64,000 nucleotides of DNA from Zobellia uliginosa. GTDB lineage: Bacteria; Bacteroidota; Bacteroidia; Flavobacteriales; Flavobacteriaceae. Made by a program: the position numbers and the translations under genes. Numbering within the stretch: position 1 is the first letter of the stretch; every line of letters begins with the position of its first letter. The stretch covers positions 124,001 to 188,000 of the forward strand of contig NZ_JAHKPY010000012.1 of NCBI RefSeq assembly GCF_018860745.1. The letters are read 5' to 3'. The notes beneath the pieces were generated by a model. That model was given only the letters and a program-made list of their open reading frames with translations, was not told where the DNA came from and searched no databases. Shown here one piece after another: positions 1 through 64,000 of this stretch.

Positions 1-1234
1 CGGAACCAACGCGAATATCCTCTGGCCAGGGTTCTGCTTCCGGGTCATCGTCCGGAGCGACCAATACACGGTATTTTCCGCTGACATCTATAAAGGTTTC
101 CACCGCTACGATTTTCCCTGCAAACGTTCCGTAGGAAGCATTGGGCCAACCGCTAAAAACAATAGCGGGCCAACCATCAAACTGTATCCGTACTTTTTCG
201 CCTACGTGTACCAATGGCAGGTCTATTGGGGCCACAAAAGTTTCCACGGCCTTTTCAAACTCGGACGGCATAATACCTACCAAGCGATCACCTTCTTTAA
301 AGTTCTGACCTATGCCACCTTGCACCGCTTTATTGATAAAACCGCTCTGGGGCGCCTTTATATAGTACATACCGGTACGCACCTCATAATTGGCGTATTG
401 GTTCTCTAATTTGCTTACCTGTGCTTCCGAATCAAACTGATTGGATTGTGCGGTGTACATATCGCTCTGCGCCTTGGAAATCTTATCCGTGTATGCTACG
501 GCCACGCGGTTAATTTCCATGGTGGCATTGAGCACATCGTTTTTAGCGGCCAACAGTTTATTTTCCTGAGAAATAAGTTTGGCCTGTGTTTCCTGTAGCT
601 TCAATCTTTTTGCCTCCACATCGGTCATGGCCTTTAGGCCTTCTTGCTGCAATTGCGCTATACGATCGTATTGCCGCTGGGCAATCTCAAGATTGGTACG
701 TGCGGCCTCCAAGTCTATGCTATCGCTCTTTACCTTTAATTTGGATTGCATCAGTTTGTTTCTGGATTGCTCCAACTTTAGACTTCGCTCATTGCCCAAA
801 GCGGAAATCTGATTGTTAAGTGCGGCTACCTTGCCTTGGTACGACTCAACGGACATATTCTTTGCCGCTATCTGCTGCCCTGTCCGTTCCACCAAACGTG
901 GGTCAAAATACTCGTTCTTTACTTCGGAAATGTGTAAAATGGTATCGCCTTCTTTTACGAAATCCCCTTCTTGTACGTACCATTTTTCTATGCGTCCCGG
1001 AATGGGCGACTGTATGCTCTGTGGCCTGTGCTCCGGACTTAGCGTCGTTAGGCTACCCGTACCCCGCACACTCTGCGTCCACGGTAGGAACAAAAGAATA
1101 AAGCCAAAAAGCGCGGACCCCAACAAGAACCGGTTAAAGTGCTTGTAGTGCCTTTGGTGAAACACCTTTTCGGTAGATTTATAACCTGTAAGATGTACCG
1201 TTTTGTTGATCGGATTGTTAGATATATTCAGCAT
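1..1234 (-). CDS. HlyD-family periplasmic adaptor protein (partial, C-terminus off the left edge)
   Basis: The minus-strand frame is open from the ATG at 1234 to the window edge, about 411 codons, with no stop. After a short cytoplasmic N-terminus there is one membrane segment (about residues 38-50), then a lipoyl-like hairpin half (EGDFVKEGDTI), a long coiled-coil region rich in Leu, Gln and Lys, and the second lipoyl half (APQSGFI) leading into beta-barrel sequence. This is the order of HlyD/EmrA membrane fusion proteins, which link an inner-membrane exporter to a TolC-like outer-membrane channel. It starts 6 nt after the stop of the ABC transporter gene, so the two are surely one operon. 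The outer-membrane partner, if present, lies outside the window. The family call is secure; the exported substrate is unknown. Confidence 0.88.
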   Translation of the reverse strand, partial: MLNISNNPINKTVHLTGYKSTEKVFHQRHYKHFNRFLLGSALFGFILLFLPWTQSVRGTGSLTTLSPEHRPQSIQSPIPGRIEKWYVQEGDFVKEGDTILHISEVKNEYFDPRLVERTGQQIAAKNMSVESYQGKVAALNNQISALGNERSLKLEQSRNKLMQSKLKVKSDSIDLEAARTNLEIAQRQYDRIAQLQQEGLKAMTDVEAKRLKLQETQAKLISQENKLLAAKNDVLNATMEINRVAVAYTDKISKAQSDMYTAQSNQFDSEAQVSKLENQYANYEVRTGMYYIKAPQSGFINKAVQGGIGQNFKEGDRLVGIMPSEFEKAVETFVAPIDLPLVHVGEKVRIQFDGWPAIVFSGWPNASYGTFAGKIVAVETFIDVSGKYRVLVAPDDDPEAEPWPEDIRVGS

Positions 1235-1240
1235 GGTTTC

Positions 1241-2905
1241 TTAGGTTATGGAAACAAGTTGCCCCTGGTTCAACGTAATTATTTTTTGGCATGCCTTTAC
1301 CCATCTTAGGTCTTGGCTTACGACTACCAGCGCCCACGGGTTTGACTTATTGGTCAAAAACTTCATGATGCGTTCCGCTTCCACCTCATCAAACTGGTCC
1401 AAGGGATCGTCCAATAAGAGTAGTTTTGGCATGTGCACGATACTACGCGCCAAGACTATTTTTCGTGCAATGGTATAGGGTATATACTGCCCTTCCGGAT
1501 AAATCATAGAATTGAGGCCGTTGGGCTGTTCCTTTATGAACTGTAGCAACCCAATATTCTCCAGTACCCAATGCAGGTCTACATGCGGGACGCGTTTATC
1601 CCCTAAAGTAATGTTCTCCAAAATAGTACCTTCAAACGGACTTTCCTCTGGAATGCACTGCCCTAAAAACGACCTGTAGTGGTTGGGTTTAATTCCCTTC
1701 AGCGAAAAATCATTCGCATAAATATTACCCTCGGTGGGTTCAAAAATACCCGCGATCAATCGTAACAAAGTAGATTTACCGGAACCGTTCTCCCCTATGA
1801 CCAGTTGTCTGCTTCCCGGTTCTATTTTAAAAGAAATATCATGTAGAATGTTTTTCTTCGTAGCCGTACCAAAAGAAATTTTATCCAGCTCTACCGTTAA
1901 CTCGTCATCATCCTTCAGTGGTTGCTCACCTCCTTGGTTCTCCAGTTTAAGGTCTACGACCTGTCCTATTTTTTCAAGAGAGGTCAACAGGTCATAAAAG
2001 GTTTCAAAACCACGTATCAATTTTTCTACGGAGGTAATCACCAAAAGAATAATAATCTCTGCAGCTACAAACTGCCCAATGTTCATTTCTTGGTTCAGCA
2101 CCAACAAGCCCCCAATGGCAAGCAAACCGGCCGTTACCAAAACCTTAAACCCGATCATCTGAATAAATTGCATCAGCAATACCCTAAAGTGGCTTTCGCG
2201 AGATTTTAGGTATTCGGAAACTAGGTTATCGTTTTTATCTACGGCAAGACTGGTACGTCCGGATAGTTTAAAACTTACCTGCGAACGTGCCACTTCCTGA
2301 ATCCAGTGCGCTACTTTGTACTTTAATTTGGATTCCTCCAAACTGGTATCCATACCTTTCTGCACCGTAAAACGGAACACCAAGTAGACCAATAACAGCA
2401 GCAGAATACCATAAATGATAAAAAACGGATGGTAGAACGAAAGCAGTAATAAGCCAAAAAGAATCTGCAATAGGGCTGCCGGTACGTCTAGCAAAAGCTT
2501 GGAAAGTCCCTTTTGAACCGTAATGGTATCAAAAAAACGGTTGGCCAGCTCCGGCGGATAGTAGTTGCGCAGCTCGCTCATTTTAATTTTTGGAAACCGA
2601 TAGGTAAACTCAAAAGAGGCGCGCGTAAATATTTTCTGCTGCATGTTCTCTACAATACGGATCTGCATGATTTGCAAAATACCCCCAAAAGCAACACCAC
2701 CGGTCACTAAGACCACAAGAAGTATCCATGAAGAGCTAATTTCCGCACCTTGTATAAGGTTGATAATAGTCTGAATACCCAACGGAAGCGAAAGATTCAC
2801 CAAACCCGCAAAAATGGCGTAATAAAAAGTTTGCAGTACATCTCGTTTATCCAGTTTTAGCAAGCCCATAAGGCGCTGCCAAGAGGTCAGTATTTTTTTA
2901 GCCAT
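1241..2905 (-). CDS. ABC transporter, fused membrane and ATP-binding domains, with a degenerate nucleotide-binding site
   Basis: A 554-residue half-transporter of the type I secretion/exporter kind without an N-terminal peptidase domain. Six membrane spans occupy roughly residues 20-310 and the ATPase roughly 335-554. Walker A is intact (GENGSGKS, 371-378). The other motifs are not: the LSGGQ position reads YPEGQ (469-473), Walker B ends LLLLDDP with Asp where the catalytic Glu is expected (499-500), and the H-loop His is replaced by Gln in SQD (530-532). It overlaps the upstream tetR gene by 8 nt and is followed 6 nt later by the HlyD adaptor gene. The context indicates a TetR-controlled export operon. 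The motif losses suggest slow hydrolysis, a need for a partner, or use as a gate rather than a pump; this is inference. Confidence 0.88.
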   Translation of the reverse strand: MAKKILTSWQRLMGLLKLDKRDVLQTFYYAIFAGLVNLSLPLGIQTIINLIQGAEISSSWILLVVLVTGGVAFGGILQIMQIRIVENMQQKIFTRASFEFTYRFPKIKMSELRNYYPPELANRFFDTITVQKGLSKLLLDVPAALLQILFGLLLLSFYHPFFIIYGILLLLLVYLVFRFTVQKGMDTSLEESKLKYKVAHWIQEVARSQVSFKLSGRTSLAVDKNDNLVSEYLKSRESHFRVLLMQFIQMIGFKVLVTAGLLAIGGLLVLNQEMNIGQFVAAEIIILLVITSVEKLIRGFETFYDLLTSLEKIGQVVDLKLENQGGEQPLKDDDELTVELDKISFGTATKKNILHDISFKIEPGSRQLVIGENGSGKSTLLRLIAGIFEPTEGNIYANDFSLKGIKPNHYRSFLGQCIPEESPFEGTILENITLGDKRVPHVDLHWVLENIGLLQFIKEQPNGLNSMIYPEGQYIPYTIARKIVLARSIVHMPKLLLLDDPLDQFDEVEAERIMKFLTNKSNPWALVVVSQDLRWVKACQKIITLNQGQLVSIT

Positions 2906-3584
2906 TCGGGTTTTTATTTAAAGAATTAAATACCAGTTGTGTAAAGTAGTCGGTTGGGTCGCCATTTTCATGGCAATCGGTCAAGGACTCAAAATGGTCC
3001 TTTAAAAAATGTTGGTGCAAGGAGCCTTCCAGCACCGTGCTGGCCAAACTGTTGGGGTACGTATAGTTGCCGTCTACGTTTTTGATCATCTCGCTCAAAC
3101 GGGTTACCAGTCTTTTATAGATTACAAAATAACCCTCTTTGTTTTCTGTATCTACTTCTTTGGTAAGGTAGGATTTAGAATACTCGTTAATAACGATCTT
3201 GCTTAAAAGTACCTCATTAATATGAGAGAAATCAGAATCGTATTTTGTAGCACTGGTTACGAGCGCCAATGCTTTTTTTAGCTTTTCCTCCGGGTCTTGT
3301 ATGTTGTGGGTGGCGAATACCAATTTGTACTCTACCCAACCCCAGTACCAAGATGTTAAGTACAGTAGTAATTTGTGCTTGTTCTCAAAATAGCGGTATA
3401 CAGAACTTTCATTACTCTTTATCTTAGCCCCCAATTTTTTAAAATTGAAACTTTCAAAACCCATAGCATTGATCATGAGAATACTTTCTTCTACAATGCG
3501 CCTTCCCAAAGTAGTAGACTCGGGGTCTTTGATATATATTTTTTCGTTGATGCCGATTTTAACCGACTGTAATAATTTATCCAT
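2898..3584 (-). CDS. TetR/AcrR-family transcriptional regulator
   Basis: A 228-residue protein with a TetR helix-turn-helix at about residues 27-75 (ILMINAMGFESFNFKKLGAK followed by the SSVYRYFENKHKLL recognition region). The ligand-binding half has no recognisable specificity. It is the first gene of the tetR-ABC-HlyD operon and its end overlaps the ABC gene by 8 nt. A palindrome abutting its promoter -7 box at 3646-3666 is a good candidate for autoregulation. It is longer than the usual 190-210 residues because of an N-terminal extension of about 25 residues; there is no better start inside. Confidence 0.85.
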   Translation of the reverse strand: MDKLLQSVKIGINEKIYIKDPESTTLGRRIVEESILMINAMGFESFNFKKLGAKIKSNESSVYRYFENKHKLLLYLTSWYWGWVEYKLVFATHNIQDPEEKLKKALALVTSATKYDSDFSHINEVLLSKIVINEYSKSYLTKEVDTENKEGYFVIYKRLVTRLSEMIKNVDGNYTYPNSLASTVLEGSLHQHFLKDHFESLTDCHENGDPTDYFTQLVFNSLNKNPNG

Positions 3585-3597
3585 AGTGCTGAGCTTA

Positions 3598-3871
3598 TTA
3601 AGTTGAGATACTACTTCATTATGCTTTGTTGAGCAAACACACTTGCAAATATAATAGTAATACTATCATATATTAATAGTTTAACTTTTATTTTTAACTC
3701 AATTACTATTATTTATGGTTGTAGCACTGTTATTTAAGAGGATGATAAAAAAGAGGTTGTTTTTTTATGGATTCATCAACAGCGTCATACGTCTATAAAT
3801 TCGTACGTTTTGTCGAATAACTGACAGAAAGAAGCAATTGTAAAACGGACACTTGCCGTATCTCAACTTAA
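3598..3871. repeat. Perfect 14-bp inverted repeat bounding the tetR upstream gap
   Basis: TTAAGTTGAGATAC at 3598-3611 is repeated as its exact reverse complement at 3858-3871. The repeat brackets the non-coding stretch 3612-3857, which also contains the tetR promoter. The rest of the gap (3585-4043) is AT-rich with no credible gene. A related 13-bp palindrome, TCTCAAGTTGAGA, occurs at 17262-17274. Confidence 0.4.
3646..3666 (-). promoter_or_regulatory. Promoter -7 box and palindromic operator for the tetR-ABC-HlyD operon
   Basis: Read on the minus strand, TATATTTG (3653-3646) matches the Bacteroidota -7 consensus TAnnTTTG. Immediately upstream is the perfect odd palindrome ATAGTAATACTAT (3654-3666). 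An 11-bp block, ATAATAGTAAT at 3651-3661, recurs inverted at 3702-3712 (ATTACTATTAT). This fits a repressor site over the promoter. No clear -33 TTG is seen. Confidence 0.5.
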
Positions 3872-4043
3872 ATATTGATATTTAAAGTTCTGTACGAAAA
3901 ATGCTCTGGATTTTGAAAGTGAAATTGAGCTATAGTATAGAAGTCTACCCCTCATTTGATTACAGAGATAGATAATCAAAGAGAGAGTTTTAATAAAACT
4001 AGAATTCTCATATTCTGGATTGGGACCGAAAAATAAATATAAC

Positions 4044-4616
4044 ATGAGTAAAGTAAACAACGAGGTTAAAGACAATTATGAGCTTCTACAAAAGTTGACA
4101 TATGGTCCGAAAAATCTCGCTACTGATCTAATTATTTTACAACCTAAAAAAAACAACCTAGATTGGTTAAAACAGTCAGCTAAAATTGACCATTTAATAA
4201 TTGATGAAAATATCACTTTGATAGTTGAAAAAAAACTATCGTTATATAAATATGGAATTAAATTACATTGTCCAAATTTCACGGAAAAACCATATTTTCG
4301 ATTTGATTCTGATGGACCTGCACATAGAAACAAAACAGAATTACCACTATCGGAACAAAAAATTACAACACCTCATTTTAATACTTACGATGATAAAGGA
4401 CAAGAATTTGCTTATAAAAGTGATGCTTTAAAAAGCGAAGAAGATGCTAAAGCCATTGTAGAAAATTTGGATTTTGGAATTAGTCATTTTTTCCATGAAA
4501 CGAATATTGAAACAAATGGAAAAGCAGAATACCCAGAAATAAAAGTTGATGAGCCAGAGTTATTTGAAATTGAACCTGAGACTGACCCATTAAATGGAAT
4601 TGATTTTTTAGATTAG
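4044..4616 (+). CDS. Hypothetical protein, first gene of a two-gene unit with a DUF1828-like protein
   Basis: A 190-residue soluble, acidic protein. The ATG at 4044 (MSKVNNEVKDNYELL) is preferred over an upstream TTG at 4020. I do not recognise a catalytic motif. The N-terminal half is Lys-rich and hydrophobic enough to fold (DLIILQPKKNNLDWLKQS), and the last 30 residues are strongly acidic (EPELFEIEPETDP). The stop is 4 nt before the start of the next gene, so the two are translated together. It may belong to the small family that accompanies DUF1828 proteins (DUF6978-like), but I cannot confirm this. Base composition is clearly more AT-rich than the transporter operon to its left, consistent with horizontal acquisition. 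Confidence 0.7.
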   Translation: MSKVNNEVKDNYELLQKLTYGPKNLATDLIILQPKKNNLDWLKQSAKIDHLIIDENITLIVEKKLSLYKYGIKLHCPNFTEKPYFRFDSDGPAHRNKTELPLSEQKITTPHFNTYDDKGQEFAYKSDALKSEEDAKAIVENLDFGISHFFHETNIETNGKAEYPEIKVDEPELFEIEPETDPLNGIDFLD

Positions 4617-4620
4617 CGGA

Positions 4621-5439
4621 ATGGATAAATTGTTAGACATATTTAAAACAATTAAAGATGATTTCTGCTCTCTCACAACTTACAAGTTGAGAGGAGAGAG
4701 CTTAGAAATAATCACGCCATTTTCTACTTTGAATAATAAGTTTGTATCTGTTTTTATAAAAGAAATTAAAGGTAAATATGTGATTTCTGATGCTGGATGG
4801 ACTGACTTAAACTATTATGATGTTATCATTAGCAATGAATCTGATGATATATTTGAACGGATTTTTACTTTTTATCAACAGAGTTTTGGAATTTCTACAA
4901 TTTCTGACAAAGCAGGTACATTACATTATTTCAAATCTTGTTCAAATCCAAGAGATATTCCTGCAAATGTTTATGATTTAGCAAACTTTGTTGTTGGAGC
5001 TGTAAATTCTTTAGGTATTAGATATAAAGACGAGAAGGAAGAAAAAGAGAAAGAAACATTTCGAAAAGACGCTAATACTTTTTTGAAAGTCAATTATAAT
5101 GACAATGTAAAACTTCAAAAACCTCTAGACGATTTACAAAACATAAGATTTAATGCAATAATCACTAAAAACTCTGATATATATTTAGTGACTTATGTAA
5201 CTGGAAGTAGCGCATATTACTTCGCAAATGATCTAAGAAAAACTATTGTGAATTTTGAGATTTCAGAAAAATCAAAATACAGAAGTTTTATTCGAGAAAA
5301 AGTATCTATCATAAATGACCAAGCAGAAGGTTATCATCCTGAGAAGTTAAGAAGTATGATGGATTTACTGAATGAAAAGGTTACACAGGAACCAATAAAA
5401 TGGTCTGAAAAAGAAAAGATTTTAGAAATAATAAAATAA
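4621..5439 (+). CDS. DUF1828-like protein, possible toxin-antitoxin or phage-related component
   Basis: A 272-residue soluble protein. The N-terminal part (about 1-130) resembles DUF1828: an early segment with ITPF, then FVSVFIKEIKGKYVISDAGWTDL, where the 'I-S-D-A/G-G-x-T' stretch is the recognisable core. The C-terminal half, after a KEEKEKET linker, would correspond to the DUF1829-like part. Such proteins are found in phages and mobile islands with no established biochemical role. The gene is coupled to 4044-4616 (4-nt gap) and sits in an AT-rich accessory stretch beside a HARE-HTH gene. The domain call is from pattern memory and moderately sure. Confidence 0.65.
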   Translation: MDKLLDIFKTIKDDFCSLTTYKLRGESLEIITPFSTLNNKFVSVFIKEIKGKYVISDAGWTDLNYYDVIISNESDDIFERIFTFYQQSFGISTISDKAGTLHYFKSCSNPRDIPANVYDLANFVVGAVNSLGIRYKDEKEEKEKETFRKDANTFLKVNYNDNVKLQKPLDDLQNIRFNAIITKNSDIYLVTYVTGSSAYYFANDLRKTIVNFEISEKSKYRSFIREKVSIINDQAEGYHPEKLRSMMDLLNEKVTQEPIKWSEKEKILEIIK

Positions 5440-5594
5440 AGTATATAGGCCAAAAATGGTAATAACAACAAACAGAGTTAGGTCTCTTTACAATGAATTG
5501 ACATACACAATTTAAAAAACTTTTCTTATATCTTCTTAGCTCAGTAAATCTAATTTTGAAACTAGCTAAAAGTGTATTGCGCTACATATCAAAA

Positions 5595-6086
5595 ATGAAA
5601 ATTAAAAGCACGATTACCTATTTAAAACCTGTTTCGCTTTTAACTAGGCTTTTTGGAGGAATTGTATTTTTATTCGCCTTTGTAGTCATTATATTTTTCA
5701 ATTATTTGTTTGGTTTTTTCATGCTTTCTTTTAGCATTTATTTAGCAGCTTCAGAAGGGTCACAGATAAATTTTGACACGAACAAGTTCAGAAATATATG
5801 GTCTATTTTTGGTATTCATTTTGGTAAATGGGTAGCCAACCCTAAGTATGAATATATTTCTGTTTTTAAAGGAAAACAAAAGCAGCGTGTAAACTCTCTA
5901 GGTGCGTCTACCTCTTTTTCCGACGAGGTATATTTAGTCAACTTATTTCACGATAGAAACCAGCACAAAACGTTTTATAGAACCTTTGACAGAGAAGATG
6001 CTTTTATAGTGGCGCAACATTTTAAACTAGCCATGGACCTTAATATCCTTGACGCCACAGAACCAAAACAGAAGTGGTTGGATTGA
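5595..6086 (+). CDS. Small membrane protein, unknown function
   Basis: A 163-residue protein starting at the ATG at 5595 (MKIKSTITYLKPVSLL). Two closely spaced hydrophobic spans lie at about residues 15-55 (LFGGIVFLFAFVVIIFF and FGFFMLSFSIYLAAS), followed by a cytoplasmic-looking domain of about 105 residues with a beta-rich, PH-like pattern (YEYISVFKGKQKQRV, YLVNLF, HKTFYRTFDREDAF). I do not recognise the family. Its last residues, EPKQKWLD, reappear as PEQKWLD-stop in a non-coding gap at 13137-13160, which suggests that a paralog once stood there. Confidence 0.7.
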   Translation: MKIKSTITYLKPVSLLTRLFGGIVFLFAFVVIIFFNYLFGFFMLSFSIYLAASEGSQINFDTNKFRNIWSIFGIHFGKWVANPKYEYISVFKGKQKQRVNSLGASTSFSDEVYLVNLFHDRNQHKTFYRTFDREDAFIVAQHFKLAMDLNILDATEPKQKWLD

Positions 6087-6144
6087 AACTAAATTCTCTT
6101 TTGTACACTATGCTTACATTAATACTTTTAAAATAATAATTCTA

Positions 6145-7077
6145 ATGACGTACCACGGATTAGCCGAGAATATTTTAGAACAAAATGACAAACCATTAAC
6201 TGCCAATGAAATTTGGAAACTTGCTGTTAACCAAGGTCTAGACGATCAATTAAATAGTTCCGGAAAAACTCCATGGGCTACACTAGGGTCCAGATTATAT
6301 GTAATTGCGCGAGATAATCCCGACTCTCCATTTAAAACTGTTGGGAAGCGACCTAAAAGATTCTATTTAAAAAACAAAAAATATAATATAGATTTCAAAG
6401 AATACGAAGAAGGAAAAACCGAAGAAGAAACGGACATTTCCTTACCCAATCCCGTAATTAGTTATTTAGAAAAAGACTTGCACCACTTCTTAACTCACTT
6501 CGGATTCTACAATTTAAATTGTTATTGTAAAACAATAAATCACTCAAAATCTGAAAAGAAAAGCTTCGGAGAATGGGTCCACCCTGATATGGTTGGCTGC
6601 GTCTTTCCAATTGATGAGTGGCACAACGAAGTCTTAGAATTAAGTTCTGCTGTTGGCAATACCTCTGTCAAATTTATTTCTTTTGAGTTGAAAAAAGAGT
6701 TAAACCTTTCTACATTAAGAGAGAAATTCTTTCAGACCGTATCAAATTCGTCTTGGGCTAATGAAAGTTATATTGTGGCTGCTGAAATATCTCAAAACGA
6801 AGATTTCCTATCGGAACTAAGCCGTCTATCTAGTTCTTTTGGTGTTGGTGTAATCAAAATAGATGTTGAGGATCCCAATTCTAGTAAAATACTATACTCA
6901 GCTACTAACCGTGAAAACTTAGATTGGGAAACAATGAACAAACTAACCGTAATGAATAAAGATTTCATGCAGTTTGTAAAACGAGTTAGAATTGATTTGA
7001 AAAGTAACGAAATACGTAAAGAAAAATACGATAAGATTTTAGACGAAGAACAACTAGATAAACTAATAAAAAATTAA
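6145..7077 (+). CDS. HARE-HTH domain protein with a PD-(D/E)xK-like C-terminal region (HrgA/COG2958-like)
   Basis: A 310-residue protein. Residues 1-75 are a HARE-HTH domain (GLAENILEQNDKPLTANEIW, then TLGSRLYVIARDNPDSPF and KRPKRFYL), a winged-helix module found in restriction-modification proteins, RNA polymerase delta and ASXL. The C-terminal half contains HPDMVGCVFP followed about 40 residues later by FISFELKKEL. The D...ExK spacing is what a PD-(D/E)xK restriction-type nuclease core would show. HrgA-like proteins of this kind often sit beside restriction genes, but no methyltransferase is present here. The start at 6145 (MTYHGLAENIL) fits the domain; a longer upstream frame overlaps the previous gene and was rejected. 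DNA binding is likely; nuclease activity is inference. Confidence 0.75.
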   Translation: MTYHGLAENILEQNDKPLTANEIWKLAVNQGLDDQLNSSGKTPWATLGSRLYVIARDNPDSPFKTVGKRPKRFYLKNKKYNIDFKEYEEGKTEEETDISLPNPVISYLEKDLHHFLTHFGFYNLNCYCKTINHSKSEKKSFGEWVHPDMVGCVFPIDEWHNEVLELSSAVGNTSVKFISFELKKELNLSTLREKFFQTVSNSSWANESYIVAAEISQNEDFLSELSRLSSSFGVGVIKIDVEDPNSSKILYSATNRENLDWETMNKLTVMNKDFMQFVKRVRIDLKSNEIRKEKYDKILDEEQLDKLIKN

Positions 7078-7156
7078 TTACCGATATATAGTTTATACTA
7101 ACTCAAAATTTTAGTACATATTTTTGAATTTCAGGATAGAAAAAATAAGGAATTAC

Positions 7157-7774
7157 ATGATAAACAGGTTTTTAAATGCAAAACATTGGCAACTATTCAT
7201 TCTTATGTTTGGAGTTCCAATTTTGCTTCAAATAATTACTATGATATCAGTGTTTGCGAACATTGACTCCAACGGCACTCCTGGCCAAGCAGGAATGTTG
7301 AATATGATACTGATATTTCCAATTATAATGTTCCTGTATGCTGGGCTTTTTTTTGGTTGGTTTTGGTCTATTGGAATTGGATTGCAAAAATATATTCCAA
7401 CTGACATTCATATGAAAATCAAAAAGTTCAAAATATTATTCTTCATTCCTCTAGCATATATTCTTTTCCTATTAATGGTTATAGTAGCTGTTTTTTACGG
7501 AGTATCATCTGGAAATAATGACGTCAGCGGTATACTTGGAAAATTGCTGTTTGTTATTTTTCCATTGCATCTATTTTCAATGTTCTCTATATTCTATCTG
7601 CTATATTTTACAGCGAAAACAATCAAAACGATTGAATTGAAACGAACGGTTACTTTTAGTGATTTTATAGGAGAATTTTTTACGATTTGGTTCTTTCCAA
7701 TCGGGATTTGGTTCATACAACCGAGAATAAATGAAATAGTATCTAAAAAAAATACTAACAACAATATCACCTAA
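7157..7774 (+). CDS. Multi-pass membrane protein, unknown function
   Basis: A 205-residue protein with about five hydrophobic spans (LFILMFGVPILLQIITM, MLNMILIFPIIMFLYAG, ILFFIPLAYILFLLMVI, LLFVIFPLHLFSMFSIF, FFTIWFFPIGIWFI). The ATG at 7157 (MINRFLNAKHWQLF) is chosen; this N-terminus is common in an uncharacterised flavobacterial membrane family. The conserved-looking end WFFPIGIWFIQPRIN suggests a specific fold, but I cannot give a function. It is a single gene in an array of unrelated small genes. Confidence 0.75.
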   Translation: MINRFLNAKHWQLFILMFGVPILLQIITMISVFANIDSNGTPGQAGMLNMILIFPIIMFLYAGLFFGWFWSIGIGLQKYIPTDIHMKIKKFKILFFIPLAYILFLLMVIVAVFYGVSSGNNDVSGILGKLLFVIFPLHLFSMFSIFYLLYFTAKTIKTIELKRTVTFSDFIGEFFTIWFFPIGIWFIQPRINEIVSKKNTNNNIT

Positions 7775-7862
7775 AACAATTGCTGTTTTTTTTACTTAAA
7801 CGGAGGAAGGTATCACTCAACTCTCTTTGCACAAACCCGTTGAATTTTATTATAAACTGTAC

Positions 7863-8342
7863 ATGAACCTACTAGATTTCCTTTTCGGCAAAAAGAAAAC
7901 CATAAACGACCCTGTTTTAGGTATTATAAAAAGTGAACGAATTAAAGGTGAGAACCATACCAAATCATATACATGGTATGCCGGCTATTTGATACCCAAT
8001 GCTCTTGAAAAATCTTCGGTAGTCATGCAAGGAAACAACAGAGAACCCAACCCTGCGCAACTCACTGAGATAAAATACATCTTGCACAACTTAGACTCGC
8101 TCTATCTAAAAGTTGATGAGAAATTGGCCCATGAAGCCAAAAACCAAACTCCATCAGAACGGGAAGCATTTAAAAATTGGAGAAACTTTTTATTTCTTGG
8201 GGCTATTCATCCCGCCAACTTAGATACAAGTCTAAATTTTGAATTAGGCTTTGACCCCATTGATGTTAAATCTAACGGGTACATGAGTTTTACGTATTCT
8301 AATAGAGAAATAATTGAAATGGATGGGGAGGCTCCTAAATAA
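7863..8342 (+). CDS. Hypothetical cytoplasmic protein
   Basis: A 159-residue protein starting at the ATG at 7863 (MNLLDFLFGKKKTIND). It has no signal peptide after the short hydrophobic start and no membrane span. A PVLGIIKSERI segment and a Trp/Tyr-rich block (SYTWYAGYLIP) give it a small-domain look. The family is not recognised. The upstream gap carries the AACTCTCTTT core seen in the recurring intergenic element. The next gene starts 55 nt after its stop, so co-transcription is possible. Confidence 0.65.
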   Translation: MNLLDFLFGKKKTINDPVLGIIKSERIKGENHTKSYTWYAGYLIPNALEKSSVVMQGNNREPNPAQLTEIKYILHNLDSLYLKVDEKLAHEAKNQTPSEREAFKNWRNFLFLGAIHPANLDTSLNFELGFDPIDVKSNGYMSFTYSNREIIEMDGEAPK

Positions 8343-8397
8343 ACATGTTATAAATGAAGCACTTGATAACGGCGTAGTTTTTGAGAGTCTCATTATC

Positions 8398-8862
8398 ATG
8401 AAAAAAGCCCTACTTCTTTCTTTACTTTTTCTTTTTGCTTGTTGGTTCGCCAATGCGCAAGATGCTCCTATCTCAGAATTTGATTTGTACGGCACTTGGC
8501 TATTTGAATGGAATGACCGCGAAGACCCGCCAGAACGTTTGTATTACTCCAAAAGAATTGATTCTGAACCCATTTTGAGTGAAAATTGGATGAGCATATC
8601 ACTTTTGGCCCATAATGCATGTAAAACTGGAGAAAGCTATAGTGGTAATGGATGGTGCGCAACCGGTACAAGTACTTCCTCAGCAACCCTACTGTATTGG
8701 CTCTACACTCCCGAAAATGAAACTGTACTCATTTTTTCTAACAATGAACCTGAAAAGAAAATGAGCAAAACGGAGCTTGAGAAAAATACCGTTTCCAACC
8801 CAGAGCTATGGACGGAATACCAAATTGTAAGAGTACCCAACAACCAATTAGGTTTGAAGTAA
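8398..8862 (+). CDS. Secreted hypothetical protein
   Basis: A 154-residue protein with a clear Sec signal peptide (MKKALLLSLLFLFACWFANA, cleavage before QDAP). The mature part starts as a lipocalin-like or DUF4488-type fragment might (FDLYGTWLFEW) and contains two cysteines in HNACKTGESY and GWCATG that could form a disulfide. A longer in-frame start at 8314 would overlap the upstream gene and bury the signal peptide, so 8398 is used. The function is unknown; location is periplasmic or surface. Confidence 0.7.
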   Translation: MKKALLLSLLFLFACWFANAQDAPISEFDLYGTWLFEWNDREDPPERLYYSKRIDSEPILSENWMSISLLAHNACKTGESYSGNGWCATGTSTSSATLLYWLYTPENETVLIFSNNEPEKKMSKTELEKNTVSNPELWTEYQIVRVPNNQLGLK

Positions 8863-8891
8863 GTTATGCGGAGGACAGCAAAAAATCAGGA

Positions 8892-8984
8892 GTCTAGAAA
8901 CAATATTTCTTGAAAAAATTCTCTTTGTTCACTTAAAAATATACTTTCTTTTTATACATTCTATTCTAATCACAGTCGGCTTTT
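8892..8984 (+). repeat. Recurring intergenic element, copy A
   Basis: The stretch containing TTTCTTGAAAAAATTCTC, CTTAAAAATATAC and TTCTATTCTAATCA recurs with small changes at 11850-11943. A shorter related core (TTTGAAAAATTCTCT...CTTAAAAATA) occurs at 13131-13220, and TTGAAACTAAATTCTCTTTT at 6083-6102. Each copy precedes a gene of the accessory stretch. This copy is upstream of sdpR. Confidence 0.5.
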
Positions 8985-9075
8985 GGGAATCTAAAAACAA
9001 CTCCCTATTCTTTAAACAAAATAAGTCTGCTTTATTCTTAACTGACTAAATTTTAAGATTATACAACTAAACCCA

Positions 9076-9114
9076 TTGCCAATTAAAATAATATTTAGAT
9101 ATTTGTCTAAATAT
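9076..9114 (+). promoter_or_regulatory. Promoter and operator of the sdpR-sdpI pair
   Basis: A perfect inverted repeat ATATTTAGA-N6-TCTAAATAT occupies 9091-9114, ending 11 nt before the sdpR start. Inside it, GATATTTG (9098-9105) differs by one base from TAnnTTTG, and TTG at 9076-9078 lies 19 nt upstream, the usual -33/-7 spacing. A dimeric ArsR-type repressor binding here would block its own promoter. Confidence 0.6.
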
Positions 9115-9125
9115 ATAAATAACTG

Positions 9126-9380
9126 ATGAACGAAATATTTAAAGCGCTCAATGATGAAACCAGAAGGCGCATTATAGAACTGTTGAAAGACAAGGATATG
9201 AATGCCGGGGCAATCGCGGAAGAATTCAATATTTCCAAACCCAGCATTTCGCATCATCTAGATATTCTTAAAAGAGCGGATTTAATTACGAGCGAGAAGA
9301 AAGGACAGTTTGTAGAATATACCTTGAACACCACCATTCTGGAAGAGGTATTGACCTGGATATTAACCTTAAAAAAATAA
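9126..9380 (+). CDS. sdpR: ArsR-family autorepressor (SdpR-like)
   Basis: An 84-residue winged-helix protein: MNEIFKALNDETRRRIIELL at the start, then the recognition helix region NISKPSISHHLDILKRADLI and the wing SEKKGQFVEYTLN. The metal-binding cysteines of ArsR/SmtB are absent, as in SdpR. Only 3 nt separate it from the SdpI-like gene. In Bacillus, SdpR represses sdpRI and is sequestered at the membrane by SdpI when toxin is present. The repressor call is firm; that the relief mechanism is shared is inference. Confidence 0.88.
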   Translation: MNEIFKALNDETRRRIIELLKDKDMNAGAIAEEFNISKPSISHHLDILKRADLITSEKKGQFVEYTLNTTILEEVLTWILTLKK

Positions 9381-9383
9381 AAG

Positions 9384-10037
9384 ATGAAACTATCATTAAA
9401 AAAAGAACTTCCGAATATTATTATGCTGTTATTACCGGCCATCTATATGGCCTACATTTGGAACGGCCTGCCACAAGAAGTACCCGTTCATTGGAATTTA
9501 CATGGTGAGGTAAACAGATTTGGCAGTAAATTGGAGTTGGCCATAACCACCTTGTCCATGCCAATTATAACGTATGTCATTTTTCTTATCCTACCCTTTA
9601 TAGACCCCAAAGGGCAGATAAAGCAAATAGGTGCCAAATACGGCAACTTGAAACTTTTCATAGTAGCATTACTTTCTATGCTCGCTATTTTTATACTGTA
9701 CAATGCTAAAAATAGTCCGGAGCTAAGTCCGGAATTCATCATTCCTCTACTTGGAATCCTGTTTATGGTTTTTGGAAATTATTCCCAGACCATTAAACCC
9801 AATTATTTTATTGGCATCCGAACCCCATGGACACTGGAAAGTCCGGAAGTTTGGAAAAAAACACATCGTTTAGGAGGGCAAATCTGGTTTGTAGGCGGCC
9901 TGGTAATTGCAGTTTGTAGTATGCTAATCCCCAGTGTTTATAGTATGAAAATCGTAATAGCTTCATTTCTGATCCTAGCACTTATTCCGGTTATTTATTC
10001 TTACTTGTATTTTAGGGATATCAAAAAAGTCGTGTAA
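9384..10037 (+). CDS. sdpI: SdpI-family membrane protein (DUF1648 plus SdpI domains)
   Basis: A 217-residue membrane protein with six predicted spans. The N-terminal DUF1648 signature is clear (LPQEVPVHWNLHGEVNRFGS), and the C-terminal SdpI part contains KPNYFIGIRTPWTLESPEVW and HRLGGQIWFVGG, the hallmarks of the family. In Bacillus the protein gives immunity to the SdpC killing factor and acts as a signal receptor that captures SdpR. No sdpABC toxin genes are present here, so it may guard against toxins from neighbours or serve a different envelope role. Confidence 0.88.
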   Translation: MKLSLKKELPNIIMLLLPAIYMAYIWNGLPQEVPVHWNLHGEVNRFGSKLELAITTLSMPIITYVIFLILPFIDPKGQIKQIGAKYGNLKLFIVALLSMLAIFILYNAKNSPELSPEFIIPLLGILFMVFGNYSQTIKPNYFIGIRTPWTLESPEVWKKTHRLGGQIWFVGGLVIAVCSMLIPSVYSMKIVIASFLILALIPVIYSYLYFRDIKKVV

Positions 10038-10220
10038 TCGCTTACGCTATCATTTTACCATCCTCTAAAACATCAATAAAATTTAAATTCCTGCCAGACG
10101 TTCTATTATAGTAAAGGCATTTAAGAATCCTTATAGTTTCAAGAAATTTCGCGTTGGTGCACCTATATTTTAAACCATTGCCCCACCCTTTTGTCTTACT
10201 TAACATAAAATCTACAAGAA

Positions 10221-11189
10221 ATGAACTTTATAAGACCTACCGCATTCCTTTCGCTATTGCTAGCATTACACAGTTGTAGTGACGACAACAACACTGCTGA
10301 CGAGACCGCGGTTATAGACCCTACGGAAGAAGCCTGTACTACAGACCAAGTTCTGAATAGCAGTAGAGGTCCCTGTGATGTAACCTTGCCCTACGCTTCT
10401 GAATTTGAGGAATCTACTTCAGAAACTACCCGCACCATAGCTTCCAATTCCATACCGGAGCATCTGGTGGGACTTTTTGGTGGGGGTTCCGGTTCTTTGA
10501 ACCCCAATGCTATTTCCGAACAATCCGAAACTTACGAGTTACCATTAAACCCCAGTGAAGCGAATGATTTTACATCGCTTTTAAATCAAAATACAGGACC
10601 GCAATATTCTTTTGGTGTGCTATTAAACGGCGTGGAGTTAGATCCTGTTGCTGCAGAGCCCTTTCCGCATGAAGGTGCTTTGAGCGCTAATGTAAATTGG
10701 GAATGGAACTTAGAGGCATTGAACGTAAACCTTGGGTTGGATTGTAATAATGCACATGTACAACCTACGGGAAAATACCATTATCACGGTTCGCCTATTC
10801 TTTTTCTGGAAAACTTAAGTATTCCCGATACTGACATGACCATGATCGGCTATGCCGGAGACGGTTTTCCCATTTATTATAAATATGCCTATGAGGATCC
10901 TACCGATGCTTCGTCTGCCGTTATTGCCATGACACCTAGCTACGAATTAAAAACCGGAGACAGACCCGGAGATGGTGTTACGGCTCCTTGCGATGTCTAT
11001 AATGGTATTTATTCCAACGATTATGAATATGTTGAAACCGCGGGCATTTTAGATAGGGCCAATGGAAGAAATGGGGTTACGCCAGAATATCCTAATGGCA
11101 CGTACTATTATGTTATTACGGATGCCTTCCCCAGTATACCTAGGTATTTTAGAGGCACGCCTTCGGACGATTTTAAAATAGGACGTTAA
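10221..11189 (+). CDS. YHYH-domain lipoprotein
   Basis: A 322-residue exported lipoprotein: signal peptide ending LLALHSC with the lipobox Cys at residue 19, followed by SDDNNTADE. The diagnostic motif GKYHYHGSP lies near residue 195, followed by MIGYAGDGFPIYY and a C-terminal PNGTYYYVITDAFPSIPRYF, all typical of the YHYH family. The role of YHYH proteins is not established; the His cluster suggests metal binding. It is immediately followed, with no gap, by an exported membrane-anchored protein, so they form one operon. Confidence 0.82.
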   Translation: MNFIRPTAFLSLLLALHSCSDDNNTADETAVIDPTEEACTTDQVLNSSRGPCDVTLPYASEFEESTSETTRTIASNSIPEHLVGLFGGGSGSLNPNAISEQSETYELPLNPSEANDFTSLLNQNTGPQYSFGVLLNGVELDPVAAEPFPHEGALSANVNWEWNLEALNVNLGLDCNNAHVQPTGKYHYHGSPILFLENLSIPDTDMTMIGYAGDGFPIYYKYAYEDPTDASSAVIAMTPSYELKTGDRPGDGVTAPCDVYNGIYSNDYEYVETAGILDRANGRNGVTPEYPNGTYYYVITDAFPSIPRYFRGTPSDDFKIGR

Positions 11190-11756
11190 ATGAAATATAG
11201 TATTCTCCTGCTGCTATGGAGTTTGTCTTTTTCTGCTTCTTTGGCACATGATCCCAATGAGGCTTTTTTTAAATTCACCCAAACGGAAAATACCATTGAA
11301 GTAGCGGCCGAATTCCCATGGACGTTGAGAAATGCGCTTCTTGCTTACAAACCTTCCTTAAAAGAGGCGGTGGATAACCGTGATTTTGAAACTACCTTTT
11401 TAGAATACTTAAGGGAAAATCTTATCCTAAAAGATGAAAATGGCGTGGTACTGCAATTGCTAGGTTTTGAAGAACTGGATAATAACCAACACGCCCATCA
11501 AAATACCTATAACATCACTTTTAAGGGAACAAGTCTTTCTGAAGTAACGAATACTACTTTATGTAACCTTAACGGCAATCAGGTAAACTACAACACTCTT
11601 GCTCTAGGTAAGAACAATGAAACATTCCAAACCGGAAACGAGAAGGGTACTTTTCAATTAAAAAAGGAAAACAATACTCCGTATCTATTACTTTTATTGA
11701 TTCCCGTGTTTTATTTTTTTTATAAAAAATTCGGCAAAAAATCGGTTTCCAACTAA
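11190..11756 (+). CDS. Exported, C-terminally anchored protein (DUF6702-like)
   Basis: A 188-residue protein: signal peptide (MKYSILLLLWSLSFSASLAH), a beta-rich domain with EVAAEFPWTLRNALL, a central DNNQHAHQNTYNI stretch, and a C-terminal membrane anchor (YLLLLLIPVFYFFY) followed by basic residues. The overall plan resembles DUF6702 proteins, but the match is loose. Its ATG directly follows the stop of the YHYH gene, indicating translational coupling and a shared function at the cell envelope. Confidence 0.7.
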   Translation: MKYSILLLLWSLSFSASLAHDPNEAFFKFTQTENTIEVAAEFPWTLRNALLAYKPSLKEAVDNRDFETTFLEYLRENLILKDENGVVLQLLGFEELDNNQHAHQNTYNITFKGTSLSEVTNTTLCNLNGNQVNYNTLALGKNNETFQTGNEKGTFQLKKENNTPYLLLLLIPVFYFFYKKFGKKSVSN

Positions 11757-11849
11757 AATTACCGATTGTTTTGGTTGTGTAATGCTGGGGTGCTTTTTGG
11801 GGTAAACGGGTTTGCTTCTACCCGCTTCTACTATCCGTAGAACCTAAGA

Positions 11850-11943
11850 ATCTAGGGACCTGGTTTCTTGAAAAAACTCTCTTTATCCCCTTAAAAAATA
11901 TGTGCTCTTTTTCTTCGTTCTATTCTAATCAAAATCAGCTTTT
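11850..11943 (+). repeat. Recurring intergenic element, copy B
   Basis: Aligns along almost its whole length with copy A at 8892-8984: TTTCTTGAAAAAACTCTC, then CTTAAAAAATATG, then TTCTATTCTAATCAAAAT and CAGCTTTT. It ends 20 nt before the next start codon, so it probably contains the promoter and leader of the 11964 gene. Confidence 0.5.
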
Positions 11944-11963
11944 ACTAATTTATAAACTATTGT

Positions 11964-12635
11964 ATGGGATTAGATATGAGACCTATGGGCAAGCCCCAAA
12001 AAGGATTTGAAAAAAGGTTTAAGGAAATTTTTGAAATGGTAAGTTCCGATTCCATTCCTAAACCTACTTTATGGGAAAAAATGAGAGGCGTTAAACAAGC
12101 CACCAAAGAGGAATTAATACAAGAATGGTTTGATAACCAAATATCGACCTACGAAACCATAAAAGCGCCCATGGTTGGAAAAGACCAAGAAGCTGAAGTT
12201 TGGATAAAACAACGGTATGAAGAAATGGAGCAAAAACCACCTTTGGAAGATTTTCTAAAAGAGCACCACGGGTATTATGTTATTCCGCTTGCCAAAGAGC
12301 AAGATGGCGTTCCTTGTTATAGAGCTATAGGCCAGGACGAGAATGTCTTTAGAGGGCAGTTTTTAAAAGATTGCGTTGACCTGATCGGAGAAGATTTGGT
12401 AAGTGAGGCTTGGAGTACAAAACAAGCAGAAGAAACATTAGATTATGGAAATCGGTTAATGAGCGCTGCCAATACCATTGCAAAAGAGAATAACCTAGAG
12501 CACTTAAAAGACCAACGTACCGCTCCCGACACGGATGAAAACCAAATAGAATCTAAACTTCATATTGTATATTCCGCTGCCAAATGGCTCACTTTCTACG
12601 GGAAGAACGGACATGGGTATGAGGCGGATTTTTAG
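11964..12635 (+). CDS. Hypothetical cytoplasmic protein
   Basis: A 223-residue soluble protein starting MGLDMRPMGKPQKGFEKRF. It is charged throughout, with an amphipathic N-terminal half (KATKEELIQEWFDNQI) and a C-terminal half containing GYYVIPLAKEQDGVPCYRA and SAAKWLTFYGKNGHGYEADF. I do not recognise the family; related proteins appear to be common in marine flavobacteria. No membrane segment or signal peptide is present. The preceding 100 bp is the recurring intergenic element (copy B). Confidence 0.7.
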   Translation: MGLDMRPMGKPQKGFEKRFKEIFEMVSSDSIPKPTLWEKMRGVKQATKEELIQEWFDNQISTYETIKAPMVGKDQEAEVWIKQRYEEMEQKPPLEDFLKEHHGYYVIPLAKEQDGVPCYRAIGQDENVFRGQFLKDCVDLIGEDLVSEAWSTKQAEETLDYGNRLMSAANTIAKENNLEHLKDQRTAPDTDENQIESKLHIVYSAAKWLTFYGKNGHGYEADF

Positions 12636-12687
12636 GATAGACTTATTCTTTAATTATTCAACCAATTATATACCCATTTTCTTAATT

Positions 12688-13053
12688 ATGGAAAATTATA
12701 ACCGAGCATCAACCATCAAAAAATATTTCAATGAAATAACTTCTGGAAAACTAGAATTTTCAGAGTTAAGACAAAAACTTGAAAACCTAGGCATAGAACA
12801 AGAAGAAATTACTGTAGTCATAAGGCAGGTTGACAAAAAAGTGCAAAGAAATATAGAAATGAAAGCGATAAATGCAACTGGCAAAAATTTATTTTATGGA
12901 GGTTTGATTGTAGCCCTTTTAGGATTGGTTTTAACTATTGGAACTCTAACAGGCTTAGTAAACTTAAAAGGAATTGGAATTATAGCATATGGCCCTATTG
13001 CAGGAGGACTTATAACAGCCATGACCGGAAAATCTCAAATGAACCGCAGTTGA
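12688..13053 (+). CDS. Small membrane protein with a helical N-terminus
   Basis: A 121-residue protein. The ATG at 12688 (MENYNRASTIKKYFNEI) is preferred to the longer frame that overlaps the previous gene. Residues 1-75 are charged and helical (IKKYFNEITSGKL, LENLGIEQEEITVV), and the C-terminal 45 residues hold two hydrophobic spans (LFYGGLIVALLGLVLTIG and IGIIAYGPIAGGLITAM), the second with a small-residue repeat. The function is unknown. Confidence 0.65.
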   Translation: MENYNRASTIKKYFNEITSGKLEFSELRQKLENLGIEQEEITVVIRQVDKKVQRNIEMKAINATGKNLFYGGLIVALLGLVLTIGTLTGLVNLKGIGIIAYGPIAGGLITAMTGKSQMNRS

Positions 13054-13130
13054 ATAAAATCCCATCCTCGGTTAACCCAACCCCTAAGTACTATTTGGAT
13101 ACATCTAATTGACCTTGCTATTCTTGAAGC

Positions 13131-13220
13131 CTAGAAACCAGAACAAAAATGGTTGGATTGAAAATGAAAATATAGATGGGATTTGAAAAATTCTCTATAT
13201 CTCTTAAAAATAAATAGCTT
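13131..13220 (+). repeat. Recurring intergenic element, copy C, with a C-terminal gene remnant
   Basis: The frame CCA GAA CAA AAA TGG TTG GAT TGA at 13137-13160 encodes PEQKWLD-stop, nearly the same as the end of the 5595-6086 gene (EPKQKWLD-stop). It is followed by TTTGAAAAATTCTCT (13182-13196) and CTTAAAAATA, the shared core of the recurring element. The gap looks like the 3' end of a lost paralog plus the element that follows such genes. Confidence 0.4.
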
Positions 13221-13287
13221 AGTTTCATCTGCAGAAAATAATATATTTCAATAATTAAAATACATAACTCATATTTAAAACCTTAGC

Positions 13288-13926
13288 ATGACAAGAATTC
13301 TTATATGCCTTCTATTATTTTCAAGCTTAGTTTATGGCCAAGCAGATTCTGAAATAACTTATTACAAAGATAAATATGGTAGAACAGAAGTTGAAAAAGG
13401 ACCATATATGCTGGAAATAAAAAAAATTAATGATAGCGTTACAGATCATATTTTCTCAAAAACTAAAAAAGGTCAGAAAATTTGGTTTAAATCCTACTTG
13501 GGGAACCAACCCTATGGGCTATGGACACAGTATGATAAAAAAGGGAATATTGAATCGACTAGAGACTACAATTTCACTTTAAAATATGGTGAATTTATTC
13601 CTGAAAACGCAATTAGATATTATGAATTGGGAACAACCACTCTATTTGACCCCAATAACGAAAAAATTCAGCAACATATAGCAGAACATTTCAGATATCC
13701 TGAGATAGCTGTAGAAAACGGAACTGAAGGAAGGGTTACTGTTCAATTCACGATAGACGAGAATGGAAAAGTCGATAATCTAAGCATTACAGAAAGGGCC
13801 GACATTGCATTAGATACGGAATGTTTTGCAATTATGAATTCTTTAAAACAATTAGAACCTTATAAAATAGACGGACAAAATGTAATAGTCTATAAAACAA
13901 TTCCTATTACATTTAGACTGCAATAA
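13288..13926 (+). CDS. Exported TonB C-terminal domain protein
   Basis: A 212-residue protein with a signal peptide (MTRILICLLLFSSLVYGQ). The middle section has MORN-like phrases (KGQKIWFKSYLGNQPYGLWT, DKKGNIESTRDYN). The last 80 residues are a TonB C-terminal domain: HFRYPEIAVENGTEGRVTVQ, FTIDENGKVDNLSI and YKTIPITFRL. Unlike classical TonB it has a cleavable signal rather than an N-terminal anchor and no Pro-rich spacer, so it is unlikely to energise a receptor by itself. Such proteins are common in Bacteroidota with roles unknown. Confidence 0.8.
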   Translation: MTRILICLLLFSSLVYGQADSEITYYKDKYGRTEVEKGPYMLEIKKINDSVTDHIFSKTKKGQKIWFKSYLGNQPYGLWTQYDKKGNIESTRDYNFTLKYGEFIPENAIRYYELGTTTLFDPNNEKIQQHIAEHFRYPEIAVENGTEGRVTVQFTIDENGKVDNLSITERADIALDTECFAIMNSLKQLEPYKIDGQNVIVYKTIPITFRLQ

Positions 13927-14009
13927 AAATTAGCATTTAGTCATTCTAAAACAAAATCCACTTTTAAATTTTACCCCTCACCCAACCCAATACAAAATCT
14001 AAGAAAAGT

Positions 14010-14040
14010 AACATTTCGCTCAAACGAAATGTTGCTTTTT
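14010..14040 (+). terminator. Rho-independent terminator after the TonB-domain gene
   Basis: A 9-bp perfect stem AACATTTCG / CGAAATGTT with loop ctcaaa, followed by GCTTTTT. It lies 84 nt after the stop at 13926. Confidence 0.75.
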
Positions 14041-14092
14041 GCATTTATAAAATAAACATAAGATTTTAGTGAGTGGGTGAAATTAAAAAAAT

Positions 14093-14137
14093 AAACTTTC
14101 AATTATTTCTGAAAGTTTAAAAATATTTATATATTTG
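14093..14137 (+). promoter_or_regulatory. Promoter and inverted-repeat operator of the GbsR/MarR gene
   Basis: AAACTTTC-N10-GAAAGTTT occupies 14093-14118. A perfect -7 box TATATTTG lies at 14130-14137, only 3 nt before the ATG at 14141, so transcription would start at or next to the start codon (a leaderless message). The repeat core TTTCAATTATTTCTGAAA returns unchanged at 14662-14679. Confidence 0.6.
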
Positions 14138-14140
14138 ACC

Positions 14141-14644
14141 ATGGAATTTGAAGAAGCTAGAAGAAAATATATTCAAACATGGGGTGCATTAGGTTCGCAA
14201 TGGGGCATTAATAAAACCATGGCTCAGATTCATGCGCTATTGATGATTTCTACAGAAGTATTATCTATTGAAGAAATAATGGAGGAGCTTCAAATTTCGC
14301 GTGGAAACGCCTCAATGAATATTAGAGCGCTTATAGACTGGGGTATTGTTTTTAAAGAATCAAAAGCAGGAGAACGAAAGGAATTTTTCTCAGCTGAAAA
14401 AGACTTGGACAAACTGGCGGTTACTATTGCCAGAGAACGCAGCAAAAGAGAAATAAAACCGGCACTCCGCATTTTAAAAGAAGTTTCTTCTATTAAAACC
14501 AATTCATCCAAAGCTGAAAAACAATTTACGGAACAAACTAAAAACCTATATGACTTTGTATTAAAAGCCGACAATGTATTGGATAAGGTTACACAATACA
14601 ATGAAAACTGGCTCAGTAAATTAGTGGTACGACTCATTAAATAA
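14141..14644 (+). CDS. GbsR/MarR-family transcriptional regulator
   Basis: A 167-residue winged-helix protein. The N-terminal helix (MEFEEARRKYIQTWGALGSQ), the IHALLMISTEVLSIEEIM segment and the recognition helix (LQISRGNASMNIRALIDWGI) followed by a wing (VFKESKAGERKEFFSAEKD) are the GbsR pattern. GbsR relatives control osmolyte or membrane genes; here the next two genes encode small membrane proteins and the same operator sequence recurs in front of them, so this regulator probably controls itself and that pair. Confidence 0.82.
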   Translation: MEFEEARRKYIQTWGALGSQWGINKTMAQIHALLMISTEVLSIEEIMEELQISRGNASMNIRALIDWGIVFKESKAGERKEFFSAEKDLDKLAVTIARERSKREIKPALRILKEVSSIKTNSSKAEKQFTEQTKNLYDFVLKADNVLDKVTQYNENWLSKLVVRLIK

Positions 14645-14659
14645 AAAAATTTAATATAT

Positions 14660-14681
14660 AGTTTCAATTATTTCTGAAACT
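14660..14681 (+). promoter_or_regulatory. Second copy of the GbsR-type operator, before the small membrane genes
   Basis: AGTTTC-N10-GAAACT with the same N10 (AATTATTTCT) as the site at 14093-14118. It lies between the regulator stop at 14644 and the ATG at 14697. No TAnnTTTG box is obvious, so it may act by roadblock or serve as an auxiliary site. Confidence 0.5.
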
Positions 14682-14696
14682 TCAAAAATTACAACG

Positions 14697-15041
14697 ATGA
14701 ATTTAAACATAATAGGGTATCTAATTTACTTTATCCTTTCCTCCATTATCATCTATCATGTTGGAAATGTATGTTATACCAATGGCAATGTGTTCATTAG
14801 AAATTTACTGAAGAAGGAAGTTGCATTTTCTATTCAAATAAATAGAATGCTGCTTATTGGCTATTACTTATTAAATATTGGGTACTGCGCCATTACCATT
14901 ATCCATTGGGATACGATTGATTCTATCCCCATGCTCATTGCTATTATTACCAGAAAAATGTCAGTTATCATTCTAATTATAGCTGTAATGCATTACTCAA
15001 ACATATATCTCATTAAAAAATTCATCCACAAATTTTTATAA
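14697..15041 (+). CDS. Small membrane protein, first of a paralogous pair
   Basis: A 114-residue protein with three to four hydrophobic spans (IIGYLIYFILSSIIIYHV, MLLIGYYLLNIGYCAITII, MSVIILIIAVMHYSNIYLI). It shares the plan and the phrase YLLNIGY with the next gene, so they are paralogs. The function is unknown. Position 52 nt after a GbsR-type regulator and behind that regulator's operator copy suggests a regulated membrane pair. Confidence 0.72.
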   Translation: MNLNIIGYLIYFILSSIIIYHVGNVCYTNGNVFIRNLLKKEVAFSIQINRMLLIGYYLLNIGYCAITIIHWDTIDSIPMLIAIITRKMSVIILIIAVMHYSNIYLIKKFIHKFL

Positions 15042-15058
15042 ACTTAAAATTGAAAATT

Positions 15059-15442
15059 ATGATCACGACAAAAATTTTAATCGGTTATGCCATCTATTTA
15101 CCAGTAGTACTATTTCTAACCCTTTTTGTTTCTAAGACCTTGTTCAAAAACGGAAAAATATATATGCTGGATATCTTTAACGGTAGAGAGGAAATTGCCC
15201 TTGCTACGAACAAACTATTTGAAACCGGATTTTATTTATTGAATATTGGGTACGCTCTTCTAATTTTGGAATTACATATAACAGAAGATAGCTACCAAGT
15301 ACTCATAGAAAAACTAAGTTCTAAAATTGGAGGCTTTGCAATCTATCTAGGGATTACATTATTTATAAATCTGTTTTTATTTCTTAAAGGCAAAAAGAAA
15401 TCTGCCCAGAACAGAAGACAAGCTATACTTAATAATCAATAA
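15059..15442 (+). CDS. Small membrane protein, second of a paralogous pair
   Basis: A 127-residue protein, start at the ATG at 15059 (MITTKILIGYAIYLPVV). Spans: IGYAIYLPVVLFLTLFV, LFETGFYLLNIGYALLIL and FAIYLGITLFINLFLFL, with a basic tail (KGKKKSAQNRRQ) that should stay in the cytoplasm. It is 17 nt after its paralog and certainly co-transcribed. The common YLLNIGYA core in the middle span could be a helix-packing site. Confidence 0.72.
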   Translation: MITTKILIGYAIYLPVVLFLTLFVSKTLFKNGKIYMLDIFNGREEIALATNKLFETGFYLLNIGYALLILELHITEDSYQVLIEKLSSKIGGFAIYLGITLFINLFLFLKGKKKSAQNRRQAILNNQ

Positions 15443-15563
15443 CCTTATGCAGTGAATATCATTTCACCTCAAAACCAACTTGTTTTGTTAAACCTCATTT
15501 CTAAATATAAAAGATGAATCCTATTTTTTGCCAATTCAAAATTTTAGTGTCTATTTACAGCAA

Positions 15564-15607
15564 TTACCCATGACTGTAAAAACAAGTAAAATCTGTTTTA
15601 TGGGTAA
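15564..15607 (+). promoter_or_regulatory. Inverted repeat in front of the PL7 alginate lyase gene
   Basis: TTACCCAT (15564-15571) and ATGGGTAA (15600-15607) form a perfect 8-bp inverted repeat with 28 bp between the arms, ending 24 nt before the PL7 start. It can be an RNA stem in the leader or a two-site operator. It does not resemble the GntR operators of the main alginate locus. Confidence 0.35.
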
Positions 15608-15631
15608 AAAACTCAACAAAAATTCTGAAAA

Positions 15632-16711
15632 ATGCGCACACAAACACAAAAAACAGTACTAAGATCGCTCTTTGCGGTAACCCTTTCCCTAACGCTTCAT
15701 AGTTGTTTTGACACCTCTAAAAAGAAGGAACAGACGGAAGAAACCAAAGAAGTAACTACGAAAGCCACAACGTACCCAAGCGATGTTATCCCCTTTATGG
15801 ACGAATGGAAAATTCTTTTGGGCGATGGTACCAAATCCGATGACTTGGTCGGTTTTGAGAAAAAAGATTTCTTTTATGTAGAAAATGATGGTACTACCAA
15901 TTGGGTGGTATACAAAACCCCTAACTCTGGGGTTACTTCTAGAACTTCTAGCAACACCAGAACGGAACTAGGTCAAAAGGAGCATTGGATACCTGAAACG
16001 GGCGGTAAACTAACAGGTACTCTAAAAGTGCAACATGTCTCCACTTCGGGCGATGCAAGGGTTGCAGCTTCATACTCGGTAGTTGTAGGGCAAATTCACA
16101 GTGATGAAGGCCATGAGAACGAGCCTATTAAAATCTTTTACAAAAAGTTTCCCGGGCACACCAAAGGGTCCGTTTTCTGGAACTATGAAATCAATACGGC
16201 TGGTGACAATTCCAAACGTTGGGATTTTTCTACCGCGGTTTGGGGCCATGATATGTCCGTTGTTGGGCCAAGTGCCACCGAATATCCTGAAGAGCCAAAA
16301 GACGGTATTGCATTGGGCGAAGAGTTCAGCTATGAAATAAACGTGTATAAGGGCATCATGTACGTTACTTTTGAAAGTGATGGCCATGAGACGGTAAAGT
16401 TCACCAAAAATCTTTTAAAATCGGATTTTGTAAAGTCTTCGGACATTCCTGAACAAATACGAACTTTATACGCTTCCATAGGTCGTGATGGTACGGAACG
16501 TGCCGAAGCCTATGCAGGTGAAATCAATTATTTTAAACAAGGGGCCTACAACCAGACCAACGGAAAAAATCCGGACGACAATATTGTTTGGTATACGGGT
16601 TCTGAAACCTACGATGGCGATATTGCCAAACAATACGCCAACGGATGCTACGCAGAAGTATGGTTTAGAAAGGCTACGGTAGGTGCAGGAACGGCTCCTG
16701 AGGAGGAATAA
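15632..16711 (+). CDS. Alginate lyase, polysaccharide lyase family 7, lipoprotein
   Basis: A 359-residue lipoprotein (lipobox LHSC, Cys25), followed by a Lys/Glu/Thr-rich linker and a PL7 catalytic domain from about residue 48. All three PL7 signatures are present: NTRTELG (109-114), QIH with the catalytic His (154-156), and YFKQGAYNQ near residue 300, which carries the catalytic Tyr. The enzyme cleaves alginate by beta-elimination, leaving an unsaturated non-reducing end. Insertions between the QIH and YFKxGxYNQ motifs resemble exolytic members such as Zobellia AlyA5, but the mode is inference. It probably sits at the outer membrane. It is separated from the main alginate locus by the adhesin block and has none of that locus's operators. 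Confidence 0.92.
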   Translation: MRTQTQKTVLRSLFAVTLSLTLHSCFDTSKKKEQTEETKEVTTKATTYPSDVIPFMDEWKILLGDGTKSDDLVGFEKKDFFYVENDGTTNWVVYKTPNSGVTSRTSSNTRTELGQKEHWIPETGGKLTGTLKVQHVSTSGDARVAASYSVVVGQIHSDEGHENEPIKIFYKKFPGHTKGSVFWNYEINTAGDNSKRWDFSTAVWGHDMSVVGPSATEYPEEPKDGIALGEEFSYEINVYKGIMYVTFESDGHETVKFTKNLLKSDFVKSSDIPEQIRTLYASIGRDGTERAEAYAGEINYFKQGAYNQTNGKNPDDNIVWYTGSETYDGDIAKQYANGCYAEVWFRKATVGAGTAPEEE

Positions 16712-17059
16712 TCCAAACTTACCCGGGAACACCAAAGAAAGACTTTTGGCTATGCTTGCTTATGGCAAGTTTACTCATAACAGAGATTTTACTTTGGTAT
16801 GAACACAAGTAAAAACAGACACCTGTCCTTCAACAAGGCCCTATTGATTTTGTACTGAAATTGCTTTAAATGGAATACGCCATAGACAACGCATAAAAAT
16901 GATGTTGTTCTTAAATTGATTCTAAAACCATTCTAAGACTAATTGGATGCAAAGAACAAATGCGGTTTGTATTGATGTACATTAAAGACATTTGCAACCC
17001 ATATTTGGAGGATAGGTGTTAATTAATTTACTTGGGAGAATACTATCATTAAAAACAGC

Positions 17060-17191
17060 CTAAAGTGGTATCTCCCGATTTAAAACATGGGTAACGAAGA
17101 AAATGGTCAAAGAGATGACCAAACAAACGATACCTGCTAAAACATCTATATTATCTACCTGACGTAAAAGTTTAGTGTACAGCGCTTTCAT
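17060..17191 (-). CDS. Small single-span membrane protein (43 residues)
   Basis: A short frame not overlapping any other gene: MKALYTKLLRQVDNIDVLAG followed by a hydrophobic span (IVCLVISLTIFFVTHVL) and a short tail. The basic N-terminus and the single helix are what a real small inner-membrane protein looks like. No ribosome binding site can be judged in this phylum. The rest of the gap 16712-17376 holds a 13-bp palindrome (TCTCAAGTTGAGA, 17262-17274) and nothing else recognisable. Confidence 0.45.
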   Translation of the reverse strand: MKALYTKLLRQVDNIDVLAGIVCLVISLTIFFVTHVLNREIPL

Positions 17192-17376
17192 TTTTCATAA
17201 TTTTCCACAAAGTTCTTTCTATTAGACTGTGAACCAGAAGAAAATCGATAAACGGATACTATCTCAAGTTGAGAACTTCTTCTTATTAATATGGTCTATA
17301 ATTATGTGCCTTCCGTCGATTTTTTTATCGAAGTTCAGCAACTGTTAAGCAAAACGGGCTTATTTAAGCTTAGCTT

Positions 17377-18300
17377 TTAAAAGAAACGGGGAGATTTTAA
17401 TCGGTTCAAACGAGAAATCCATTGGTAACGTAAAAAGATTTCATGGGTACCCGTATTGTAGTTGCCCAAATCACTGGTGGTATAATCATAGGCATAACCC
17501 ATATTGAGCTGCGGAGAAATCTGAAAACCAAAAATACCTGCCACAGAGTCTTCCCATCTGTAATTGACTCCTAAAGTAAAGGTCTCGTTGAACATAAAAT
17601 TTGCCGATACATCTACGGAAATAGGCGCTCCAATTACTTGTTTTACATAAAAAGAAGGTTTGAATTTTATACGATCGTTTACATCCATTACATAACCACC
17701 TATAATATTAAAATGGATATTTTCATCTGATTTTCGCTCAATTTCCTGATCATAATGTTCTGACGGAAATAAGTTGGGTACGGCAACCCCAAAGTAAGCA
17801 TGGTCACTATAATAAAATGCACCTACACCAACAGAAGGCAAAAGCTTTCCTTTAATATTTTCATTAAACTGGGTATCATCTTGGTCTCTGCGGATCCCTC
17901 GTGAAAAGTCTAGGCTAAAAACACGTACACCTGCTTTTAGTCCCAGTCCTAAGCGGTCTCCCTTTTGGTTCAAAATCAATTGATGGGCATAATTGGCATC
18001 AAAATAAGTTTCCGTAGCCGGTCCTAATTCATCTTGAATAATGGAAAGTCCTACCCCATCAACCTTCCCTATTGGCGTATCCACCCCAAAAGTTATCGTT
18101 TTAGGAGCACCCTCAATACCCGCCCATTGACTTCGGTACAAGGTGAGCAAGGTTAAATGTCCTCTAGAGCCTGCATAGCCGGCATTTACACTTAGTGGGT
18201 TGTACTGGTATTGCGTGTACTGTGGATCTTGCTGTCCCCAAACGCAACCCGTTACGAACCACAGGCAAATGCATATTTTAAATAAATGCGTTAGTTTCAT
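17377..18300 (-). CDS. PorP/SprF-family type IX secretion membrane protein
   Basis: A 307-residue outer-membrane beta-barrel protein with a signal peptide (ending CVWGQ) and the family start QDPQYTQYQYNPLSVNAGYA. The middle contains the expected phrases GVGLSIIQDELGPATETYFD and NQKGDRLGLGLKAG. SprF-like proteins partner with individual very large type IX cargo proteins, typically encoded next door. This one starts 9 nt after the stop of the 3056-residue adhesin gene, so the two form an operon, and SprF most likely helps display that adhesin. Confidence 0.92.
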   Translation of the reverse strand: MKLTHLFKICICLWFVTGCVWGQQDPQYTQYQYNPLSVNAGYAGSRGHLTLLTLYRSQWAGIEGAPKTITFGVDTPIGKVDGVGLSIIQDELGPATETYFDANYAHQLILNQKGDRLGLGLKAGVRVFSLDFSRGIRRDQDDTQFNENIKGKLLPSVGVGAFYYSDHAYFGVAVPNLFPSEHYDQEIERKSDENIHFNIIGGYVMDVNDRIKFKPSFYVKQVIGAPISVDVSANFMFNETFTLGVNYRWEDSVAGIFGFQISPQLNMGYAYDYTTSDLGNYNTGTHEIFLRYQWISRLNRLKSPRFF

Positions 18301-18309
18301 TTCTTCTTT

Positions 18310-21300
18310 TTATCTACTGATATATAACCAACCCGATTTTGGTGATGTTGTGCCATCTCCCAATTCCAACGTGTAATAATAAGTTCCCACAGGAAGCTTA
18401 TCCGAAGAACCTAATTTTGCTCTATCCAATGATTTTCCATCCCATGAATTATCATAACCTGTAGATGAGAAAACCATAGCCCCCCATCTGTTATAAATAC
18501 TCAAAACACTATTTGGATACTGCTCTATACACTCAATGAAGAATATATCATTAGCACCATCACCATTTGGAGAAAACTCATTGTACACTGTTAAACAACT
18601 AGACTGGGTTACTTCTGGCGTAACCTCTGCCCTATCGTTATCTATATTTAAGTCTATTTGATCTACGTAAATTAATTCAGCTACATTGGTGTAATCATCT
18701 ACATCTGTTACGGTCACTGTCATTTCTAATGATGCTTCCGTATTAATAGGCAAAGAAGGAATTTCCCAAGTTGATGTGGTTTCGTTATACGCTCCATAAT
18801 CCGCCGTATGGCTCACCAAAATATAACCGGAAGGCAAGACATCTTCAATACCGATATTTGTAGCCTCATATGCATCATTATTGCCTACGATCACCCTAAA
18901 TACAATAGTATCTTCGTGGAACGTCTGAGACTTATCTACCATTTTGGTAATCTCTAAATCAACACTTGGCGCATTTATAATATGTAGAACCTCATCATCT
19001 TCACTTTGATCACCATCATCATTATTTGGCGTAGAATCCGGATCAAATTGGTCCATTGCCGTAATCTGAGCGGTATTATCATACTCACCCATAGCATTAG
19101 TTGGTGCATTTAACGTCACCTCATAACTTAAAATTTGACTTCCGACAGGCAATGAAGCTATTGTCCAGTTTATGATATTTCCTGTAACCACACCACCATC
19201 ATTTATCGTACCCAAGGTATAGCCAAGGGGCAATATATCCTCTACCGAAACATTGGTTGCAAGACCTGGACCTTCATTAGTTACCGTTACTTCAAAAGTT
19301 ACGGTATCACCAGCATTCGGTGTTGGGTTAGAAGCTGCGCTTAAATTCTTTGAAAGACTTAAATCTGCAGGAATAAGTACAATTTCCGCATTATCTTCAT
19401 CATCTTCGCTCTGATCTCCATCGTCATTATTCGGAGTAGAATTTGGGTCCAATTGATCTACGGCCACTACTTGAACCGTATTGAAATATTCACCCGTTGT
19501 GTTTGTTGGTACATTGATAGTTGCCTCAAAAGTCACCGTTTGACTCGTTCCATTTGGAACCGCAAGACCCAGCCAACTTAAAGTGCTTCCTGATTGGGTT
19601 CCGCCGTCATTAATGGCAGTCACCGTAAAACCGGAAGGCACATAATTTTCAAGATTTATGCCTGTAGCATCGTCAGTTCCATTATTGATTACCTCAACAG
19701 AGAACGTTAACGTATCGCCGGGATTACCAGAGTCCGGGGTCACCGTATTCACGATTTCCAAATCCGAAGATTGTAATCTTAACGAAATCGCATCCTCATC
19801 ATCTTCACTCTGATCACCATCATCGTTGTTAGGTGCTGAGTCATTATCAAACTGGTCTACAGATGTTACCTGAACGGTATTCATATATTCATCTGTTACG
19901 TTCGTAGGGTTATTTACTGTTGCTTCATACGTTAATACAGTCGTACCGGCATCAGGTATGCTTAAACCTGACCACGTAATCGTATTTCCGCTTTGCGTAC
20001 CCCCATCGTTTATAGTAGTCACCGTAAAGCCTACAGGAACTATATTTTCCAAGGATAAGTTTGTGGCAGCATCCGGACCATTGTTTTGAATGGTAACCGT
20101 CAATACCACCGTATCACCGGGATTTCCGCTAGGTTGAGATATCGTATTCGTTACTTCTAAATCCGCCACTTGTGGAATAACCTCAACCGAAGCTTCATCA
20201 TCTTCACTTTGGTCGCCATCATCATTGTTCGGAGTAGAATCAGAATCAAAGTTCGTTGCGGAAGTAACTTGGGCTATATTCAGATACTCATTGGCAGCTG
20301 CTGTTGGAGCATTTACCGTTGCTGTAATATCTATAGCTACCGAATTCCCATTCGTCAATGCAGGCAAAGTCCAATCTCCTGAAACTGCATCATAAGTACC
20401 ATTGGAAGCACTGCCCGTATCACCTGTATACGTGTATCCCGAAGGAAGTATGTCATTAATTACACTTCCACCAGTATCATCGCTAGGTCCATCATTATGT
20501 GCGGTTAAAGTAAAAGTCACCGTATCGCCCACATTTGGAGCAGCTTCATCCACTATTTTTTCAATTCTGATATCAGAAGTTGCATTAACGGTAATCGTTA
20601 CGCTATCCGTATTATCACACGAATTGCCGTCCGTACCTATTACTGTATATGTAGTAGTCACTAACGGATATACTGTGTCTCCGTCAGTTACCCCATTATC
20701 CCAAACGTAAGAAGAAGCTCCCGAACCCGTCAAAGTAACCGGTTCTCCTGCATTTATCGTCGTGGTGGTTGCATTGGCAACTACATTTGGTAAAGCTTGA
20801 ATCGTTAAAGTCACCGCTGTTCTAGTAAAACTAGTACAAGCCGAAGCGTCATCGCTACTTTCCGCATAATAGGTGGTGTTACCCACTGCATCAAGAATAG
20901 GATTGGTAACAATGTTTCCACCTGTTGCGGCATCATACCAGACCACACTTGCACCTGTTGGAGCTGTAGCCGTGGCAGTCAATGTTTGGGTTGGATTGGC
21001 ATCACATTCTGTTTGGTCACCACCACTTACCGGTGCTGTTGGAGTTGCTTCTATGGTCAAAGAAACAGCCGTTCTTGTACTACTGGTACAATTGGTAACA
21101 TTCTCAACACTTTCTGCATAATAAGTACTTGTACCAACCGTATTTCTTGTTGGGCTCGCCACTACACTTCCTCCTGTTGGAGCATCGTACCAAACTACAG
21201 TAGCATTAGCCGGGGGCGTAGCCGTTGCCGTTAGTATTTGAATAGGATTCGCTTCACACTCCGTTTGGTCCCCTCCACTTACGGGAGCATCTACCACTGG

Positions 21301-24300
21301 GCAACTACAATCCGGAGCTGTTACGGCTAAGGTTTGCGTACAGGCATTTGGTGCCGTAACGGTTAGCGTTATATTATTTCCTGCAGTAATTCCTGAAATC
21401 GTCCAGTTATTTCCACCGTTGTCGGTAACAGTTCCTTCCGTAGAAGTTATTCCTCCTTCACTTACATCAACAGAAACCGAGTACGTTAACAAATCCGGTG
21501 CACAAGCTGCCGCTGTTGCTACAGAAATGTCTGGTGTATCTTGAATGGTGAGTGTTACCGGTGTTCTGGTGAAACTTGCACATGAAGTTGAATTATTGCT
21601 ACTTTCTGCATAATACGTTACAGCACCTACAGTGTTTCTTGTTGGGCTAGCAACTATATTTCCTCCCGTGGCCGCATCATACCAAACAATACTTGCACCT
21701 GCGGGAGCTGTTGCGGTTGCGGTTAGAGTTTGAATAGGGCTTGCCTCACATTCCGTCTGGTCTCCACCACTTGTTGGCACACCTGGTGCAGCCTCTATGG
21801 TTAAGGATACCGCCGTTCTATTAAAACTAGTACATGAAGTCGTACTATTTTCACTTTCCGCATAATAGATTGAAGTTCCTACCGTATTGCGTATTGGACT
21901 TGCAACGATGTTTCCTCCCGTAGCAGCGTCATACCAAACTACCGTTGAACCTGCAGGAGCCGTTGCCGTAGCTGTAAGTGTTTGAATTGGATTTTCTTCA
22001 CACTCCGTTTGGTCGCCTCCACTGACAGGAGCAGTTGGAGCAGCCTCAATAGTTAAGGTTACTGCGGTTCTTGTATCACTTGTACAACTGGTTACGTTCT
22101 GCACACTTTCTGCGTAAAAAGTGCTAGTTCCCACTGAATTTCTAGTGGGACTCGCAACTACGCTTCCACCTGTTGCGGCATCATACCAAACCACTGTTGC
22201 ATCTGCCGGTGGCGTAGCTGTAGCCGTTAAGGTTTGAACAGGATTTTCTTCACATTCGGTCTGGTCTCCTCCACTTACTGGAGCAGTTACGGTAGGACAC
22301 GCACAATTTGGCGCCGTAATATTCAAAGTCTGCACACAGCCATTAGCTGGTGTACTGGTTACGATAATATCATTTCCTGAAGTAACGCCTGAAATCGTCC
22401 AGTTATTTCCTCCATTATCGGTTACGGTTCCTTCTGATGAAGTTACAGTTCCACCGCTAACATCAACCGATACGTTATATGTTGTAAGGTCTGCAGAACA
22501 AACAGCGCTACTAGGGGTCTGTGCAATAGTAGGCGTATCTTGAATGGTAAGTTGTACAGGAGTTCTGGTAAAACTTGGACAAGAGGACGAACCGTTCTGA
22601 CTCTCTGCAAAGTAGGTAACCGTACCAACTGTATTCAATGTTGGACTCGCCACTATACTTCCACCTGTAGCGGCAGTGTACCATACCACAGTAGAACCTG
22701 CAGGTGCAGTTGCCGTAGCCGTTAAAGTCTGTATAGGTGTTTGCTCGCATTCTATCTGGTCACCACCGCTCACAGGAGCATTTGGTGTTGTATTTATAGT
22801 CAAAACGACGGCAGTACGAGTAGCACTCACACAATTGGTAACATTTTGAACACTTTCCGCATAGAATGTACTTGTTCCTACCGTATTTCTAGTTGGACTG
22901 GCCACTACATTGCCACCAGTTGCGGCATCATACCAAACAATAGTTGCATCTGCCGGTGGTGTAGCTGTAGCCGTTAAGGTTTGAATTGGATTTTCTTCGC
23001 ACTCCGTTTGGTCTCCTCCACTAATAGGAGCATCTACCACAGGACAACTACAGTTAGGTGCTGTTACGGTTAAAGTCTGCGTACAAGCATTTGGTGCCGT
23101 AACCGTCAATGTAATATCGTTACCGGAAGTAATTCCTGAAATCGTCCAGTTATTTCCGCCATTGTCCGTAACTGTGCCTTCTGAAGATGTTACACCTCCT
23201 TCACTCACATCAACAGAAACCGAATACGTTAACAAATCCGGTGCACAAGCTGCTGCCGTAGCAATAGAAATATCAGGTGTATCTTGGATGGTAAGTACCA
23301 CAGGAGTCCTAGTACTACTTACACATGAAGTTGTTGTATTTTCACTCTCTGCAAAATAAGTAACCGTACCCACGGCATTTAAAGTTGGACTTGCAACTAC
23401 AGTTCCTCCCGTAGCAGCAGTATACCAAACCACACTAGACCCAGCTGTTGTTGTTGCCGTGGCAGTTAAAGTTTGCATAGGGTTGGTCTCACATTCTGTT
23501 TGATTACCTCCGCTTACGGGAGCCGCAGGATTTGGTTCTATGGTTAATACTACCGCTGTTCTTGTATGACTGACGCAGCTTGTTCCATCGTCTTGACTTT
23601 CAGCATAAAAAGTACTAGTCCCTATTGCATTTCTTGTAGGACTTGCCACTACGTTTCCGCCAGTTGCTGCATCGTACCAAATAATAGAAGTTCCCGGGGC
23701 GCTAGTAGCCGTGGCCGTTAACGTTTGAATAGGATTCGCTTCGCATTCCGTTTGATTACCTCCACTTACGGGAGCCGCAGGGGCCTGTTGAATCGTAAGA
23801 TTTACAGCCGTTCTTGTGGTACTTGTACAACCATTTAAATCATCTACACTTTCTGCATAGAACGTACTTGTACCAACTGTATTTCTTGTGGGACTTGCAA
23901 CTATATTCCCGCCGGAAGCGGCATCGTACCAGACAATACTTGCTCCCGATGGAGGGGTTGCTGTGGCCGTTAAAGTTTGAATAGGGTTGGTCTCACATTC
24001 CGTTTGGTCTCCCCCACTTGTTGGAGCATTTACTGTAGGACAAGAACAATTTGGTGCATTTATGTTAATGGTTTCCGCACATGTATTTGCATCCGAAACC
24101 GTTACGGTTATATTATTTCCAGAAGGAACCCCGGATATCGTCCAGTTGTTACCTCCATTATCCGTTACTGTTCCTTCAGTTGAAGTTACCATACCCCTGT
24201 TTACATCTACAGAAACCGAGTACGTAGTAAGGTCTACGGAACACATCTGTGAACTAGGTGTAATTGCAATAGTAGGGGTTGAATTCATGGTAAGCACTAC

Positions 24301-27300
24301 TGCTGTTCTTGTTTCACTTACACACCCGCTGCTAGTAGTTCTGCTCTCTGCGTAATACGTTACCGTTCCAACCGCATTCAAGGTTGGGCTTCCTACCATA
24401 CTTCCACCCGTTGCGGCTGTATACCACACCACAGTTGCTCCTGCTGGTGCAGTTGCAGTTGCGGTCATAGTTTGAGTCGGGTTCGCTTCACATTCCGTTT
24501 GGTCACCTCCACTTGTTGGTGCAACAGGAATTGCGTCTATGGTCAATGTTACAGCTGTTCTGGAAAGTGAAATACAATTTGTAGTACTATTTTCACTTTC
24601 AGCGTAATATGTAATTGACCCTACCGAACTCCAATCTGGACTAGCTACAATATTACCACCCGTAGCAGCATCATACCAAGTTAAAGTGAAACCTGAAGGT
24701 ACGGTTGCTGTTGCAGTTAAGGTTTGAATAGGATTCGTTTCACATTCCGTTTGATCACCACCACTTGTTGGAGGTGCAGGTGCCGGTTGAATCGTTAGTG
24801 AAACAGCTGTTCTCGTTAAACTTGGACAGCCCGTAACATCATCTTGACTTTCGGCATAAAAGATTTCAGTTCCTACAGTACTCCATTCAGGACTAGCAAC
24901 TACATTACCTCCTGTAGCAGCATCATACCAAACCAGTACTGTACCTGCTGGAGCCGTTGCCGTAGCCGTTAAGGTCTGAATAGGATTTTCTTCACATTCG
25001 GTTTGGTCGCCTCCACTTACCGGCGCATTTGGTGCAGGTTGAATAGTTAAGGTTACCGCAGTTCTACCCACACTTGGGCATCCGTTTACGGTATCATTAC
25101 TTTCTGCATAATAGGTTATGGTCCCAACTGTATCCAATGTTGGACTTGCCACCACATTTCCGCCAGTTAGAGCATCGTACCAGATGATACTTGCTCCAGA
25201 TGGTGGTGTTGCCGTAGCCGTTAGTGTCTGTATTGGATTTTCTTCACATTCGGTTTGATCGCCTCCACTCGTTGGAACCGGTGGGGCTGTATTCACCGTT
25301 AAAATCGCCTCATTGGAAGTGGCATCCGCACAACTCGCGGCAGGACTCGTAGCTACAGCACGATACCTGTTACCGCTCATAGCAAGCGTAACATCCGTAA
25401 CTGTAAGTGTACTTGCAGTTACCCCACTATGCGGAGCCGTATTAGTTAAATCATTCCAAGCAGAACCATTAAAAAGCTGCCATTGAATAGTACTAGACCC
25501 GGAAGCTGCCACATCAAAAGTTACAGTACCTCCTTCGCAAACCGCCTCGTTCGTAGGTTGCGTAGTTATTGTAGGTGCACTATATACATTTACATTTAAT
25601 CTTCTTCTTGGTCCTTCACAATTTGCACTGCCATTGCTACTTGATTGTGTTACCCAAAAAGATTGTTGGCCTGCCGTTGATGTATCCGGAGTAGTCGTAC
25701 CCGGTATTTCGTTGCCACCACTTGCCGCATCGTACCATTTTAGGTTTGTACCCGTGGCATGCGAATCCAATTGTGAAGCTGAATCACCAATACAATAATT
25801 CACAGGAGTAGTAACCGTTGGGGCCGTAGGTAAGGAATATACAGTAACATCCACTTGAGTTCTGTCACTCACACAACCTGTAGTTGAATCAACCTGTTCT
25901 ACGTAGTATGAGGTAGTACCAGGAGCAGTGGTATCAGGTGTGGGTGCAGACGGATAAACCGTTCCTCCAGTTGCCGCATCGTACCACAATATGAGGTTAC
26001 CAGAATCGCCAGTTGCCGTCAACTCCGTAGCGGTGTCATTCACACAGTATTCGATTAAAGAATTTGCCGAAGGTGCGTTTGGTTTAGGGTTCTCAGTTAA
26101 ACGTATTCTCCTTCTAGTGGAACTAACACAACCTGTAGCAATATTTCTTGTTTCTACATAGTAATCACCAGGTCCTGAAGGTGTATAGGTCAAACTATCT
26201 TCTAGTAGTAATCCACCCCCTACCTCAGCATTGTACCAATCAGCAGTTTCACCCGTACCTACGGTTACCGATAACTCCGGTACTGGAGACCCCGCACAAT
26301 ATTCAACATCATCACCGGCCGGAGGAACGATGTTATTGTTTACCGTTACCGTGAATGAATTAATAGCGAAATTTCCATTAGCATCTTGCGTGAAATAGCT
26401 TAATGTAGTGGTTCCTACTGGAAATTCACTACCACTTACAAACGGAAACCCAGCAACTTGGGCGACAGAATGAGAAGCTTCACCACAACTAACCACATTG
26501 GTATCCGATACTATAAAACCAGGTATATATAAATCATCTAAATGTACTTTATCTAAAGTACTCTGATTCGTTTCCCATTCAAATTTTACTCTATAATTAC
26601 CACTTTGGGTAATAGGAATAAATTCAGTCTGTACATTTTCATCTAAATACAACTCAGTGTAAATAATAGTTTCAACACCAGCTGCGGTTACTAATTTAAC
26701 TGTTAAACGAGCACCATTGCCAATATTACCACTAGAACTTCCTGCAGTTATAAGATGATCAAAAAAGATTTCTCCCGTACCATTAAATTGAGTGAGAGGA
26801 CTGGTCAAGGACCTAACACCCGAGTCAATAAGCTCTACCGTTTTCAATTCACCTGGAGAGCCGTTTACTTTTCCTTGATTACTGATGAAAGTACCGTTGA
26901 AGTTATAACATTCCAAGCTTAGATCAGCACCACTATCAAAATTTTCATCAATTGGAGCCCCCTCTCCAGCAGGGCAGTTATCCGTTGCCGTAGGGAATGG
27001 AAAGGTTACAATAGCACCACAACTAGCGGCATCTGCAGTAACAGTAATATTTGCTGGAACGGTAATTACCGGTTGCTGATTATCAACCACTTGTACTGTA
27101 AACTCACAAAAAGAAGTACCGTTAATATCTGTTGCTCGATAGATAACCCGATGTGTTCCTGAATAAAATGAATCACCTGGGTTATAATTACTTGAAATTG
27201 TTACCGGACCAGTTCCCGTGGCCGTAGGAGGAGTCCAACTAACAACAGCTGTACAATCACCAGAATTTGGCATGACATTGGTAATGTCTGACGGACAGTT

Positions 27301-27480
27301 GGAAAAAGTAGGAGCATAATCAAAAGACGGCTCATTTTTGATTATTGTTTCGGTTTTGGTAATAGTAGGTTTTTCTACAAATTCAGTATTTGAAGTAAAA
27401 CTTAACAAACTTGACAATAACAAGTACGTAAAAATAAATTTGGCTAGGTTTCGCATAGTTGATGTAAAACTTCGATACAT
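18310..27480 (-). CDS. Giant repetitive surface adhesin with type IX secretion type B C-terminal domain
   Basis: A 3056-residue protein. Order: signal peptide (hydrophobic segment about residues 11-28); HYR-type domain (about 55-160); a beta-sandwich-like insertion; three diverged Ig-like units and a longer Ig-like unit (about 380-725); a repeat array (about 730-2230) of 14 units beginning SGGDQTECE and containing VWYDAATGGN and YAES, with four interspersed units carrying SVDVSEGG and NGGNNWTISG and ending NCSCP or similar; a PKD-like unit; five DUF11 domains (about 2300-2950), four followed by the acidic phrase NNDDGDQSEDDE; and a gliding-motility-type C-terminal domain (FSPNGDGANDIFFI ... 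YNRWGAMVF ... LPVGTYYYTLELGDG). The last is the type IX sorting signal. It probably serves adhesion or gliding on algal surfaces. Its operon partner is the SprF-like gene. Confidence 0.93.
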   Translation of the reverse strand: MYRSFTSTMRNLAKFIFTYLLLSSLLSFTSNTEFVEKPTITKTETIIKNEPSFDYAPTFSNCPSDITNVMPNSGDCTAVVSWTPPTATGTGPVTISSNYNPGDSFYSGTHRVIYRATDINGTSFCEFTVQVVDNQQPVITVPANITVTADAASCGAIVTFPFPTATDNCPAGEGAPIDENFDSGADLSLECYNFNGTFISNQGKVNGSPGELKTVELIDSGVRSLTSPLTQFNGTGEIFFDHLITAGSSSGNIGNGARLTVKLVTAAGVETIIYTELYLDENVQTEFIPITQSGNYRVKFEWETNQSTLDKVHLDDLYIPGFIVSDTNVVSCGEASHSVAQVAGFPFVSGSEFPVGTTTLSYFTQDANGNFAINSFTVTVNNNIVPPAGDDVEYCAGSPVPELSVTVGTGETADWYNAEVGGGLLLEDSLTYTPSGPGDYYVETRNIATGCVSSTRRRIRLTENPKPNAPSANSLIEYCVNDTATELTATGDSGNLILWYDAATGGTVYPSAPTPDTTAPGTTSYYVEQVDSTTGCVSDRTQVDVTVYSLPTAPTVTTPVNYCIGDSASQLDSHATGTNLKWYDAASGGNEIPGTTTPDTSTAGQQSFWVTQSSSNGSANCEGPRRRLNVNVYSAPTITTQPTNEAVCEGGTVTFDVAASGSSTIQWQLFNGSAWNDLTNTAPHSGVTASTLTVTDVTLAMSGNRYRAVATSPAASCADATSNEAILTVNTAPPVPTSGGDQTECEENPIQTLTATATPPSGASIIWYDALTGGNVVASPTLDTVGTITYYAESNDTVNGCPSVGRTAVTLTIQPAPNAPVSGGDQTECEENPIQTLTATATAPAGTVLVWYDAATGGNVVASPEWSTVGTEIFYAESQDDVTGCPSLTRTAVSLTIQPAPAPPTSGGDQTECETNPIQTLTATATVPSGFTLTWYDAATGGNIVASPDWSSVGSITYYAESENSTTNCISLSRTAVTLTIDAIPVAPTSGGDQTECEANPTQTMTATATAPAGATVVWYTAATGGSMVGSPTLNAVGTVTYYAESRTTSSGCVSETRTAVVLTMNSTPTIAITPSSQMCSVDLTTYSVSVDVNRGMVTSTEGTVTDNGGNNWTISGVPSGNNITVTVSDANTCAETININAPNCSCPTVNAPTSGGDQTECETNPIQTLTATATPPSGASIVWYDAASGGNIVASPTRNTVGTSTFYAESVDDLNGCTSTTRTAVNLTIQQAPAAPVSGGNQTECEANPIQTLTATATSAPGTSIIWYDAATGGNVVASPTRNAIGTSTFYAESQDDGTSCVSHTRTAVVLTIEPNPAAPVSGGNQTECETNPMQTLTATATTTAGSSVVWYTAATGGTVVASPTLNAVGTVTYFAESENTTTSCVSSTRTPVVLTIQDTPDISIATAAACAPDLLTYSVSVDVSEGGVTSSEGTVTDNGGNNWTISGITSGNDITLTVTAPNACTQTLTVTAPNCSCPVVDAPISGGDQTECEENPIQTLTATATPPADATIVWYDAATGGNVVASPTRNTVGTSTFYAESVQNVTNCVSATRTAVVLTINTTPNAPVSGGDQIECEQTPIQTLTATATAPAGSTVVWYTAATGGSIVASPTLNTVGTVTYFAESQNGSSSCPSFTRTPVQLTIQDTPTIAQTPSSAVCSADLTTYNVSVDVSGGTVTSSEGTVTDNGGNNWTISGVTSGNDIIVTSTPANGCVQTLNITAPNCACPTVTAPVSGGDQTECEENPVQTLTATATPPADATVVWYDAATGGSVVASPTRNSVGTSTFYAESVQNVTSCTSDTRTAVTLTIEAAPTAPVSGGDQTECEENPIQTLTATATAPAGSTVVWYDAATGGNIVASPIRNTVGTSIYYAESENSTTSCTSFNRTAVSLTIEAAPGVPTSGGDQTECEASPIQTLTATATAPAGASIVWYDAATGGNIVASPTRNTVGAVTYYAESSNNSTSCASFTRTPVTLTIQDTPDISVATAAACAPDLLTYSVSVDVSEGGITSTEGTVTDNGGNNWTISGITAGNNITLTVTAPNACTQTLAVTAPDCSCPVVDAPVSGGDQTECEANPIQILTATATPPANATVVWYDAPTGGSVVASPTRNTVGTSTYYAESVENVTNCTSSTRTAVSLTIEATPTAPVSGGDQTECDANPTQTLTATATAPTGASVVWYDAATGGNIVTNPILDAVGNTTYYAESSDDASACTSFTRTAVTLTIQALPNVVANATTTTINAGEPVTLTGSGASSYVWDNGVTDGDTVYPLVTTTYTVIGTDGNSCDNTDSVTITVNATSDIRIEKIVDEAAPNVGDTVTFTLTAHNDGPSDDTGGSVINDILPSGYTYTGDTGSASNGTYDAVSGDWTLPALTNGNSVAIDITATVNAPTAAANEYLNIAQVTSATNFDSDSTPNNDDGDQSEDDEASVEVIPQVADLEVTNTISQPSGNPGDTVVLTVTIQNNGPDAATNLSLENIVPVGFTVTTINDGGTQSGNTITWSGLSIPDAGTTVLTYEATVNNPTNVTDEYMNTVQVTSVDQFDNDSAPNNDDGDQSEDDEDAISLRLQSSDLEIVNTVTPDSGNPGDTLTFSVEVINNGTDDATGINLENYVPSGFTVTAINDGGTQSGSTLSWLGLAVPNGTSQTVTFEATINVPTNTTGEYFNTVQVVAVDQLDPNSTPNNDDGDQSEDDEDNAEIVLIPADLSLSKNLSAASNPTPNAGDTVTFEVTVTNEGPGLATNVSVEDILPLGYTLGTINDGGVVTGNIINWTIASLPVGSQILSYEVTLNAPTNAMGEYDNTAQITAMDQFDPDSTPNNDDGDQSEDDEVLHIINAPSVDLEITKMVDKSQTFHEDTIVFRVIVGNNDAYEATNIGIEDVLPSGYILVSHTADYGAYNETTSTWEIPSLPINTEASLEMTVTVTDVDDYTNVAELIYVDQIDLNIDNDRAEVTPEVTQSSCLTVYNEFSPNGDGANDIFFIECIEQYPNSVLSIYNRWGAMVFSSTGYDNSWDGKSLDRAKLGSSDKLPVGTYYYTLELGDGTTSPKSGWLYISR
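20780..25290 (-). repeat. Internal repeat array of the adhesin gene
   Basis: About 4.5 kb of coding repeats: 14 units of roughly 80-85 codons starting SGGDQTECE and similar, interrupted four times by units of about 80 codons ending in a Cys-x-Cys-Pro motif. At the DNA level the recurring phrase on the plus strand is CATTCCGTTTGGTC (with variants). The pattern of units (4, spacer, 3, spacer, 2, spacer, 3, spacer, 2) points to past duplications of multi-unit blocks. Confidence 0.85.
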
Positions 27481-27773
27481 TGCCTTTTAGACAGTAACAT
27501 CTAAAGACTATGTAGTAATACATAACGCAAATTCCGCAACCTCATACTTGTATATACTAAAATTGTTGTGAATATTTAACAATTTGTTGTGTGTATGACT
27601 TTTCGCAAGGTGATGCCTCTTCAAAAAAGCAGTAAAAAACCTAAAGTCAACGATTTAAAATGTAAGCAATTAGCTACGGATGCACACGTTGCCATACACC
27701 GATGAGGCTTAATCAGTTGTACGATTACCAACTATCAATACATTAATTTTGACCTAAAAATAATCCCGAAATT

Positions 27774-28487
27774 CTATTGTTTTTTTAACCATTCCTGGTA
27801 CTTATTGCTATGCATTTTATCCGTTAACGGATAAAGACCAATTATAGGGGTGCCGTTTCGCACCTCGTTGATAACATATTCTTCAAAAAGTGTCATTTTA
27901 AGGCATTCATCTGCCACTTCTTCCGCAATATGAGCAGGTATGACCATAACCCCATCATCATCACCTACGATAAAATCGCCTGGAAACACGGCAACATCCC
28001 CACAACCAATAGGTTCATTGATTGCAATAGCTTGATGTAAAGTTAAGTTGGTAGGTGCCGTAGGCCTATTGTGATAAGATGCAAAATTGAGGTCTGCAAT
28101 CTCCGTAGAATCACGAAAACCACCGTCTGTTACTATACCTTCCACGCCGCGCACCATTAAACGTGTCGCTAAAATAGAGCCTGCAGACGCTGCTCTTGCA
28201 TCCTTTCTACTATCAATTACCAGAATATAACCTTTTGGGCATTCTTCAACCGCAACACGCTGTAAATGTTTAGGGTCTCTAAAAACTTCAATAGGATTCA
28301 AATCTTCCCTTGCAGGAATATAACGCAATGTATAGGCCTGGCCTACCATTGTTGGCTTGCCTGCTTTTAATGGCTTAACGTCCTGTATAAATTGGTTTTT
28401 CAGTCCCTTTTTAAATAGACATGTAGCTATAGTTGCCGTACTGACCTTTCTTAATTTTTCTGTCGTGATTTTATCTTGTGCTGTCAT
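27774..28487 (-). CDS. RraA-like protein (aldolase/decarboxylase-type fold)
   Basis: A 237-residue protein of the RraA/HMG-aldolase family, often mislabelled as dimethylmenaquinone methyltransferase. Signature segments: RKDARAASAGSILATRLMVR, GVEGIVTDGGFRDS (the D-G-x-x-R-D metal/substrate loop) and GDFIVGDDDGVMVIP. Family members with intact G-x-x-x-D and R-D residues can be class II pyruvate aldolases or oxaloacetate decarboxylases; RNase E inhibition is only one use of the fold. It is 22 nt downstream of a sugar-isomerase-like gene in the same direction, and the pair is divergent from a gluconokinase-like gene across a GntR-type operator. A catabolic aldolase acting on a 2-keto acid is therefore more likely than an RNase regulator. 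Confidence 0.8.
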   Translation of the reverse strand: MTAQDKITTEKLRKVSTATIATCLFKKGLKNQFIQDVKPLKAGKPTMVGQAYTLRYIPAREDLNPIEVFRDPKHLQRVAVEECPKGYILVIDSRKDARAASAGSILATRLMVRGVEGIVTDGGFRDSTEIADLNFASYHNRPTAPTNLTLHQAIAINEPIGCGDVAVFPGDFIVGDDDGVMVIPAHIAEEVADECLKMTLFEEYVINEVRNGTPIIGLYPLTDKMHSNKYQEWLKKQ

Positions 28488-28509
28488 ATTTTAAGTGTGT
28501 TAGTTGGTA

Positions 28510-29478
28510 TTATTCCGCATTGTTCCATGTCTCTCTTAGGAAGATTAAATCTTTTTTCATTTTAGCATAGACTTCTTCTTTATCTATGGTAATTTCAGTA
28601 GCGCCATGCTCGGCACCACCAAGATCATATTCTAAATGAAGGGAAACAGGAACGTTTATTCTGTATTTTTTAAGTAACGAAAAATACCGGTCAAAATTTA
28701 CCATTCCCTCCCCTAGGGGCGTATTAATGGGTTTCCATTTCCCTTTTTTCATTCCCCATTTAAAATCCTTAATAACAATACTTCGGATATAAGGAGCGAT
28801 AAATCTAAAATTTAGCTCCCAACTCATTCCGCCTTCTACCACCGCATGGCGTATGTCATATTGAGCGCCTAAACTTTCACTTTCCTTTGATGGTAAGATA
28901 GGTGGTAAATCCCAAATAGGTGCCCCTACATGATTCCCAGCGTGATTTTGATAACAACCGATTAAATTCAATTCTTTATTGACAATTTCTAAGTTCCTAA
29001 AAAGCTCTCGATAGATTTCCTGACTCTCTTCGATAGTTTGGCCCTCTGGATATATAAGCCATCCTGTTCTGTAATGTGTCATTCCTAAACTACTAGCCGT
29101 TTCCAATACATGCATATCAGCATCATTTTTTACATCCAATACGTTGGTGGTCAGCATTTTTTGCTGTAGACCATACTTTTTTATAGCCTTCACGGCTTTT
29201 GGCAAATCGCGTTCTACATTTTCGGGTAATACATGTCCTTTTGGTCTCACGGTTAAGTCCAATCCATCAAAACCGATTTCTGATGCAACCTTTGCCATTT
29301 CTTCATAGTCCAAAAACTGTAGATGTTTTGAAAACAGATAAACTTCCAGCCCAGTACTCATTACACCACTTGCCACTTCAAAAGGATTTACCAATGGTAA
29401 TAAAGGGACAACTAAGGCTGCAGAACTAGATTTTCTTAAAAAGTTTCTACGACTTGTTTGAGCTTTGTATGGGGCCAT
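28510..29478 (-). CDS. Tat-exported sugar phosphate isomerase/epimerase-like TIM-barrel protein
   Basis: A 322-residue AP-endonuclease/xylose-isomerase-type TIM barrel with a twin-arginine signal (SRRNFLRKSSSAALVVPLLP). An alternative ATG lies at 29508; 29478 (MAPYKAQTS) gives a more usual Tat N-region. Characteristic parts: IGFDGLDLTVRPKGHVLPEN, GCYQNHAGNHVG, AQYDIRHAVVEGG, IVIKDFKW and VSLHLEYDLGG, where the acidic and His residues would bind the metal. Such proteins isomerise or epimerise sugars or keto-sugars; here they would act in the periplasm. It is transcribed with the RraA-like gene from a promoter that overlaps the GntR-type operator at 29543-29567. Confidence 0.8.
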   Translation of the reverse strand: MAPYKAQTSRRNFLRKSSSAALVVPLLPLVNPFEVASGVMSTGLEVYLFSKHLQFLDYEEMAKVASEIGFDGLDLTVRPKGHVLPENVERDLPKAVKAIKKYGLQQKMLTTNVLDVKNDADMHVLETASSLGMTHYRTGWLIYPEGQTIEESQEIYRELFRNLEIVNKELNLIGCYQNHAGNHVGAPIWDLPPILPSKESESLGAQYDIRHAVVEGGMSWELNFRFIAPYIRSIVIKDFKWGMKKGKWKPINTPLGEGMVNFDRYFSLLKKYRINVPVSLHLEYDLGGAEHGATEITIDKEEVYAKMKKDLIFLRETWNNAE

Positions 29479-29527
29479 AATTGAGAAATTTAAAAACGGA
29501 TTTAACACTTTACGTTTTGATAATAGT

Positions 29528-29567
29528 CAAATATAGTTATATTTGGTAAACCAATTTGGTAAACCAA
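29528..29567. promoter_or_regulatory. Divergent promoters with tandem GntR-type operators
   Basis: Two copies of TTGGTAAACCAA, at 29543-29554 and 29556-29567, 13 bp apart. A plus-strand -7 box TATATTTG (29538-29545) runs into the first copy and drives the gluconokinase-like gene. A minus-strand TATATTTG (29535-29528) drives the TIM-barrel/RraA operon. One bound repressor could silence both directions. Confidence 0.75.
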
Positions 29568-29578
29568 TTATTTAACAA

Positions 29579-30073
29579 ATGAGTAAAAAAGATAAATTTA
29601 CAGTGGTTTTGGTAGGCGTTTGTGGCACAGGAAAAAGTGTTACGGGCCAAAAAGTAGCCAAGAAATTAGGTCTACCCTTCTATGATGCGGATGCAAAATT
29701 TAGTGAACAATCGGCAGCAGATAAAGAAAATGCCCAATCTGACCAGTGGTTACCTGCTATCACCAACTTAATAAGTAAAGAATATACGAAAGACGGTTGT
29801 GTAGTTTCTTGTTCTATTTTAAAGAAAGAGCAACGCTTACTTCTCGCTAGAAATTTAGACTTAAATATTGATTGGGTTTTTATGAGCGGTACGTATGATG
29901 ATGTAAACCAACGATTGGACAAAGGACTTTCTAAAAATCAAACAGGTGCCTCACTTGAATCTGATTTTCAATCATTGGAAATTCCGAAAAGAGCACTTAC
30001 TGTAGATATTAGAAACACCGAAGAAGAAACAGTTGATACCATTTTAAAATATTTGGCCAGAAAATATGGTTGA
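29579..30073 (+). CDS. Gluconokinase-like P-loop kinase
   Basis: A 164-residue kinase of the GntK/shikimate kinase type. Walker A is GVCGTGKS (13-20), followed by FYDADAKFSEQSAADK where GntK has its DGDDFH region, then QWLPAI, CVVSCSILKKEQR and, near the end, SDFQSLEIPKRALTVDIRN. The arrangement matches GntK, but the sugar-binding loop is shortened and the usual R-x-x-HF lid is replaced by KGLSKNQTG, so the substrate may not be gluconate. Control by the alginate-type operator suggests phosphorylation of a uronate-derived aldonate or keto-aldonate. The start is 11 nt after the operator array. Confidence 0.75.
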   Translation: MSKKDKFTVVLVGVCGTGKSVTGQKVAKKLGLPFYDADAKFSEQSAADKENAQSDQWLPAITNLISKEYTKDGCVVSCSILKKEQRLLLARNLDLNIDWVFMSGTYDDVNQRLDKGLSKNQTGASLESDFQSLEIPKRALTVDIRNTEEETVDTILKYLARKYG

Positions 30074-30130
30074 ACCCATCTTTGTGAACTTGTTTAGCAC
30101 CCTTTTGTTTGTTCTATACAAAATTATCCC

Positions 30131-30160
30131 TAATTTTGGTAAACCAAATTGGTAAACCAA
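30131..30160 (+). promoter_or_regulatory. Promoter with tandem GntR-type operators for the PL17 gene
   Basis: -7 box TAATTTTG at 30131-30138 merges with TTGGTAAACCAA at 30136-30147; a second identical copy is at 30149-30160. The PL17 start is at 30468, which implies a leader of about 320 nt. In that leader I see only one possible long-range stem (TTGGTCG near 30266 with CGACCAA near 30346) and no gene. Confidence 0.72.
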
Positions 30161-30467
30161 TTTATGTAATTACGCTCCGGGCAATCCATAGATTCCCTTA
30201 AAAGTATTGTAAAAGATAGATATTGAGATAGCATCTTTAAAAATAGCAGAGCCATTAACGTGCAGTTGGTCGTCGGTAAGCTATTGTAAAAGTCAGGAAT
30301 ATAGCGTTCAGCATTTCAGAAAACTTATAAATAATCGGCGACCAATAATTATAGTATTGAAGACCACCGAGGAACTTTTTCTCAATTCAAAACTAAATGT
30401 GCAATTCCACTAGTAATGGAATAAGCTAATGAATAATATGACTTTAAGGCCTGATATATAACTACAG

Positions 30468-32723
30468 ATGAAAATGTTCAAAAATACAGTGGTAATTCCG
30501 TTTTTTATTTGCGTCTTGTTTATGTCTTTTAATAGCCACGCACAAGAACATCCTAAATTAATTTTGACTACAGAAGGGGTTCAAAAAATAAGAGCTGAAT
30601 TAGGCAATGTACCTCTTTTTGATGCGACATTGGCCATGGTAAAAGCCGAAGTAGATGCTGAAATAGTATTGGGAATAGACACCCCAATTCCCAAAGATTT
30701 TTCAGGTGGTTATACACACTCTCGTCACAAACTAAATTTTCAGACACTTCAAAAAGCAGGTGTTTTGTATCAAATTTTGGAGGATGAGAAATATGCTGTC
30801 TATATTAAAGATATGCTCTTCCAATATGAGGCCATGTACAAAGATTTACCTGTACACCCGCAAACGCGTTCTTACGCCAGAGGCAAATTATTCTGGCAAT
30901 GCCTAAACGATTCTAATTGGCTGGTTTATGTAAGTCAGGCGTATGATTGTGTTTATGATTATTTATCTAAAAAGGAACGCAAACAACTTGAAAAGAATCT
31001 TTTTAGACCTTTTGCTGATTTTATATCCATTGATAATCCTCAGTTTTATAACCGTGTTCACAATCACAGTACCTGGGGCAACGCTGCTGTGGGTATGATT
31101 GGATTGGTTATGGATGATGACGATTTAATTCAGAGAGCGTTATACGGAATAGAGGACGATGGTTTACCCGTTGGAGCTAAAGATAATGATGGTGGTTTTA
31201 TTAAAACAGAGGGTCAAGAAGTTGGATTTTTAGCTAATGTAGATGAGCCGTTTTCACCTGATGGTTATTATACGGAAGGCCCATATTACCAGCGTTATGC
31301 CATGTATCCCTTCCTGATTTTTGCAGAAGCCCTGCACAACGTAAGGCCTGAGTATAAAATATTTGCACATAAGGATAGTGTTTTGCTTAAATCTGTAAAC
31401 GTGCTCGTAAACCTGTCTGATGCCGATGGTGATTTTTTTCCTCTTAACGATGGTCAAAAAGGCATGTCATATAAATCGCCAGACGTAGTCACTGCTCTTG
31501 ATATTGCCTATCACTATGGTGGCCACAATCCACAATTATTAAGCATAGCCAAAGAGCAAGGTAGAGTATTATTGGATGATTCAGGTCTAGCCGTTGCAAT
31601 TGGCATTAGAGATGGCAAAGCTGAAAGTTTCCAGAAAAAATCAATAAACCTTTCAGATGGCACCAATGGCGACCAAGGTGGCGTGGGTATACTTAGGTAT
31701 GGAGATGAAGAAATGACATTAGTATATAAATATGCGGCTCAAGGCTTAAGTCATGGTCATTATGACAAACTTTCTTTTTCGCTATACGAAAAAGGAACGG
31801 AGATATTACAAGATTACGGATTGGCCCGTTTTGTAAATATTGAGCAAAAGGGCGGGGGTAATTATTTAAAGGAAAATAAGACATGGGCCAAGCAAACTAT
31901 AGCGCATAATACTTTAGTTCAAAATGAAACCTCCCATTTTGGAGGAAAGTATGAAGTGGGCAGCAAACACCATTCGGAACTTTACTTTTTTGATACGTCC
32001 AATCCAGAGGTACAAGTAGTAAGTGCCAAAGAAATTAATGCGTATCCCGGCACCGAAATGCACAGAACTTTGGCTCTAATCAAAGCCGATAATTTTGAAA
32101 AACCATATTTATTGGACATCTTAAAAGTTGAATCTAATACTGAAAATCAATATGATCTGCCCTTCTATTTTAAGGGTCAGATTATGAAAACAAATTTTGA
32201 TGTTACAGCTCCTACTACTTTAACGACCTTTGGTTCCGATAATGGCTACCAACATCTTTGGTTGGAAGCAATAGGAGCACCTAAGGAAGAAAACACTAAA
32301 CTTAGCTGGTTAGAAAACGGACACTTTTACACATTATCTACTGCCACTACCAATAAAGATGAATTAAACTTTGTGCGTATTGGCGCGAATGACCCAGACT
32401 TTAATTTAAGAAGAGATGCCGGCCTTGTGGTAAGAAGAAAAAAAAGCAAGAATACTACATTCGTTTCTATCCTAGAATCCCATGGACATTACAGTCCGGT
32501 TTCTGAGTTTTCAGTGAATTCCAATAGTATAATTTCCAAGTTAGAAATTATGATCGACACCAAAGCATATACAGCTGCATTGATTCAAACGAAGTCTACT
32601 GGAGATAAGCTGATGCTAATATTGGCAAATGAAGATAGTGCTTCAGATATAGAGCATGTTTTGAAAATAAACGAGAAAGACTATAGCTGGAAAGGACCTT
32701 ACGCATTTATCAAAATCAAGTAG
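30468..32723 (+). CDS. Exo-acting oligoalginate lyase, polysaccharide lyase family 17
   Basis: A 751-residue exported enzyme: signal peptide ending SHA before QEHPK, an alginate-lyase alpha/alpha toroid (about 30-380) and a heparinase II/III-like beta-sandwich (about 400-740). Active-site landmarks of family 17 are present: VHNHSTWG with Asn199/His200, DGYYTEGPYYQRYA (about 265-278) with the catalytic Tyr, SHGHYDKL with a His, and ENKTWAKQTIAHNTLV. The size matches Saccharophagus Alg17c. Family members release unsaturated monouronates from oligoalginate. This is the step that feeds KdgF and DEH reductase. The gene has its own operator-controlled promoter. Confidence 0.95.
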   Translation: MKMFKNTVVIPFFICVLFMSFNSHAQEHPKLILTTEGVQKIRAELGNVPLFDATLAMVKAEVDAEIVLGIDTPIPKDFSGGYTHSRHKLNFQTLQKAGVLYQILEDEKYAVYIKDMLFQYEAMYKDLPVHPQTRSYARGKLFWQCLNDSNWLVYVSQAYDCVYDYLSKKERKQLEKNLFRPFADFISIDNPQFYNRVHNHSTWGNAAVGMIGLVMDDDDLIQRALYGIEDDGLPVGAKDNDGGFIKTEGQEVGFLANVDEPFSPDGYYTEGPYYQRYAMYPFLIFAEALHNVRPEYKIFAHKDSVLLKSVNVLVNLSDADGDFFPLNDGQKGMSYKSPDVVTALDIAYHYGGHNPQLLSIAKEQGRVLLDDSGLAVAIGIRDGKAESFQKKSINLSDGTNGDQGGVGILRYGDEEMTLVYKYAAQGLSHGHYDKLSFSLYEKGTEILQDYGLARFVNIEQKGGGNYLKENKTWAKQTIAHNTLVQNETSHFGGKYEVGSKHHSELYFFDTSNPEVQVVSAKEINAYPGTEMHRTLALIKADNFEKPYLLDILKVESNTENQYDLPFYFKGQIMKTNFDVTAPTTLTTFGSDNGYQHLWLEAIGAPKEENTKLSWLENGHFYTLSTATTNKDELNFVRIGANDPDFNLRRDAGLVVRRKKSKNTTFVSILESHGHYSPVSEFSVNSNSIISKLEIMIDTKAYTAALIQTKSTGDKLMLILANEDSASDIEHVLKINEKDYSWKGPYAFIKIK

Positions 32724-32925
32724 TATAAGAGATAATTCATAAGTCTTCTGGTAGTAAGAAAAGAAGCATCTATGGAAATTCTTACTGACTTTGAAATTTG
32801 CTGAAACTTTTAATTTTCAATTCTACTTTCGGGCTTAACCATACCCCAATTAAATTTCAAAAATGCACTGCAAATATTTCTTTTTATTTCAGTTCTTTTG
32901 ACGGCTATATTTAACCTTTTCAATT

Positions 32926-32988
32926 AACTTTATAATTTGATTTTCAATGCCCTTAACAGTAAGATTATGAAAACCAAATTATAAAGTT
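32926..32988. terminator. Long inverted repeat between convergent PL17 and kdgF genes
   Basis: AACTTTATAATTTG (32926-32939) and CAAATTATAAAGTT (32975-32988) are perfectly complementary, with an inner TTTTCA/TGAAAA pairing. It can fold in RNA from either strand and lies between two genes transcribed towards each other, so a bidirectional transcription end is likely. The stem is AT-rich with no strong U-tract. The rest of the gap 32724-33046 shows nothing. Confidence 0.4.
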
Positions 32989-33046
32989 TAATTAGTTTCT
33001 TCGCTAAGAGATTTTGCGGAAATTACAATTAAGGATAGTATTTATT

Positions 33047-33421
33047 CTACTTTTTATCTCCAAAATAAGATACTCCATCACCACTTAAAAAATCTTCTCT
33101 TACCGGACTAAAGGTGTCAATAAGCTCTCCTTCTTCTAAGCAAACCGCACTATGTAATAAATTAGGTTCAATATATACGCCATCTCCAGCTTCTACGATT
33201 TTCTTTTCTCCATTAATTTCAAATTCAAATTTACCTGAAACACAAAAGGTAGCTTGCGTGTGAAAGTGTTGATGCGGTGCACCTAATGCCCCTTTATCAA
33301 ATTTCACTCTTACCATCATGATTTGGTTATCGTAACCCAAGAATTTTCTGGATACTCCTCCTCCAAGTTCTTCCCAATCCATTTCTTTTGTGATGATGTA
33401 CTTTTCACTAAATCGTTTCAT
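33047..33421 (-). CDS. kdgF: Cupin protein, KdgF-type uronate-linearising enzyme
   Basis: A 124-residue single-domain cupin. The first motif is APHQHFHTQATFCVSGKFEF, with the His/His/Gln metal ligands around residues 50-56; the second is AGDGVYIEPNLLHSAVCLEE, with the fourth ligand His90. KdgF converts the cyclic unsaturated monouronate released by lyases into linear 5-keto-4-deoxyuronate (DEH). The position between PL17 and SusC supports this role. It is on the opposite strand to the rest of the locus and has no visible GntR-type site of its own. Confidence 0.85.
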   Translation of the reverse strand: MKRFSEKYIITKEMDWEELGGGVSRKFLGYDNQIMMVRVKFDKGALGAPHQHFHTQATFCVSGKFEFEINGEKKIVEAGDGVYIEPNLLHSAVCLEEGELIDTFSPVREDFLSGDGVSYFGDKK

Positions 33422-34304
33422 TTTTTCTTAAGATTTATCAAATAATAATTACCTAAGCAAGATAATTTATTTCAAACTATTAAAGAAGCAAGAACGCAGA
33501 ATTATACTATTTTAATGCATCTGTTTTGTTATTTTTTTCTACTGAAAGTCAACACTTTATCTATTTACCCCTAATTAGTTCAAAATAGATCTTTGGATAC
33601 TTTCAATAAGACAATTTGCACGCTCTTTTTTATGCAATCACATTATCAATAATGGAGTTTTTTTTCGGTATGAAATAAAGAAAAAACAATCATACGTATT
33701 CTATTCTTTTTTATGCTTAAGCTAACTCTAGAAAAATCAATAAATTCAAGAATGTTGATTAAATCACGAGTCGTTTTCATAAAATTATTAAAAAATAATA
33801 AAATTTAACAAAGATAAAACTGACCCAAGACAGGTGCATGATTAATATGAGGCCACCACTAAAGCTACCCAAATATTAGAATTGCAACTCGCAGAACAAG
33901 GAACAAATAAAGCACACCATTATTTTTGAAACCCTTTACATCACGAACAAAATTACCTGGAATAAATGAGCATATTATATAATTTTTTGGAGTAAATCCA
34001 CAAATTATTTATAAGTCTTTAATATTTAGAACCCCTTGTTTTATTGGCTTTACAGCAATTTTATACATCTTTAAAAATCTAACAAGTCCGTTTCGGATAT
34101 CTGTCAATCGTACCATATTATAAATCCTCTACAAATAATTTAGGTGTCACAAATACACCTTGACTAAATAAAAAACATTCTTAATTAAGAAAAATAATTC
34201 AACTCTTTTATCAATTTACTAAATGAACGAACTCCAAAATATTAGATACTTAAAATAGCAACTCAATTTTCTCAATAATATTTTTTTTTAACAAACTATT
34301 AAGT
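33422..34304. other. AT-rich gap without a recognisable gene, upstream of the susC promoter
   Basis: About 880 bp between kdgF (minus) and the susC promoter. It is very AT-rich and all frames are interrupted often. I find no credible small gene, no tRNA and no operator of the TTGGTAAACCAA type. It may hold the kdgF promoter near 33425-33480 and decayed coding sequence. Confidence 0.4.
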
Positions 34305-34347
34305 TATATTTGGTAAACCAAATTGGTAAACCAGTATGGAAAACCAA
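34305..34347 (+). promoter_or_regulatory. Promoter with three tandem GntR-type operators upstream of susC
   Basis: -7 box TATATTTG (34305-34312) merges with TTGGTAAACCAA (34310-34321), followed by TTGGTAAACCAG (34323-34334) and the weaker ATGGAAAACCAA (34336-34347), exactly every 13 bp. About 58 bp of this region is nearly repeated at 44600-44660. The susC start is about 330 nt downstream. Confidence 0.75.
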
Positions 34348-34415
34348 TTAAAATTAGAACAATTGGCTAGTATTAATTAAAGAAACACCTCATGAAAATA
34401 TAGAGTACACAAACG

Positions 34416-34446
34416 AAAAAAGGACGGGCGCACACCCATCCTTTTT
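34416..34446 (+). terminator. Intrinsic terminator or attenuator in the susC leader
   Basis: AAAAAGGACGGG, loop CGCACA, then CCCATCCTTTTT: an 11-bp stem with one mismatch and a U-run. It lies about 100-130 nt after the presumed start site and 200 nt before susC, so it would either attenuate the susC-susD operon or end a separate short RNA. Confidence 0.6.
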
Positions 34447-34575
34447 AACTCAAATTACTTCATTCTGAAGGGAAGTAATACTACGAACTTGCACAATATA
34501 CTATACACGCTCACTACAAAAATACAATTATTCAGGACTTTATTGAGCCGGTTGTTATAGTAAGTTGTTGATTAA

Positions 34576-34614
34576 ATGAAATTCTCACAATTTCATTAAG
34601 GCATCGGGCCTTAA
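34576..34614 (+). other. Two hairpins just upstream of the susC start
   Basis: ATGAAATT-ctcac-AATTTCAT (34576-34596) is followed at once by TTAAGGC-atcgg-GCCTTAA (34596-34614). Both are perfect and sit 35-70 nt before the susC ATG at 34649. They could stabilise the message or be targets for a regulator or small RNA. Confidence 0.4.
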
Positions 34615-34648
34615 ACCGATACATATTACTAACTTAACATTAACACAA

Positions 34649-37600
34649 ATGAATTTAAAAAACAAACTAGCACTAATACTTGCGGTGTTTATAAATGCCG
34701 CGATATTTGCTCAAGACGCGTCTACCATATCGGGAACGATTGTAGACGACGCTAACGTACCTATTCCTGGAGTGAATGTAGTTATTTCAGGCACAACAAC
34801 AGGTACTGCAACGGATTTTGATGGACTTTACACTATAAATGCCAATAGTGGAGACGTACTTCAATTTTCGTATATCGGTTATGTAACTCAAAACATAACT
34901 GTAGGAGACCAAGAAACTATTAATGTTGTAATGACCGAAGATGCTGCATTACTTGATGAAGTAGTAGTAGTCGGATACGGTACTGTCAAAAAATCACATC
35001 TTACCGGATCAGTATCAAAGGTAGGCGGTGCCGAAGTTGCTGCCGTACAAGTGGCTCGTGTAGATGATGCACTTGCAGGTAAGTTACCCGGTGTAAGAAT
35101 ACAAAATCAAAGTGGTGAACCTGGTGCAGCCCCAAAAATCCAAATTAGAGCAGCTTCATCTGTTTCCGGTGATTCAGATCCTTTAATTGTTGTAGATGGA
35201 TATCCTATTTCAGGTAATTTGGCTACCGTTAATCCAAATGACATTGAAAGTTTAGAGGTTTTAAAAGATGCTGCTTCAGCTGCTATTTATGGTTCTTTGG
35301 GTGCAAATGGAGTTATATTGGTAACTACTAAAAAAGGTAAATCGGGTAAAGTTAATGTTAGCTACAATACCTATACAAGTACCTCAAGTAAATATGTTAA
35401 AGACATTGACATGCTTAAAACAGCCGGAGAATGGGCTAATGATTTACAATCGGGTGATTATGATCTTTCTCAAACAGACCCAGCTTTATTACAATATAGA
35501 CTAGATGCATATGCAAATGCACCTGATGTAGTTAGTATGGAAGATTGGCTTTTCAAAAACGGTAGTTCTACAAGCCACGACGTAAGCGTAAGCGGAGGGT
35601 CTGAAAACTTAAGAGCCTTTGCTTCTTTAGGTTACCTTAATACCGATGGTATTGTTAGAGGTCAAGGTTATGAAAGATATAACGGACGTATGAACGTAGA
35701 TGCTAACTTGGGTAAAAAGTTAAAGGCCGGTTTAAGCATGAACGGATTTATGGGTACTCAAGATATAGTGCCATGGGAGATGAGAGATCTTTTAAGAGCT
35801 TATAGTATTAGTCCTGTTTATCATACACAAGAATCTATTGATTTTGTTCAGCAGTTGGATCAAACTAGACAATCAGTGTACGATGCAAGTGTAGAGCGTG
35901 GTAATCCAATAAATCAACTAAGCGGTTCGTTTGACAGTAACTATAGAGGTGATAAAAGTCTTAATCTAGATGCTCAGAGTATTTATGACTTACAACCTGG
36001 TGATGCAGTTAACGATTGGCATTATGGTAGAAATCAAAACGGTATTGGAGGTACAGGTGATGCAGGCGTAGGATCAAAATTTAATGAATCAAGACGATAT
36101 GTAAAAACTTATTTTGCAAATGCCAGTTCTTATTTAGACTATAAAATCATAGACGGGTTAAATTTAAAAACTGTTTTTGGAGCGGATATTCAAGACACTG
36201 AAACTTACACCTACAATGGTATACTAACAGATGGTCAACAACGTTCCAATCGAACTGCATTGGACATATCTAATATTAAAAAATCTACTGTATTAAGTAC
36301 AACTACTTTAAACTATGCGAAAGTGATTGCTGACAAGCATGATTTAAATGCATTGGTTGGTATGGAATTTGTAAATACTTACTTCAGAGGAATGTCATCA
36401 AGTGCTACGAACGTGCCATCTGGCTCACCTCTTAATTATTCGTTTTTTGCACCGGAAGATGTAATTACAAACTTCGTAGATGCTAATCAGTCAAGAAGAG
36501 GTATTTTTGGAAGAGTTGCATATGCCTATGATAATCGTTATCTACTTTCGGCATCAGTTAGAAGAGATGGCGATTCACGTTTTGGAGCTAATGAAAAATA
36601 CGCCGTATTCCCTGCACTTTCTTTAGGATGGAATGTAAGTAACGAATCTTTTTTAGCAGGCAACGAAAAATTAAGTCTTTTAAAACTAAGATTTAGTACT
36701 GGGTCATTAGGTACTGCCGGTTTCTTAGACTCTTACCAATCATTGAGTATTTTAGGTAATACGCCAACTGCTTTCGGAAATGGGTTTCTAGTTCCTGAAG
36801 ATGTTGCAAACGCTGATTTAACTTGGCAAACCAATACAGAAACCAACTATGGTATTGATTTAGGTTTTATAAATAACCGCATCAGGTTTAGTGCAGATTA
36901 TTATACGTCTGACGTTCAAGACATGTTAATTAACCAAAGTGTTTCTGAAGTTTTAGGTATACCTTCTATTGCAGTTAACCGTGGTGATGTAACTAGTTCA
37001 GGTTTAGAGCTGGAATTAGATGTAAAAGCAATATCTAATGAAAATTTTTCATGGAGTGTTAGTGCCAACTTATCAACGGTTGAATCAGAAATTACAAGCC
37101 TAGGTAACCTAGATGAACTACCAAGACAAGTTTATGGTGGACCAAGTGGTAGAGGGGCTGAATTTAGAAATTATGTTGGTGGAGAAATTGGTGAAATGTG
37201 GGGGTTTGAAACTGCAGGCCAGGTTGAATCCATATACATGGAGGATCCATCAAGAAATGTAGGTTATCAAAGTGGTTTGTATTACGTAGTTGACCAAGAT
37301 GGAGATGGCGAAATTACCTATGAAGGTGATTATGTGAAGTTAGGATCGGCTACACCAGATTTCTTTTGGGGGCTTTCAAGTAATATGAACTATAAAGATT
37401 TTGATTTTTCATTCCAATTCCAGGGATCTCAAGGAGCAGAAGTTTACAATCTTGACCCTATTTATTGGCAATCTCAATTTCGTAATGCTACAGGTCCTAG
37501 TTTTGATGCAAATAATGATGGTCTTGCTGACAATAATGGTCTACATTATGAACAAACCAGAGATGCGCATGGTTCAATGATTCAAGATGCTTCATATGTA

Positions 37601-37852
37601 GCATTGAGAAACCTAACTTTAGGTTATACGTTAAATTCAGATTTGACGGACAGAATAGGTCTTAGCTCCATAAGAATGTATGTTGCAGCTACTAATTTAT
37701 TATACTTCATGGCTGATAACTACACTTCATTTAACCCTGAAGGTGTTGAAATTGAAAATACTGGTTATGCAGGTCCAACAACCTACGGATACCAAGAAGG
37801 TGCTAGCCCAATTGTAAGGAGTTTCACACTTGGCCTTAATGTTAATTTTTAA
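34649..37852 (+). CDS. SusC/RagA-family TonB-linked outer membrane transporter for alginate oligosaccharides
   Basis: A 1067-residue TonB-dependent transporter. Signal peptide (1-21, ending AQ), then a carboxypeptidase-D-like regulatory domain (about 24-105, ISGTIVDDANVPIPGVNVVI), the SusC-type TonB box region (LLDEVVVVGYGTVKKS), the plug (VDDALAGKLPGVRI ... DPLIVVDGYPI ... LKDAASAAIYGSLGANGVIL) and a 22-strand barrel ending in an aromatic residue (LGLNVNF). It imports oligosaccharides captured by SusD. The substrate is inferred from the surrounding PL6/PL17 genes. It is co-transcribed with susD, 10 nt downstream. Confidence 0.95.
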   Translation: MNLKNKLALILAVFINAAIFAQDASTISGTIVDDANVPIPGVNVVISGTTTGTATDFDGLYTINANSGDVLQFSYIGYVTQNITVGDQETINVVMTEDAALLDEVVVVGYGTVKKSHLTGSVSKVGGAEVAAVQVARVDDALAGKLPGVRIQNQSGEPGAAPKIQIRAASSVSGDSDPLIVVDGYPISGNLATVNPNDIESLEVLKDAASAAIYGSLGANGVILVTTKKGKSGKVNVSYNTYTSTSSKYVKDIDMLKTAGEWANDLQSGDYDLSQTDPALLQYRLDAYANAPDVVSMEDWLFKNGSSTSHDVSVSGGSENLRAFASLGYLNTDGIVRGQGYERYNGRMNVDANLGKKLKAGLSMNGFMGTQDIVPWEMRDLLRAYSISPVYHTQESIDFVQQLDQTRQSVYDASVERGNPINQLSGSFDSNYRGDKSLNLDAQSIYDLQPGDAVNDWHYGRNQNGIGGTGDAGVGSKFNESRRYVKTYFANASSYLDYKIIDGLNLKTVFGADIQDTETYTYNGILTDGQQRSNRTALDISNIKKSTVLSTTTLNYAKVIADKHDLNALVGMEFVNTYFRGMSSSATNVPSGSPLNYSFFAPEDVITNFVDANQSRRGIFGRVAYAYDNRYLLSASVRRDGDSRFGANEKYAVFPALSLGWNVSNESFLAGNEKLSLLKLRFSTGSLGTAGFLDSYQSLSILGNTPTAFGNGFLVPEDVANADLTWQTNTETNYGIDLGFINNRIRFSADYYTSDVQDMLINQSVSEVLGIPSIAVNRGDVTSSGLELELDVKAISNENFSWSVSANLSTVESEITSLGNLDELPRQVYGGPSGRGAEFRNYVGGEIGEMWGFETAGQVESIYMEDPSRNVGYQSGLYYVVDQDGDGEITYEGDYVKLGSATPDFFWGLSSNMNYKDFDFSFQFQGSQGAEVYNLDPIYWQSQFRNATGPSFDANNDGLADNNGLHYEQTRDAHGSMIQDASYVALRNLTLGYTLNSDLTDRIGLSSIRMYVAATNLLYFMADNYTSFNPEGVEIENTGYAGPTTYGYQEGASPIVRSFTLGLNVNF

Positions 37853-37862
37853 TTAAGAAATA

Positions 37863-39212
37863 ATGATAAAAATGAAAACCATATATATAGCAGCAATTTC
37901 CATGATGTTAATGACATCATGTGATAATGAGTTGGATCAAGTGCCACTTGTTGACCTTGAATCAAATAATTTGGAGAGCTTTGCCGGTGTTTTAAATGCC
38001 GCGTACTATTACCATACCGGTGCTGTAACACCACAAGCGGTAATGGGCGAATTTAGAGCTGATAATTTAACGTTTGAATTTGATGATGAGCCACCATATC
38101 CTGATTTTCACACGTATAATTCAGATTTAGGAGGTTTAGCTATTTCAGAAATATATTTTCGCCCGTTTTATAGAGATTTATACAAGTCTATCTTAAGTGC
38201 GAATACAGTCATTGATAAGTCAGAAAGTGCTACTGAAGTAGCTGAAGCTAAATTTTTAAGGGCTTTGTCTTACTTCAAATTAGTGATGGTTTTTGGTGAT
38301 GTTCCTGTAATTTTAACTCCGCAGCCAGATGTATCAGTTATTCCTGATGTAGATCTTACAAGACAACCAGCTACCGAAGTGTATAACAATGTTATCATTC
38401 CTGATTTTCAAGCAGCAATTGCAGGTTTAGATAATTCTGGATTAGGAACTGGGCGCGCATCCAAAATTGCAGCCCAAGGTTTACTCGGAAAAGCATATAT
38501 GTTTAGAGGTGATTTCGCTCAAGCGGCAATAGAGCTTGGAACTGTTATTAACGAAGCCGAAGCTGCAGAGGTTACTTTAGAAGCCGATTTTGCTAACGTG
38601 ATAACCGATGAAAGTTCAGAAATTCTTTTTGCCACTAAAATGTCAAGTTCTATTCCAAACTCAAGCACAGGTACAGCGTTTGCAGGATGGTTTCAAGGCA
38701 AAGACACAAAGGCTGACCAAGACAATGTAACATCGAGCTTAATTGCTGCTTTTGATGCTAGTAGTGCTGCTGGTGGAAGTGAAGATTTGAGAAAAGCATT
38801 AACTATTGATTCAGAACTTAAGAGAGGTGTCAAATACACAGCTGATCAATATGACCAGGACTTTATTGAACTAAGATTAACTGATGTTATCCTAATGTAT
38901 GCGGAAGCATTGAATGAAACAAGTTCTCCTGCTTCTACAGTACTACCTTTATTAGATCCTATTAGAACAAGAGCAGGTTTAACTAGCTTAACAGGCACAG
39001 TAAGCTCACAAGCTGATGTTAAACAAGCTATCCTAGATGAAAGAAGAGTGGAGTTGGCCTTTGAGGGACATAGATGGTTTGATTTAGTGCGAACAGGTAC
39101 CGTAGATGCCGAAATGGAACAAACAATAAGTAGTAATTATTATGTGTTTCCAATTCCAAGCTCTGAAATACTTGCAAGCGATGGAGAGATTACCCAAAAT
39201 GAAGGTTACTAA
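37863..39212 (+). CDS. SusD/RagB-family glycan-binding lipoprotein
   Basis: A 449-residue lipoprotein with lipobox MTSC (Cys at residue 20) and the SusD start SCDNELDQVPLVDL. TPR-like helices follow (AEAKFLRALSYFKLVMVFGD) and the C-terminal family segments are clear: DVILMYAEALNE, VKQAILDERRVELAFEGHRW and FDLVRTG. It lies on the cell surface as the lid of the SusC channel. At 449 residues it is shorter than many SusD proteins (500-600). It is followed by a strong terminator, so susC-susD is a self-contained transcript. No SusE/F-type surface protein follows. Confidence 0.93.
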   Translation: MIKMKTIYIAAISMMLMTSCDNELDQVPLVDLESNNLESFAGVLNAAYYYHTGAVTPQAVMGEFRADNLTFEFDDEPPYPDFHTYNSDLGGLAISEIYFRPFYRDLYKSILSANTVIDKSESATEVAEAKFLRALSYFKLVMVFGDVPVILTPQPDVSVIPDVDLTRQPATEVYNNVIIPDFQAAIAGLDNSGLGTGRASKIAAQGLLGKAYMFRGDFAQAAIELGTVINEAEAAEVTLEADFANVITDESSEILFATKMSSSIPNSSTGTAFAGWFQGKDTKADQDNVTSSLIAAFDASSAAGGSEDLRKALTIDSELKRGVKYTADQYDQDFIELRLTDVILMYAEALNETSSPASTVLPLLDPIRTRAGLTSLTGTVSSQADVKQAILDERRVELAFEGHRWFDLVRTGTVDAEMEQTISSNYYVFPIPSSEILASDGEITQNEGY

Positions 39213-39295
39213 AATCTTGATTAAAGCCCAAGTAGGCGAAAACATTTTAAATAAGTCTCGTCTTTTAGAATCAATTATTTGAATTTAGCTTTTTA

Positions 39296-39342
39296 TCTAC
39301 CGTAAACCGCCAAGACAAAAATGACTTGGCGGTTCAGGTAGA
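39296..39342 (+). terminator. Strong hairpin terminator after susD
   Basis: AACCGCCAAG (39305-39314) pairs perfectly with CTTGGCGGTT (39325-39334), and the stem is extended by TCTACC/GGTAGA at its base. It lies 84 nt after the susD stop. No U-run follows, so it may act mainly as a 3'-end stabiliser. Confidence 0.65.
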
Positions 39343-39596
39343 AGATTCCTATAAGTACTTTAGTGTAACATCAAGAGATGTTAATTCATGTACCTAAAGT
39401 CTCATATATATTATAGAAGTACTTATTTTAAAAAATAATCCCTAACCACAAATAATTATTTTGAATACACAGCCTCTGATACTATCAGTATAAACTAATA
39501 GGCTCTTTTCAAAAACACAGTTTTAAAATCTAGAATCTACAAATTAGATTATAAAGCTAAGATGATACGATGCAGGTTATTGGATATTAATATTGA

Positions 39597-39656
39597 GTTG
39601 TTTTGAGTTAGATTGAGAGTAATTTTTCCGGCCCGCTCACCACGGGTCGGTAAAAT
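39597..39656 (+). repeat. Duplicated 60-bp hairpin element upstream of the first GntR gene
   Basis: Differs from 44717-44776 at only three positions in 60. It contains the hairpin CCGGCCCG-ctcacca-CGGGTCGG (39628-39650). The other copy reads CCGACTCG on the left arm, and the two stem changes keep pairing through G-U pairs. The rest of the gap 39213-39766 contains the susD terminator and the GntR operators. Confidence 0.6.
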
Positions 39657-39719
39657 CTCAAAAATCACCATACTCCTACTCTATCATGAAAAAGGATTTT
39701 TGATAGTTTTTTTACTGTT

Positions 39720-39744
39720 ATAGTAAACCAATCTGATTAACCAT
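39720..39744 (+). promoter_or_regulatory. Degenerate tandem GntR-type operators at the first GntR gene
   Basis: ATAGTAAACCAA (39720-39731) and CTGATTAACCAT (39733-39744) keep the 13-bp step of the other arrays but match the palindrome less well, which would suit weaker autoregulation. The GntR start is 22 nt downstream. No TAnnTTTG box is seen here. Confidence 0.55.
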
Positions 39745-39766
39745 TTTTTTGAACTGCACACCCGTT

Positions 39767-40495
39767 ATGAAATTAGAAATACTGACAAAAGACGAAAATA
39801 GAGAAATCCAAAACGGGATTATTTTACAGATTCGTGACCTCATCAACTATAAAAACCTCGAACCTGGTGACAAGTTACCTGCCGAAAGAGTATTATCCGA
39901 GAAATTTGATGTCAGTAGAACCAGTGTACGCGAAGCCATTCAAAAACTTGAGTTTTATGGTATACTAAATTCAAAACCACAGAGTGGAACTTTCATTGCA
40001 GAAATTGGTCAAATTGCTATGAACGGTATGATTGACGACATTACCAGTTTAAAAAAACAAGATTTTATCTCATTGGTTGAAACTCGCATTTTACTGGAAC
40101 TGAAAATGGTGAAATTAGCAGCTATAAGAAGAACTGATGAAGATTTAGAACGCATTAAACATGCCTTGGATGCATACAAAAACAAGATGATTTCCGGTAA
40201 AGATTGTCTAGAAGAAGACTTACTTTTTCATTTGGCCGTAGCTTCTGCAAGTAAGAACAGTACTATGAATACACTCATGTTACTAATAACCCCAGAGATT
40301 ATAGTAGCGTATGACATAGACCGTGTTTGCGAGGGTGATGTGGCCTTATCAGAAGTTAAAAAGCATGAAGATATCTATATGGCCATTCGGGACCAAAACC
40401 CAAAATTAGCCAAAGAAAAGATGAAATTACACTTTAGTAAATTATACGATTACATCTACGGAGAAGATAGAAAAATTAAGATTCCCAAAGAATAA
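39767..40495 (+). CDS. FadR-type GntR-family regulator of the alginate locus, copy 1
   Basis: A 242-residue regulator. The N-terminal winged helix reads IRDLINYKNLEPGDKLPAER then SEKFDVSRTSVREAIQKLEF and GILNSKPQSGTFIAEIG. The C-terminal FCD domain begins at about residue 95 (FISLVETRILLELKMVKLAA) and includes EEDLLFHLAVASASKN, whose His residues and acidic residues normally bind a metal and the effector. The paralog at 44903-45631 is almost identical. FadR-subfamily proteins bind tNGTnnnACNa-type palindromes; the TTGGTnnACCAA arrays in the locus fit. Alginate loci of Zobellia are reported to be under a GntR repressor (AusR); the effector is probably a KDG/KDPG-like intermediate (inference). 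An upstream in-frame TTG at 39749 was rejected. Confidence 0.9.
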   Translation: MKLEILTKDENREIQNGIILQIRDLINYKNLEPGDKLPAERVLSEKFDVSRTSVREAIQKLEFYGILNSKPQSGTFIAEIGQIAMNGMIDDITSLKKQDFISLVETRILLELKMVKLAAIRRTDEDLERIKHALDAYKNKMISGKDCLEEDLLFHLAVASASKNSTMNTLMLLITPEIIVAYDIDRVCEGDVALSEVKKHEDIYMAIRDQNPKLAKEKMKLHFSKLYDYIYGEDRKIKIPKE

Positions 40496-40591
40496 GAGTA
40501 TAGAGAACATCGAGTATTGGAAAATAATTTTAGAATTTGAAGGTCGAAACTATTTTGTTGGTCAGTTATATCCCAATTGAAAAACCACATA

Positions 40592-42910
40592 ATGAAAGCT
40601 AATCTATTACTCATTGTCGCCATTTTTCTTCTACTTTCCTGTGGTAAAAATTCAAATGGAAAAACACTACATGTAAACGATATTCCAGAATTAAACAAAG
40701 CAATTGAAGAAGCAGTACCTGGAGATGAAATTGTAATGGCAAATGGGACTTGGAAAGACACCCAAATCATCTTTTTTGGAACAGGTACTAAAGAAAACCC
40801 CATTAGCTTACGTGCAGAAACGCCTGGAAAGGTCTTTATGGAGGGACAATCTTATCTTCATCTTGGAGGCGAACACCTAATAGTTGACGGCCTATATTTT
40901 AGAAATGGCTATTCTACTAGAAGTTCCATTATTCGATATATGATTAGCGAGGATAGTATTGCCTACAACTGCAGGGTCACAAATACCGTTATTGAAGATT
41001 TTACCAAACCAAATAGATTGGTCAATGACCGTTGGATTGAATTTTACGGTAAACACAATCAACTGGACCACTGTTATATTTCAGGAAAATCAAATGATGG
41101 AGAAACTTTAAGAATCTTTTTTACTGGTAATGAACATATTAACAACTACCATCAGATTGTACATAATTATTTTGGTCCGCGCCCTAGAAAAGGTGGTCCA
41201 AGAGCTGAAACGATACGGGTTGGAGACAGTAAAACCCGAGTTTCTCCCAGTTTTGCAAATATTTCCGACAATTATTTTGAAGCGTGTAACGGTGAAGTGG
41301 AAATTATATCGGACAAAACAAACTTCAACACCTTTAAAAACAACATATTTTACAAATGTGAAGGTTCCCTAGTTTTGAGACATGGAAGCTATGCCACCGT
41401 AGATAGCAACATTTTTATTGGCGGTGATGATTCTGACTTTTATGGAGGTATCCGAGTTGTAAATACAGGACATTGGATTACCAACAATTATTTCTATAAG
41501 ATAAAAGGTGCACAATTCAGAAGTCCGCTCGCCATTATGAATGGAATTCCGATGACGCCTTTGAATCGATACCTACAGGTAAGCGATGTTGTGGTTGCCT
41601 TTAATACTTGGGTAGATTGCAAATCTCCATGGCAAATAGGTGTTGGCCAAAATCTTGAAAGTGCAGATGTACTTCCGGCTAGTGAAATTCGTTCGGCGCC
41701 ACCTATACGAACTATTGTAGCCAATAACATTATATATAATACACAGGTAGATGAAACTCCTTTTATAAATCTTAGTTCTACTGATGGAATTCTATTTAAG
41801 AATAACATCATAAATAACGCTAGTGAAGATTATTCTGATTATGATGTTTTGCAGAGTGGTACTATAAAAATGAAAAAGATTAACGATTGGTTATATGCAC
41901 CAGCTATTTCTAAAAACCAAATTTTGGATACTGTTTATACTGGCTACGATTTTGCTAAAATTAACCACGATATATTTGGTGAATCAAGAACGGAAAAGAA
42001 TAGCATTGGCGCAATTAACCAAACCGCAACAGCTGAAAAATTTACCATTGACAAGAAGAAATACGGCCCAAAGTGGTTTTCTACTAAAAAAAATGATGTT
42101 GAGCCAAAAATATTGACCGCTTCATCTGCAGTAGGCCAACTTACCAAAAAAATTAGCGAAGCGTCTTCGGGAGATATCATTGAGCTAAGCGATGTATTAT
42201 ATACACTTCCCTTTTCGCTTAAAATAGATAAAGAAATTACGCTTCGTTCTAAAGATCCTAAAAAAAGAGCAGAGCTCGTATTCACAGGAGAGCAAGATTC
42301 TATGGCTTTTCAAATGAAGCCAAAAGCGTCCCTCAGGTTAGAAAGTATCTTATTAAAAGGAGAAAGAGGCAAGTATGCCTTTGCCCCTTTAAAGGAAAAT
42401 ATGGCTTCGGCTTATAACTTGTATATTGAGAATTGTGTGATTGAGAATTTTAACTATGTTCTAAAGGCTTACAAAGGGTCTTTTGCAGACGCCATCAACT
42501 TCAAAAAAACAACGATTAAAAACTGTAAAAACGGTATTGAATTAGCTGCAGAAGATAAAGGTGATTATAATGCCGAAATGGTCTCTTTTGACCATTGCTC
42601 TTTTGAAAATATACAAAATAATGTCATTAATTTTTATAGAGTTGGTTATGACGAATCAACTATAGGAGGGTCTTTATCCGTAACAAATAGCTCCTTCACC
42701 AATAGTGGGCAGGGCGAAAACAGCAATATTTTGATTAAAACTAGCGGAATTATCAATGTGACTATCCATGACAACTCCTTTGAAAATAATTCTGTAGAAC
42801 TTGTTGCTTTATTGTGGGGAGAAAAGAACAATCATCACCAAAACAACACCCTCATAAATTCCGGGAAAATTAAAGTTGAAGAACAGAAAAAACTTAAGAT
42901 ACTATACTAA
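40592..42910 (+). CDS. Polysaccharide lyase family 6 alginate lyase (two-domain), lipoprotein
   Basis: A 772-residue lipoprotein (lipobox LLSC, Cys at residue 17 or so). The N-terminal right-handed beta-helix domain (about 25-430) contains the family 6 catalytic region: NGEVEIISDKTNFNTF, with the catalytic Lys near 241, and EGSLVLRHG, with the catalytic Arg near 262. A second beta-helix-like domain (about 450-772) makes it a full-length, two-domain member, a class that includes exolytic MG/poly-G lyases. The chondroitinase B relationship is excluded by context. The start at 40592 (MKANLLLIVAIF) gives a proper signal peptide. It is 96 nt after the GntR copy 1 stop and probably shares its transcript. 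Confidence 0.92.
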   Translation: MKANLLLIVAIFLLLSCGKNSNGKTLHVNDIPELNKAIEEAVPGDEIVMANGTWKDTQIIFFGTGTKENPISLRAETPGKVFMEGQSYLHLGGEHLIVDGLYFRNGYSTRSSIIRYMISEDSIAYNCRVTNTVIEDFTKPNRLVNDRWIEFYGKHNQLDHCYISGKSNDGETLRIFFTGNEHINNYHQIVHNYFGPRPRKGGPRAETIRVGDSKTRVSPSFANISDNYFEACNGEVEIISDKTNFNTFKNNIFYKCEGSLVLRHGSYATVDSNIFIGGDDSDFYGGIRVVNTGHWITNNYFYKIKGAQFRSPLAIMNGIPMTPLNRYLQVSDVVVAFNTWVDCKSPWQIGVGQNLESADVLPASEIRSAPPIRTIVANNIIYNTQVDETPFINLSSTDGILFKNNIINNASEDYSDYDVLQSGTIKMKKINDWLYAPAISKNQILDTVYTGYDFAKINHDIFGESRTEKNSIGAINQTATAEKFTIDKKKYGPKWFSTKKNDVEPKILTASSAVGQLTKKISEASSGDIIELSDVLYTLPFSLKIDKEITLRSKDPKKRAELVFTGEQDSMAFQMKPKASLRLESILLKGERGKYAFAPLKENMASAYNLYIENCVIENFNYVLKAYKGSFADAINFKKTTIKNCKNGIELAAEDKGDYNAEMVSFDHCSFENIQNNVINFYRVGYDESTIGGSLSVTNSSFTNSGQGENSNILIKTSGIINVTIHDNSFENNSVELVALLWGEKNNHHQNNTLINSGKIKVEEQKKLKILY

Positions 42911-42989
42911 TACATTGCTAGCAAACAAAAATGTCACCAGGTGAAATTGCCAAATCGTAAGTCAATTACATTATCAAAAAAAATAAACA

Positions 42990-44264
42990 ATGGAAAACCC
43001 AGCAACCAAATCATCGTTCATAAAAAAAATTCTAGCCATTGTACTTGCTTTCGGCCCGGGTATTTTTGCAATTGGCTATACTATTGGCACAGGCAGCGTA
43101 ACATCCATGATTGTTGCGGGTAGTACCTATGGAATGCAATTGCTATGGGTTTTAGTTCTAAGCTGTATTTTTTCCGGTATGCTTATGTACGCCTATGGCA
43201 ATTATGGTTTGGTAACCGGAGAAACGGCCTTGTATGCCTTTAAAAAACACATTAAATGGGGAAAACCCATTGCTATTTTAATAATATTAGGTGTATCCTT
43301 TGGCCAATGGAATTCACTCATGGGAATACTTGGTATTTCAGCAAATATTATATTCGAAATATTTTTGATTTACTTTCCCTCATTAGCTGAATATCAATAT
43401 GAATTGGTCCTTACAATTGCTATAGCCGTCATTGCTATTATGTATCGTTTTTTATTGATAGGTAAATATGTTTTCTTTGAAAAAATACTAGTCATTTTCG
43501 TAACCATTATGGGACTTTCTTTCTTTATTTCTCTATTTATGGTATTCCCCCTACCTATAGAAATAGCAAAAGGTCTCATACCCTCTGTTCCAGAGGTTGA
43601 AGGTGGAAATATGATGGTTGCCGCTTTTGTGGGAACGACTATGGCTTCAGCAACTTTTCTTTCCCGTCCACTTTTTGTAAAAGGAAAAGGATGGACTATA
43701 AATAACTTAAAACAACAGAAGAAAGATGCCATCATAGCCGCCTCCCTTGTTTTTGTAATTAGTGCTTCGGTCATGGCGGTAGCCTGTGGAGCTTTGTTTC
43801 ACGAAGGTCAGCCCGTAACCAAAGTTTTGGATATGGTTAATACACTAGAGCCGGTTGCCGGCAAATTTGCACTTACACTTTTCTTTTTTGGAACTTTAAG
43901 CGCAGGACTATCCTCTATATTCCCATGTTTACTCATAGCCCCTATTCTATTGGCAGATTATCAATCTGGAGAGTTGGATACTACCTCAAAACAGTTTAAG
44001 GTTATAACAGCATTAGCCTGTTTATTTGCTTTGATAGTTCCCATTTTTGGAGCGAACCCCATAGAAATGCAAATTCTATCTCAGGTTTTCAATGTTTTTG
44101 TTCTGCCGTTAGTTATCCTAGGTATTATTTTACTAATCAATAACGCTAAACTAATGAAAGCCCATAAAGCAAAACTCCCTTTAAATATTGGTTTATTTGC
44201 GGCATTGTTTTTCTCCTGTGTTATCTCATACAACGGTATAATAGCGCTAATTGAATATTTTTAA
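42990..44264 (+). CDS. Nramp-like transporter lacking the canonical metal-binding motifs
   Basis: A 424-residue membrane protein with about eleven spans and an Nramp-type start (LAFGPGIFAIGYTIGTGSVT). In true Mn/Fe transporters the first span carries DPGN; here the equivalent stretch reads IGTGS. The sixth-span MPH motif is replaced by TTMASATFLSRP. The fold is therefore of the APC/Nramp type, but the metal site is missing. It lies 79 nt after the PL6 gene. Possible cargo: a uronate or small organic acid, or an ion other than Mn/Fe; I cannot decide from the sequence. Confidence 0.8.
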   Translation: MENPATKSSFIKKILAIVLAFGPGIFAIGYTIGTGSVTSMIVAGSTYGMQLLWVLVLSCIFSGMLMYAYGNYGLVTGETALYAFKKHIKWGKPIAILIILGVSFGQWNSLMGILGISANIIFEIFLIYFPSLAEYQYELVLTIAIAVIAIMYRFLLIGKYVFFEKILVIFVTIMGLSFFISLFMVFPLPIEIAKGLIPSVPEVEGGNMMVAAFVGTTMASATFLSRPLFVKGKGWTINNLKQQKKDAIIAASLVFVISASVMAVACGALFHEGQPVTKVLDMVNTLEPVAGKFALTLFFFGTLSAGLSSIFPCLLIAPILLADYQSGELDTTSKQFKVITALACLFALIVPIFGANPIEMQILSQVFNVFVLPLVILGIILLINNAKLMKAHKAKLPLNIGLFAALFFSCVISYNGIIALIEYF

Positions 44265-44617
44265 AGTATGATAATTAATATTTTGAAGTTTTTTATTTTC
44301 TCGATAACATCATAAGAGTCTTCTTTATACATTAGTTTTTGACCTCTATATCTAACTCATTTCGCTTAAACCGAACAATAATGAGTTTCGTTAACCTCAG
44401 AAGGAATTATAAGAGAATAAATAGCTCATAACTATATTTTTCAGACACCATTTGATGTTTGCAATTAGATAGATATTCAGATTCGCTTTCCTAAAACCGT
44501 TGAATTTTAAGAAAAGTCAAACTAATGATTTAACATGTGAGCACTCATTTGGGTAGTCTGGATGATTTGCAACATCAAATTTCTCTTTATTAATTTTTAT
44601 TTAACAATCTATTAAGT

Positions 44618-44660
44618 TATATTTGGTAAACCAATTTGGTTAACCAGTATGGAAAACCAA
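44618..44660 (+). promoter_or_regulatory. Promoter with three tandem GntR-type operators, near-copy of the susC promoter
   Basis: TATATTTG (44618-44625) merges with TTGGTAAACCAA (44623-44634), then TTGGTTAACCAG (44636-44647) and ATGGAAAACCAA (44649-44660). The match to 34288-34347 covers about 58 bp. Between here and the GntR copy 2 start there is no gene, only the 60-bp hairpin element and a second operator array. The gap 44265-44600 shows nothing recognisable. Confidence 0.7.
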
Positions 44661-44716
44661 TTAAACATGTGATTTTTTAATAAACTGTTTCAAAGAAATA
44701 TTAGAATACGAAGAAT

Positions 44717-44776
44717 GTTGTTTTGAGTTAGATTGAGAGTAATTTTGCCGACTCGCTCACCACGGGTCGGTAAAAT
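44717..44776 (+). repeat. Duplicated 60-bp hairpin element upstream of the second GntR gene
   Basis: Partner of 39597-39656. The hairpin CCGACTCG-ctcacca-CGGGTCGG lies at 44748-44770 and is followed by TAAAATTTTG, so in this copy it could end an RNA of about 140 nt started at the 44618 promoter. Confidence 0.6.
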
Positions 44777-44853
44777 TTTGAAACCGCCAAATCCCTGTGA
44801 ATACAGGAGGTTATTAAAATAATAAAATACTTTTTTAGTACATTTATTTTATC

Positions 44854-44883
44854 TAATTTTAACAAACCAAACTGGTTAACCAA
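44854..44883 (+). promoter_or_regulatory. Promoter and tandem GntR-type operators at the second GntR gene
   Basis: TTAACAAACCAA (44859-44870) and CTGGTTAACCAA (44872-44883), 13 bp apart. TAATTTTA (44854-44861) differs from TAnnTTTG at one position. The GntR start is 19 nt after the array, consistent with autoregulation. Confidence 0.6.
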
Positions 44884-44902
44884 TTTCAACATACTGTCCC
44901 CT

Positions 44903-45631
44903 ATGAAACTAGAAATTTTAACAAAGCAAGATAACCGCGAACTACAAAATGAAATTATTTCAAAAATCCGTGACCTCATTACCTATAAGAATCTTGAACC
45001 AGGTGATAAGCTACCTGCCGAAAGAGTATTATCAGAGAAATTCGAAGTCAGTAGAAGTAGTGTTCGTGAAGCCATCCAGAAGCTCGAGTTTTATGGAATA
45101 TTAATTTCTAGACCTCAGAGCGGAACTTTTATTGCCAACATTGGCCAAATTGCCATGACGGGAATGATAGATGATATTCTTAGTTTAGATGAACAAGATT
45201 TTAAATCATTAGTAGAAACGCGTATTCTATTAGAACTAAAAACAGTAAGATTAGCAGCACTTAGAAGAACTGATGAAGATTTAGAGCGCATAAAGTCTGC
45301 TCTTGATGCTTACAAAGTTAAGATGATTGCCGGTGAAGATTGTCTAGAGGAAGATTTGCTTTTTCATTTAGCAATAGCAGCTGCGAGTAAGAACAGTACA
45401 ATGAATACGCTTATGTTGCTGATAACACCAGAAATTATCGTTGCGTATGACGAAGACCCGATTTGTGATGGAGATGTAGCTTTATCTGAAGTAAAAAAAC
45501 ATGAAGATATATATAGGGCTATTCTAAATCAAGATCCAAAATTGGCAAAGGAAACCATGAAAATACATTTTTCGAAATTGTACGATTACATTTATGGTGA
45601 AGACCGAAATTTAAAAGTGAAAAAAGGATAA
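44903..45631 (+). CDS. FadR-type GntR-family regulator of the alginate locus, copy 2
   Basis: A 242-residue paralog of 39767-40495, colinear from the first residue (MKLEILTKQDNRELQNEIIS) with changes scattered through both domains. The recognition helix region is SEKFEVSRSSVREAIQKLEF, with one of three polar residues changed relative to copy 1 (RTS versus RSS) and D to E next to it, so both probably read the same operator. The FCD domain keeps the EEDLLFHLAIAAASKN block. Two regulators with the same target could heterodimerise or answer different intermediates. It leads a set with the MFS transporter and DEH reductase genes. Confidence 0.9.
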   Translation: MKLEILTKQDNRELQNEIISKIRDLITYKNLEPGDKLPAERVLSEKFEVSRSSVREAIQKLEFYGILISRPQSGTFIANIGQIAMTGMIDDILSLDEQDFKSLVETRILLELKTVRLAALRRTDEDLERIKSALDAYKVKMIAGEDCLEEDLLFHLAIAAASKNSTMNTLMLLITPEIIVAYDEDPICDGDVALSEVKKHEDIYRAILNQDPKLAKETMKIHFSKLYDYIYGEDRNLKVKKG

Positions 45632-45859
45632 AACGCACATTTTATTCTAACTAAATATAATTCTGAAGGGAAACTAATACTTAAAAACTACTTGTCTAAT
45701 GAAGATAAACGGCTAAGTCCGTTAGAATTCTATCCTGATTATTTACAAAGTATTTAAGTACTTTAAATACAGATATTTAGAATAGCTTGCCTCCTATTTT
45801 TAAGAATATGGCCAGCCATTTCTATGTCTGAATATTATGAAAATTTTAAAAGAACGAAG

Positions 45860-47161
45860 ATGAAATTGAAAGGACTAAGATGGTGGGTTATAGGATTAAT
45901 TGCCTTGGCTACCGTTATCAATTATATTGATCGCCAAGCATTACCCGTTCTATGGCCAGACATTGCCGAGGATTTATATCCAGATAAAACGGCAGATGAA
46001 AGAAAAGAGATTTATGCATTTATTTCTACCCTGTTTATATTTTCGTACGCATTCGGTCAAGCCATATTCGGAAAAATATTTGATAAATACGGTACTCGAA
46101 TAGGGTTTACCTTATCTATTGGTTTTTGGTCTATTGCCACTGCATTACATGCCTTTGCAAGAGGTATTTTTACATTAAGTATTTTCCGTTCTCTATTAGG
46201 TGTTTCTGAGGCAGGTAACTGGCCCGGAGCTGCAAAAGCCAACGCTGAATGGTTCCCCACAAAGGAAAGAGCCTTTGCGCAAGGACTTTTTAATTCAGGC
46301 GCCGCAATCGGAGGAATCATTGCCTTCCCTACCATAGGATTATTATCTGTGTATTTCAGCTGGAACTGGATTTTTATCTTGGTTGGTGTAACTGGATTAT
46401 TATGGCTTATTCCTTGGTGGATTTTAGTTAAATCCCCACCAAAAAATCACCCTTGGATATCAGAAGAAGAACGTACATACATCTTAACGGGACAAAAGAA
46501 TCAGGATGAGGATGAAGATGGAGAGCCGGATGATGGCTACAACCCGGAAACCGGAAAGATGCTTAAACATAAAGAAAGTTGGGGTGTTATTCTAGCCTCT
46601 GCTGCACTTGATCCAATTTGGTGGTTATTCATTTTTTGGATTCCTATTTACTTGCATGAAGTTTATGGTATGGATGTAAAATCAATAGGATTTTATGCTT
46701 GGGTTCCCTATGTTGGAGCCATGGTTGGAGCTTGGTTTGGTGGTTTATTAGCGCAAAACCGTATTAAGGCTGGGTGGACAGTAAATAAAACACGAAAATT
46801 TATAATTACGCTGGGATGTGTAATCATGTTGCCTTTCCTATTGTTGATGGCAAATCCAGGAGGACCGGAAACCGCTGTAATATACATGGCAGTTATTTTA
46901 TTCGGTTTTCAAACAGCCATTGGAAATGTTCAGACACTACCTAGTGATTTATATGGAGGTAAAACCGTAGGTACGCTATCGGGATTTGCAGGAATGGCTG
47001 CCAAACTAGGAGCATTTGGTTTAACCGCTTTGGTACCATGGCTTACCTCAGGTGGTAATTATACACCAGCATTTGTAATTGGTGCTGCGTTGGCTATTAT
47101 TACCATGTCCAGTGTTTGGTTTTTGATTCCAAACATTGCACCACTAAAAAGTAAAAATTAA
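45860..47161 (+). CDS. MFS hexuronate-type transporter
   Basis: A 433-residue protein with twelve spans and the anion:cation symporter (ExuT/GudP-like) start MKLKGLRWWVIGLIALATVINYIDRQAL. The conserved second-span and loop motif GKIFDKYGTRIGF and GVSEAGNWPGAAKANAEWFP are typical of hexuronate transporters. A Glu/Asp-rich central loop (DEDEDGEPDDGYNPETGK) is unusual. It would bring linear or cyclic unsaturated uronates from the periplasm into the cytoplasm. An earlier ATG at 45824 adds 12 residues; 45860 matches the family N-terminus better. The next gene, DEH reductase, is 42 nt downstream. Confidence 0.88.
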   Translation: MKLKGLRWWVIGLIALATVINYIDRQALPVLWPDIAEDLYPDKTADERKEIYAFISTLFIFSYAFGQAIFGKIFDKYGTRIGFTLSIGFWSIATALHAFARGIFTLSIFRSLLGVSEAGNWPGAAKANAEWFPTKERAFAQGLFNSGAAIGGIIAFPTIGLLSVYFSWNWIFILVGVTGLLWLIPWWILVKSPPKNHPWISEEERTYILTGQKNQDEDEDGEPDDGYNPETGKMLKHKESWGVILASAALDPIWWLFIFWIPIYLHEVYGMDVKSIGFYAWVPYVGAMVGAWFGGLLAQNRIKAGWTVNKTRKFIITLGCVIMLPFLLLMANPGGPETAVIYMAVILFGFQTAIGNVQTLPSDLYGGKTVGTLSGFAGMAAKLGAFGLTALVPWLTSGGNYTPAFVIGAALAIITMSSVWFLIPNIAPLKSKN

Positions 47162-47203
47162 AACAATATAACTAACACTAATTAATAGTAATTTACACGT
47201 AAG

Positions 47204-47959
47204 ATGGAAGGAAAAGTAGCAGTAATAACAGGAGCAACAGGCGGAATTGGATTTGCAGTTGCAAAAAGATTGGGACAAGACGGATATACAGTTATTTTAA
47301 ACGGTATAGACGATGAGGCAGGAGCTGAAAGAGTAAAAGAACTTTCTGCAGAAGGCATCAAAGCTGAGTATTATGGATTTGATGTTACAGATGAAGAAGC
47401 TGTAACTAAAAACATTAAAGCTATTGGTGAAAAATACGGAAAAATCGATACCCTTGTAAACAATGCAGGTGGTTTGGGTGGTAGATCAAGATTTGAAGAA
47501 ATGACCACAGAATTTTATAGATCTGTAATGGCATTGAACCTTGACTCTACATTTTTTGCATCTAGAGCGGCTATTCCTTTCCTAAAAAAAGGACAAGATG
47601 CTTCAATAATCAACTACACTTCCAATGCAGCATGGACCGCAGGTGGACCAGGAGCAGGAATCTACGGAACCTCTAAAGCCGGTGTTCACACCATTACTAA
47701 AGCTTTAGCTAAAGATTTAGCGGAATATGGTATTAGAGTGAATGCAGTGTCTCCAGGTACGATAGATACTCCTTTCCACGCGCAGATCAAAGCAACTAAA
47801 CCAGAGGTTTTTGCTTCATGGGCAAACAGCATAATGTTAGGTAGATTAGGCCAACCAGAAGATGTAGCTGGTGTTGTTTCTTTCTTGGCTAGCGGAGATG
47901 CTAAATTCATCACAGCTGAAACTATTCAAATCGGCGGTGGTCAAGCTTTAGGAATCTAA
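47204..47959 (+). CDS. SDR-family DEH reductase (4-deoxy-L-erythro-5-hexoseulose uronate to KDG)
   Basis: A 251-residue classical short-chain dehydrogenase: cofactor motif TGATGGIG (9-16), NNAG (86-89) and the catalytic Tyr154-x3-Lys158 (YGTSK). The residue after the second strand (ILNGID) is not Arg, unlike strictly NADPH-dependent relatives, so NADH use is possible. Between an MFS uronate transporter and KDG kinase the obvious reaction is reduction of DEH to 2-keto-3-deoxygluconate. Generic 3-oxoacyl-ACP reductase labels would be misleading. It ends at a bidirectional terminator shared with the LacI gene. Confidence 0.88.
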   Translation: MEGKVAVITGATGGIGFAVAKRLGQDGYTVILNGIDDEAGAERVKELSAEGIKAEYYGFDVTDEEAVTKNIKAIGEKYGKIDTLVNNAGGLGGRSRFEEMTTEFYRSVMALNLDSTFFASRAAIPFLKKGQDASIINYTSNAAWTAGGPGAGIYGTSKAGVHTITKALAKDLAEYGIRVNAVSPGTIDTPFHAQIKATKPEVFASWANSIMLGRLGQPEDVAGVVSFLASGDAKFITAETIQIGGGQALGI

Positions 47960-47975
47960 ACGATCAGATAATTTT

Positions 47976-48011
47976 AAAAAAGCCTTTCTTTTAATTAAGA
48001 AAGGCTTTTTT
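47976..48011. terminator. Bidirectional terminator between DEH reductase and LacI genes
   Basis: AAAAAAGCCTTTCTT, loop ttaatt, AAGAAAGGCTTTTTT: a perfect 15-bp stem with A-run and T-run on both sides. It overlaps the last codons of the convergent lacI-type gene. Confidence 0.88.
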
Positions 48012-49028
48012 ATTTGAAGAATCCCTGACAATCAATTCTGCATCTAGAATTTTCTTGTTCAAAGTCTGTTTTACTTCGGGTCCTTTCATATGTTCTAAAA
48101 ACGTTTGCGCGGCAAGTTTACCTATTTGCGTACTATGTTGTTCAACACTAGAAATTGGCGGAGAGACCATTGCCGTAAAAGGTTCGTTGCCAAAACCCAC
48201 CAAGGCAATTTCTTTTGGAATATCTATATCGTTTTCCTTCAAAACCTGTAATGCTCCAAGGGCTGCATAATCTCCAGCAATATAAACAGCATCTGGCCTT
48301 TTATTCAAACTAAGTAATTGTTCCATTTTTAAACGACCGTCCTCTTGCGTAAGGCTACTTTCCAGTAAAAGTTCATCATCGGATGGTAAACCATGTTCCT
48401 TAATAGCATCTTTATATCCCCGGATTCTATTGTTAAATATTCTGGTACGCTGGTATCCTCCAATATGTGCTATTCGCTCACAGCCTTGTTCAACAAGATG
48501 CTCAACAATCATGTGGCTACTAGCGTAATCATCTATACCTATATAATCTACGTTAAGATCGTTCTCTCCCCTATCGAACAATATTAGCGGAATTCCTCTT
48601 GACTTGATTTTTTGGTAATAGTCCAACTCAATCGTTTCGTTTGCCATAGAAGCAATAATACCATCTACCTGTGTAAATAATAAAGCATCAATACTATCAC
48701 ATTCTTTTTTATAGGATTCATTGGATTGAGTAATTATAATGTTATACCCATCTTTATTCAAGACCTCTTCCATGCTCTGAACTACCGAAGAAAAAAAATT
48801 GCTATTTGTTCTAGGAACTATCACCCCTACTAAATTACTCTTTCCTTTACGTAATGCACTTGCCAAATGATTTGGCTGGTAGTTTAACTCTTTGGCTACT
48901 TTCTTGACTGCCTCCTTCGTTTTTGCACTAATTCTAGAGTCATCCTGTAAAGCCTTAGACACCGCTGCCGTTGATATCTCCAAGATATTCGCAATATCTT
49001 TTAAGGTGGTCTTTTTTTTATTCACCAA
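47991..49028 (-). CDS. LacI-family transcriptional regulator
   Basis: A 345-residue regulator: helix-turn-helix TTLKDIANILEISTAAVSKA with the hinge helix NYQPNHLASALRKGKS, then a periplasmic-binding-protein-type effector domain (LVGVIVPRTNSNFFSSVVQS ... IASMANE ... IPLILFDRGEND ... DYASSHMIVEHLVEQGC ... AHIGG). It is divergent from the KDG kinase operon. The palindrome centred on AATCGATT between them recurs twice, with its own -7 box inside the first copy, so it should repress itself and the kdgK-PFK-aldolase operon. The effector is likely KDG or a related keto-deoxy sugar acid (inference). Confidence 0.9.
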   Translation of the reverse strand: MVNKKKTTLKDIANILEISTAAVSKALQDDSRISAKTKEAVKKVAKELNYQPNHLASALRKGKSNLVGVIVPRTNSNFFSSVVQSMEEVLNKDGYNIIITQSNESYKKECDSIDALLFTQVDGIIASMANETIELDYYQKIKSRGIPLILFDRGENDLNVDYIGIDDYASSHMIVEHLVEQGCERIAHIGGYQRTRIFNNRIRGYKDAIKEHGLPSDDELLLESSLTQEDGRLKMEQLLSLNKRPDAVYIAGDYAALGALQVLKENDIDIPKEIALVGFGNEPFTAMVSPPISSVEQHSTQIGKLAAQTFLEHMKGPEVKQTLNKKILDAELIVRDSSNKKAFLN

Positions 49029-49035
49029 ATTATTC

Positions 49036-49065
49036 TATATTTGTTTAATCGATTAAGCAAATATA
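49036..49065. promoter_or_regulatory. LacI operator with -7 boxes facing both ways
   Basis: A nearly perfect 30-bp palindrome: TATATTTG (49036-49043) on the plus strand, the core TTTAATCGATTAAG (49044-49057), and CAAATATA (49058-49065), which is TATATTTG on the minus strand. Both TAnnTTTG boxes are therefore arms of the same operator. It sits 8 nt upstream of the lacI-type start and 110 nt before kdgK. Confidence 0.72.
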
Positions 49066-49123
49066 GATTTTTAATATCGTCAATCAAAACTGAACACGTT
49101 TTGATTTATTTTTAAAAATTAGG

Positions 49124-49135
49124 TTAATCGATTAA
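49124..49135. promoter_or_regulatory. Second LacI operator upstream of the KDG kinase gene
   Basis: TTAATCGATTAA, followed by GCAAAT as in the first site, 40 nt before the kdgK ATG. With the site at 49036-49065 it could form a repression loop of about 83 bp (centre to centre about 79). Confidence 0.65.
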
Positions 49136-49174
49136 GCAAATAAACAAGTTCAATTTAAAATAACACCATTTCAA

Positions 49175-50215
49175 ATGAAAAAAGTAGTAACCTTTGGAGA
49201 GATCATGTTGCGTTTAGCACCTGCCGGATTTTTAAGATTTTCACAAGCTAATAGCTTTGATGTTATTTATGGGGGTGGCGAGTCTAACGTAGCTGTATCA
49301 TTAGCTAATTATGGCGTTCCTGTAGATTTTGTAACACGTTTACCTAAGAATGATATAGGTGAGTGTGCTTTAATGGAAATGCGCAAAAGAGGCGTAGGAA
49401 CAGATAAAATAGTTTATGGCGGTGACCGTCTAGGAATTTACTTCCTAGAGACTGGTGCTGTTTCTCGTGGATCTAAAGTTGTTTATGATCGTGCTCATTC
49501 CGCTATATCGGAAATAGAATCTGGTATGATCGATTGGGATGCTGTTTTCGAAGGTGTTGAATGGTTTCATTGGACAGGTATTACACCTGCTATCTCACAA
49601 GGAGCTGCAGATGTTTGTTTAGAGGCTGTTAAAGCCGCTAGTGACAAAGGTATTACTATTTCTACGGATTTAAATTATAGAGCTAAGCTTTGGAACTACG
49701 GTGGTGACAGAGAAGCTATCATGACTGAATTAACTTCATATTGTGATATTATTCTTGGTAACGAAGAAGACGCTGAAAAGCACTTTGGTATTCACCCAGA
49801 AGGGCTGGATGTTCATAAAGATGGTGCTGATGTTAAAGCAGAAGCTTTCTTATCCGTTTGTAAGCAGATGATGAAGAAATTCCCTAAAGCTAAAAAAGTA
49901 ATTACAACATTAAGAGGTTCTATTTCTGCATCGCACAACACATGGGCAGGTGTATTATGGGATGGTTCTAAAATGTACGAAACACGTCAATACCAAATTA
50001 CGGATATCGTGGATCGTGTTGGTGGTGGAGATTCTTTTATGGGTGGCTTGATCTACGGATTATTGAAATACCCGGAAGATGATCAAAACGCATTGGATTT
50101 TGCTGTTGCGGCATCTTGTTTAAAACACACAATTAAAGGTGACGCCAACTTAGCAACAGTTAGCGAAGTAGAAAAACTAATGGGTGGTGACGCTTCAGGT
50201 AGAGTAGCTCGCTAA
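49175..50215 (+). CDS. kdgK: 2-keto-3-deoxygluconate kinase (PfkB family)
   Basis: A 346-residue ribokinase-fold enzyme. N-terminal: VVTFGEIMLRLAP and YGGGESNVAVSLANYG; near the end the PfkB signature DRVGGGDSFMGGLIYGLL with the catalytic Asp near residue 286. It phosphorylates KDG to KDPG with ATP in the cytoplasm. First gene of an operon with the PFK (17-nt gap) and KDPG aldolase. It has an insertion (HPEGLDVHKDGADVKAEAF) common in Bacteroidota members. Confidence 0.92.
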   Translation: MKKVVTFGEIMLRLAPAGFLRFSQANSFDVIYGGGESNVAVSLANYGVPVDFVTRLPKNDIGECALMEMRKRGVGTDKIVYGGDRLGIYFLETGAVSRGSKVVYDRAHSAISEIESGMIDWDAVFEGVEWFHWTGITPAISQGAADVCLEAVKAASDKGITISTDLNYRAKLWNYGGDREAIMTELTSYCDIILGNEEDAEKHFGIHPEGLDVHKDGADVKAEAFLSVCKQMMKKFPKAKKVITTLRGSISASHNTWAGVLWDGSKMYETRQYQITDIVDRVGGGDSFMGGLIYGLLKYPEDDQNALDFAVAASCLKHTIKGDANLATVSEVEKLMGGDASGRVAR

Positions 50216-50232
50216 TTTCCAAAACTAAAAAA

Positions 50233-51456
50233 ATGGCTCCTAAAAAATCGATATTAATTTTTTGTGGTGGTGGTCCCGCGCCGGGTATTAACGCTGTTAT
50301 TAGCACGGTGGCAAAAATCTTTTTAAAAGATGGGTATCGCGTACTTGGCCTTCACGAAGGTTTCAAAGGTATTTTCTCAGATGAACCACAGATAAAGGAA
50401 TTCGATTTTGCACATGCCGATCGTATTTTCAGTCGTGGGGGATCAACTCTAATTATGAGTAGGTTCAAACCAAGTGACGAAAAAATAAATACGAAACTTT
50501 TTTCCGACAATAACGTAAAACTATTAGTCAGTATAGGCGGTGATGACACCGCCTCTACGGCTAACAGAATTACAGGATATTTATCAAAAGAGAATATTTC
50601 AATTTCAAATATTCACGTTCCAAAAACAATAGATAACGATTTACCCCTACCCGATCGAAACCCAACTTTTGGATTTCACTCGGCAAAGGATGAAGGCGTA
50701 CGTATTGGTAATACTACCTACGAAGATGCCCGTACCAGCCAAAATTGGTTCGTCATGTCTACTATGGGGCGTTCCGCAGGTCATTTAGCATTTGGTATTG
50801 CTAGTAGCTGTCATTTTCCAATGGTGGTCATTCCAGAAATGTTCAATAACACTTCTATCACTTTTGATAAGGTAGTGCGGTTGATCATTTCATCTATCAT
50901 AAAAAGAAAACTGGAAAACATCAATTACGGTGTAGCTTTAGTAAGCGAAGGTGTTTTTCATATTATGCCAGATAGCGAAATTGATCAATGTGGAATTAAT
51001 TTTACTTATGATGACCATGGTCACCCAGAATTAGGCAATGTGAGCAAATCCCATATTTTTAATATGTTGGTGCAGACCAAACTAAAGGAATTGGGTATTA
51101 ACATAAAAAGTAGACCCGTAGAATTAGGGTATGAACTCAGATGCTGCAGGCCTATTGGTTTTGACCTAACCCTTTGTACCCTTTTGGGACTTGGCGTTAA
51201 AAAATTATTTGACCAAGGTATTAGCGGGTGTATCGTTACGGCAAATTCCCGTGGTGAAGTAACCCCTTTATTTTTAGAGGATATACAAGGAGAGGATGGC
51301 AAGATAGCCCCTCGCCTAGTGAATGTAGATTCTGAATTCGCTAAACTTTTCTTTCAGAATATGCACTATATTCAGGAAAGTGATTACGAAGCAGCAAAAG
51401 CATATCTTCCAGACCCGGAACGATATGATTTCAATAAAATTTTATCAGAACAATAA
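50233..51456 (+). CDS. Phosphofructokinase with PPi-type active-site signature
   Basis: A 407-residue PFK. Glycine-rich start CGGGPAPGIN (11-20), GGDD (102-105), PKTIDND (130-136) with the catalytic Asp, and a MSTMGRSAGHLA segment. In ATP-dependent PFKs the second and third motifs read GGDGS and PGTIDND. The Asp at the third-to-fourth position of GGDD and the Lys of PKTIDND are the two residues that mark pyrophosphate-dependent enzymes. It therefore probably uses PPi reversibly, which would help turn aldolase-derived triose back to hexose phosphates. It lies between KDG kinase and KDPG aldolase genes and is under the same LacI promoter. Confidence 0.85.
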   Translation: MAPKKSILIFCGGGPAPGINAVISTVAKIFLKDGYRVLGLHEGFKGIFSDEPQIKEFDFAHADRIFSRGGSTLIMSRFKPSDEKINTKLFSDNNVKLLVSIGGDDTASTANRITGYLSKENISISNIHVPKTIDNDLPLPDRNPTFGFHSAKDEGVRIGNTTYEDARTSQNWFVMSTMGRSAGHLAFGIASSCHFPMVVIPEMFNNTSITFDKVVRLIISSIIKRKLENINYGVALVSEGVFHIMPDSEIDQCGINFTYDDHGHPELGNVSKSHIFNMLVQTKLKELGINIKSRPVELGYELRCCRPIGFDLTLCTLLGLGVKKLFDQGISGCIVTANSRGEVTPLFLEDIQGEDGKIAPRLVNVDSEFAKLFFQNMHYIQESDYEAAKAYLPDPERYDFNKILSEQ

Positions 51457-51463
51457 TAGTATT

Positions 51464-52132
51464 ATGGCACAATATTCAAGAATAGAAGTAGCAAACGTAA
51501 TGAAGGAAAACGGAATGGTTCCTTTATTTTATCACCCAGATGTAGAATTGGGTAAAAAAATATTACAAGCCTGTTATGATGGCGGTTCCAGATTAATGGA
51601 ATTTACAGCTCGTGGCGATTTCGCTTTTGAGGTGTTTTCGGAATTGAACAAATACGCAATCAAAAACCTTCCTGGAATGATTATGGGTGTAGGCTCTATT
51701 ACCGATGCTGCGGCGGCTTCCTCCTACATGCAAATGGGTGCCAACTTTATCGTTACACCTTCTTTAAGAGAAGATATTGCAGTGGTTTGTAACCGTAGAA
51801 AAGTACTTTGGTCACCTGGATGTGGGTCACTTACCGAAATTAACAATGCAGAAGAATTAGGCTGTGAAATCGTAAAATTATTCCCTGGAGACCTTTATGG
51901 CCCTGGATTTGTAAAAGGTATAAAAGGACCTCAACCATGGACAAGTATCATGCCTACAGGTGGAGTGAGTACAGATGAGGCTAACTTAAAAGGTTGGTTT
52001 GAATCTGGAGTAACTTGTGTGGGAATGGGTTCTAAACTTATTAGTAAAGAAATTTTAGCAAATAAGGATTATGCTGGATTGGAGACTAAAGTTCGTGAAA
52101 CTTTAGCTTTAATCAAGAAATTGAGAAGCTAA
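51464..52132 (+). CDS. eda: KDPG aldolase (bifunctional 4-hydroxy-2-oxoglutarate/KDPG aldolase)
   Basis: A 222-residue class I aldolase: MEFTARG with Glu46, a phosphate-binding SPGCGSLTEI, EIVKLFPG with the Schiff-base Lys138, and PTGGVSTDE. It cleaves KDPG to pyruvate and glyceraldehyde 3-phosphate, the last step of the alginate route. Start at 51464 (MAQYSRIEV), 7 nt after the PFK stop; a longer frame overlapping PFK was rejected. The operon ends at the hairpin at 52173-52217. Confidence 0.93.
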   Translation: MAQYSRIEVANVMKENGMVPLFYHPDVELGKKILQACYDGGSRLMEFTARGDFAFEVFSELNKYAIKNLPGMIMGVGSITDAAAASSYMQMGANFIVTPSLREDIAVVCNRRKVLWSPGCGSLTEINNAEELGCEIVKLFPGDLYGPGFVKGIKGPQPWTSIMPTGGVSTDEANLKGWFESGVTCVGMGSKLISKEILANKDYAGLETKVRETLALIKKLRS

Positions 52133-52172
52133 AACATTTTATCACCTAGCGGTGGTAAATGAATATAGATAA

Positions 52173-52217
52173 TAAGCCGCTTATTTGGGTAAAACCAATT
52201 AAGCGGCTTACTGTTTT
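52173..52217 (+). terminator. Terminator after the kdgK-PFK-eda operon
   Basis: TAAGCCGCTTA (52173-52183) pairs with TAAGCGGCTTA (52200-52210), followed by CTGTTTTA. It is 41 nt after the aldolase stop. The remaining gap to 52461 shows nothing recognisable. Confidence 0.72.
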
Positions 52218-52461
52218 ATAAGTTAACTTTTGCACTATTATTACAGGTTCTCTACAGCTCTTTAAAAATGAATACAACACCTACTCTTTCCCGTCATTAA
52301 TTATCATTTCTCTTTTTAAATAGCTACCTCCCTTGTTATTACGGCATTTTAAAACGTAATGCAGCTAATTACATTCAGCACATTTCCAGACCTTTGTATT
52401 ATAATTGAAATGAGAATTTAAAAGTCTCGGTCAATTTAGTATTAACCTTAAAACAATTATT

Positions 52462-52623
52462 ATGTTACGCTGGACAGTTATATTTATCATATTAGCAATC
52501 GTTGCAGGAGTCTTCGGATTTGGAGGCATCGCTGCTGGAGCTGCTAGTATTGCAAAAATTTTATTCTTTATTTTTATAGTACTTTTTATAATCAGTTTGG
52601 TTATGGGCCGCAAGAAAATTTAA
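52462..52623 (+). CDS. DUF1328-family small membrane protein
   Basis: A 53-residue protein: [20 protein letters not shown], then [16 protein letters not shown] and a final hydrophobic span with a basic end (GRKKI). This is the YtjA/DUF1328 pattern of two short hydrophobic helices rich in Gly and Ala. Members accompany stress-response genes; here a CsbD gene lies 0.5 kb away. Function unknown. Confidence 0.85.
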
Positions 52624-52704
52624 AGGCTATTACCACATAAAATTTTAGTTATAAGGGATAGCATATAGCTGTCCTTTTTTTGTTTCACCCTAACCCATAA
52701 AATT

Positions 52705-53025
52705 ATGAACGGAGCATACGCAAGGCACGAAAAAGATGCCATGGACGAATTTGAAAAAAAAGGTTTCACAAGCCGATACCAATATAAAAATGGCGAATTG
52801 GTTGATTTAGAAACACACAAAAGCTATAAACCTGCACATATCACGATAGTTAAGGAAATAAGATATGAAGGAATGAGTGACCCAGAAGACCTATCCATCC
52901 TTTACATTATTGAAACCAATGATGCATCAAAAGGAACTTTTCTTATGGCATATGGGCCTTCTGCAGATATTGATACTGCAACTTTTTTTAAAGATATTCC
53001 AGATGAAAACTATCAAAGAGAATAG
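52705..53025 (+). CDS. Small conserved protein of unknown function
   Basis: A 106-residue cytoplasmic protein: MNGAYARHEKDAMDEFEKKG, a central IVKEIRYEGMSDPEDLSILY and a C-terminal TFLMAYGPSAD. Similar short Bacteroidota proteins with the phrase 'RFEGMTNPDDNSILYAI' are often labelled phosphoribosylpyrophosphate synthetase, a label not justified by any PRPP synthetase motif here. The neighbours (DUF1328, CsbD) suggest a stress-related role. A terminator follows directly. Confidence 0.72.
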   Translation: MNGAYARHEKDAMDEFEKKGFTSRYQYKNGELVDLETHKSYKPAHITIVKEIRYEGMSDPEDLSILYIIETNDASKGTFLMAYGPSADIDTATFFKDIPDENYQRE

Positions 53026-53032
53026 CAATGAA

Positions 53033-53067
53033 AAATCCCGAGCATTTCTGCTCGGGATTTCTTTTTT
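53033..53067 (+). terminator. Rho-independent terminator
   Basis: AAATCCCGAGCA, loop tttc, TGCTCGGGATTT (53033-53060) followed by CTTTTTT. It starts 7 nt after the stop of the 52705 gene and lies in the gap with the convergent CsbD gene. Confidence 0.88.
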
Positions 53068-53087
53068 GGATTGGTGGTATAACTATT

Positions 53088-53273
53088 TTACCAGCTTGCG
53101 ATTTCTTCTTGCAATTCCTCTTTTCCCTTTCCAACTTTCTCCTGTACCCTACCCATCATTTCATCAAACTTTCCTTCAGTATAGGTTACATCGTCATCTG
53201 TTAAATTTCCATATTTCTGCTTTAGTTTTCCCTTTACTTGGTTCCACTTACCTTCTAATTGTTCTTGATTCAT
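53088..53273 (-). CDS. CsbD-family stress protein
   Basis: A 61-residue, highly charged protein with the complete CsbD motif: MNQEQLEGKWNQVKGKLKQ followed by KYGNLTDDDV, EGKFDEMMGRVQEKVGKGK. CsbD proteins are small helical general-stress proteins of unknown molecular role. It is convergent with the previous gene. Confidence 0.92.
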   Translation of the reverse strand: MNQEQLEGKWNQVKGKLKQKYGNLTDDDVTYTEGKFDEMMGRVQEKVGKGKEELQEEIASW

Positions 53274-53376
53274 ATTCTTTATTTTTAAGATTAAACTTCT
53301 TTTCTGTTAATACCTGAATTTAAGCATTAATTATTGCAGCCTTTAGTTATAAAAAATGCTTTTTTGACTTTAAAAA

Positions 53377-53787
53377 TTACTTGTAGGGCTTTTCTATTCC
53401 AGCACTATCAACATCCATAAATTTTACAAAATCAGAAGGATTTTGTATCGGTATGAAGCGGTCTCCCTTAATTACTACGGGAAAAGCCAATGTTGATGGC
53501 GATTTCTCTAAAATCCGCAACCAATCGTGTTCATCTAAATTTACTTTCTCTTCTCCGTACTTTTCTTTAAAATCCGGATGATCCTGATTTACCAAACTTC
53601 CTACGGGTTCCTTCATACTATGTGCTATCTCGGCCCACTGTGTGCCCGTCACTTTAGTTTTTGATATGTCTATTGCCAGAATGGACTCATCTGCTGCTTC
53701 AACATAAGCATATGTTTGTTGACCTATAGAATTCTCTGAATTATAGTATAACGTTATCTTCTTTTTATCTTTTGATATAACTCCCAT
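53377..53787 (-). CDS. ArsC/Spx-like thioredoxin-fold protein lacking the catalytic cysteine
   Basis: A 136-residue protein with the ArsC-family layout: a first strand and turn (KKITLYYNSENSIGQQTYAYV), a middle helix block (KVTGTQWAEIAHSM), and the C-terminal EKSPSTLAFPVVIKGDRFIPIQNPSDF, which matches the ArsC segment around the conserved cis-Pro. Where active arsenate reductases have N-P-x-C-S this protein has N-S-E-N-S, and there is no Cys in the whole protein. It cannot reduce arsenate by the known mechanism. A binding or regulatory role, as in Spx, is more likely. Confidence 0.75.
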   Translation of the reverse strand: MGVISKDKKKITLYYNSENSIGQQTYAYVEAADESILAIDISKTKVTGTQWAEIAHSMKEPVGSLVNQDHPDFKEKYGEEKVNLDEHDWLRILEKSPSTLAFPVVIKGDRFIPIQNPSDFVKFMDVDSAGIEKPYK

Positions 53788-53861
53788 TTTGCTGTCTTTT
53801 AGTTCATGTAATACAAAACTGAAATTACTGGTTATTCTTAGAGGCTATTACCTCTAAAAAA

Positions 53862-55445
53862 TTATTTTTTTCTCCTTTCGTTCTTTCCATTACCAATAAT
53901 AGTAGCTGTCAAACCGTCACCTACATTAAGCCATATGTAATTAAAAAATGATTTGGTAGGGTCTCTTTGCACTTGTATGCCTCCATACCGATATCCGTTA
54001 GCATCCGTATTGGAACCATCATTAACAAATATTCTACCAATGGCTGTCAATAGTTTGTTAATCTGTAAACGGTCCTTTTTTAAGACTGAAAATTCAAAAT
54101 TCTCGTATTTCATTTTCATATCTCCTGCCGAGGAAACCGAGTTTCCACTAACGGTAAAATAAAGCTCCTGAATTTCGCCTTTGGCACGTACGCGCAAATT
54201 AGATTCCAAAAAAGAATTTATATTTCTAGACTGAAAATTCTTTACCGTTCCAGAGGCCATAAAGGCGTCTGATTCATTTTTGGCATCAAAAGACCAATTT
54301 AATGTAATTGGTGCTTCTCCCATTAACAATGCTTTGGCCGCTACTCTGGTCTCCTTTTTTTTATCAGGTACATTTTGAATATTCAGTATTTCTGCCTGAA
54401 CTTTGTCAAAAATTATCTTGCCCGGAGGTGTTTCCCTGTTCACCCTTTCACTGTAGGCAATGTAGCCTTTGGTAAGTTCAATTTTAGGAATATCAATCTC
54501 TATAGGCAATGTACGAATAGCTTCACCAAACAACTTCTTTCTTTCCGTATCATCCGGTAAAAGCTTATCGCGGTACATTTCCAATTTTGGAGCTATTAAA
54601 CTACCTGCTCCTGTATGCACCCATAATTTATTATTGGTATAGCCAAAAACAATGTCGTCAAAACGTATTTCAGGTATTTTTAGATCGATATAATCGCGCT
54701 CCTTATTTGTGTGCCAGCTTAATTTGGTCTTATTGTATTTTGACTTCAATTTTAATTCGGTGATGGTAAGATTTCCTTCATCCACATTTATCTTACCCAC
54801 CTTTAGGGCCTCATAAGGACCCAAGTCCGCGTATAAGGAACTAGCACTGAAATCCAACGCGGAATAAGTAACCGGAATTTTAGAATTAATCAACTCTGCA
54901 TTGGTTAAAACATCCTCTACATCAATATGTACAGAATCTAACTTCATGGCAAGACTATCATTTTCACTCTTCCTTAGAGTTACATCACCATCAATCACAT
55001 TGATTCTTTTTACTTGAATCGTTTTTAAAAGTGCTATGTGATTGTCTTTAGCTTCCACCGTGTCTACTTTATCTTTCTTAAGATAATACAACAAAACGGG
55101 GCGTTCGATCTTCAAACTTTTTAGGCTGATTTTCTCATTCAAAAGAAATTGCCAGTAACTTAAGCCCACCAATTCTATGGCATCAATTTTTGCTGTAACC
55201 CCCTTTTGAAGTGAATCTTTAGGTGTAATAGAAAAATTTATAGTTTTTAGCTTTGCCATGCCTTTTAGGACACTTACATCAATATCACCATATTCCAATT
55301 GCATATGTGATGGTAATTTATCCTCAAGAAAATGGGTCACGGATTTTTTAGCCATTAATTGGGCTATGAACAACAAAACTGCCCCCAACACCACGACCAT
55401 AAGCACACCCTGAATAATATATCTACCTATTCGGCTCAAATGCAT
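53862..55445 (-). CDS. AsmA/DUF748-like envelope protein
   Basis: A 527-residue protein with one N-terminal membrane anchor (YIIQGVLMVVVLGAVLLFIAQ) and a long periplasmic part of beta-strand repeats. The phrases LEYGDIDVSVLKGMAKLKTI and KIDAIELVGLSYWQFLLNEK, LKSLKIERPVLLYY are those of AsmA-like/DUF748 proteins, now thought to form grooves that carry lipids between the membranes. No enzymatic motif is seen. It ends in a short basic tail (GKNERRKK). Confidence 0.75.
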   Translation of the reverse strand: MHLSRIGRYIIQGVLMVVVLGAVLLFIAQLMAKKSVTHFLEDKLPSHMQLEYGDIDVSVLKGMAKLKTINFSITPKDSLQKGVTAKIDAIELVGLSYWQFLLNEKISLKSLKIERPVLLYYLKKDKVDTVEAKDNHIALLKTIQVKRINVIDGDVTLRKSENDSLAMKLDSVHIDVEDVLTNAELINSKIPVTYSALDFSASSLYADLGPYEALKVGKINVDEGNLTITELKLKSKYNKTKLSWHTNKERDYIDLKIPEIRFDDIVFGYTNNKLWVHTGAGSLIAPKLEMYRDKLLPDDTERKKLFGEAIRTLPIEIDIPKIELTKGYIAYSERVNRETPPGKIIFDKVQAEILNIQNVPDKKKETRVAAKALLMGEAPITLNWSFDAKNESDAFMASGTVKNFQSRNINSFLESNLRVRAKGEIQELYFTVSGNSVSSAGDMKMKYENFEFSVLKKDRLQINKLLTAIGRIFVNDGSNTDANGYRYGGIQVQRDPTKSFFNYIWLNVGDGLTATIIGNGKNERRKK

Positions 55446-55608
55446 ATTTTGTTTTTAACTTTAATGAACGTTTTTCTCAGAACCCATCCAATTTTTAAAA
55501 TTGGCTCTTTAAAACCTAAAATACGCGTGTTTTCGGATTTATAATTGACCGGTTTGGAAAAACGGTTTTTTGAAAACAAAGTGTTTTATATATTATCCTT
55601 GTTACACT

Positions 55609-56241
55609 ATGTCAATACTCCATACAGCAATTGTAAAGTTTCTTAATATATTCCTATTTTTTATGGCACTAATACAGATAAACGCTCAACAAACAGTTCC
55701 GGAAACTATTCGGGAAGAAGCAGAGATAGCCCTCTCACATTATCCTGAATTAAAGGATACCCCGATAGTTTTTAAAATAATAAAGAACATAAAAAAATCT
55801 ACCATGCGGGCACAGCCCAAAGTAAATACACTTTTTAAGTCGAAGAAAAAAAGGGCTTATGTTATTCTTATAAGTGAAAAAATAAAGATTTCAGAGAAAG
55901 TGTTTTATACCAAAGATGTTCCCAAAGACATTATGATCGGTTGGCTGGGACACGAATTAGGGCACGTCATAGATTATAGCAAAAGGAGTTCTTTAAACCT
56001 AGTTTGGTTTGGACTAAAATACTATTTCTCCGGCTCATACATTAAAGAAGCAGAACGTGCCGCGGACACCTATGCGGTTACCCACGGCATGCACGACTAT
56101 ATTTTGCAGACCAAACGTTTTATTCTTGAAAATGCAGATATTGATGAGAAGTACAAAGAACGAATTAGACGATATTATCTTTCTCCGGATGAAATCATGG
56201 AAATCGTAAAAGAGTATGAAGCTTCAAAACAAACTGAATAA
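55609..56241 (+). CDS. Exported zinc metallopeptidase-like protein (HExxH, M48-like)
   Basis: A 210-residue protein with a signal peptide (FLNIFLFFMALIQINA, cleavage before QQTVP) and the zinc motif HELGH at 115-119 (GWLGHELGHVIDY). A third ligand is likely in EAERAAD (147-153). No further membrane segments are present. The catalytic set is complete, so it is probably an active periplasmic or surface protease with an unknown target. Start 55609 (MSILHTAI) is used; an upstream in-frame TTG at 55570 was rejected. Confidence 0.8.
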   Translation: MSILHTAIVKFLNIFLFFMALIQINAQQTVPETIREEAEIALSHYPELKDTPIVFKIIKNIKKSTMRAQPKVNTLFKSKKKRAYVILISEKIKISEKVFYTKDVPKDIMIGWLGHELGHVIDYSKRSSLNLVWFGLKYYFSGSYIKEAERAADTYAVTHGMHDYILQTKRFILENADIDEKYKERIRRYYLSPDEIMEIVKEYEASKQTE

Positions 56242-56247
56242 AGTCCT

Positions 56248-57765
56248 CTACTGATTCGCAAAATCTTCCCATTCCTTAAACTTCTCTTCGCCCATAACCC
56301 GCTCCATCTTTACCTGACCACCTTTCTTTTTATTCCTACCGTTCCAGTCATGAAAAACAGATGGTGGTACGGTGACGACTTTTACACCCTTTAGGGCTTT
56401 TGAGCGTGCCACTTTATAGTTTTTATTAGCAGTCTTGAGGGATTCATCCAGTGCATTAGCCAACTCCCCATCATTAGCTTCATCTTCCGTACCCAAATAC
56501 CAACAGTGATAAAACTCACCATCAATTCTCTTTGCACACAAAGTATATTCAGGAATACGGATACCAAATTTCTCTTCTAATTCCTGTACGCCATCATCTA
56601 ACTTATTCACTGATAGCTGTGAACCAACCGTGTTTAAAAAGAACTTAGTTCTACCCGTAATTTTTATCTCGGCACGTTTCACATCCGTAAACTCAATAGT
56701 ATCACCAATTAAGTATCGCCAAGCACCGGAAACCGTACTAATAATTAGCACATAATCTTGACCCTTCTCTACTTCCGATAATTTTAAAGCTGGTGCATCA
56801 TCACTTATAGAACCATCCGGTTGTATATACTCTGGCTCAAAAGGAACAAATTCAAAATAAATACCAGAATCCGTAGACAACTGCATAGCATGTGTTTCTG
56901 GCCTTGATTGGAATGCCATAAACCCTTCCGAAGCCAAATAGGTATCTATAACCGTGATAGGTTTCCCTAGAAGCGCATTAAAACTCTTCTCATAAGGACC
57001 AAAAGCAACACCTCCAGAGGTGTAAACTTGTAGATTAGGCCAAATCTCATGAATATTTTTAAGGCCGTGAAACTCTATTACTTTTTGCAACATTAGCTCC
57101 ATCCAAGAAGGAATTCCGCTTAAAGCGCCAATATCCCAATTAGGAGCCTCTTCGGCTATTTTTTGTACACGTTCGTCCCAGTCATCAATTTCGGCAATCT
57201 CTTCCCCAGGTTTATAATACCCTCTAAACCAATTAGGGATATTACTAGCGCTAATTCCGCTTATCTCACCTTCCTGATGACCTTCCACTTTGTTTAAATC
57301 CGTAGAACTACCTAACATTAAAATTCCCAACTCAAAGAATTCTGGTGGTAAATCAAAATTGCTCAGCGCAAATACTTGTTCCACCCCTGTTTTTTTGATA
57401 GCGGCAATCATATCATCCGTTACGGGAATACGTTTACTGGTCTTACCTGTTGTACCAGAGCTCAACGCAAAATAATCCGGTGTTCCCGGCCACGTTACAT
57501 TTTCTTCCCCATCGTGTAATTTTTGCCACCACGCATCATTAATACGGTTATAATCAAAATAAGGAACCGACTTTGCAAAAGTACTGGCAGGATTTTCCGA
57601 TTCTAGAATGGTCGAAAAGTTATAATGTTGGCCAAAAGCAGTATTCTCAGCTTTCTCCAATAGTTCTTGAAGCACCGCTTCTTGTTCTGCTATGGGGTCC
57701 TTGGTTCCCGCCAGCTTCTCCCTGACATCCAAAAATCCCTTTATAATATGTCCTATAATCGGCAT
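56248..57765 (-). CDS. GH3-family acyl-adenylating protein
   Basis: A 505-residue protein of the GH3 auxin-responsive promoter family, adenylate-forming enzymes that link acids to amino acids in plants and are common but uncharacterised in Bacteroidota. ATP-binding loop FALSSGTTGKTSKRIPVT (about 100-117), then VYTSGGVAFGPYEKSF, IDTYLASEGFMAFQ and YLIGDTIEFTDVKRAEIKIT with the adenylation-domain Tyr/Asp residues. It ends a few bases from the convergent peptidase gene. Substrate unknown. Confidence 0.88.
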   Translation of the reverse strand: MPIIGHIIKGFLDVREKLAGTKDPIAEQEAVLQELLEKAENTAFGQHYNFSTILESENPASTFAKSVPYFDYNRINDAWWQKLHDGEENVTWPGTPDYFALSSGTTGKTSKRIPVTDDMIAAIKKTGVEQVFALSNFDLPPEFFELGILMLGSSTDLNKVEGHQEGEISGISASNIPNWFRGYYKPGEEIAEIDDWDERVQKIAEEAPNWDIGALSGIPSWMELMLQKVIEFHGLKNIHEIWPNLQVYTSGGVAFGPYEKSFNALLGKPITVIDTYLASEGFMAFQSRPETHAMQLSTDSGIYFEFVPFEPEYIQPDGSISDDAPALKLSEVEKGQDYVLIISTVSGAWRYLIGDTIEFTDVKRAEIKITGRTKFFLNTVGSQLSVNKLDDGVQELEEKFGIRIPEYTLCAKRIDGEFYHCWYLGTEDEANDGELANALDESLKTANKNYKVARSKALKGVKVVTVPPSVFHDWNGRNKKKGGQVKMERVMGEEKFKEWEDFANQ

Positions 57766-57925
57766 GTGTATCTTTTTAGTAAATGTAAGTATAAAGCTAT
57801 GTTCAGTTGCTCTTTATGCAAAGTTTGATTAACCCAAACCAACTAATGTTTTCGAATTTTAGATTCGGTTTTAAGCCGTTTCTTAATTCCAACGTTAAAC
57901 TTTTTAATGCACAAGGAAGTTTGCG

Positions 57926-57933
57926 TAATTTTG
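57926..57933 (+). promoter_or_regulatory. Promoter -7 box upstream of the exonuclease/GIY-YIG gene
   Basis: TAATTTTG matches TAnnTTTG and ends 25 nt before the TTG start at 57959. It supports this TTG as the true start. Confidence 0.5.
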
Positions 57934-57958
57934 TATCTCAATCCCACCACATTCGCAC

Positions 57959-59335
57959 TTGTATAGCATCGTAGACATAGAGACTACCGGCAACGGTATT
58001 AAAGGTAATAGAATTACCGAAATTTCCATATTTATTTATGACGGTTATGAGATAGTTGACGAGTTCACCTCTCTTGTAAATCCTGAATGTGAAATTCCAT
58101 ATTTCATAACCGGATTAACGGGTATAGATAATGATATGGTGCGTGATGCTCCCAAGCTAGAAGAGATTGTAGAGGATATTCTGAACATTACGGAAAATAC
58201 CATCTTCGTTGCCCACAGCGTAAACTTTGATTACAATGTAATAAAAAATGAACTGAAACTCTTGGGCTATGAATTTATCCGTAAAAAACTGTGTACCGTT
58301 CGCTTATCGCGAAAATTATTACCTGGGTACCATTCTTATAGCTTAGGTAAATTATGTTCAGCATTGGGTATTCCGTTAACCGATAGGCACCGTGCTCGTG
58401 GAGATGCACATGCCACCACCCTACTTTTTAAGAAACTGTTACGACAAGATGGTGCCACAGAAGTTTTCAAATCTTTTTTAAATGCCCGTTCGCAGGAAGG
58501 AACTCTACCGGCCGCATTACCAAAAGAAGCTTTTGAAAAGTTACCCACTGCTCCTGGCATTTACTACTTTAAAGACGGAAAAGGCAAAATCATCTATGTA
58601 GGCAAGGCCATTAATATAAAGAAGCGGGTACTGAGTCATTTTTATGATAAGAAAACCAAAGAAATTCAGCTTTGTGCAGCCACGGCCGATTTGGATTTTG
58701 AACTCTCCGGAAGTGAGCTTTTAGCGCTATTGATGGAATCGCAAGCCATAAAGCACCACTATCCGGAATTTAATAGAGCACAGAAAAGAAAAATCCAGCC
58801 CTATGGTATATTTAGCTATGAAGACCGCAACGGCATTATGCATTTAGCTTTCAATAAGCTAAAAATGGCTCCAAATTCTGTTCTTACTTTGTACAGTCCC
58901 ACAGATTGCCGGTTATTCGTGGAAGAAATCTGCAAGAGTTTCCGACTTTGTCCAAAATACTGCCATTTGCAGGAAAATGTTAAGAGCTGCTCTCATTACC
59001 GCATAGAAACCTGTGATGGCATCTGTAGAGAAAAAGAAAACCTTGACCTGTACAATGAAAAAGTAAAGAATGCTTTATCTCATATTAGGGCTCAAAAACA
59101 AAACTTTGTTATTAAAGAAAAAGGGAGGAGTTTAGGAGAGCAAGCCTTTGTTTTGGTACGGGATAGTGTTTATGTGGGATACGGTTTTATAGATTATCAT
59201 GACATGATCCAGGCGGACCACGAACTGGAAACCTTTCTGGTTCCACAAAACAATACCTTAGAAACCGAAAGTATTATTAAATCATACATTAGCAAAAATC
59301 CCAGCAAAGTATCTGCCTTAGAAAGCCAAACATAA
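57959..59335 (+). CDS. DNA polymerase III epsilon-like exonuclease fused to a UvrC/Cho-type GIY-YIG nuclease
   Basis: A 458-residue two-nuclease protein. Residues 1-165 are a DEDDh 3'-5' exonuclease: SIVDIETTGN (Asp/Glu pair), AHSVNFDYNVIKNEL, and RHRARGDAHATTLLF with the final His and Asp. Residues about 195-275 are a GIY-YIG domain: APGIYYFKDGKGKIIYVGKA and the following KRVLSHF and the Glu of MESQAIKHH. A Cys-rich C-terminal part follows. The layout is that of the Cho-like repair nuclease family. The start is TTG; no in-frame ATG exists between the upstream stop at 57926-57928 and this codon. Confidence 0.9.
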   Translation: MYSIVDIETTGNGIKGNRITEISIFIYDGYEIVDEFTSLVNPECEIPYFITGLTGIDNDMVRDAPKLEEIVEDILNITENTIFVAHSVNFDYNVIKNELKLLGYEFIRKKLCTVRLSRKLLPGYHSYSLGKLCSALGIPLTDRHRARGDAHATTLLFKKLLRQDGATEVFKSFLNARSQEGTLPAALPKEAFEKLPTAPGIYYFKDGKGKIIYVGKAINIKKRVLSHFYDKKTKEIQLCAATADLDFELSGSELLALLMESQAIKHHYPEFNRAQKRKIQPYGIFSYEDRNGIMHLAFNKLKMAPNSVLTLYSPTDCRLFVEEICKSFRLCPKYCHLQENVKSCSHYRIETCDGICREKENLDLYNEKVKNALSHIRAQKQNFVIKEKGRSLGEQAFVLVRDSVYVGYGFIDYHDMIQADHELETFLVPQNNTLETESIIKSYISKNPSKVSALESQT

Positions 59336-59353
59336 TGTAAACTAAATATTGAC

Positions 59354-59449
59354 CTATTTATCCAACTTTTTGTACATAAGGATTACGAACAACAACCATA
59401 TACTAAATATAGCAATTACAATAGTGGTATATATCCATATAGCATCCAT
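59354..59449 (-). CDS. Tiny single-span membrane protein (31 residues)
   Basis: MDAIWIYTTIVIAIFSIWLL then FVILMYKKLDK: one long hydrophobic helix with a basic C-terminus. It is in the same direction as two other tiny membrane genes upstream. A longer in-frame start at 59557 adds a non-hydrophobic leader that looks random. A 9-bp inverted repeat with a 4-bp spacer (TTAACATTT/AAATGTTAA, 59594-59615) lies upstream. Supported by composition only. Confidence 0.4.
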   Translation of the reverse strand: MDAIWIYTTIVIAIFSIWLLFVILMYKKLDK

Positions 59450-59593
59450 AAGTTTGGTTTCAGGTGGAACAAGATTTGGTGTCTTTTGCGGATAAACAAG
59501 CTTAGCAATACATAAATTTTGCCAATTTGTAATCCTATTCTTATTAAAGATAACCAAAAACTTGTAAAATCACCCCAATTAATTAAGATTGTT

Positions 59594-59615
59594 TTAACAT
59601 TTACAAAAATGTTAA
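59594..59615. promoter_or_regulatory. Perfect inverted repeat, candidate regulator site
   Basis: TTAACATTT-acaa-AAATGTTAA. It lies 145 nt upstream of the 31-residue membrane gene in the minus direction. No -7 box of good quality is seen next to it. Confidence 0.35.
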
Positions 59616-59685
59616 TAAAACAGCCTATACCATGACTTATTCGCAAAAAAAATTGACTTAAACGCAGAAAATCAAGCACATACCA

Positions 59686-59814
59686 TTACTTTTTCTTTCC
59701 ACTATTCATAAAAAGAACAACAGTTACTACAAGTGCAACGCATACAGCCGCGAAAACACCGATCATAATAATGCCATTGCCGTAGTTAACGAGAGGTAGA
59801 TTTTGTGAAATCAT
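59686..59814 (-). CDS. Small single-span membrane protein (42 residues), paralog of 59962-60090
   Basis: MISQNLPLVNYGNGIIMIGV then FAAVCVALVVTVVLFMNSGKKK. It has one hydrophobic helix and a basic C-terminus. It is the same length as the protein at 59962-60090 and shares the MIS start, the Asn-Gly turn and the VLF end of the helix. Both genes carry a palindrome and -7 box at matching distances upstream, which makes real expression likely although no family is recognised. Confidence 0.6.
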   Translation of the reverse strand: MISQNLPLVNYGNGIIMIGVFAAVCVALVVTVVLFMNSGKKK

Positions 59815-59835
59815 AGGATGGTAATTTATTTTAAG

Positions 59836-59878
59836 CAAATTTAAGCTACAACCGGAATTTAAAATATGATAATTATCA
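59836..59878 (-). promoter_or_regulatory. FNR/CRP-type site and promoter for the 42-residue membrane protein gene
   Basis: TGATAATTATCA (59867-59878) is a perfect TGAT-N4-ATCA palindrome. On the minus strand TAAATTTG (59843-59836) matches TAnnTTTG. If transcription starts 5 nt after the box, the palindrome is centred at about -41.5, the classical activator position. Confidence 0.6.
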
Positions 59879-59961
59879 GTAATACAGAATTTTATAAAAC
59901 TGATACCGATTAAAACTTAGCACAGATTTCTATCCTGAATCAAAAATAAAACAATATGATT

Positions 59962-60090
59962 CTAATGATTATGATCATGTTGTCCAAAGAGAACTGAGCT
60001 TATTACAAAGCCAACAAAAACAAGACCCAATAGAAGAGTTATTACACTTCCATTAGTTAAATCAAACGAGGTAAAAGCTAGAGAAATCAT
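59962..60090 (-). CDS. Small single-span membrane protein with a His-rich tail (42 residues)
   Basis: MISLAFTSFDLTNGSVITLL then LGLVFVGFVISSVLFGQHDHNH. One hydrophobic helix, with a C-terminal GQHDHNH that could bind metal or haem. Length and layout match the gene at 59686-59814. The upstream region has the same palindrome and -7 geometry. Function unknown; an accessory of a respiratory complex would fit the regulation but is a guess. Confidence 0.6.
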   Translation of the reverse strand: MISLAFTSFDLTNGSVITLLLGLVFVGFVISSVLFGQHDHNH

Positions 60091-60114
60091 AACACCGATT
60101 TTTAAATTGATACT

Positions 60115-60157
60115 TAAAGTTATGCTGAAATAACTAGGGAAAATATGATAAATATCA
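60115..60157 (-). promoter_or_regulatory. FNR/CRP-type site and promoter for the His-tailed membrane protein gene
   Basis: TGATAAATATCA (60146-60157) fits TGAT-N4-ATCA. The minus-strand box TAACTTTA (60122-60115) is one base off TAnnTTTG and lies at exactly the same distance from the palindrome as in the neighbouring gene. The flanks (AAATATGATA...ATATCAG) are also shared. Confidence 0.55.
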
Positions 60158-60367
60158 GATATAAAATTTTTATTACATCATATAAATCTTACATCTCTTG
60201 AAGGTTAATTGAAAAACTAGTACTTTTCGTTTCTTTTGGTTATTTAATCCCACTATCATCTGACGAATTAAGACTAAGAAACTACTCATTTATAGATACT
60301 ATGAAAAAAAAATATAATATCCTTTTTCAAAGAAATAATACCCATAATAGCTGGTATTCTAATAGCT

Positions 60368-60844
60368 ATGTATATTACAAATTGGAACGAGGATAGAAAA
60401 GACAAAAAATATATCAACCAAATATTTACTTCCATTAATAAAGAGCTATCCGAAACTAAAGAAGATATCATTACCCAGATAGCACTGCACAACATATTGA
60501 TTGATTCCCTCGATTTTTATGAAAGAAATAATACAATTACATTAATGGATATAGCCATTAAAGTTAATGGTATCCAAATGCCCACAATAAAACTAAGTTC
60601 TTGGAAAGCTATCTCTAATTCAAAAATTGAATTACTTAAATACGAGAATATCTCTACTTTAGCGAACATAGAAAATTTAAGAGAGGTTTTAATAATGAAA
60701 AATGCAAATCTATCGAATTTTATTTACCCGAATATTAATGAAACAACCAGAAACAAAAAGCAAATATTAAAAGTTATGATGATGGACATAATGAGTACAG
60801 AGACAGCAATACAAAAAGAGATTGAAAAGGTTTTAAAAAATTAA
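60368..60844 (+). CDS. Membrane-anchored protein of a common flavobacterial family, N-terminus disrupted by a one-base shift
   Basis: The intact frame from 60368 encodes 158 residues, MYITNWNEDRKDKKYINQIF then ELSETKEDIITQIALHNILI. In this family a membrane helix precedes the NWNEDRKD motif. That helix is encoded here too: the same frame reads FFKEIIPIIAGILIAMYITN from 60323, but it is cut off from a start codon by TGA at 60302. The ATG at 60301 is one base out of frame across a run of nine A (60304-60312). With eight A the full protein would be 181 residues or so. Either a slippage-prone switch, a real mutation, or a sequencing error. The role of the family is unknown. Confidence 0.6.
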   Translation: MYITNWNEDRKDKKYINQIFTSINKELSETKEDIITQIALHNILIDSLDFYERNNTITLMDIAIKVNGIQMPTIKLSSWKAISNSKIELLKYENISTLANIENLREVLIMKNANLSNFIYPNINETTRNKKQILKVMMMDIMSTETAIQKEIEKVLKN

Positions 60845-60862
60845 ACAAATTCTTAAAACACA

Positions 60863-61408
60863 ATGAAACACCTCATCCTAATAGCAATTTTAGTTCTCAC
60901 AGGCTGTACGACTGAAACAAAAGCTCAGATGGAAACTAAAATAGATACATCTGTTCAAAAAATGTGGAATGACTTCACGCAAGCAAATCCTCAATTCAAA
61001 ACAACAAAACAACCAAAATCTTGGTTTTTTCATAATAATGAGAAAGATGCCAATCGTCTAGCCAAATTGGTGATAAAAGGAAAAAAGCAAGCCGGTTCTG
61101 GCTTATATGCGTGGTATGAAGAAGCTAGTGCTCCTTTACCCGTTATAGGTACAAAACATATTATTACAGATTTTGATGGTACCGCAAGGGCTATCATTCA
61201 AATTAAAAAAGTAGAAACTATTCCCTTTAATGAAGTATCAGCAGCATACGCCACTCTAGATATGGGAACAACGGATGAACCCCTCAAAAATTGGAAAAAA
61301 GCCCATTGGGATTTCTTTGCAAGTACAATGAAAGAAAGCGGAGAAGAACCAACCGAAGACATGCTCATTGTCTGTGAGTGGTTTGAAACCTTGTGGCCAA
61401 AAAACTAA
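60863..61408 (+). CDS. ASCH-domain protein with an export/lipoprotein signal
   Basis: A 181-residue protein. Residues 1-22 form a lipoprotein-type signal (LILIAILVLTGC, lipobox Cys15). The rest matches the ASCH fold: ANRLAKLVIKGKKQAGSGLY, APLPVIGTKHIITDFDGTAR, IPFNEVSAAYATLDMGTTDE, LKNWKKAHWDFFASTMKESG and DMLIVCEWFETLWP. ASCH proteins are normally cytoplasmic and related to the PUA RNA-binding fold; an exported one is unusual. It follows the previous gene by 18 nt. Confidence 0.82.
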   Translation: MKHLILIAILVLTGCTTETKAQMETKIDTSVQKMWNDFTQANPQFKTTKQPKSWFFHNNEKDANRLAKLVIKGKKQAGSGLYAWYEEASAPLPVIGTKHIITDFDGTARAIIQIKKVETIPFNEVSAAYATLDMGTTDEPLKNWKKAHWDFFASTMKESGEEPTEDMLIVCEWFETLWPKN

Positions 61409-61423
61409 ATTACTCTAAAATAT

Positions 61424-61460
61424 AAAACCCCCATTACTTTAAAAAAGTAATGGGGGTTTT
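61424..61460. terminator. Bidirectional terminator
   Basis: AAAACCCCCATTACTTT (61424-61440) pairs perfectly with AAAGTAATGGGGGTTTT (61444-61460) around a 3-base loop. It lies between the convergent ASCH and metallo-beta-lactamase/rhodanese genes. Confidence 0.9.
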
Positions 61461-61476
61461 AAGCTTCTATATCCAC

Positions 61477-62886
61477 TTATAAAGTAGTAGGACAAACATA
61501 GTCCGTTGAAGGAACTTCGGCCGTTTTAAGGGCTCCAAAACCACCTCCTATATCTATAAAATTATGTATACCACGGCTCTTTAAAATAGATTCCGCTATT
61601 ACTGAACGATATCCTCCGGCACAGTGTACCAAGAAGGTTTTGTCCTTTGGAAATTCGCTTAGATAATCATTAAGACCATCTAACGGCGTATTCACGGCAT
61701 CAATTACATGTTCAGAAAGAAATTCGCTCTCTTTACGAACATCAAAAACCTCAGCTTCTTTATTTTCGATTTTCATTTTTGCTTCTTCCGCAGAAATAGA
61801 AGTGATGGTATCATAATCCTTACCCGCTTTCTTCCAGGCATTGAATCCGCCTTTCAAAATTCCGATGGTGGCATCAAAACCAACTCGAGACAAACGGGTA
61901 ACCGCTTCTTCCTCCATACCTTCTGGCGTCACCAATAACAGTGGCTGTTTCGTATCTGCAATAAGCGCACCTACCCATGGGGCAAAATCGCCATTAAGAC
62001 CAATAAATATAGAACGCGGAATATGACCTGTTATAAAATCTTTCTGATTTCTAACATCCAATACAACCGCACCCGTTTCGTTTGCCATGGCTTCAAAAGC
62101 CTCTGGTTCCAATTCTGTTGTACCACGATTCAAAACATCGGCTATATCTTCATACCCCTCTTTGTTCATCTTAACATTTAAAGGGAAGTATTTTGGTGGT
62201 GGAAGCAAACCATCCGTAACTTCTTTAATAAACTCATCTTTGGTCATATCCGCTCGTAGCGCATAGTTCATTTTTTTCTGGTTGCCCAAAGTATCTACGG
62301 TTTCCTTCATCATATTCTTACCGCATGCTGATCCTGCACCATGTGCCGGATAGACAATAATATCATCTGCCAAGGGCATAATTTTATTCCTCAAACTGTC
62401 GAACAGAATACCCGCCAAATCTTCTTGGGTCATACTTGCCGCTTTTTGAGCTAAATCAGGTCTACCCACATCTCCCAAAAATAAAGTATCACCAGAGAAA
62501 ATAGCATGGTCCTTCCCGTTTTCGTCCTTTAAAAGGTAGGTGGTACTTTCCATGGTATGGCCAGGGGTATGCAGTGCTTTTATAGTAATATCGCCCACTT
62601 TAAATTCTTGCCCGTCCGTAGCAATTATAGCATCAAAGGAAGGGTTTGCATTAGGACCATATACAATAGGTGCACCGGTTTCTTTTGAAAGGGTTACATG
62701 GCCACTCACAAAATCCGCATGAAAATGGGTCTCAAAAATATATTTGATTTTAGCCCCTGCCCTTTCCGCTCTTTCCATATAAGGATGTACTTCACGAAGT
62801 GGATCAATGATAGCCACTTCTCCTTTACTTTCAATGTAATATGCGCCTTGTGCCAGGCAGCCGGTATATATTTGTTCTATCTTCAT
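61477..62886 (-). CDS. Metallo-beta-lactamase fold hydrolase with two rhodanese domains (persulfide dioxygenase-like)
   Basis: A 469-residue protein. Residues 1-240 are a metallo-beta-lactamase domain: THFHADFVSGH, HTPGHTMEST, FSGDTLFLGDVGRPDL and YPAHGAGSACG, the pattern of ETHE1-type persulfide dioxygenases. Two rhodanese domains follow. The first (about 265-360) reads LLLVTPEGMEEE where the active Cys should be and is probably inactive. The second (about 375-460) has FLVHCAGGYRS with an active-site Cys. It probably oxidises glutathione or bacillithiol persulfide and transfers sulfur. The next gene upstream is a SulP transporter, consistent with sulfur metabolism. Confidence 0.9.
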   Translation of the reverse strand: MKIEQIYTGCLAQGAYYIESKGEVAIIDPLREVHPYMERAERAGAKIKYIFETHFHADFVSGHVTLSKETGAPIVYGPNANPSFDAIIATDGQEFKVGDITIKALHTPGHTMESTTYLLKDENGKDHAIFSGDTLFLGDVGRPDLAQKAASMTQEDLAGILFDSLRNKIMPLADDIIVYPAHGAGSACGKNMMKETVDTLGNQKKMNYALRADMTKDEFIKEVTDGLLPPPKYFPLNVKMNKEGYEDIADVLNRGTTELEPEAFEAMANETGAVVLDVRNQKDFITGHIPRSIFIGLNGDFAPWVGALIADTKQPLLLVTPEGMEEEAVTRLSRVGFDATIGILKGGFNAWKKAGKDYDTITSISAEEAKMKIENKEAEVFDVRKESEFLSEHVIDAVNTPLDGLNDYLSEFPKDKTFLVHCAGGYRSVIAESILKSRGIHNFIDIGGGFGALKTAEVPSTDYVCPTTL

Positions 62887-63007
62887 TTTATCTTTTCTTT
62901 TTATTTCCGCGGAGGAAAATTAAACGCTCTTTATAACCTTCCGTGTGGGAAGTATAAAATCATCACTCTAACAAAAATACTTTTATCTAGTCAAACCCAG
63001 CGTAACA

Positions 63008-64000
63008 TTAGTTACGGTTTCGGTGGCTTTGGTAGGCTACCTTTTCACTTAGTACGGATAACGGTGTCATATTATCAAAATATTCTACGGCTTCTTTGGT
63101 CTGTACGAATAAATACTGCTTATGAAGAGCTTCTATAATCCCACTACTAAAAATCGTATCCCTAGTGGGACCCGTGGCTCCTGAAATATAAAACTGAAGT
63201 CCTCGTTCATGAAGTTCATCTATAACACGAATAAGCATTTGTGCCGCACTAGAATCAATATAGCTTATTGCTTCTGCATTTAGAATAACTCCTTTTAACT
63301 TATCTCCTTTACTATTCACATTCTTTAGAAGCTGTTTTTTGAAAAAATTCTTATTACCAAAATACAACTGAGAATCGAACCTTACGATAAGCAGATCATC
63401 ACGCACCAAAACATTTTGTCCAAACCTATCTACATTTTTATAATAATCTGAACCATCTATCCTACCCAATACAGCAAAATGAGGTTTTGAACTCTTATAG
63501 ACCATTAGCAACAGCGAAAGCAAAACACCTGCCAAGATACCTTCTGAAATACCAGCAAAAAGAGTAATCAAAAATGTGGTAAGCAAAACAAAAAGTTCAT
63601 CCTTACGGTATTCCCAAAGACTCTTAGGATAGGCAACGTCTATTAATCCGTACACCGATACCATGATAATACTTGCTAAAACCGCATTAGGAAGATAATA
63701 AAAAAGAGGCGTTAAAAACAATAACGTAATAGCTACCACAAGAGCACTGAAAATTAGAGACATGGGTGTCTTTGCACCGGACTGACTACTAATAGCAGAC
63801 CTTGAAAAACTACCGGTTACTACATACGATTGAAACAAAGACCCCAGCATATTTGTACTTCCCAAAGCTATAAGCTCTTTATTGGCGTCTATAGTTTCTT
63901 CTCCTGTTTGCTCCTCCATGGATTTTCCTATGGAAATTGCTTCTAAATAACCAATAAGCGCCAATGTAACCGCTATAGGAGCTAACTCCAAAATGGTATC
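63008..64000 (-). CDS. SulP-family anion transporter with STAS domain (partial, N-terminus off the right edge)
   Basis: The frame is open to the window edge. It contains the later membrane spans of a SulP transporter (LAPIAVTLALIGYLEAISIG, QSYVVTGSFSRSAISSQSGA, KTPMSLIFSALVVAITLLFL, YLPNAVLASIIMVSVYGLID) and a C-terminal STAS domain (LKGVILNAEAISYIDSSAAQ). It is upstream of the persulfide dioxygenase-like gene in the same direction, about 120 nt away. The likely substrate is sulfate or bicarbonate; the neighbour favours sulfate or another sulfur oxyanion. Confidence 0.9.
   Translation of the reverse strand, partial: DTILELAPIAVTLALIGYLEAISIGKSMEEQTGEETIDANKELIALGSTNMLGSLFQSYVVTGSFSRSAISSQSGAKTPMSLIFSALVVAITLLFLTPLFYYLPNAVLASIIMVSVYGLIDVAYPKSLWEYRKDELFVLLTTFLITLFAGISEGILAGVLLSLLLMVYKSSKPHFAVLGRIDGSDYYKNVDRFGQNVLVRDDLLIVRFDSQLYFGNKNFFKKQLLKNVNSKGDKLKGVILNAEAISYIDSSAAQMLIRVIDELHERGLQFYISGATGPTRDTIFSSGIIEALHKQYLFVQTKEAVEYFDNMTPLSVLSEKVAYQSHRNRN

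Follow-up and report, generated by a model that had tools for sequence, protein, structure and literature searches.

The alginate utilisation locus in the window, by which we mean the whole 64-kb stretch of DNA analysed, carries short palindromic units arranged in tandem, with a constant step of 13 bp and, in most cases, directly fused to a promoter box. Alginate is a main polysaccharide of brown algae, and the bacteria that degrade it include those considered here. Very probably, the arrays are operators of AusR-type GntR/FCD repressors, whose dimers would sit on the start site and block initiation, probably in a cooperative manner at the 13-bp step, until intermediates release them. The core of this finding, AusR-type operators at alginate genes, is already known from Zobellia, because AusR of Z. 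galactanivorans (Dudek et al. 2020), a GntR-family repressor of the alginate PUL, reportedly binds operators present as one, two or three copies, according to the accessible parts of the sources (PMC7874173, PMC8286568, PMC8073546). These also report, second-hand, release by intermediates, and in one of them AusR is said to be duplicated at a Zobellia locus (PMC8073546).

Probable tandem operators in the alginate locus

The two regulators of the locus, GntR1 and GntR2 (Table 1), are 83% identical and both contain the PF00392 (GntR wHTH) and PF07729 (FCD) domains above cut-off. Their neighbours are those of an alginate utilisation locus, with alginate lyase (PF05426), PF14592, SusC/SusD, PfkB, KDPG aldolase and cupin products, and the promoters of the alginate genes carry one to three operator copies that are AusR-like as judged by sequence. 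A structure model of AusR was middling (mean pLDDT 74.2, pTM 0.57) and was left out of our conclusions.

Table 1. Features of the alginate locus, in window coordinates.
Feature	Position	Strand	Remarks
-7 box TATATTTG fused to a two-unit array	29538-29567	+	Promoter of the gluconokinase-like gene
Gluconokinase-like gene	29579-30073		SKI family above cut-off; gluconokinase models below cut-off
-7 box TAATTTTG fused to a two-unit array	30131-30160	+	Upstream of the PL17-type gene
Oligoalginate lyase gene, presumably PL17-type	30468-32723		PF05426 and PF07940 above cut-off; oligoalginate lyase model below cut-off
-7 box TATATTTG fused to a three-unit array	34305-34347	+	Promoter of SusC/SusD
Candidate antisense RNA, ~98 nt	34415-34512	-	In the SusC leader
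TATTTTTG	34517-34524	-	-7 box of the candidate antisense RNA
SusC (34649-37852) and SusD (37863-39212)	34649-39212	+	Main regulated uptake genes
67-nt repeat with inverted repeat (by eye)	39597-39663	+	Before GntR1
Degenerate two-unit array	39720-39744	+	Before GntR1
GntR1, GntR/FCD regulator	39767-40495	+	AusR relative
Alginate lyase gene, chondroitinase B family	40577-42910	+	Presumably PL6-type
-7 box TATATTTG fused to a three-unit array	44618-44660	+	Now 242 bp before GntR2
Degenerate two-unit array	44859-44883	+	Before GntR2; second unit has an exact core
GntR2, GntR/FCD regulator	44903-45631	+	AusR relative
MFS transporter and SDR, the latter presumably DEH-reductase-like	45824-47959	+	Without an exact array of their own
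LacI-type protein gene	47991-49028		In the cluster

The initial annotation described six arrays, and all of them are present at the coordinates it gave, containing 2, 2, 3, 2, 3 and 2 units (14 units) that are separated by 13 bp from start to start throughout. As it also described, a TAnnTTTG box is fused to the first unit in four of them (boxes at 29538-29545, 30131-30138, 34305-34312 and 44618-44625), and the arrays preceding both GntR genes are degenerate. There is no TAnnTTTG box at unit 1 of the array at 39720, and that at 44859 shows TAATTTTA at 44854-44861. The array at 44623 is best read as an orphaned SusC promoter that persisted after loss of a SusC/SusD pair, and not as a GntR array by origin. 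The 67-nt repeat before GntR1 recurs at 44717-44783, and a search of the genome gave no further copy.

Taken singly, the units do not clearly stand out in the window: at a tolerance of 3 mismatches there are 143 matches against 115.6 expected, 4 of 100 shuffles reach 143, and the enrichment is weak at best. The unusual feature is the tandem arrangement of the units. In the 4.86-Mb genome, TGGTNNACCA followed by a second copy, with 0-25 bases in between, occurs in five places, the two copies being always separated by 3 bases and their starts thus by 13 bp, and the reversed pattern is absent in the same scan. Four of the five places are in the window and the fifth, which is the only other exact array, precedes a second, unlinked PL6-type alginate lyase gene. 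The same arrays are therefore not spread over many unrelated loci; exact pairs occur genome-wide only at alginate genes and, together with the association of arrays and AusR across genomes (see below), this supports the previously proposed GntR regulon over the alginate locus. Allowing 3 mismatches, 13-bp pairs appear in 24 places of the genome and in 19 of the reversed control; the degenerate arrays at 39720 and 44859 thus rest on position and conservation and not on the scan alone, and exact or near-exact arrays were used for counting.

The exact palindrome TTGGTNNACCAA has 26 sites in the genome (16 in the reversed control), seven of them in arrays and the remaining 19 within open frames, and the motif TGGTWWACCA alone gave no signal, with 51 matches against 66 in the control. 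The fused promoter pattern TANNTTTGGNNNNCCA has 26 matches (8 and 11, by strand, in the reversed control), including five known arrays; the other 21 were discarded as candidates, since none is followed 13 bp on by another unit, even at 3 mismatches, and 18 are in open frames of at least 100 codons. Not every pathway gene has an exact array, which is a point against the regulon model: such arrays are absent at both PL7 genes of this genome and at the MFS/SDR and KDG-kinase-like genes, where weaker sites may nevertheless occur. A literature search with the motif letters produced matches unrelated by title, and another, on tandem FadR operators at 13 bp, gave no paper matching most of its terms.

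Conservation of the arrays among Flavobacteriaceae

Near-exact pairs of units 13 bp apart occur in 67 of 73 related (AusR) loci. Considering all 73 loci, pairs with up to 1 mismatch in total appear 139 times at 13 bp, 24 times at 26 bp and three times elsewhere, with none at 11, 12, 14 or 15 bp. At 2 mismatches there are 150 pairs at 13 bp and few others (e.g. one at 14, four at 15 and nine at 24 bp), against at most one pair at any distance in three shuffled sets. Likewise, the next unit after a perfect one is found at 13 bp in 111 of 246 cases and at no other distance, the remaining 135 having none within 60 bp.

The set of arrays comprised 105 (one of 106, at a locus edge, was dropped), 93 of which have TAnnTTTG at a single offset, -6; the overlap of arrays and promoters claimed for the window is thus general. 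A TTG at -34 accompanies 45 of these 93, and a fused single unit without a second one was found in two loci. Genes downstream of the 105 arrays, assigned by best match to the proteins of the window (with SusC accepted to as low as 32% identity), were SusC (66), GntR (9), PL17 (8), PL7 (4), PL6 (4), KDG kinase (3) and unassigned (6), with none in five cases. The 13-bp step is present at non-homologous promoters (SusC, PL17, PL6, PL7, GntR and kinase) from 23 named genera, with genus labels entered by hand from record titles, and the central bases of the units vary among arrays.

From 299 genomes of the family, 69 contain exact arrays, 73 contain AusR and 68 contain both. Indeed, all 73 AusR-bearing genomes possess arrays, 68 exact and five at one mismatch; at this threshold, arrays occur in 5/5 AusR-only genomes versus 2/40 genomes without AusR. 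The array of the sole array-only genome is inside a SusC-like coding frame, and none of 354 genomes outside the family contains an exact array. In all, a 13-bp array fused to a -7 box can be read as a signature from which the alginate regulon of flavobacterial genomes, including unlinked genes, can be predicted.

Proposed model of repression and alternative explanations

With the flavobacterial TAnnTTTG box at -12 to -5, the units would lie at approximately -7 to +5 (unit 1), +7 to +18 (unit 2) and +20 to +31 (unit 3). The AusR-type repressor, encoded twice here as GntR1 and GntR2 with presumably identical targets, would bind as one dimer per 12-bp palindrome and, once on the start site, block initiation. 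Neighbouring dimers would be turned by about 90 degrees (10.5 bp per turn) and, because the 13-bp step hardly ever varies, they probably touch or share distorted DNA, i.e. bind cooperatively; the nearly fixed spacing and promoter offset fit side-by-side dimers on the start site. Intermediates of alginate breakdown would then release the repressor. Promoters of SusC and lyase genes would be served by two or three units, and the GntR genes, often with one good unit, would be weakly autoregulated. The weaker autoregulation proposed from the degenerate arrays fits this scheme, but relatives often have a single exact unit, in most cases TGGTTAACCA, before their GntR gene.

Dimers could instead bind each unit independently, with the 13-bp step deriving from descent or tandem duplication and the extra units raising local occupancy. 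This would agree with the relatedness by descent of arrays at homologous promoters (the D3 repeat, 95% over 73 nt) and with AusR not having the long N-terminal extension of NanR: residue 18 of AusR corresponds to residue 36 of NanR in their alignment, and conservation of AusR is 0.59 for residues 1-13 versus 0.86 for the wHTH and 0.78 for the FCD domain (L099 was left out of the protein alignment behind these three values). We nevertheless consider independent binding unlikely, because the step is maintained at non-homologous promoters of many genera while the central bases change, and because the adjacent distances are empty at up to 1 mismatch. GntR1 and GntR2 might divide their labour, one acting on the strong arrays and the other on the degenerate ones or with another effector. 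Both copies are kept at their present identity here, a sister genome (G236) also has two, and the array before GntR1 is unlike that before GntR2; but the proteins differ at 9 positions within residues 14-80, two of them near the recognition segment, and 62 of the 73 AusR genomes have a single copy only, which makes a division of labour improbable. Far less credible is that the arrays belong to another regulator, such as the LacI-type protein encoded in the cluster, because they follow AusR genome by genome and their form is that of FadR-subfamily GntR sites.

A candidate antisense RNA in the SusC leader

The leader of SusC contains, on the minus strand, a candidate antisense RNA whose 5' end is predicted from the -7 box. 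It comprises a hairpin, UUACUUCCC..GAAGUAA, and a second one that resembles a terminator and runs into a stretch of U. A model of this RNA matches 38 of the 73 loci, 26 of which were used in building it, as well as the window. TAnnTTTG is present on the minus strand in 40 of 46 leaders (56 before merging identical ones; L181 was dropped because its start was not found), compared to a mean of 9 and a maximum of 17 in shuffles, and in 29 of the 39 minus-strand model matches, in which a -33 TTG element was not found. The 27 RNA sequences of our alignment were picked by a pattern fixing most of the terminator stem and, therefore, only the free positions of the stem, the second hairpin and the box count as evidence; the aligned stretches ended at the nearest box-like match, and three were re-cut. 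Pairs with changes on both sides number three, as many as are reached in 61 of 500 shuffles, and several of the 12 model matches outside the alignment fold poorly (L090, L089, L093 and L031). An Rfam search of 27-54 kb gave no match at gathering score, and the best match to a Bacteroides sRNA, BTnc231, scored 17 bits versus 80.4. No antisense RNA at susC in Flavobacteriaceae was recognised by title among the matches listed from the literature, where subscription journals were thinly covered and absence is thus unproven.

The SusC-leader hairpin could instead be a plus-strand attenuator or another mRNA element, since it is within the predicted transcribed leader, the plus strand also has a T run, though a short one, and no -33 element was found for the minus-strand promoter. 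We regard this as rather unlikely: as minus-strand RNA, 500 of 511 cells are paired versus 470 as plus-strand, one pair that is U-G in 20 of 27 minus-strand sequences becomes C-A on the plus strand, the longer run precedes the hairpin as A on the plus strand and would hence form a U tail on the minus strand, and the minus-strand box exceeds every shuffle. Taking the candidate as an antisense RNA, we think it somewhat probable that many Flavobacteriaceae have a double lock, in which AusR dimers packed at 13 bp on the SusC start are combined with a conserved, presumably constitutive antisense RNA about 70 nt downstream that would set a threshold for leaky or early transcripts. In this reading, a copy of the RNA gene in G236 has survived the loss of its SusC and could target the other SusC leader in trans.

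Comparison with known systems

The half-sites were initially annotated as FadR-type. Their form does agree with the FadR subfamily, but the GT and AC boxes of the TGGTNNACCA units are 2 nt apart and not 3 nt as in most sites of this subfamily; in the accessible part of PMC4494728, a 2-nt gap is given for a small group that includes GntR and UxuR. The units thus share with UxuR/GntR class operators a palindrome with this gap, and the word "tandem" is absent from the main text of that source. Like the published AusR, in the portions of its account available, the system described here consists of a GntR-family repressor of an alginate PUL with one, two or three operator copies per promoter, and differs in that the repressor has two paralogues, one SusC promoter is probably orphaned, and an array of its own precedes a PL6-type gene outside the locus.

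As excerpted from PMC8012715, NanR of Escherichia coli is a GntR-type repressor of which three dimers bind cooperatively to closely packed GGTATA repeats, for which a 32-residue N-terminal extension is required. Both systems have repeated sites at a fixed close spacing, whereas AusR is shorter at its N-terminus and its sites are not GGTATA repeats; the nearly fixed step therefore offers a clean test of FCD regulator packing without the NanR extension. Finally, DonS-type cis-antisense RNAs from Bacteroides PULs are, in the available part of PMC7366714, of 78-128 nt and encoded opposite a susC homologue. By its sequence, the candidate would likewise be a short RNA gene opposite a SusC leader, although it occurs in Flavobacteriaceae, at alginate genes and beside AusR arrays; if it is transcribed, antisense control of PULs, known from gut Bacteroides, would also be present in Flavobacteriaceae, where a defined repressor acts on the same promoter.

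Tandem arrays of putative operators in the alginate locus and across genomes

Profile and sequence matches of its genes define a flavobacterial alginate locus in the window. It comprises a gluconokinase-like gene, a PL17-type oligoalginate lyase, a cupin, SusC/SusD, the GntR/FCD regulator GntR1, a PL6-type lyase, an Nramp-like transporter, the regulator GntR2 (83% identical to GntR1), MFS, SDR and LacI-type genes, and genes of the PfkB, PFK and KDPG aldolase families. The PL and KDG-kinase labels follow the usual assignment of these families. The closest named relatives of both regulators come from Zobellia species.

All six arrays of the initial annotation were found as described. Single units are barely above chance in the window. 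Exact tandem units separated by up to 25 bases occur at five places in the whole genome, every gap being 3, and the reversed pattern gave no match in the same scan. Four places lie in the window; at the fifth, TATATTTG is fused to the array, ca. 70 bp upstream of a second PL6-type lyase gene. Beyond the arrays the genome has 19 exact TTGGTNNACCAA sites, every one of them inside an open frame.

Calling AusR, the alginate repressor, by a protein match to GntR2 at E <= 1e-60, we found among 299 family genomes an exact array in 69 and AusR in 73, with both in 68 and neither in 225; the reversed pattern matched none of them. The only array without AusR (genome G154) falls within a SusC-like coding frame, and each of the five genomes with AusR alone shows 2 to 6 array matches at one mismatch. 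At that tolerance, 2 of 40 AusR-less genomes, chosen by hand from the 225, contain a single match each. Among 395 phylum genomes, the ten with an exact match (G154 included) all belong to the 41 members of the window's own family, a hand count, and none is among the other 354; the reversed pattern matched once in each of three of the 395.

Conservation of the 13-bp step and the fused box

The 73 related AusR loci were the yield of one scan with both regulators and are flavobacterial going by their titles. Two copies of TGGTNNACCA that together deviate at no more than one base stand 13 bp apart in 139 cases (67 loci) and 26 bp apart, a distance also given by triple arrays, in 24; distances of 27, 39 and 40 bp occur once each. 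If two mismatches are tolerated, the counts rise to 150 at 13 bp and 47 at 26 bp, and none of the other, scattered distances exceeds 11. Read as chains, the units give 106 arrays (62 double, 43 triple and one quadruple) in 68 loci and 23 named genera. No array was read in L042, L064, L073, L076 and L086, the last three having less than 2 kb of sequence upstream of the regulator. In triple arrays the outer units often have one altered half (TGGAAAACCA, TGGTTTTCCA), and the middle unit is mostly exact.

The position of the box TAnnTTTG relative to the array is the same in 93/105 cases, and 45 of these 93 promoters contribute to a TTG peak at -34. Since the box occupies -12 to -5 in a Flavobacterium psychrophilum transcription start map (PMC9723704), unit 1 is expected to lie across the start site.

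Some arrays lie by other genes. One of the two GC-unit arrays of Winogradskyella vidalii, whose units (TGGTGCGCCA, TGGCGCACCA) appear from their sequence to be a drifted operator variant, is upstream of a GFO/IDH/MocA oxidoreductase gene. Genes for 306-324-residue proteins downstream of arrays in four Winogradskyella loci are possible new regulon members; the two proteins scanned (L050, L071) gave only a T9SS tail match, and the gene divergent from that of L050 has a weak polysaccharide-lyase match.

Location of features (window positions unless a contig or locus is named)
Feature	Position	Strand	Remark
3056-residue protein	18310-27480		Many Ig-like and DUF11 domains, CHU_C tail; adjoins PorP/SprF gene
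Arrays 1, 2	29543-29567, 30136-30160
PL17 leader	30161-30467		ca. 300 nt; no match to RNA model
SusC promoter	34280-34352
Array 3	34310-34347
Candidate RNA gene	34415-34524	minus
Folded copy	34415-34510		z = -4.4
Hairpin	34420		ca. 73 nt downstream of array
SusC	34649-37852	plus	Leader ca. 300 nt
67-nt repeat	39597-39663, 44717-44783		Inverted repeat; before both GntR genes; only two genome copies; perhaps a terminator
Array 4	39720-39744
GntR1	39767-40495	plus
SusC promoter-like segment	44593-44665		95% identity to SusC promoter
Putative SusC/SusD scar	44618-44717
Arrays 5, 6	44623-44660, 44859-44883
GntR2	44903-45631	plus
RNA-model match	52580	plus	E 0.028
RNA-model match	L033:16936	plus	E 0.0015
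Exact array	Contig 9, 695,940
RNA copy, sister genome G236	L204:17215-17803		Before GntR2
GC-unit arrays, W. vidalii	L095:1270, 13401
Double array, Algibacter pectinivorans	L074:2941		ca. 370 bp from GH10-family gene; no fused box
Arrays, Winogradskyella	L050:17664, L058:18860, L063:18943, L071:18823

Putative operators before the GntR genes and probable origin of array 5

The weak autoregulation of the GntR genes previously proposed agrees with the sites upstream of their starts. An exact unit lies within 60 bp in 30 of the 73 loci (centre TA in 27), against 1/73 for the reversed unit, and a 13-bp pair with up to three mismatches lies within 130 bp in 13/73, against 0/73. In Zobellia, Maribacter and Kriegella loci with such a pair, a degenerate first unit is followed by CTGGTTAACCAA.

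Array 5 resembles the SusC promoter closely. Z. barbeyronii (L031) and Z. amurskyensis (L032) carry a SusC/SusD pair between the triple array and GntR2. The alignment of the window with L031 runs up to the array and resumes ca. 4.9 kb on, at the region before GntR2, and the congeneric G236 also lacks the pair. The most likely reading from these comparisons is that array 5 is a leftover SusC promoter, situated today ahead of GntR2 and within a probable scar of the lost pair; we infer loss in the window, not gain in the relatives.

A candidate RNA gene in the SusC leader

Terminator-like hairpins (<= -8 kcal/mol) occur in 21 of 61 SusC leaders longer than 90 nt and in none of 305 letter shuffles. 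The hairpin pattern is found once in each of 39/299 family genomes, without exception genomes that have AusR. We viewed 57 copies (26 relatives, 30 loci of the family-genome scan, some conspecific, and the window); they lie 5 to 89 nt from an array, and 56 of them are followed, after a further 135 to 229 nt, by the start of a long open frame that we read as SusC. Aligned leaders show an A run ahead of the hairpin and a second hairpin, and 40/46 contain CAAAnnTA (shuffles: mean 9, maximum 17); 37 of 46 occurrences of this motif lie at leader positions 100-119. Read on the minus strand, the element becomes a candidate small RNA gene with a -7 box, both hairpins conserved, and a run of U. Pairing fits this strand better (500/511 paired cells, against 470/511), a U-G pair in 20/27 sequences accounting for most of the difference, and we therefore assigned the candidate RNA to it. 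Covariation is modest: 17 cells are altered on both sides (shuffles 7.0 ± 2.1), and the three pairs with both-side changes are matched by 61 of 500 shuffles.

A covariance model built from 26 loci and the window gave one minus-strand match each in the window and 38/73 loci, 12 of them outside the building set; 35 of these 39 matches have E < 1e-5, the weakest 0.016, and the best E value across 43 further loci of the genome that holds the window is 0.019. The -7 box is present in 29/39, no -33 element was found for the minus-strand promoter, and four matches fold poorly. Plus-strand matches at E <= 0.1 number 22; 20 of them overlap this hairpin, and the two others, in L033 and at window position 52580, do not. 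RNA-bearing loci have SusC leaders of at least 186 nt, except for the second SusC of L070, and 20/26 leaders in loci without the candidate are shorter than 155 nt. In G236 the copy before GntR2, with a promoter array and no SusC beneath, scores 104 bits; that in the SusC leader scores 79.7 bits, with TG instead of TA in the box and broken terminator-stem pairs.

Comparison with known systems

AusR and its operators, in single, double or triple copies, are reported in the literature, and the arrays are thus of a known kind, probable AusR operators; what was measured here is how conserved the step is, where the box stands and how the arrays co-occur with AusR genome-wide. As to the leader, our literature searches listed no report of a DonS-like antisense RNA in Flavobacteriaceae among their matches. 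According to PMC7366714, DonS belongs to a family of cis-antisense RNAs, 78-128 nt long, that face susC homologues; another ten RNAs of B. thetaiotaomicron share this orientation, and northern blots showed five of these. The candidate leader RNA of the window, predicted from sequence, has a layout like that of this Bacteroides family.
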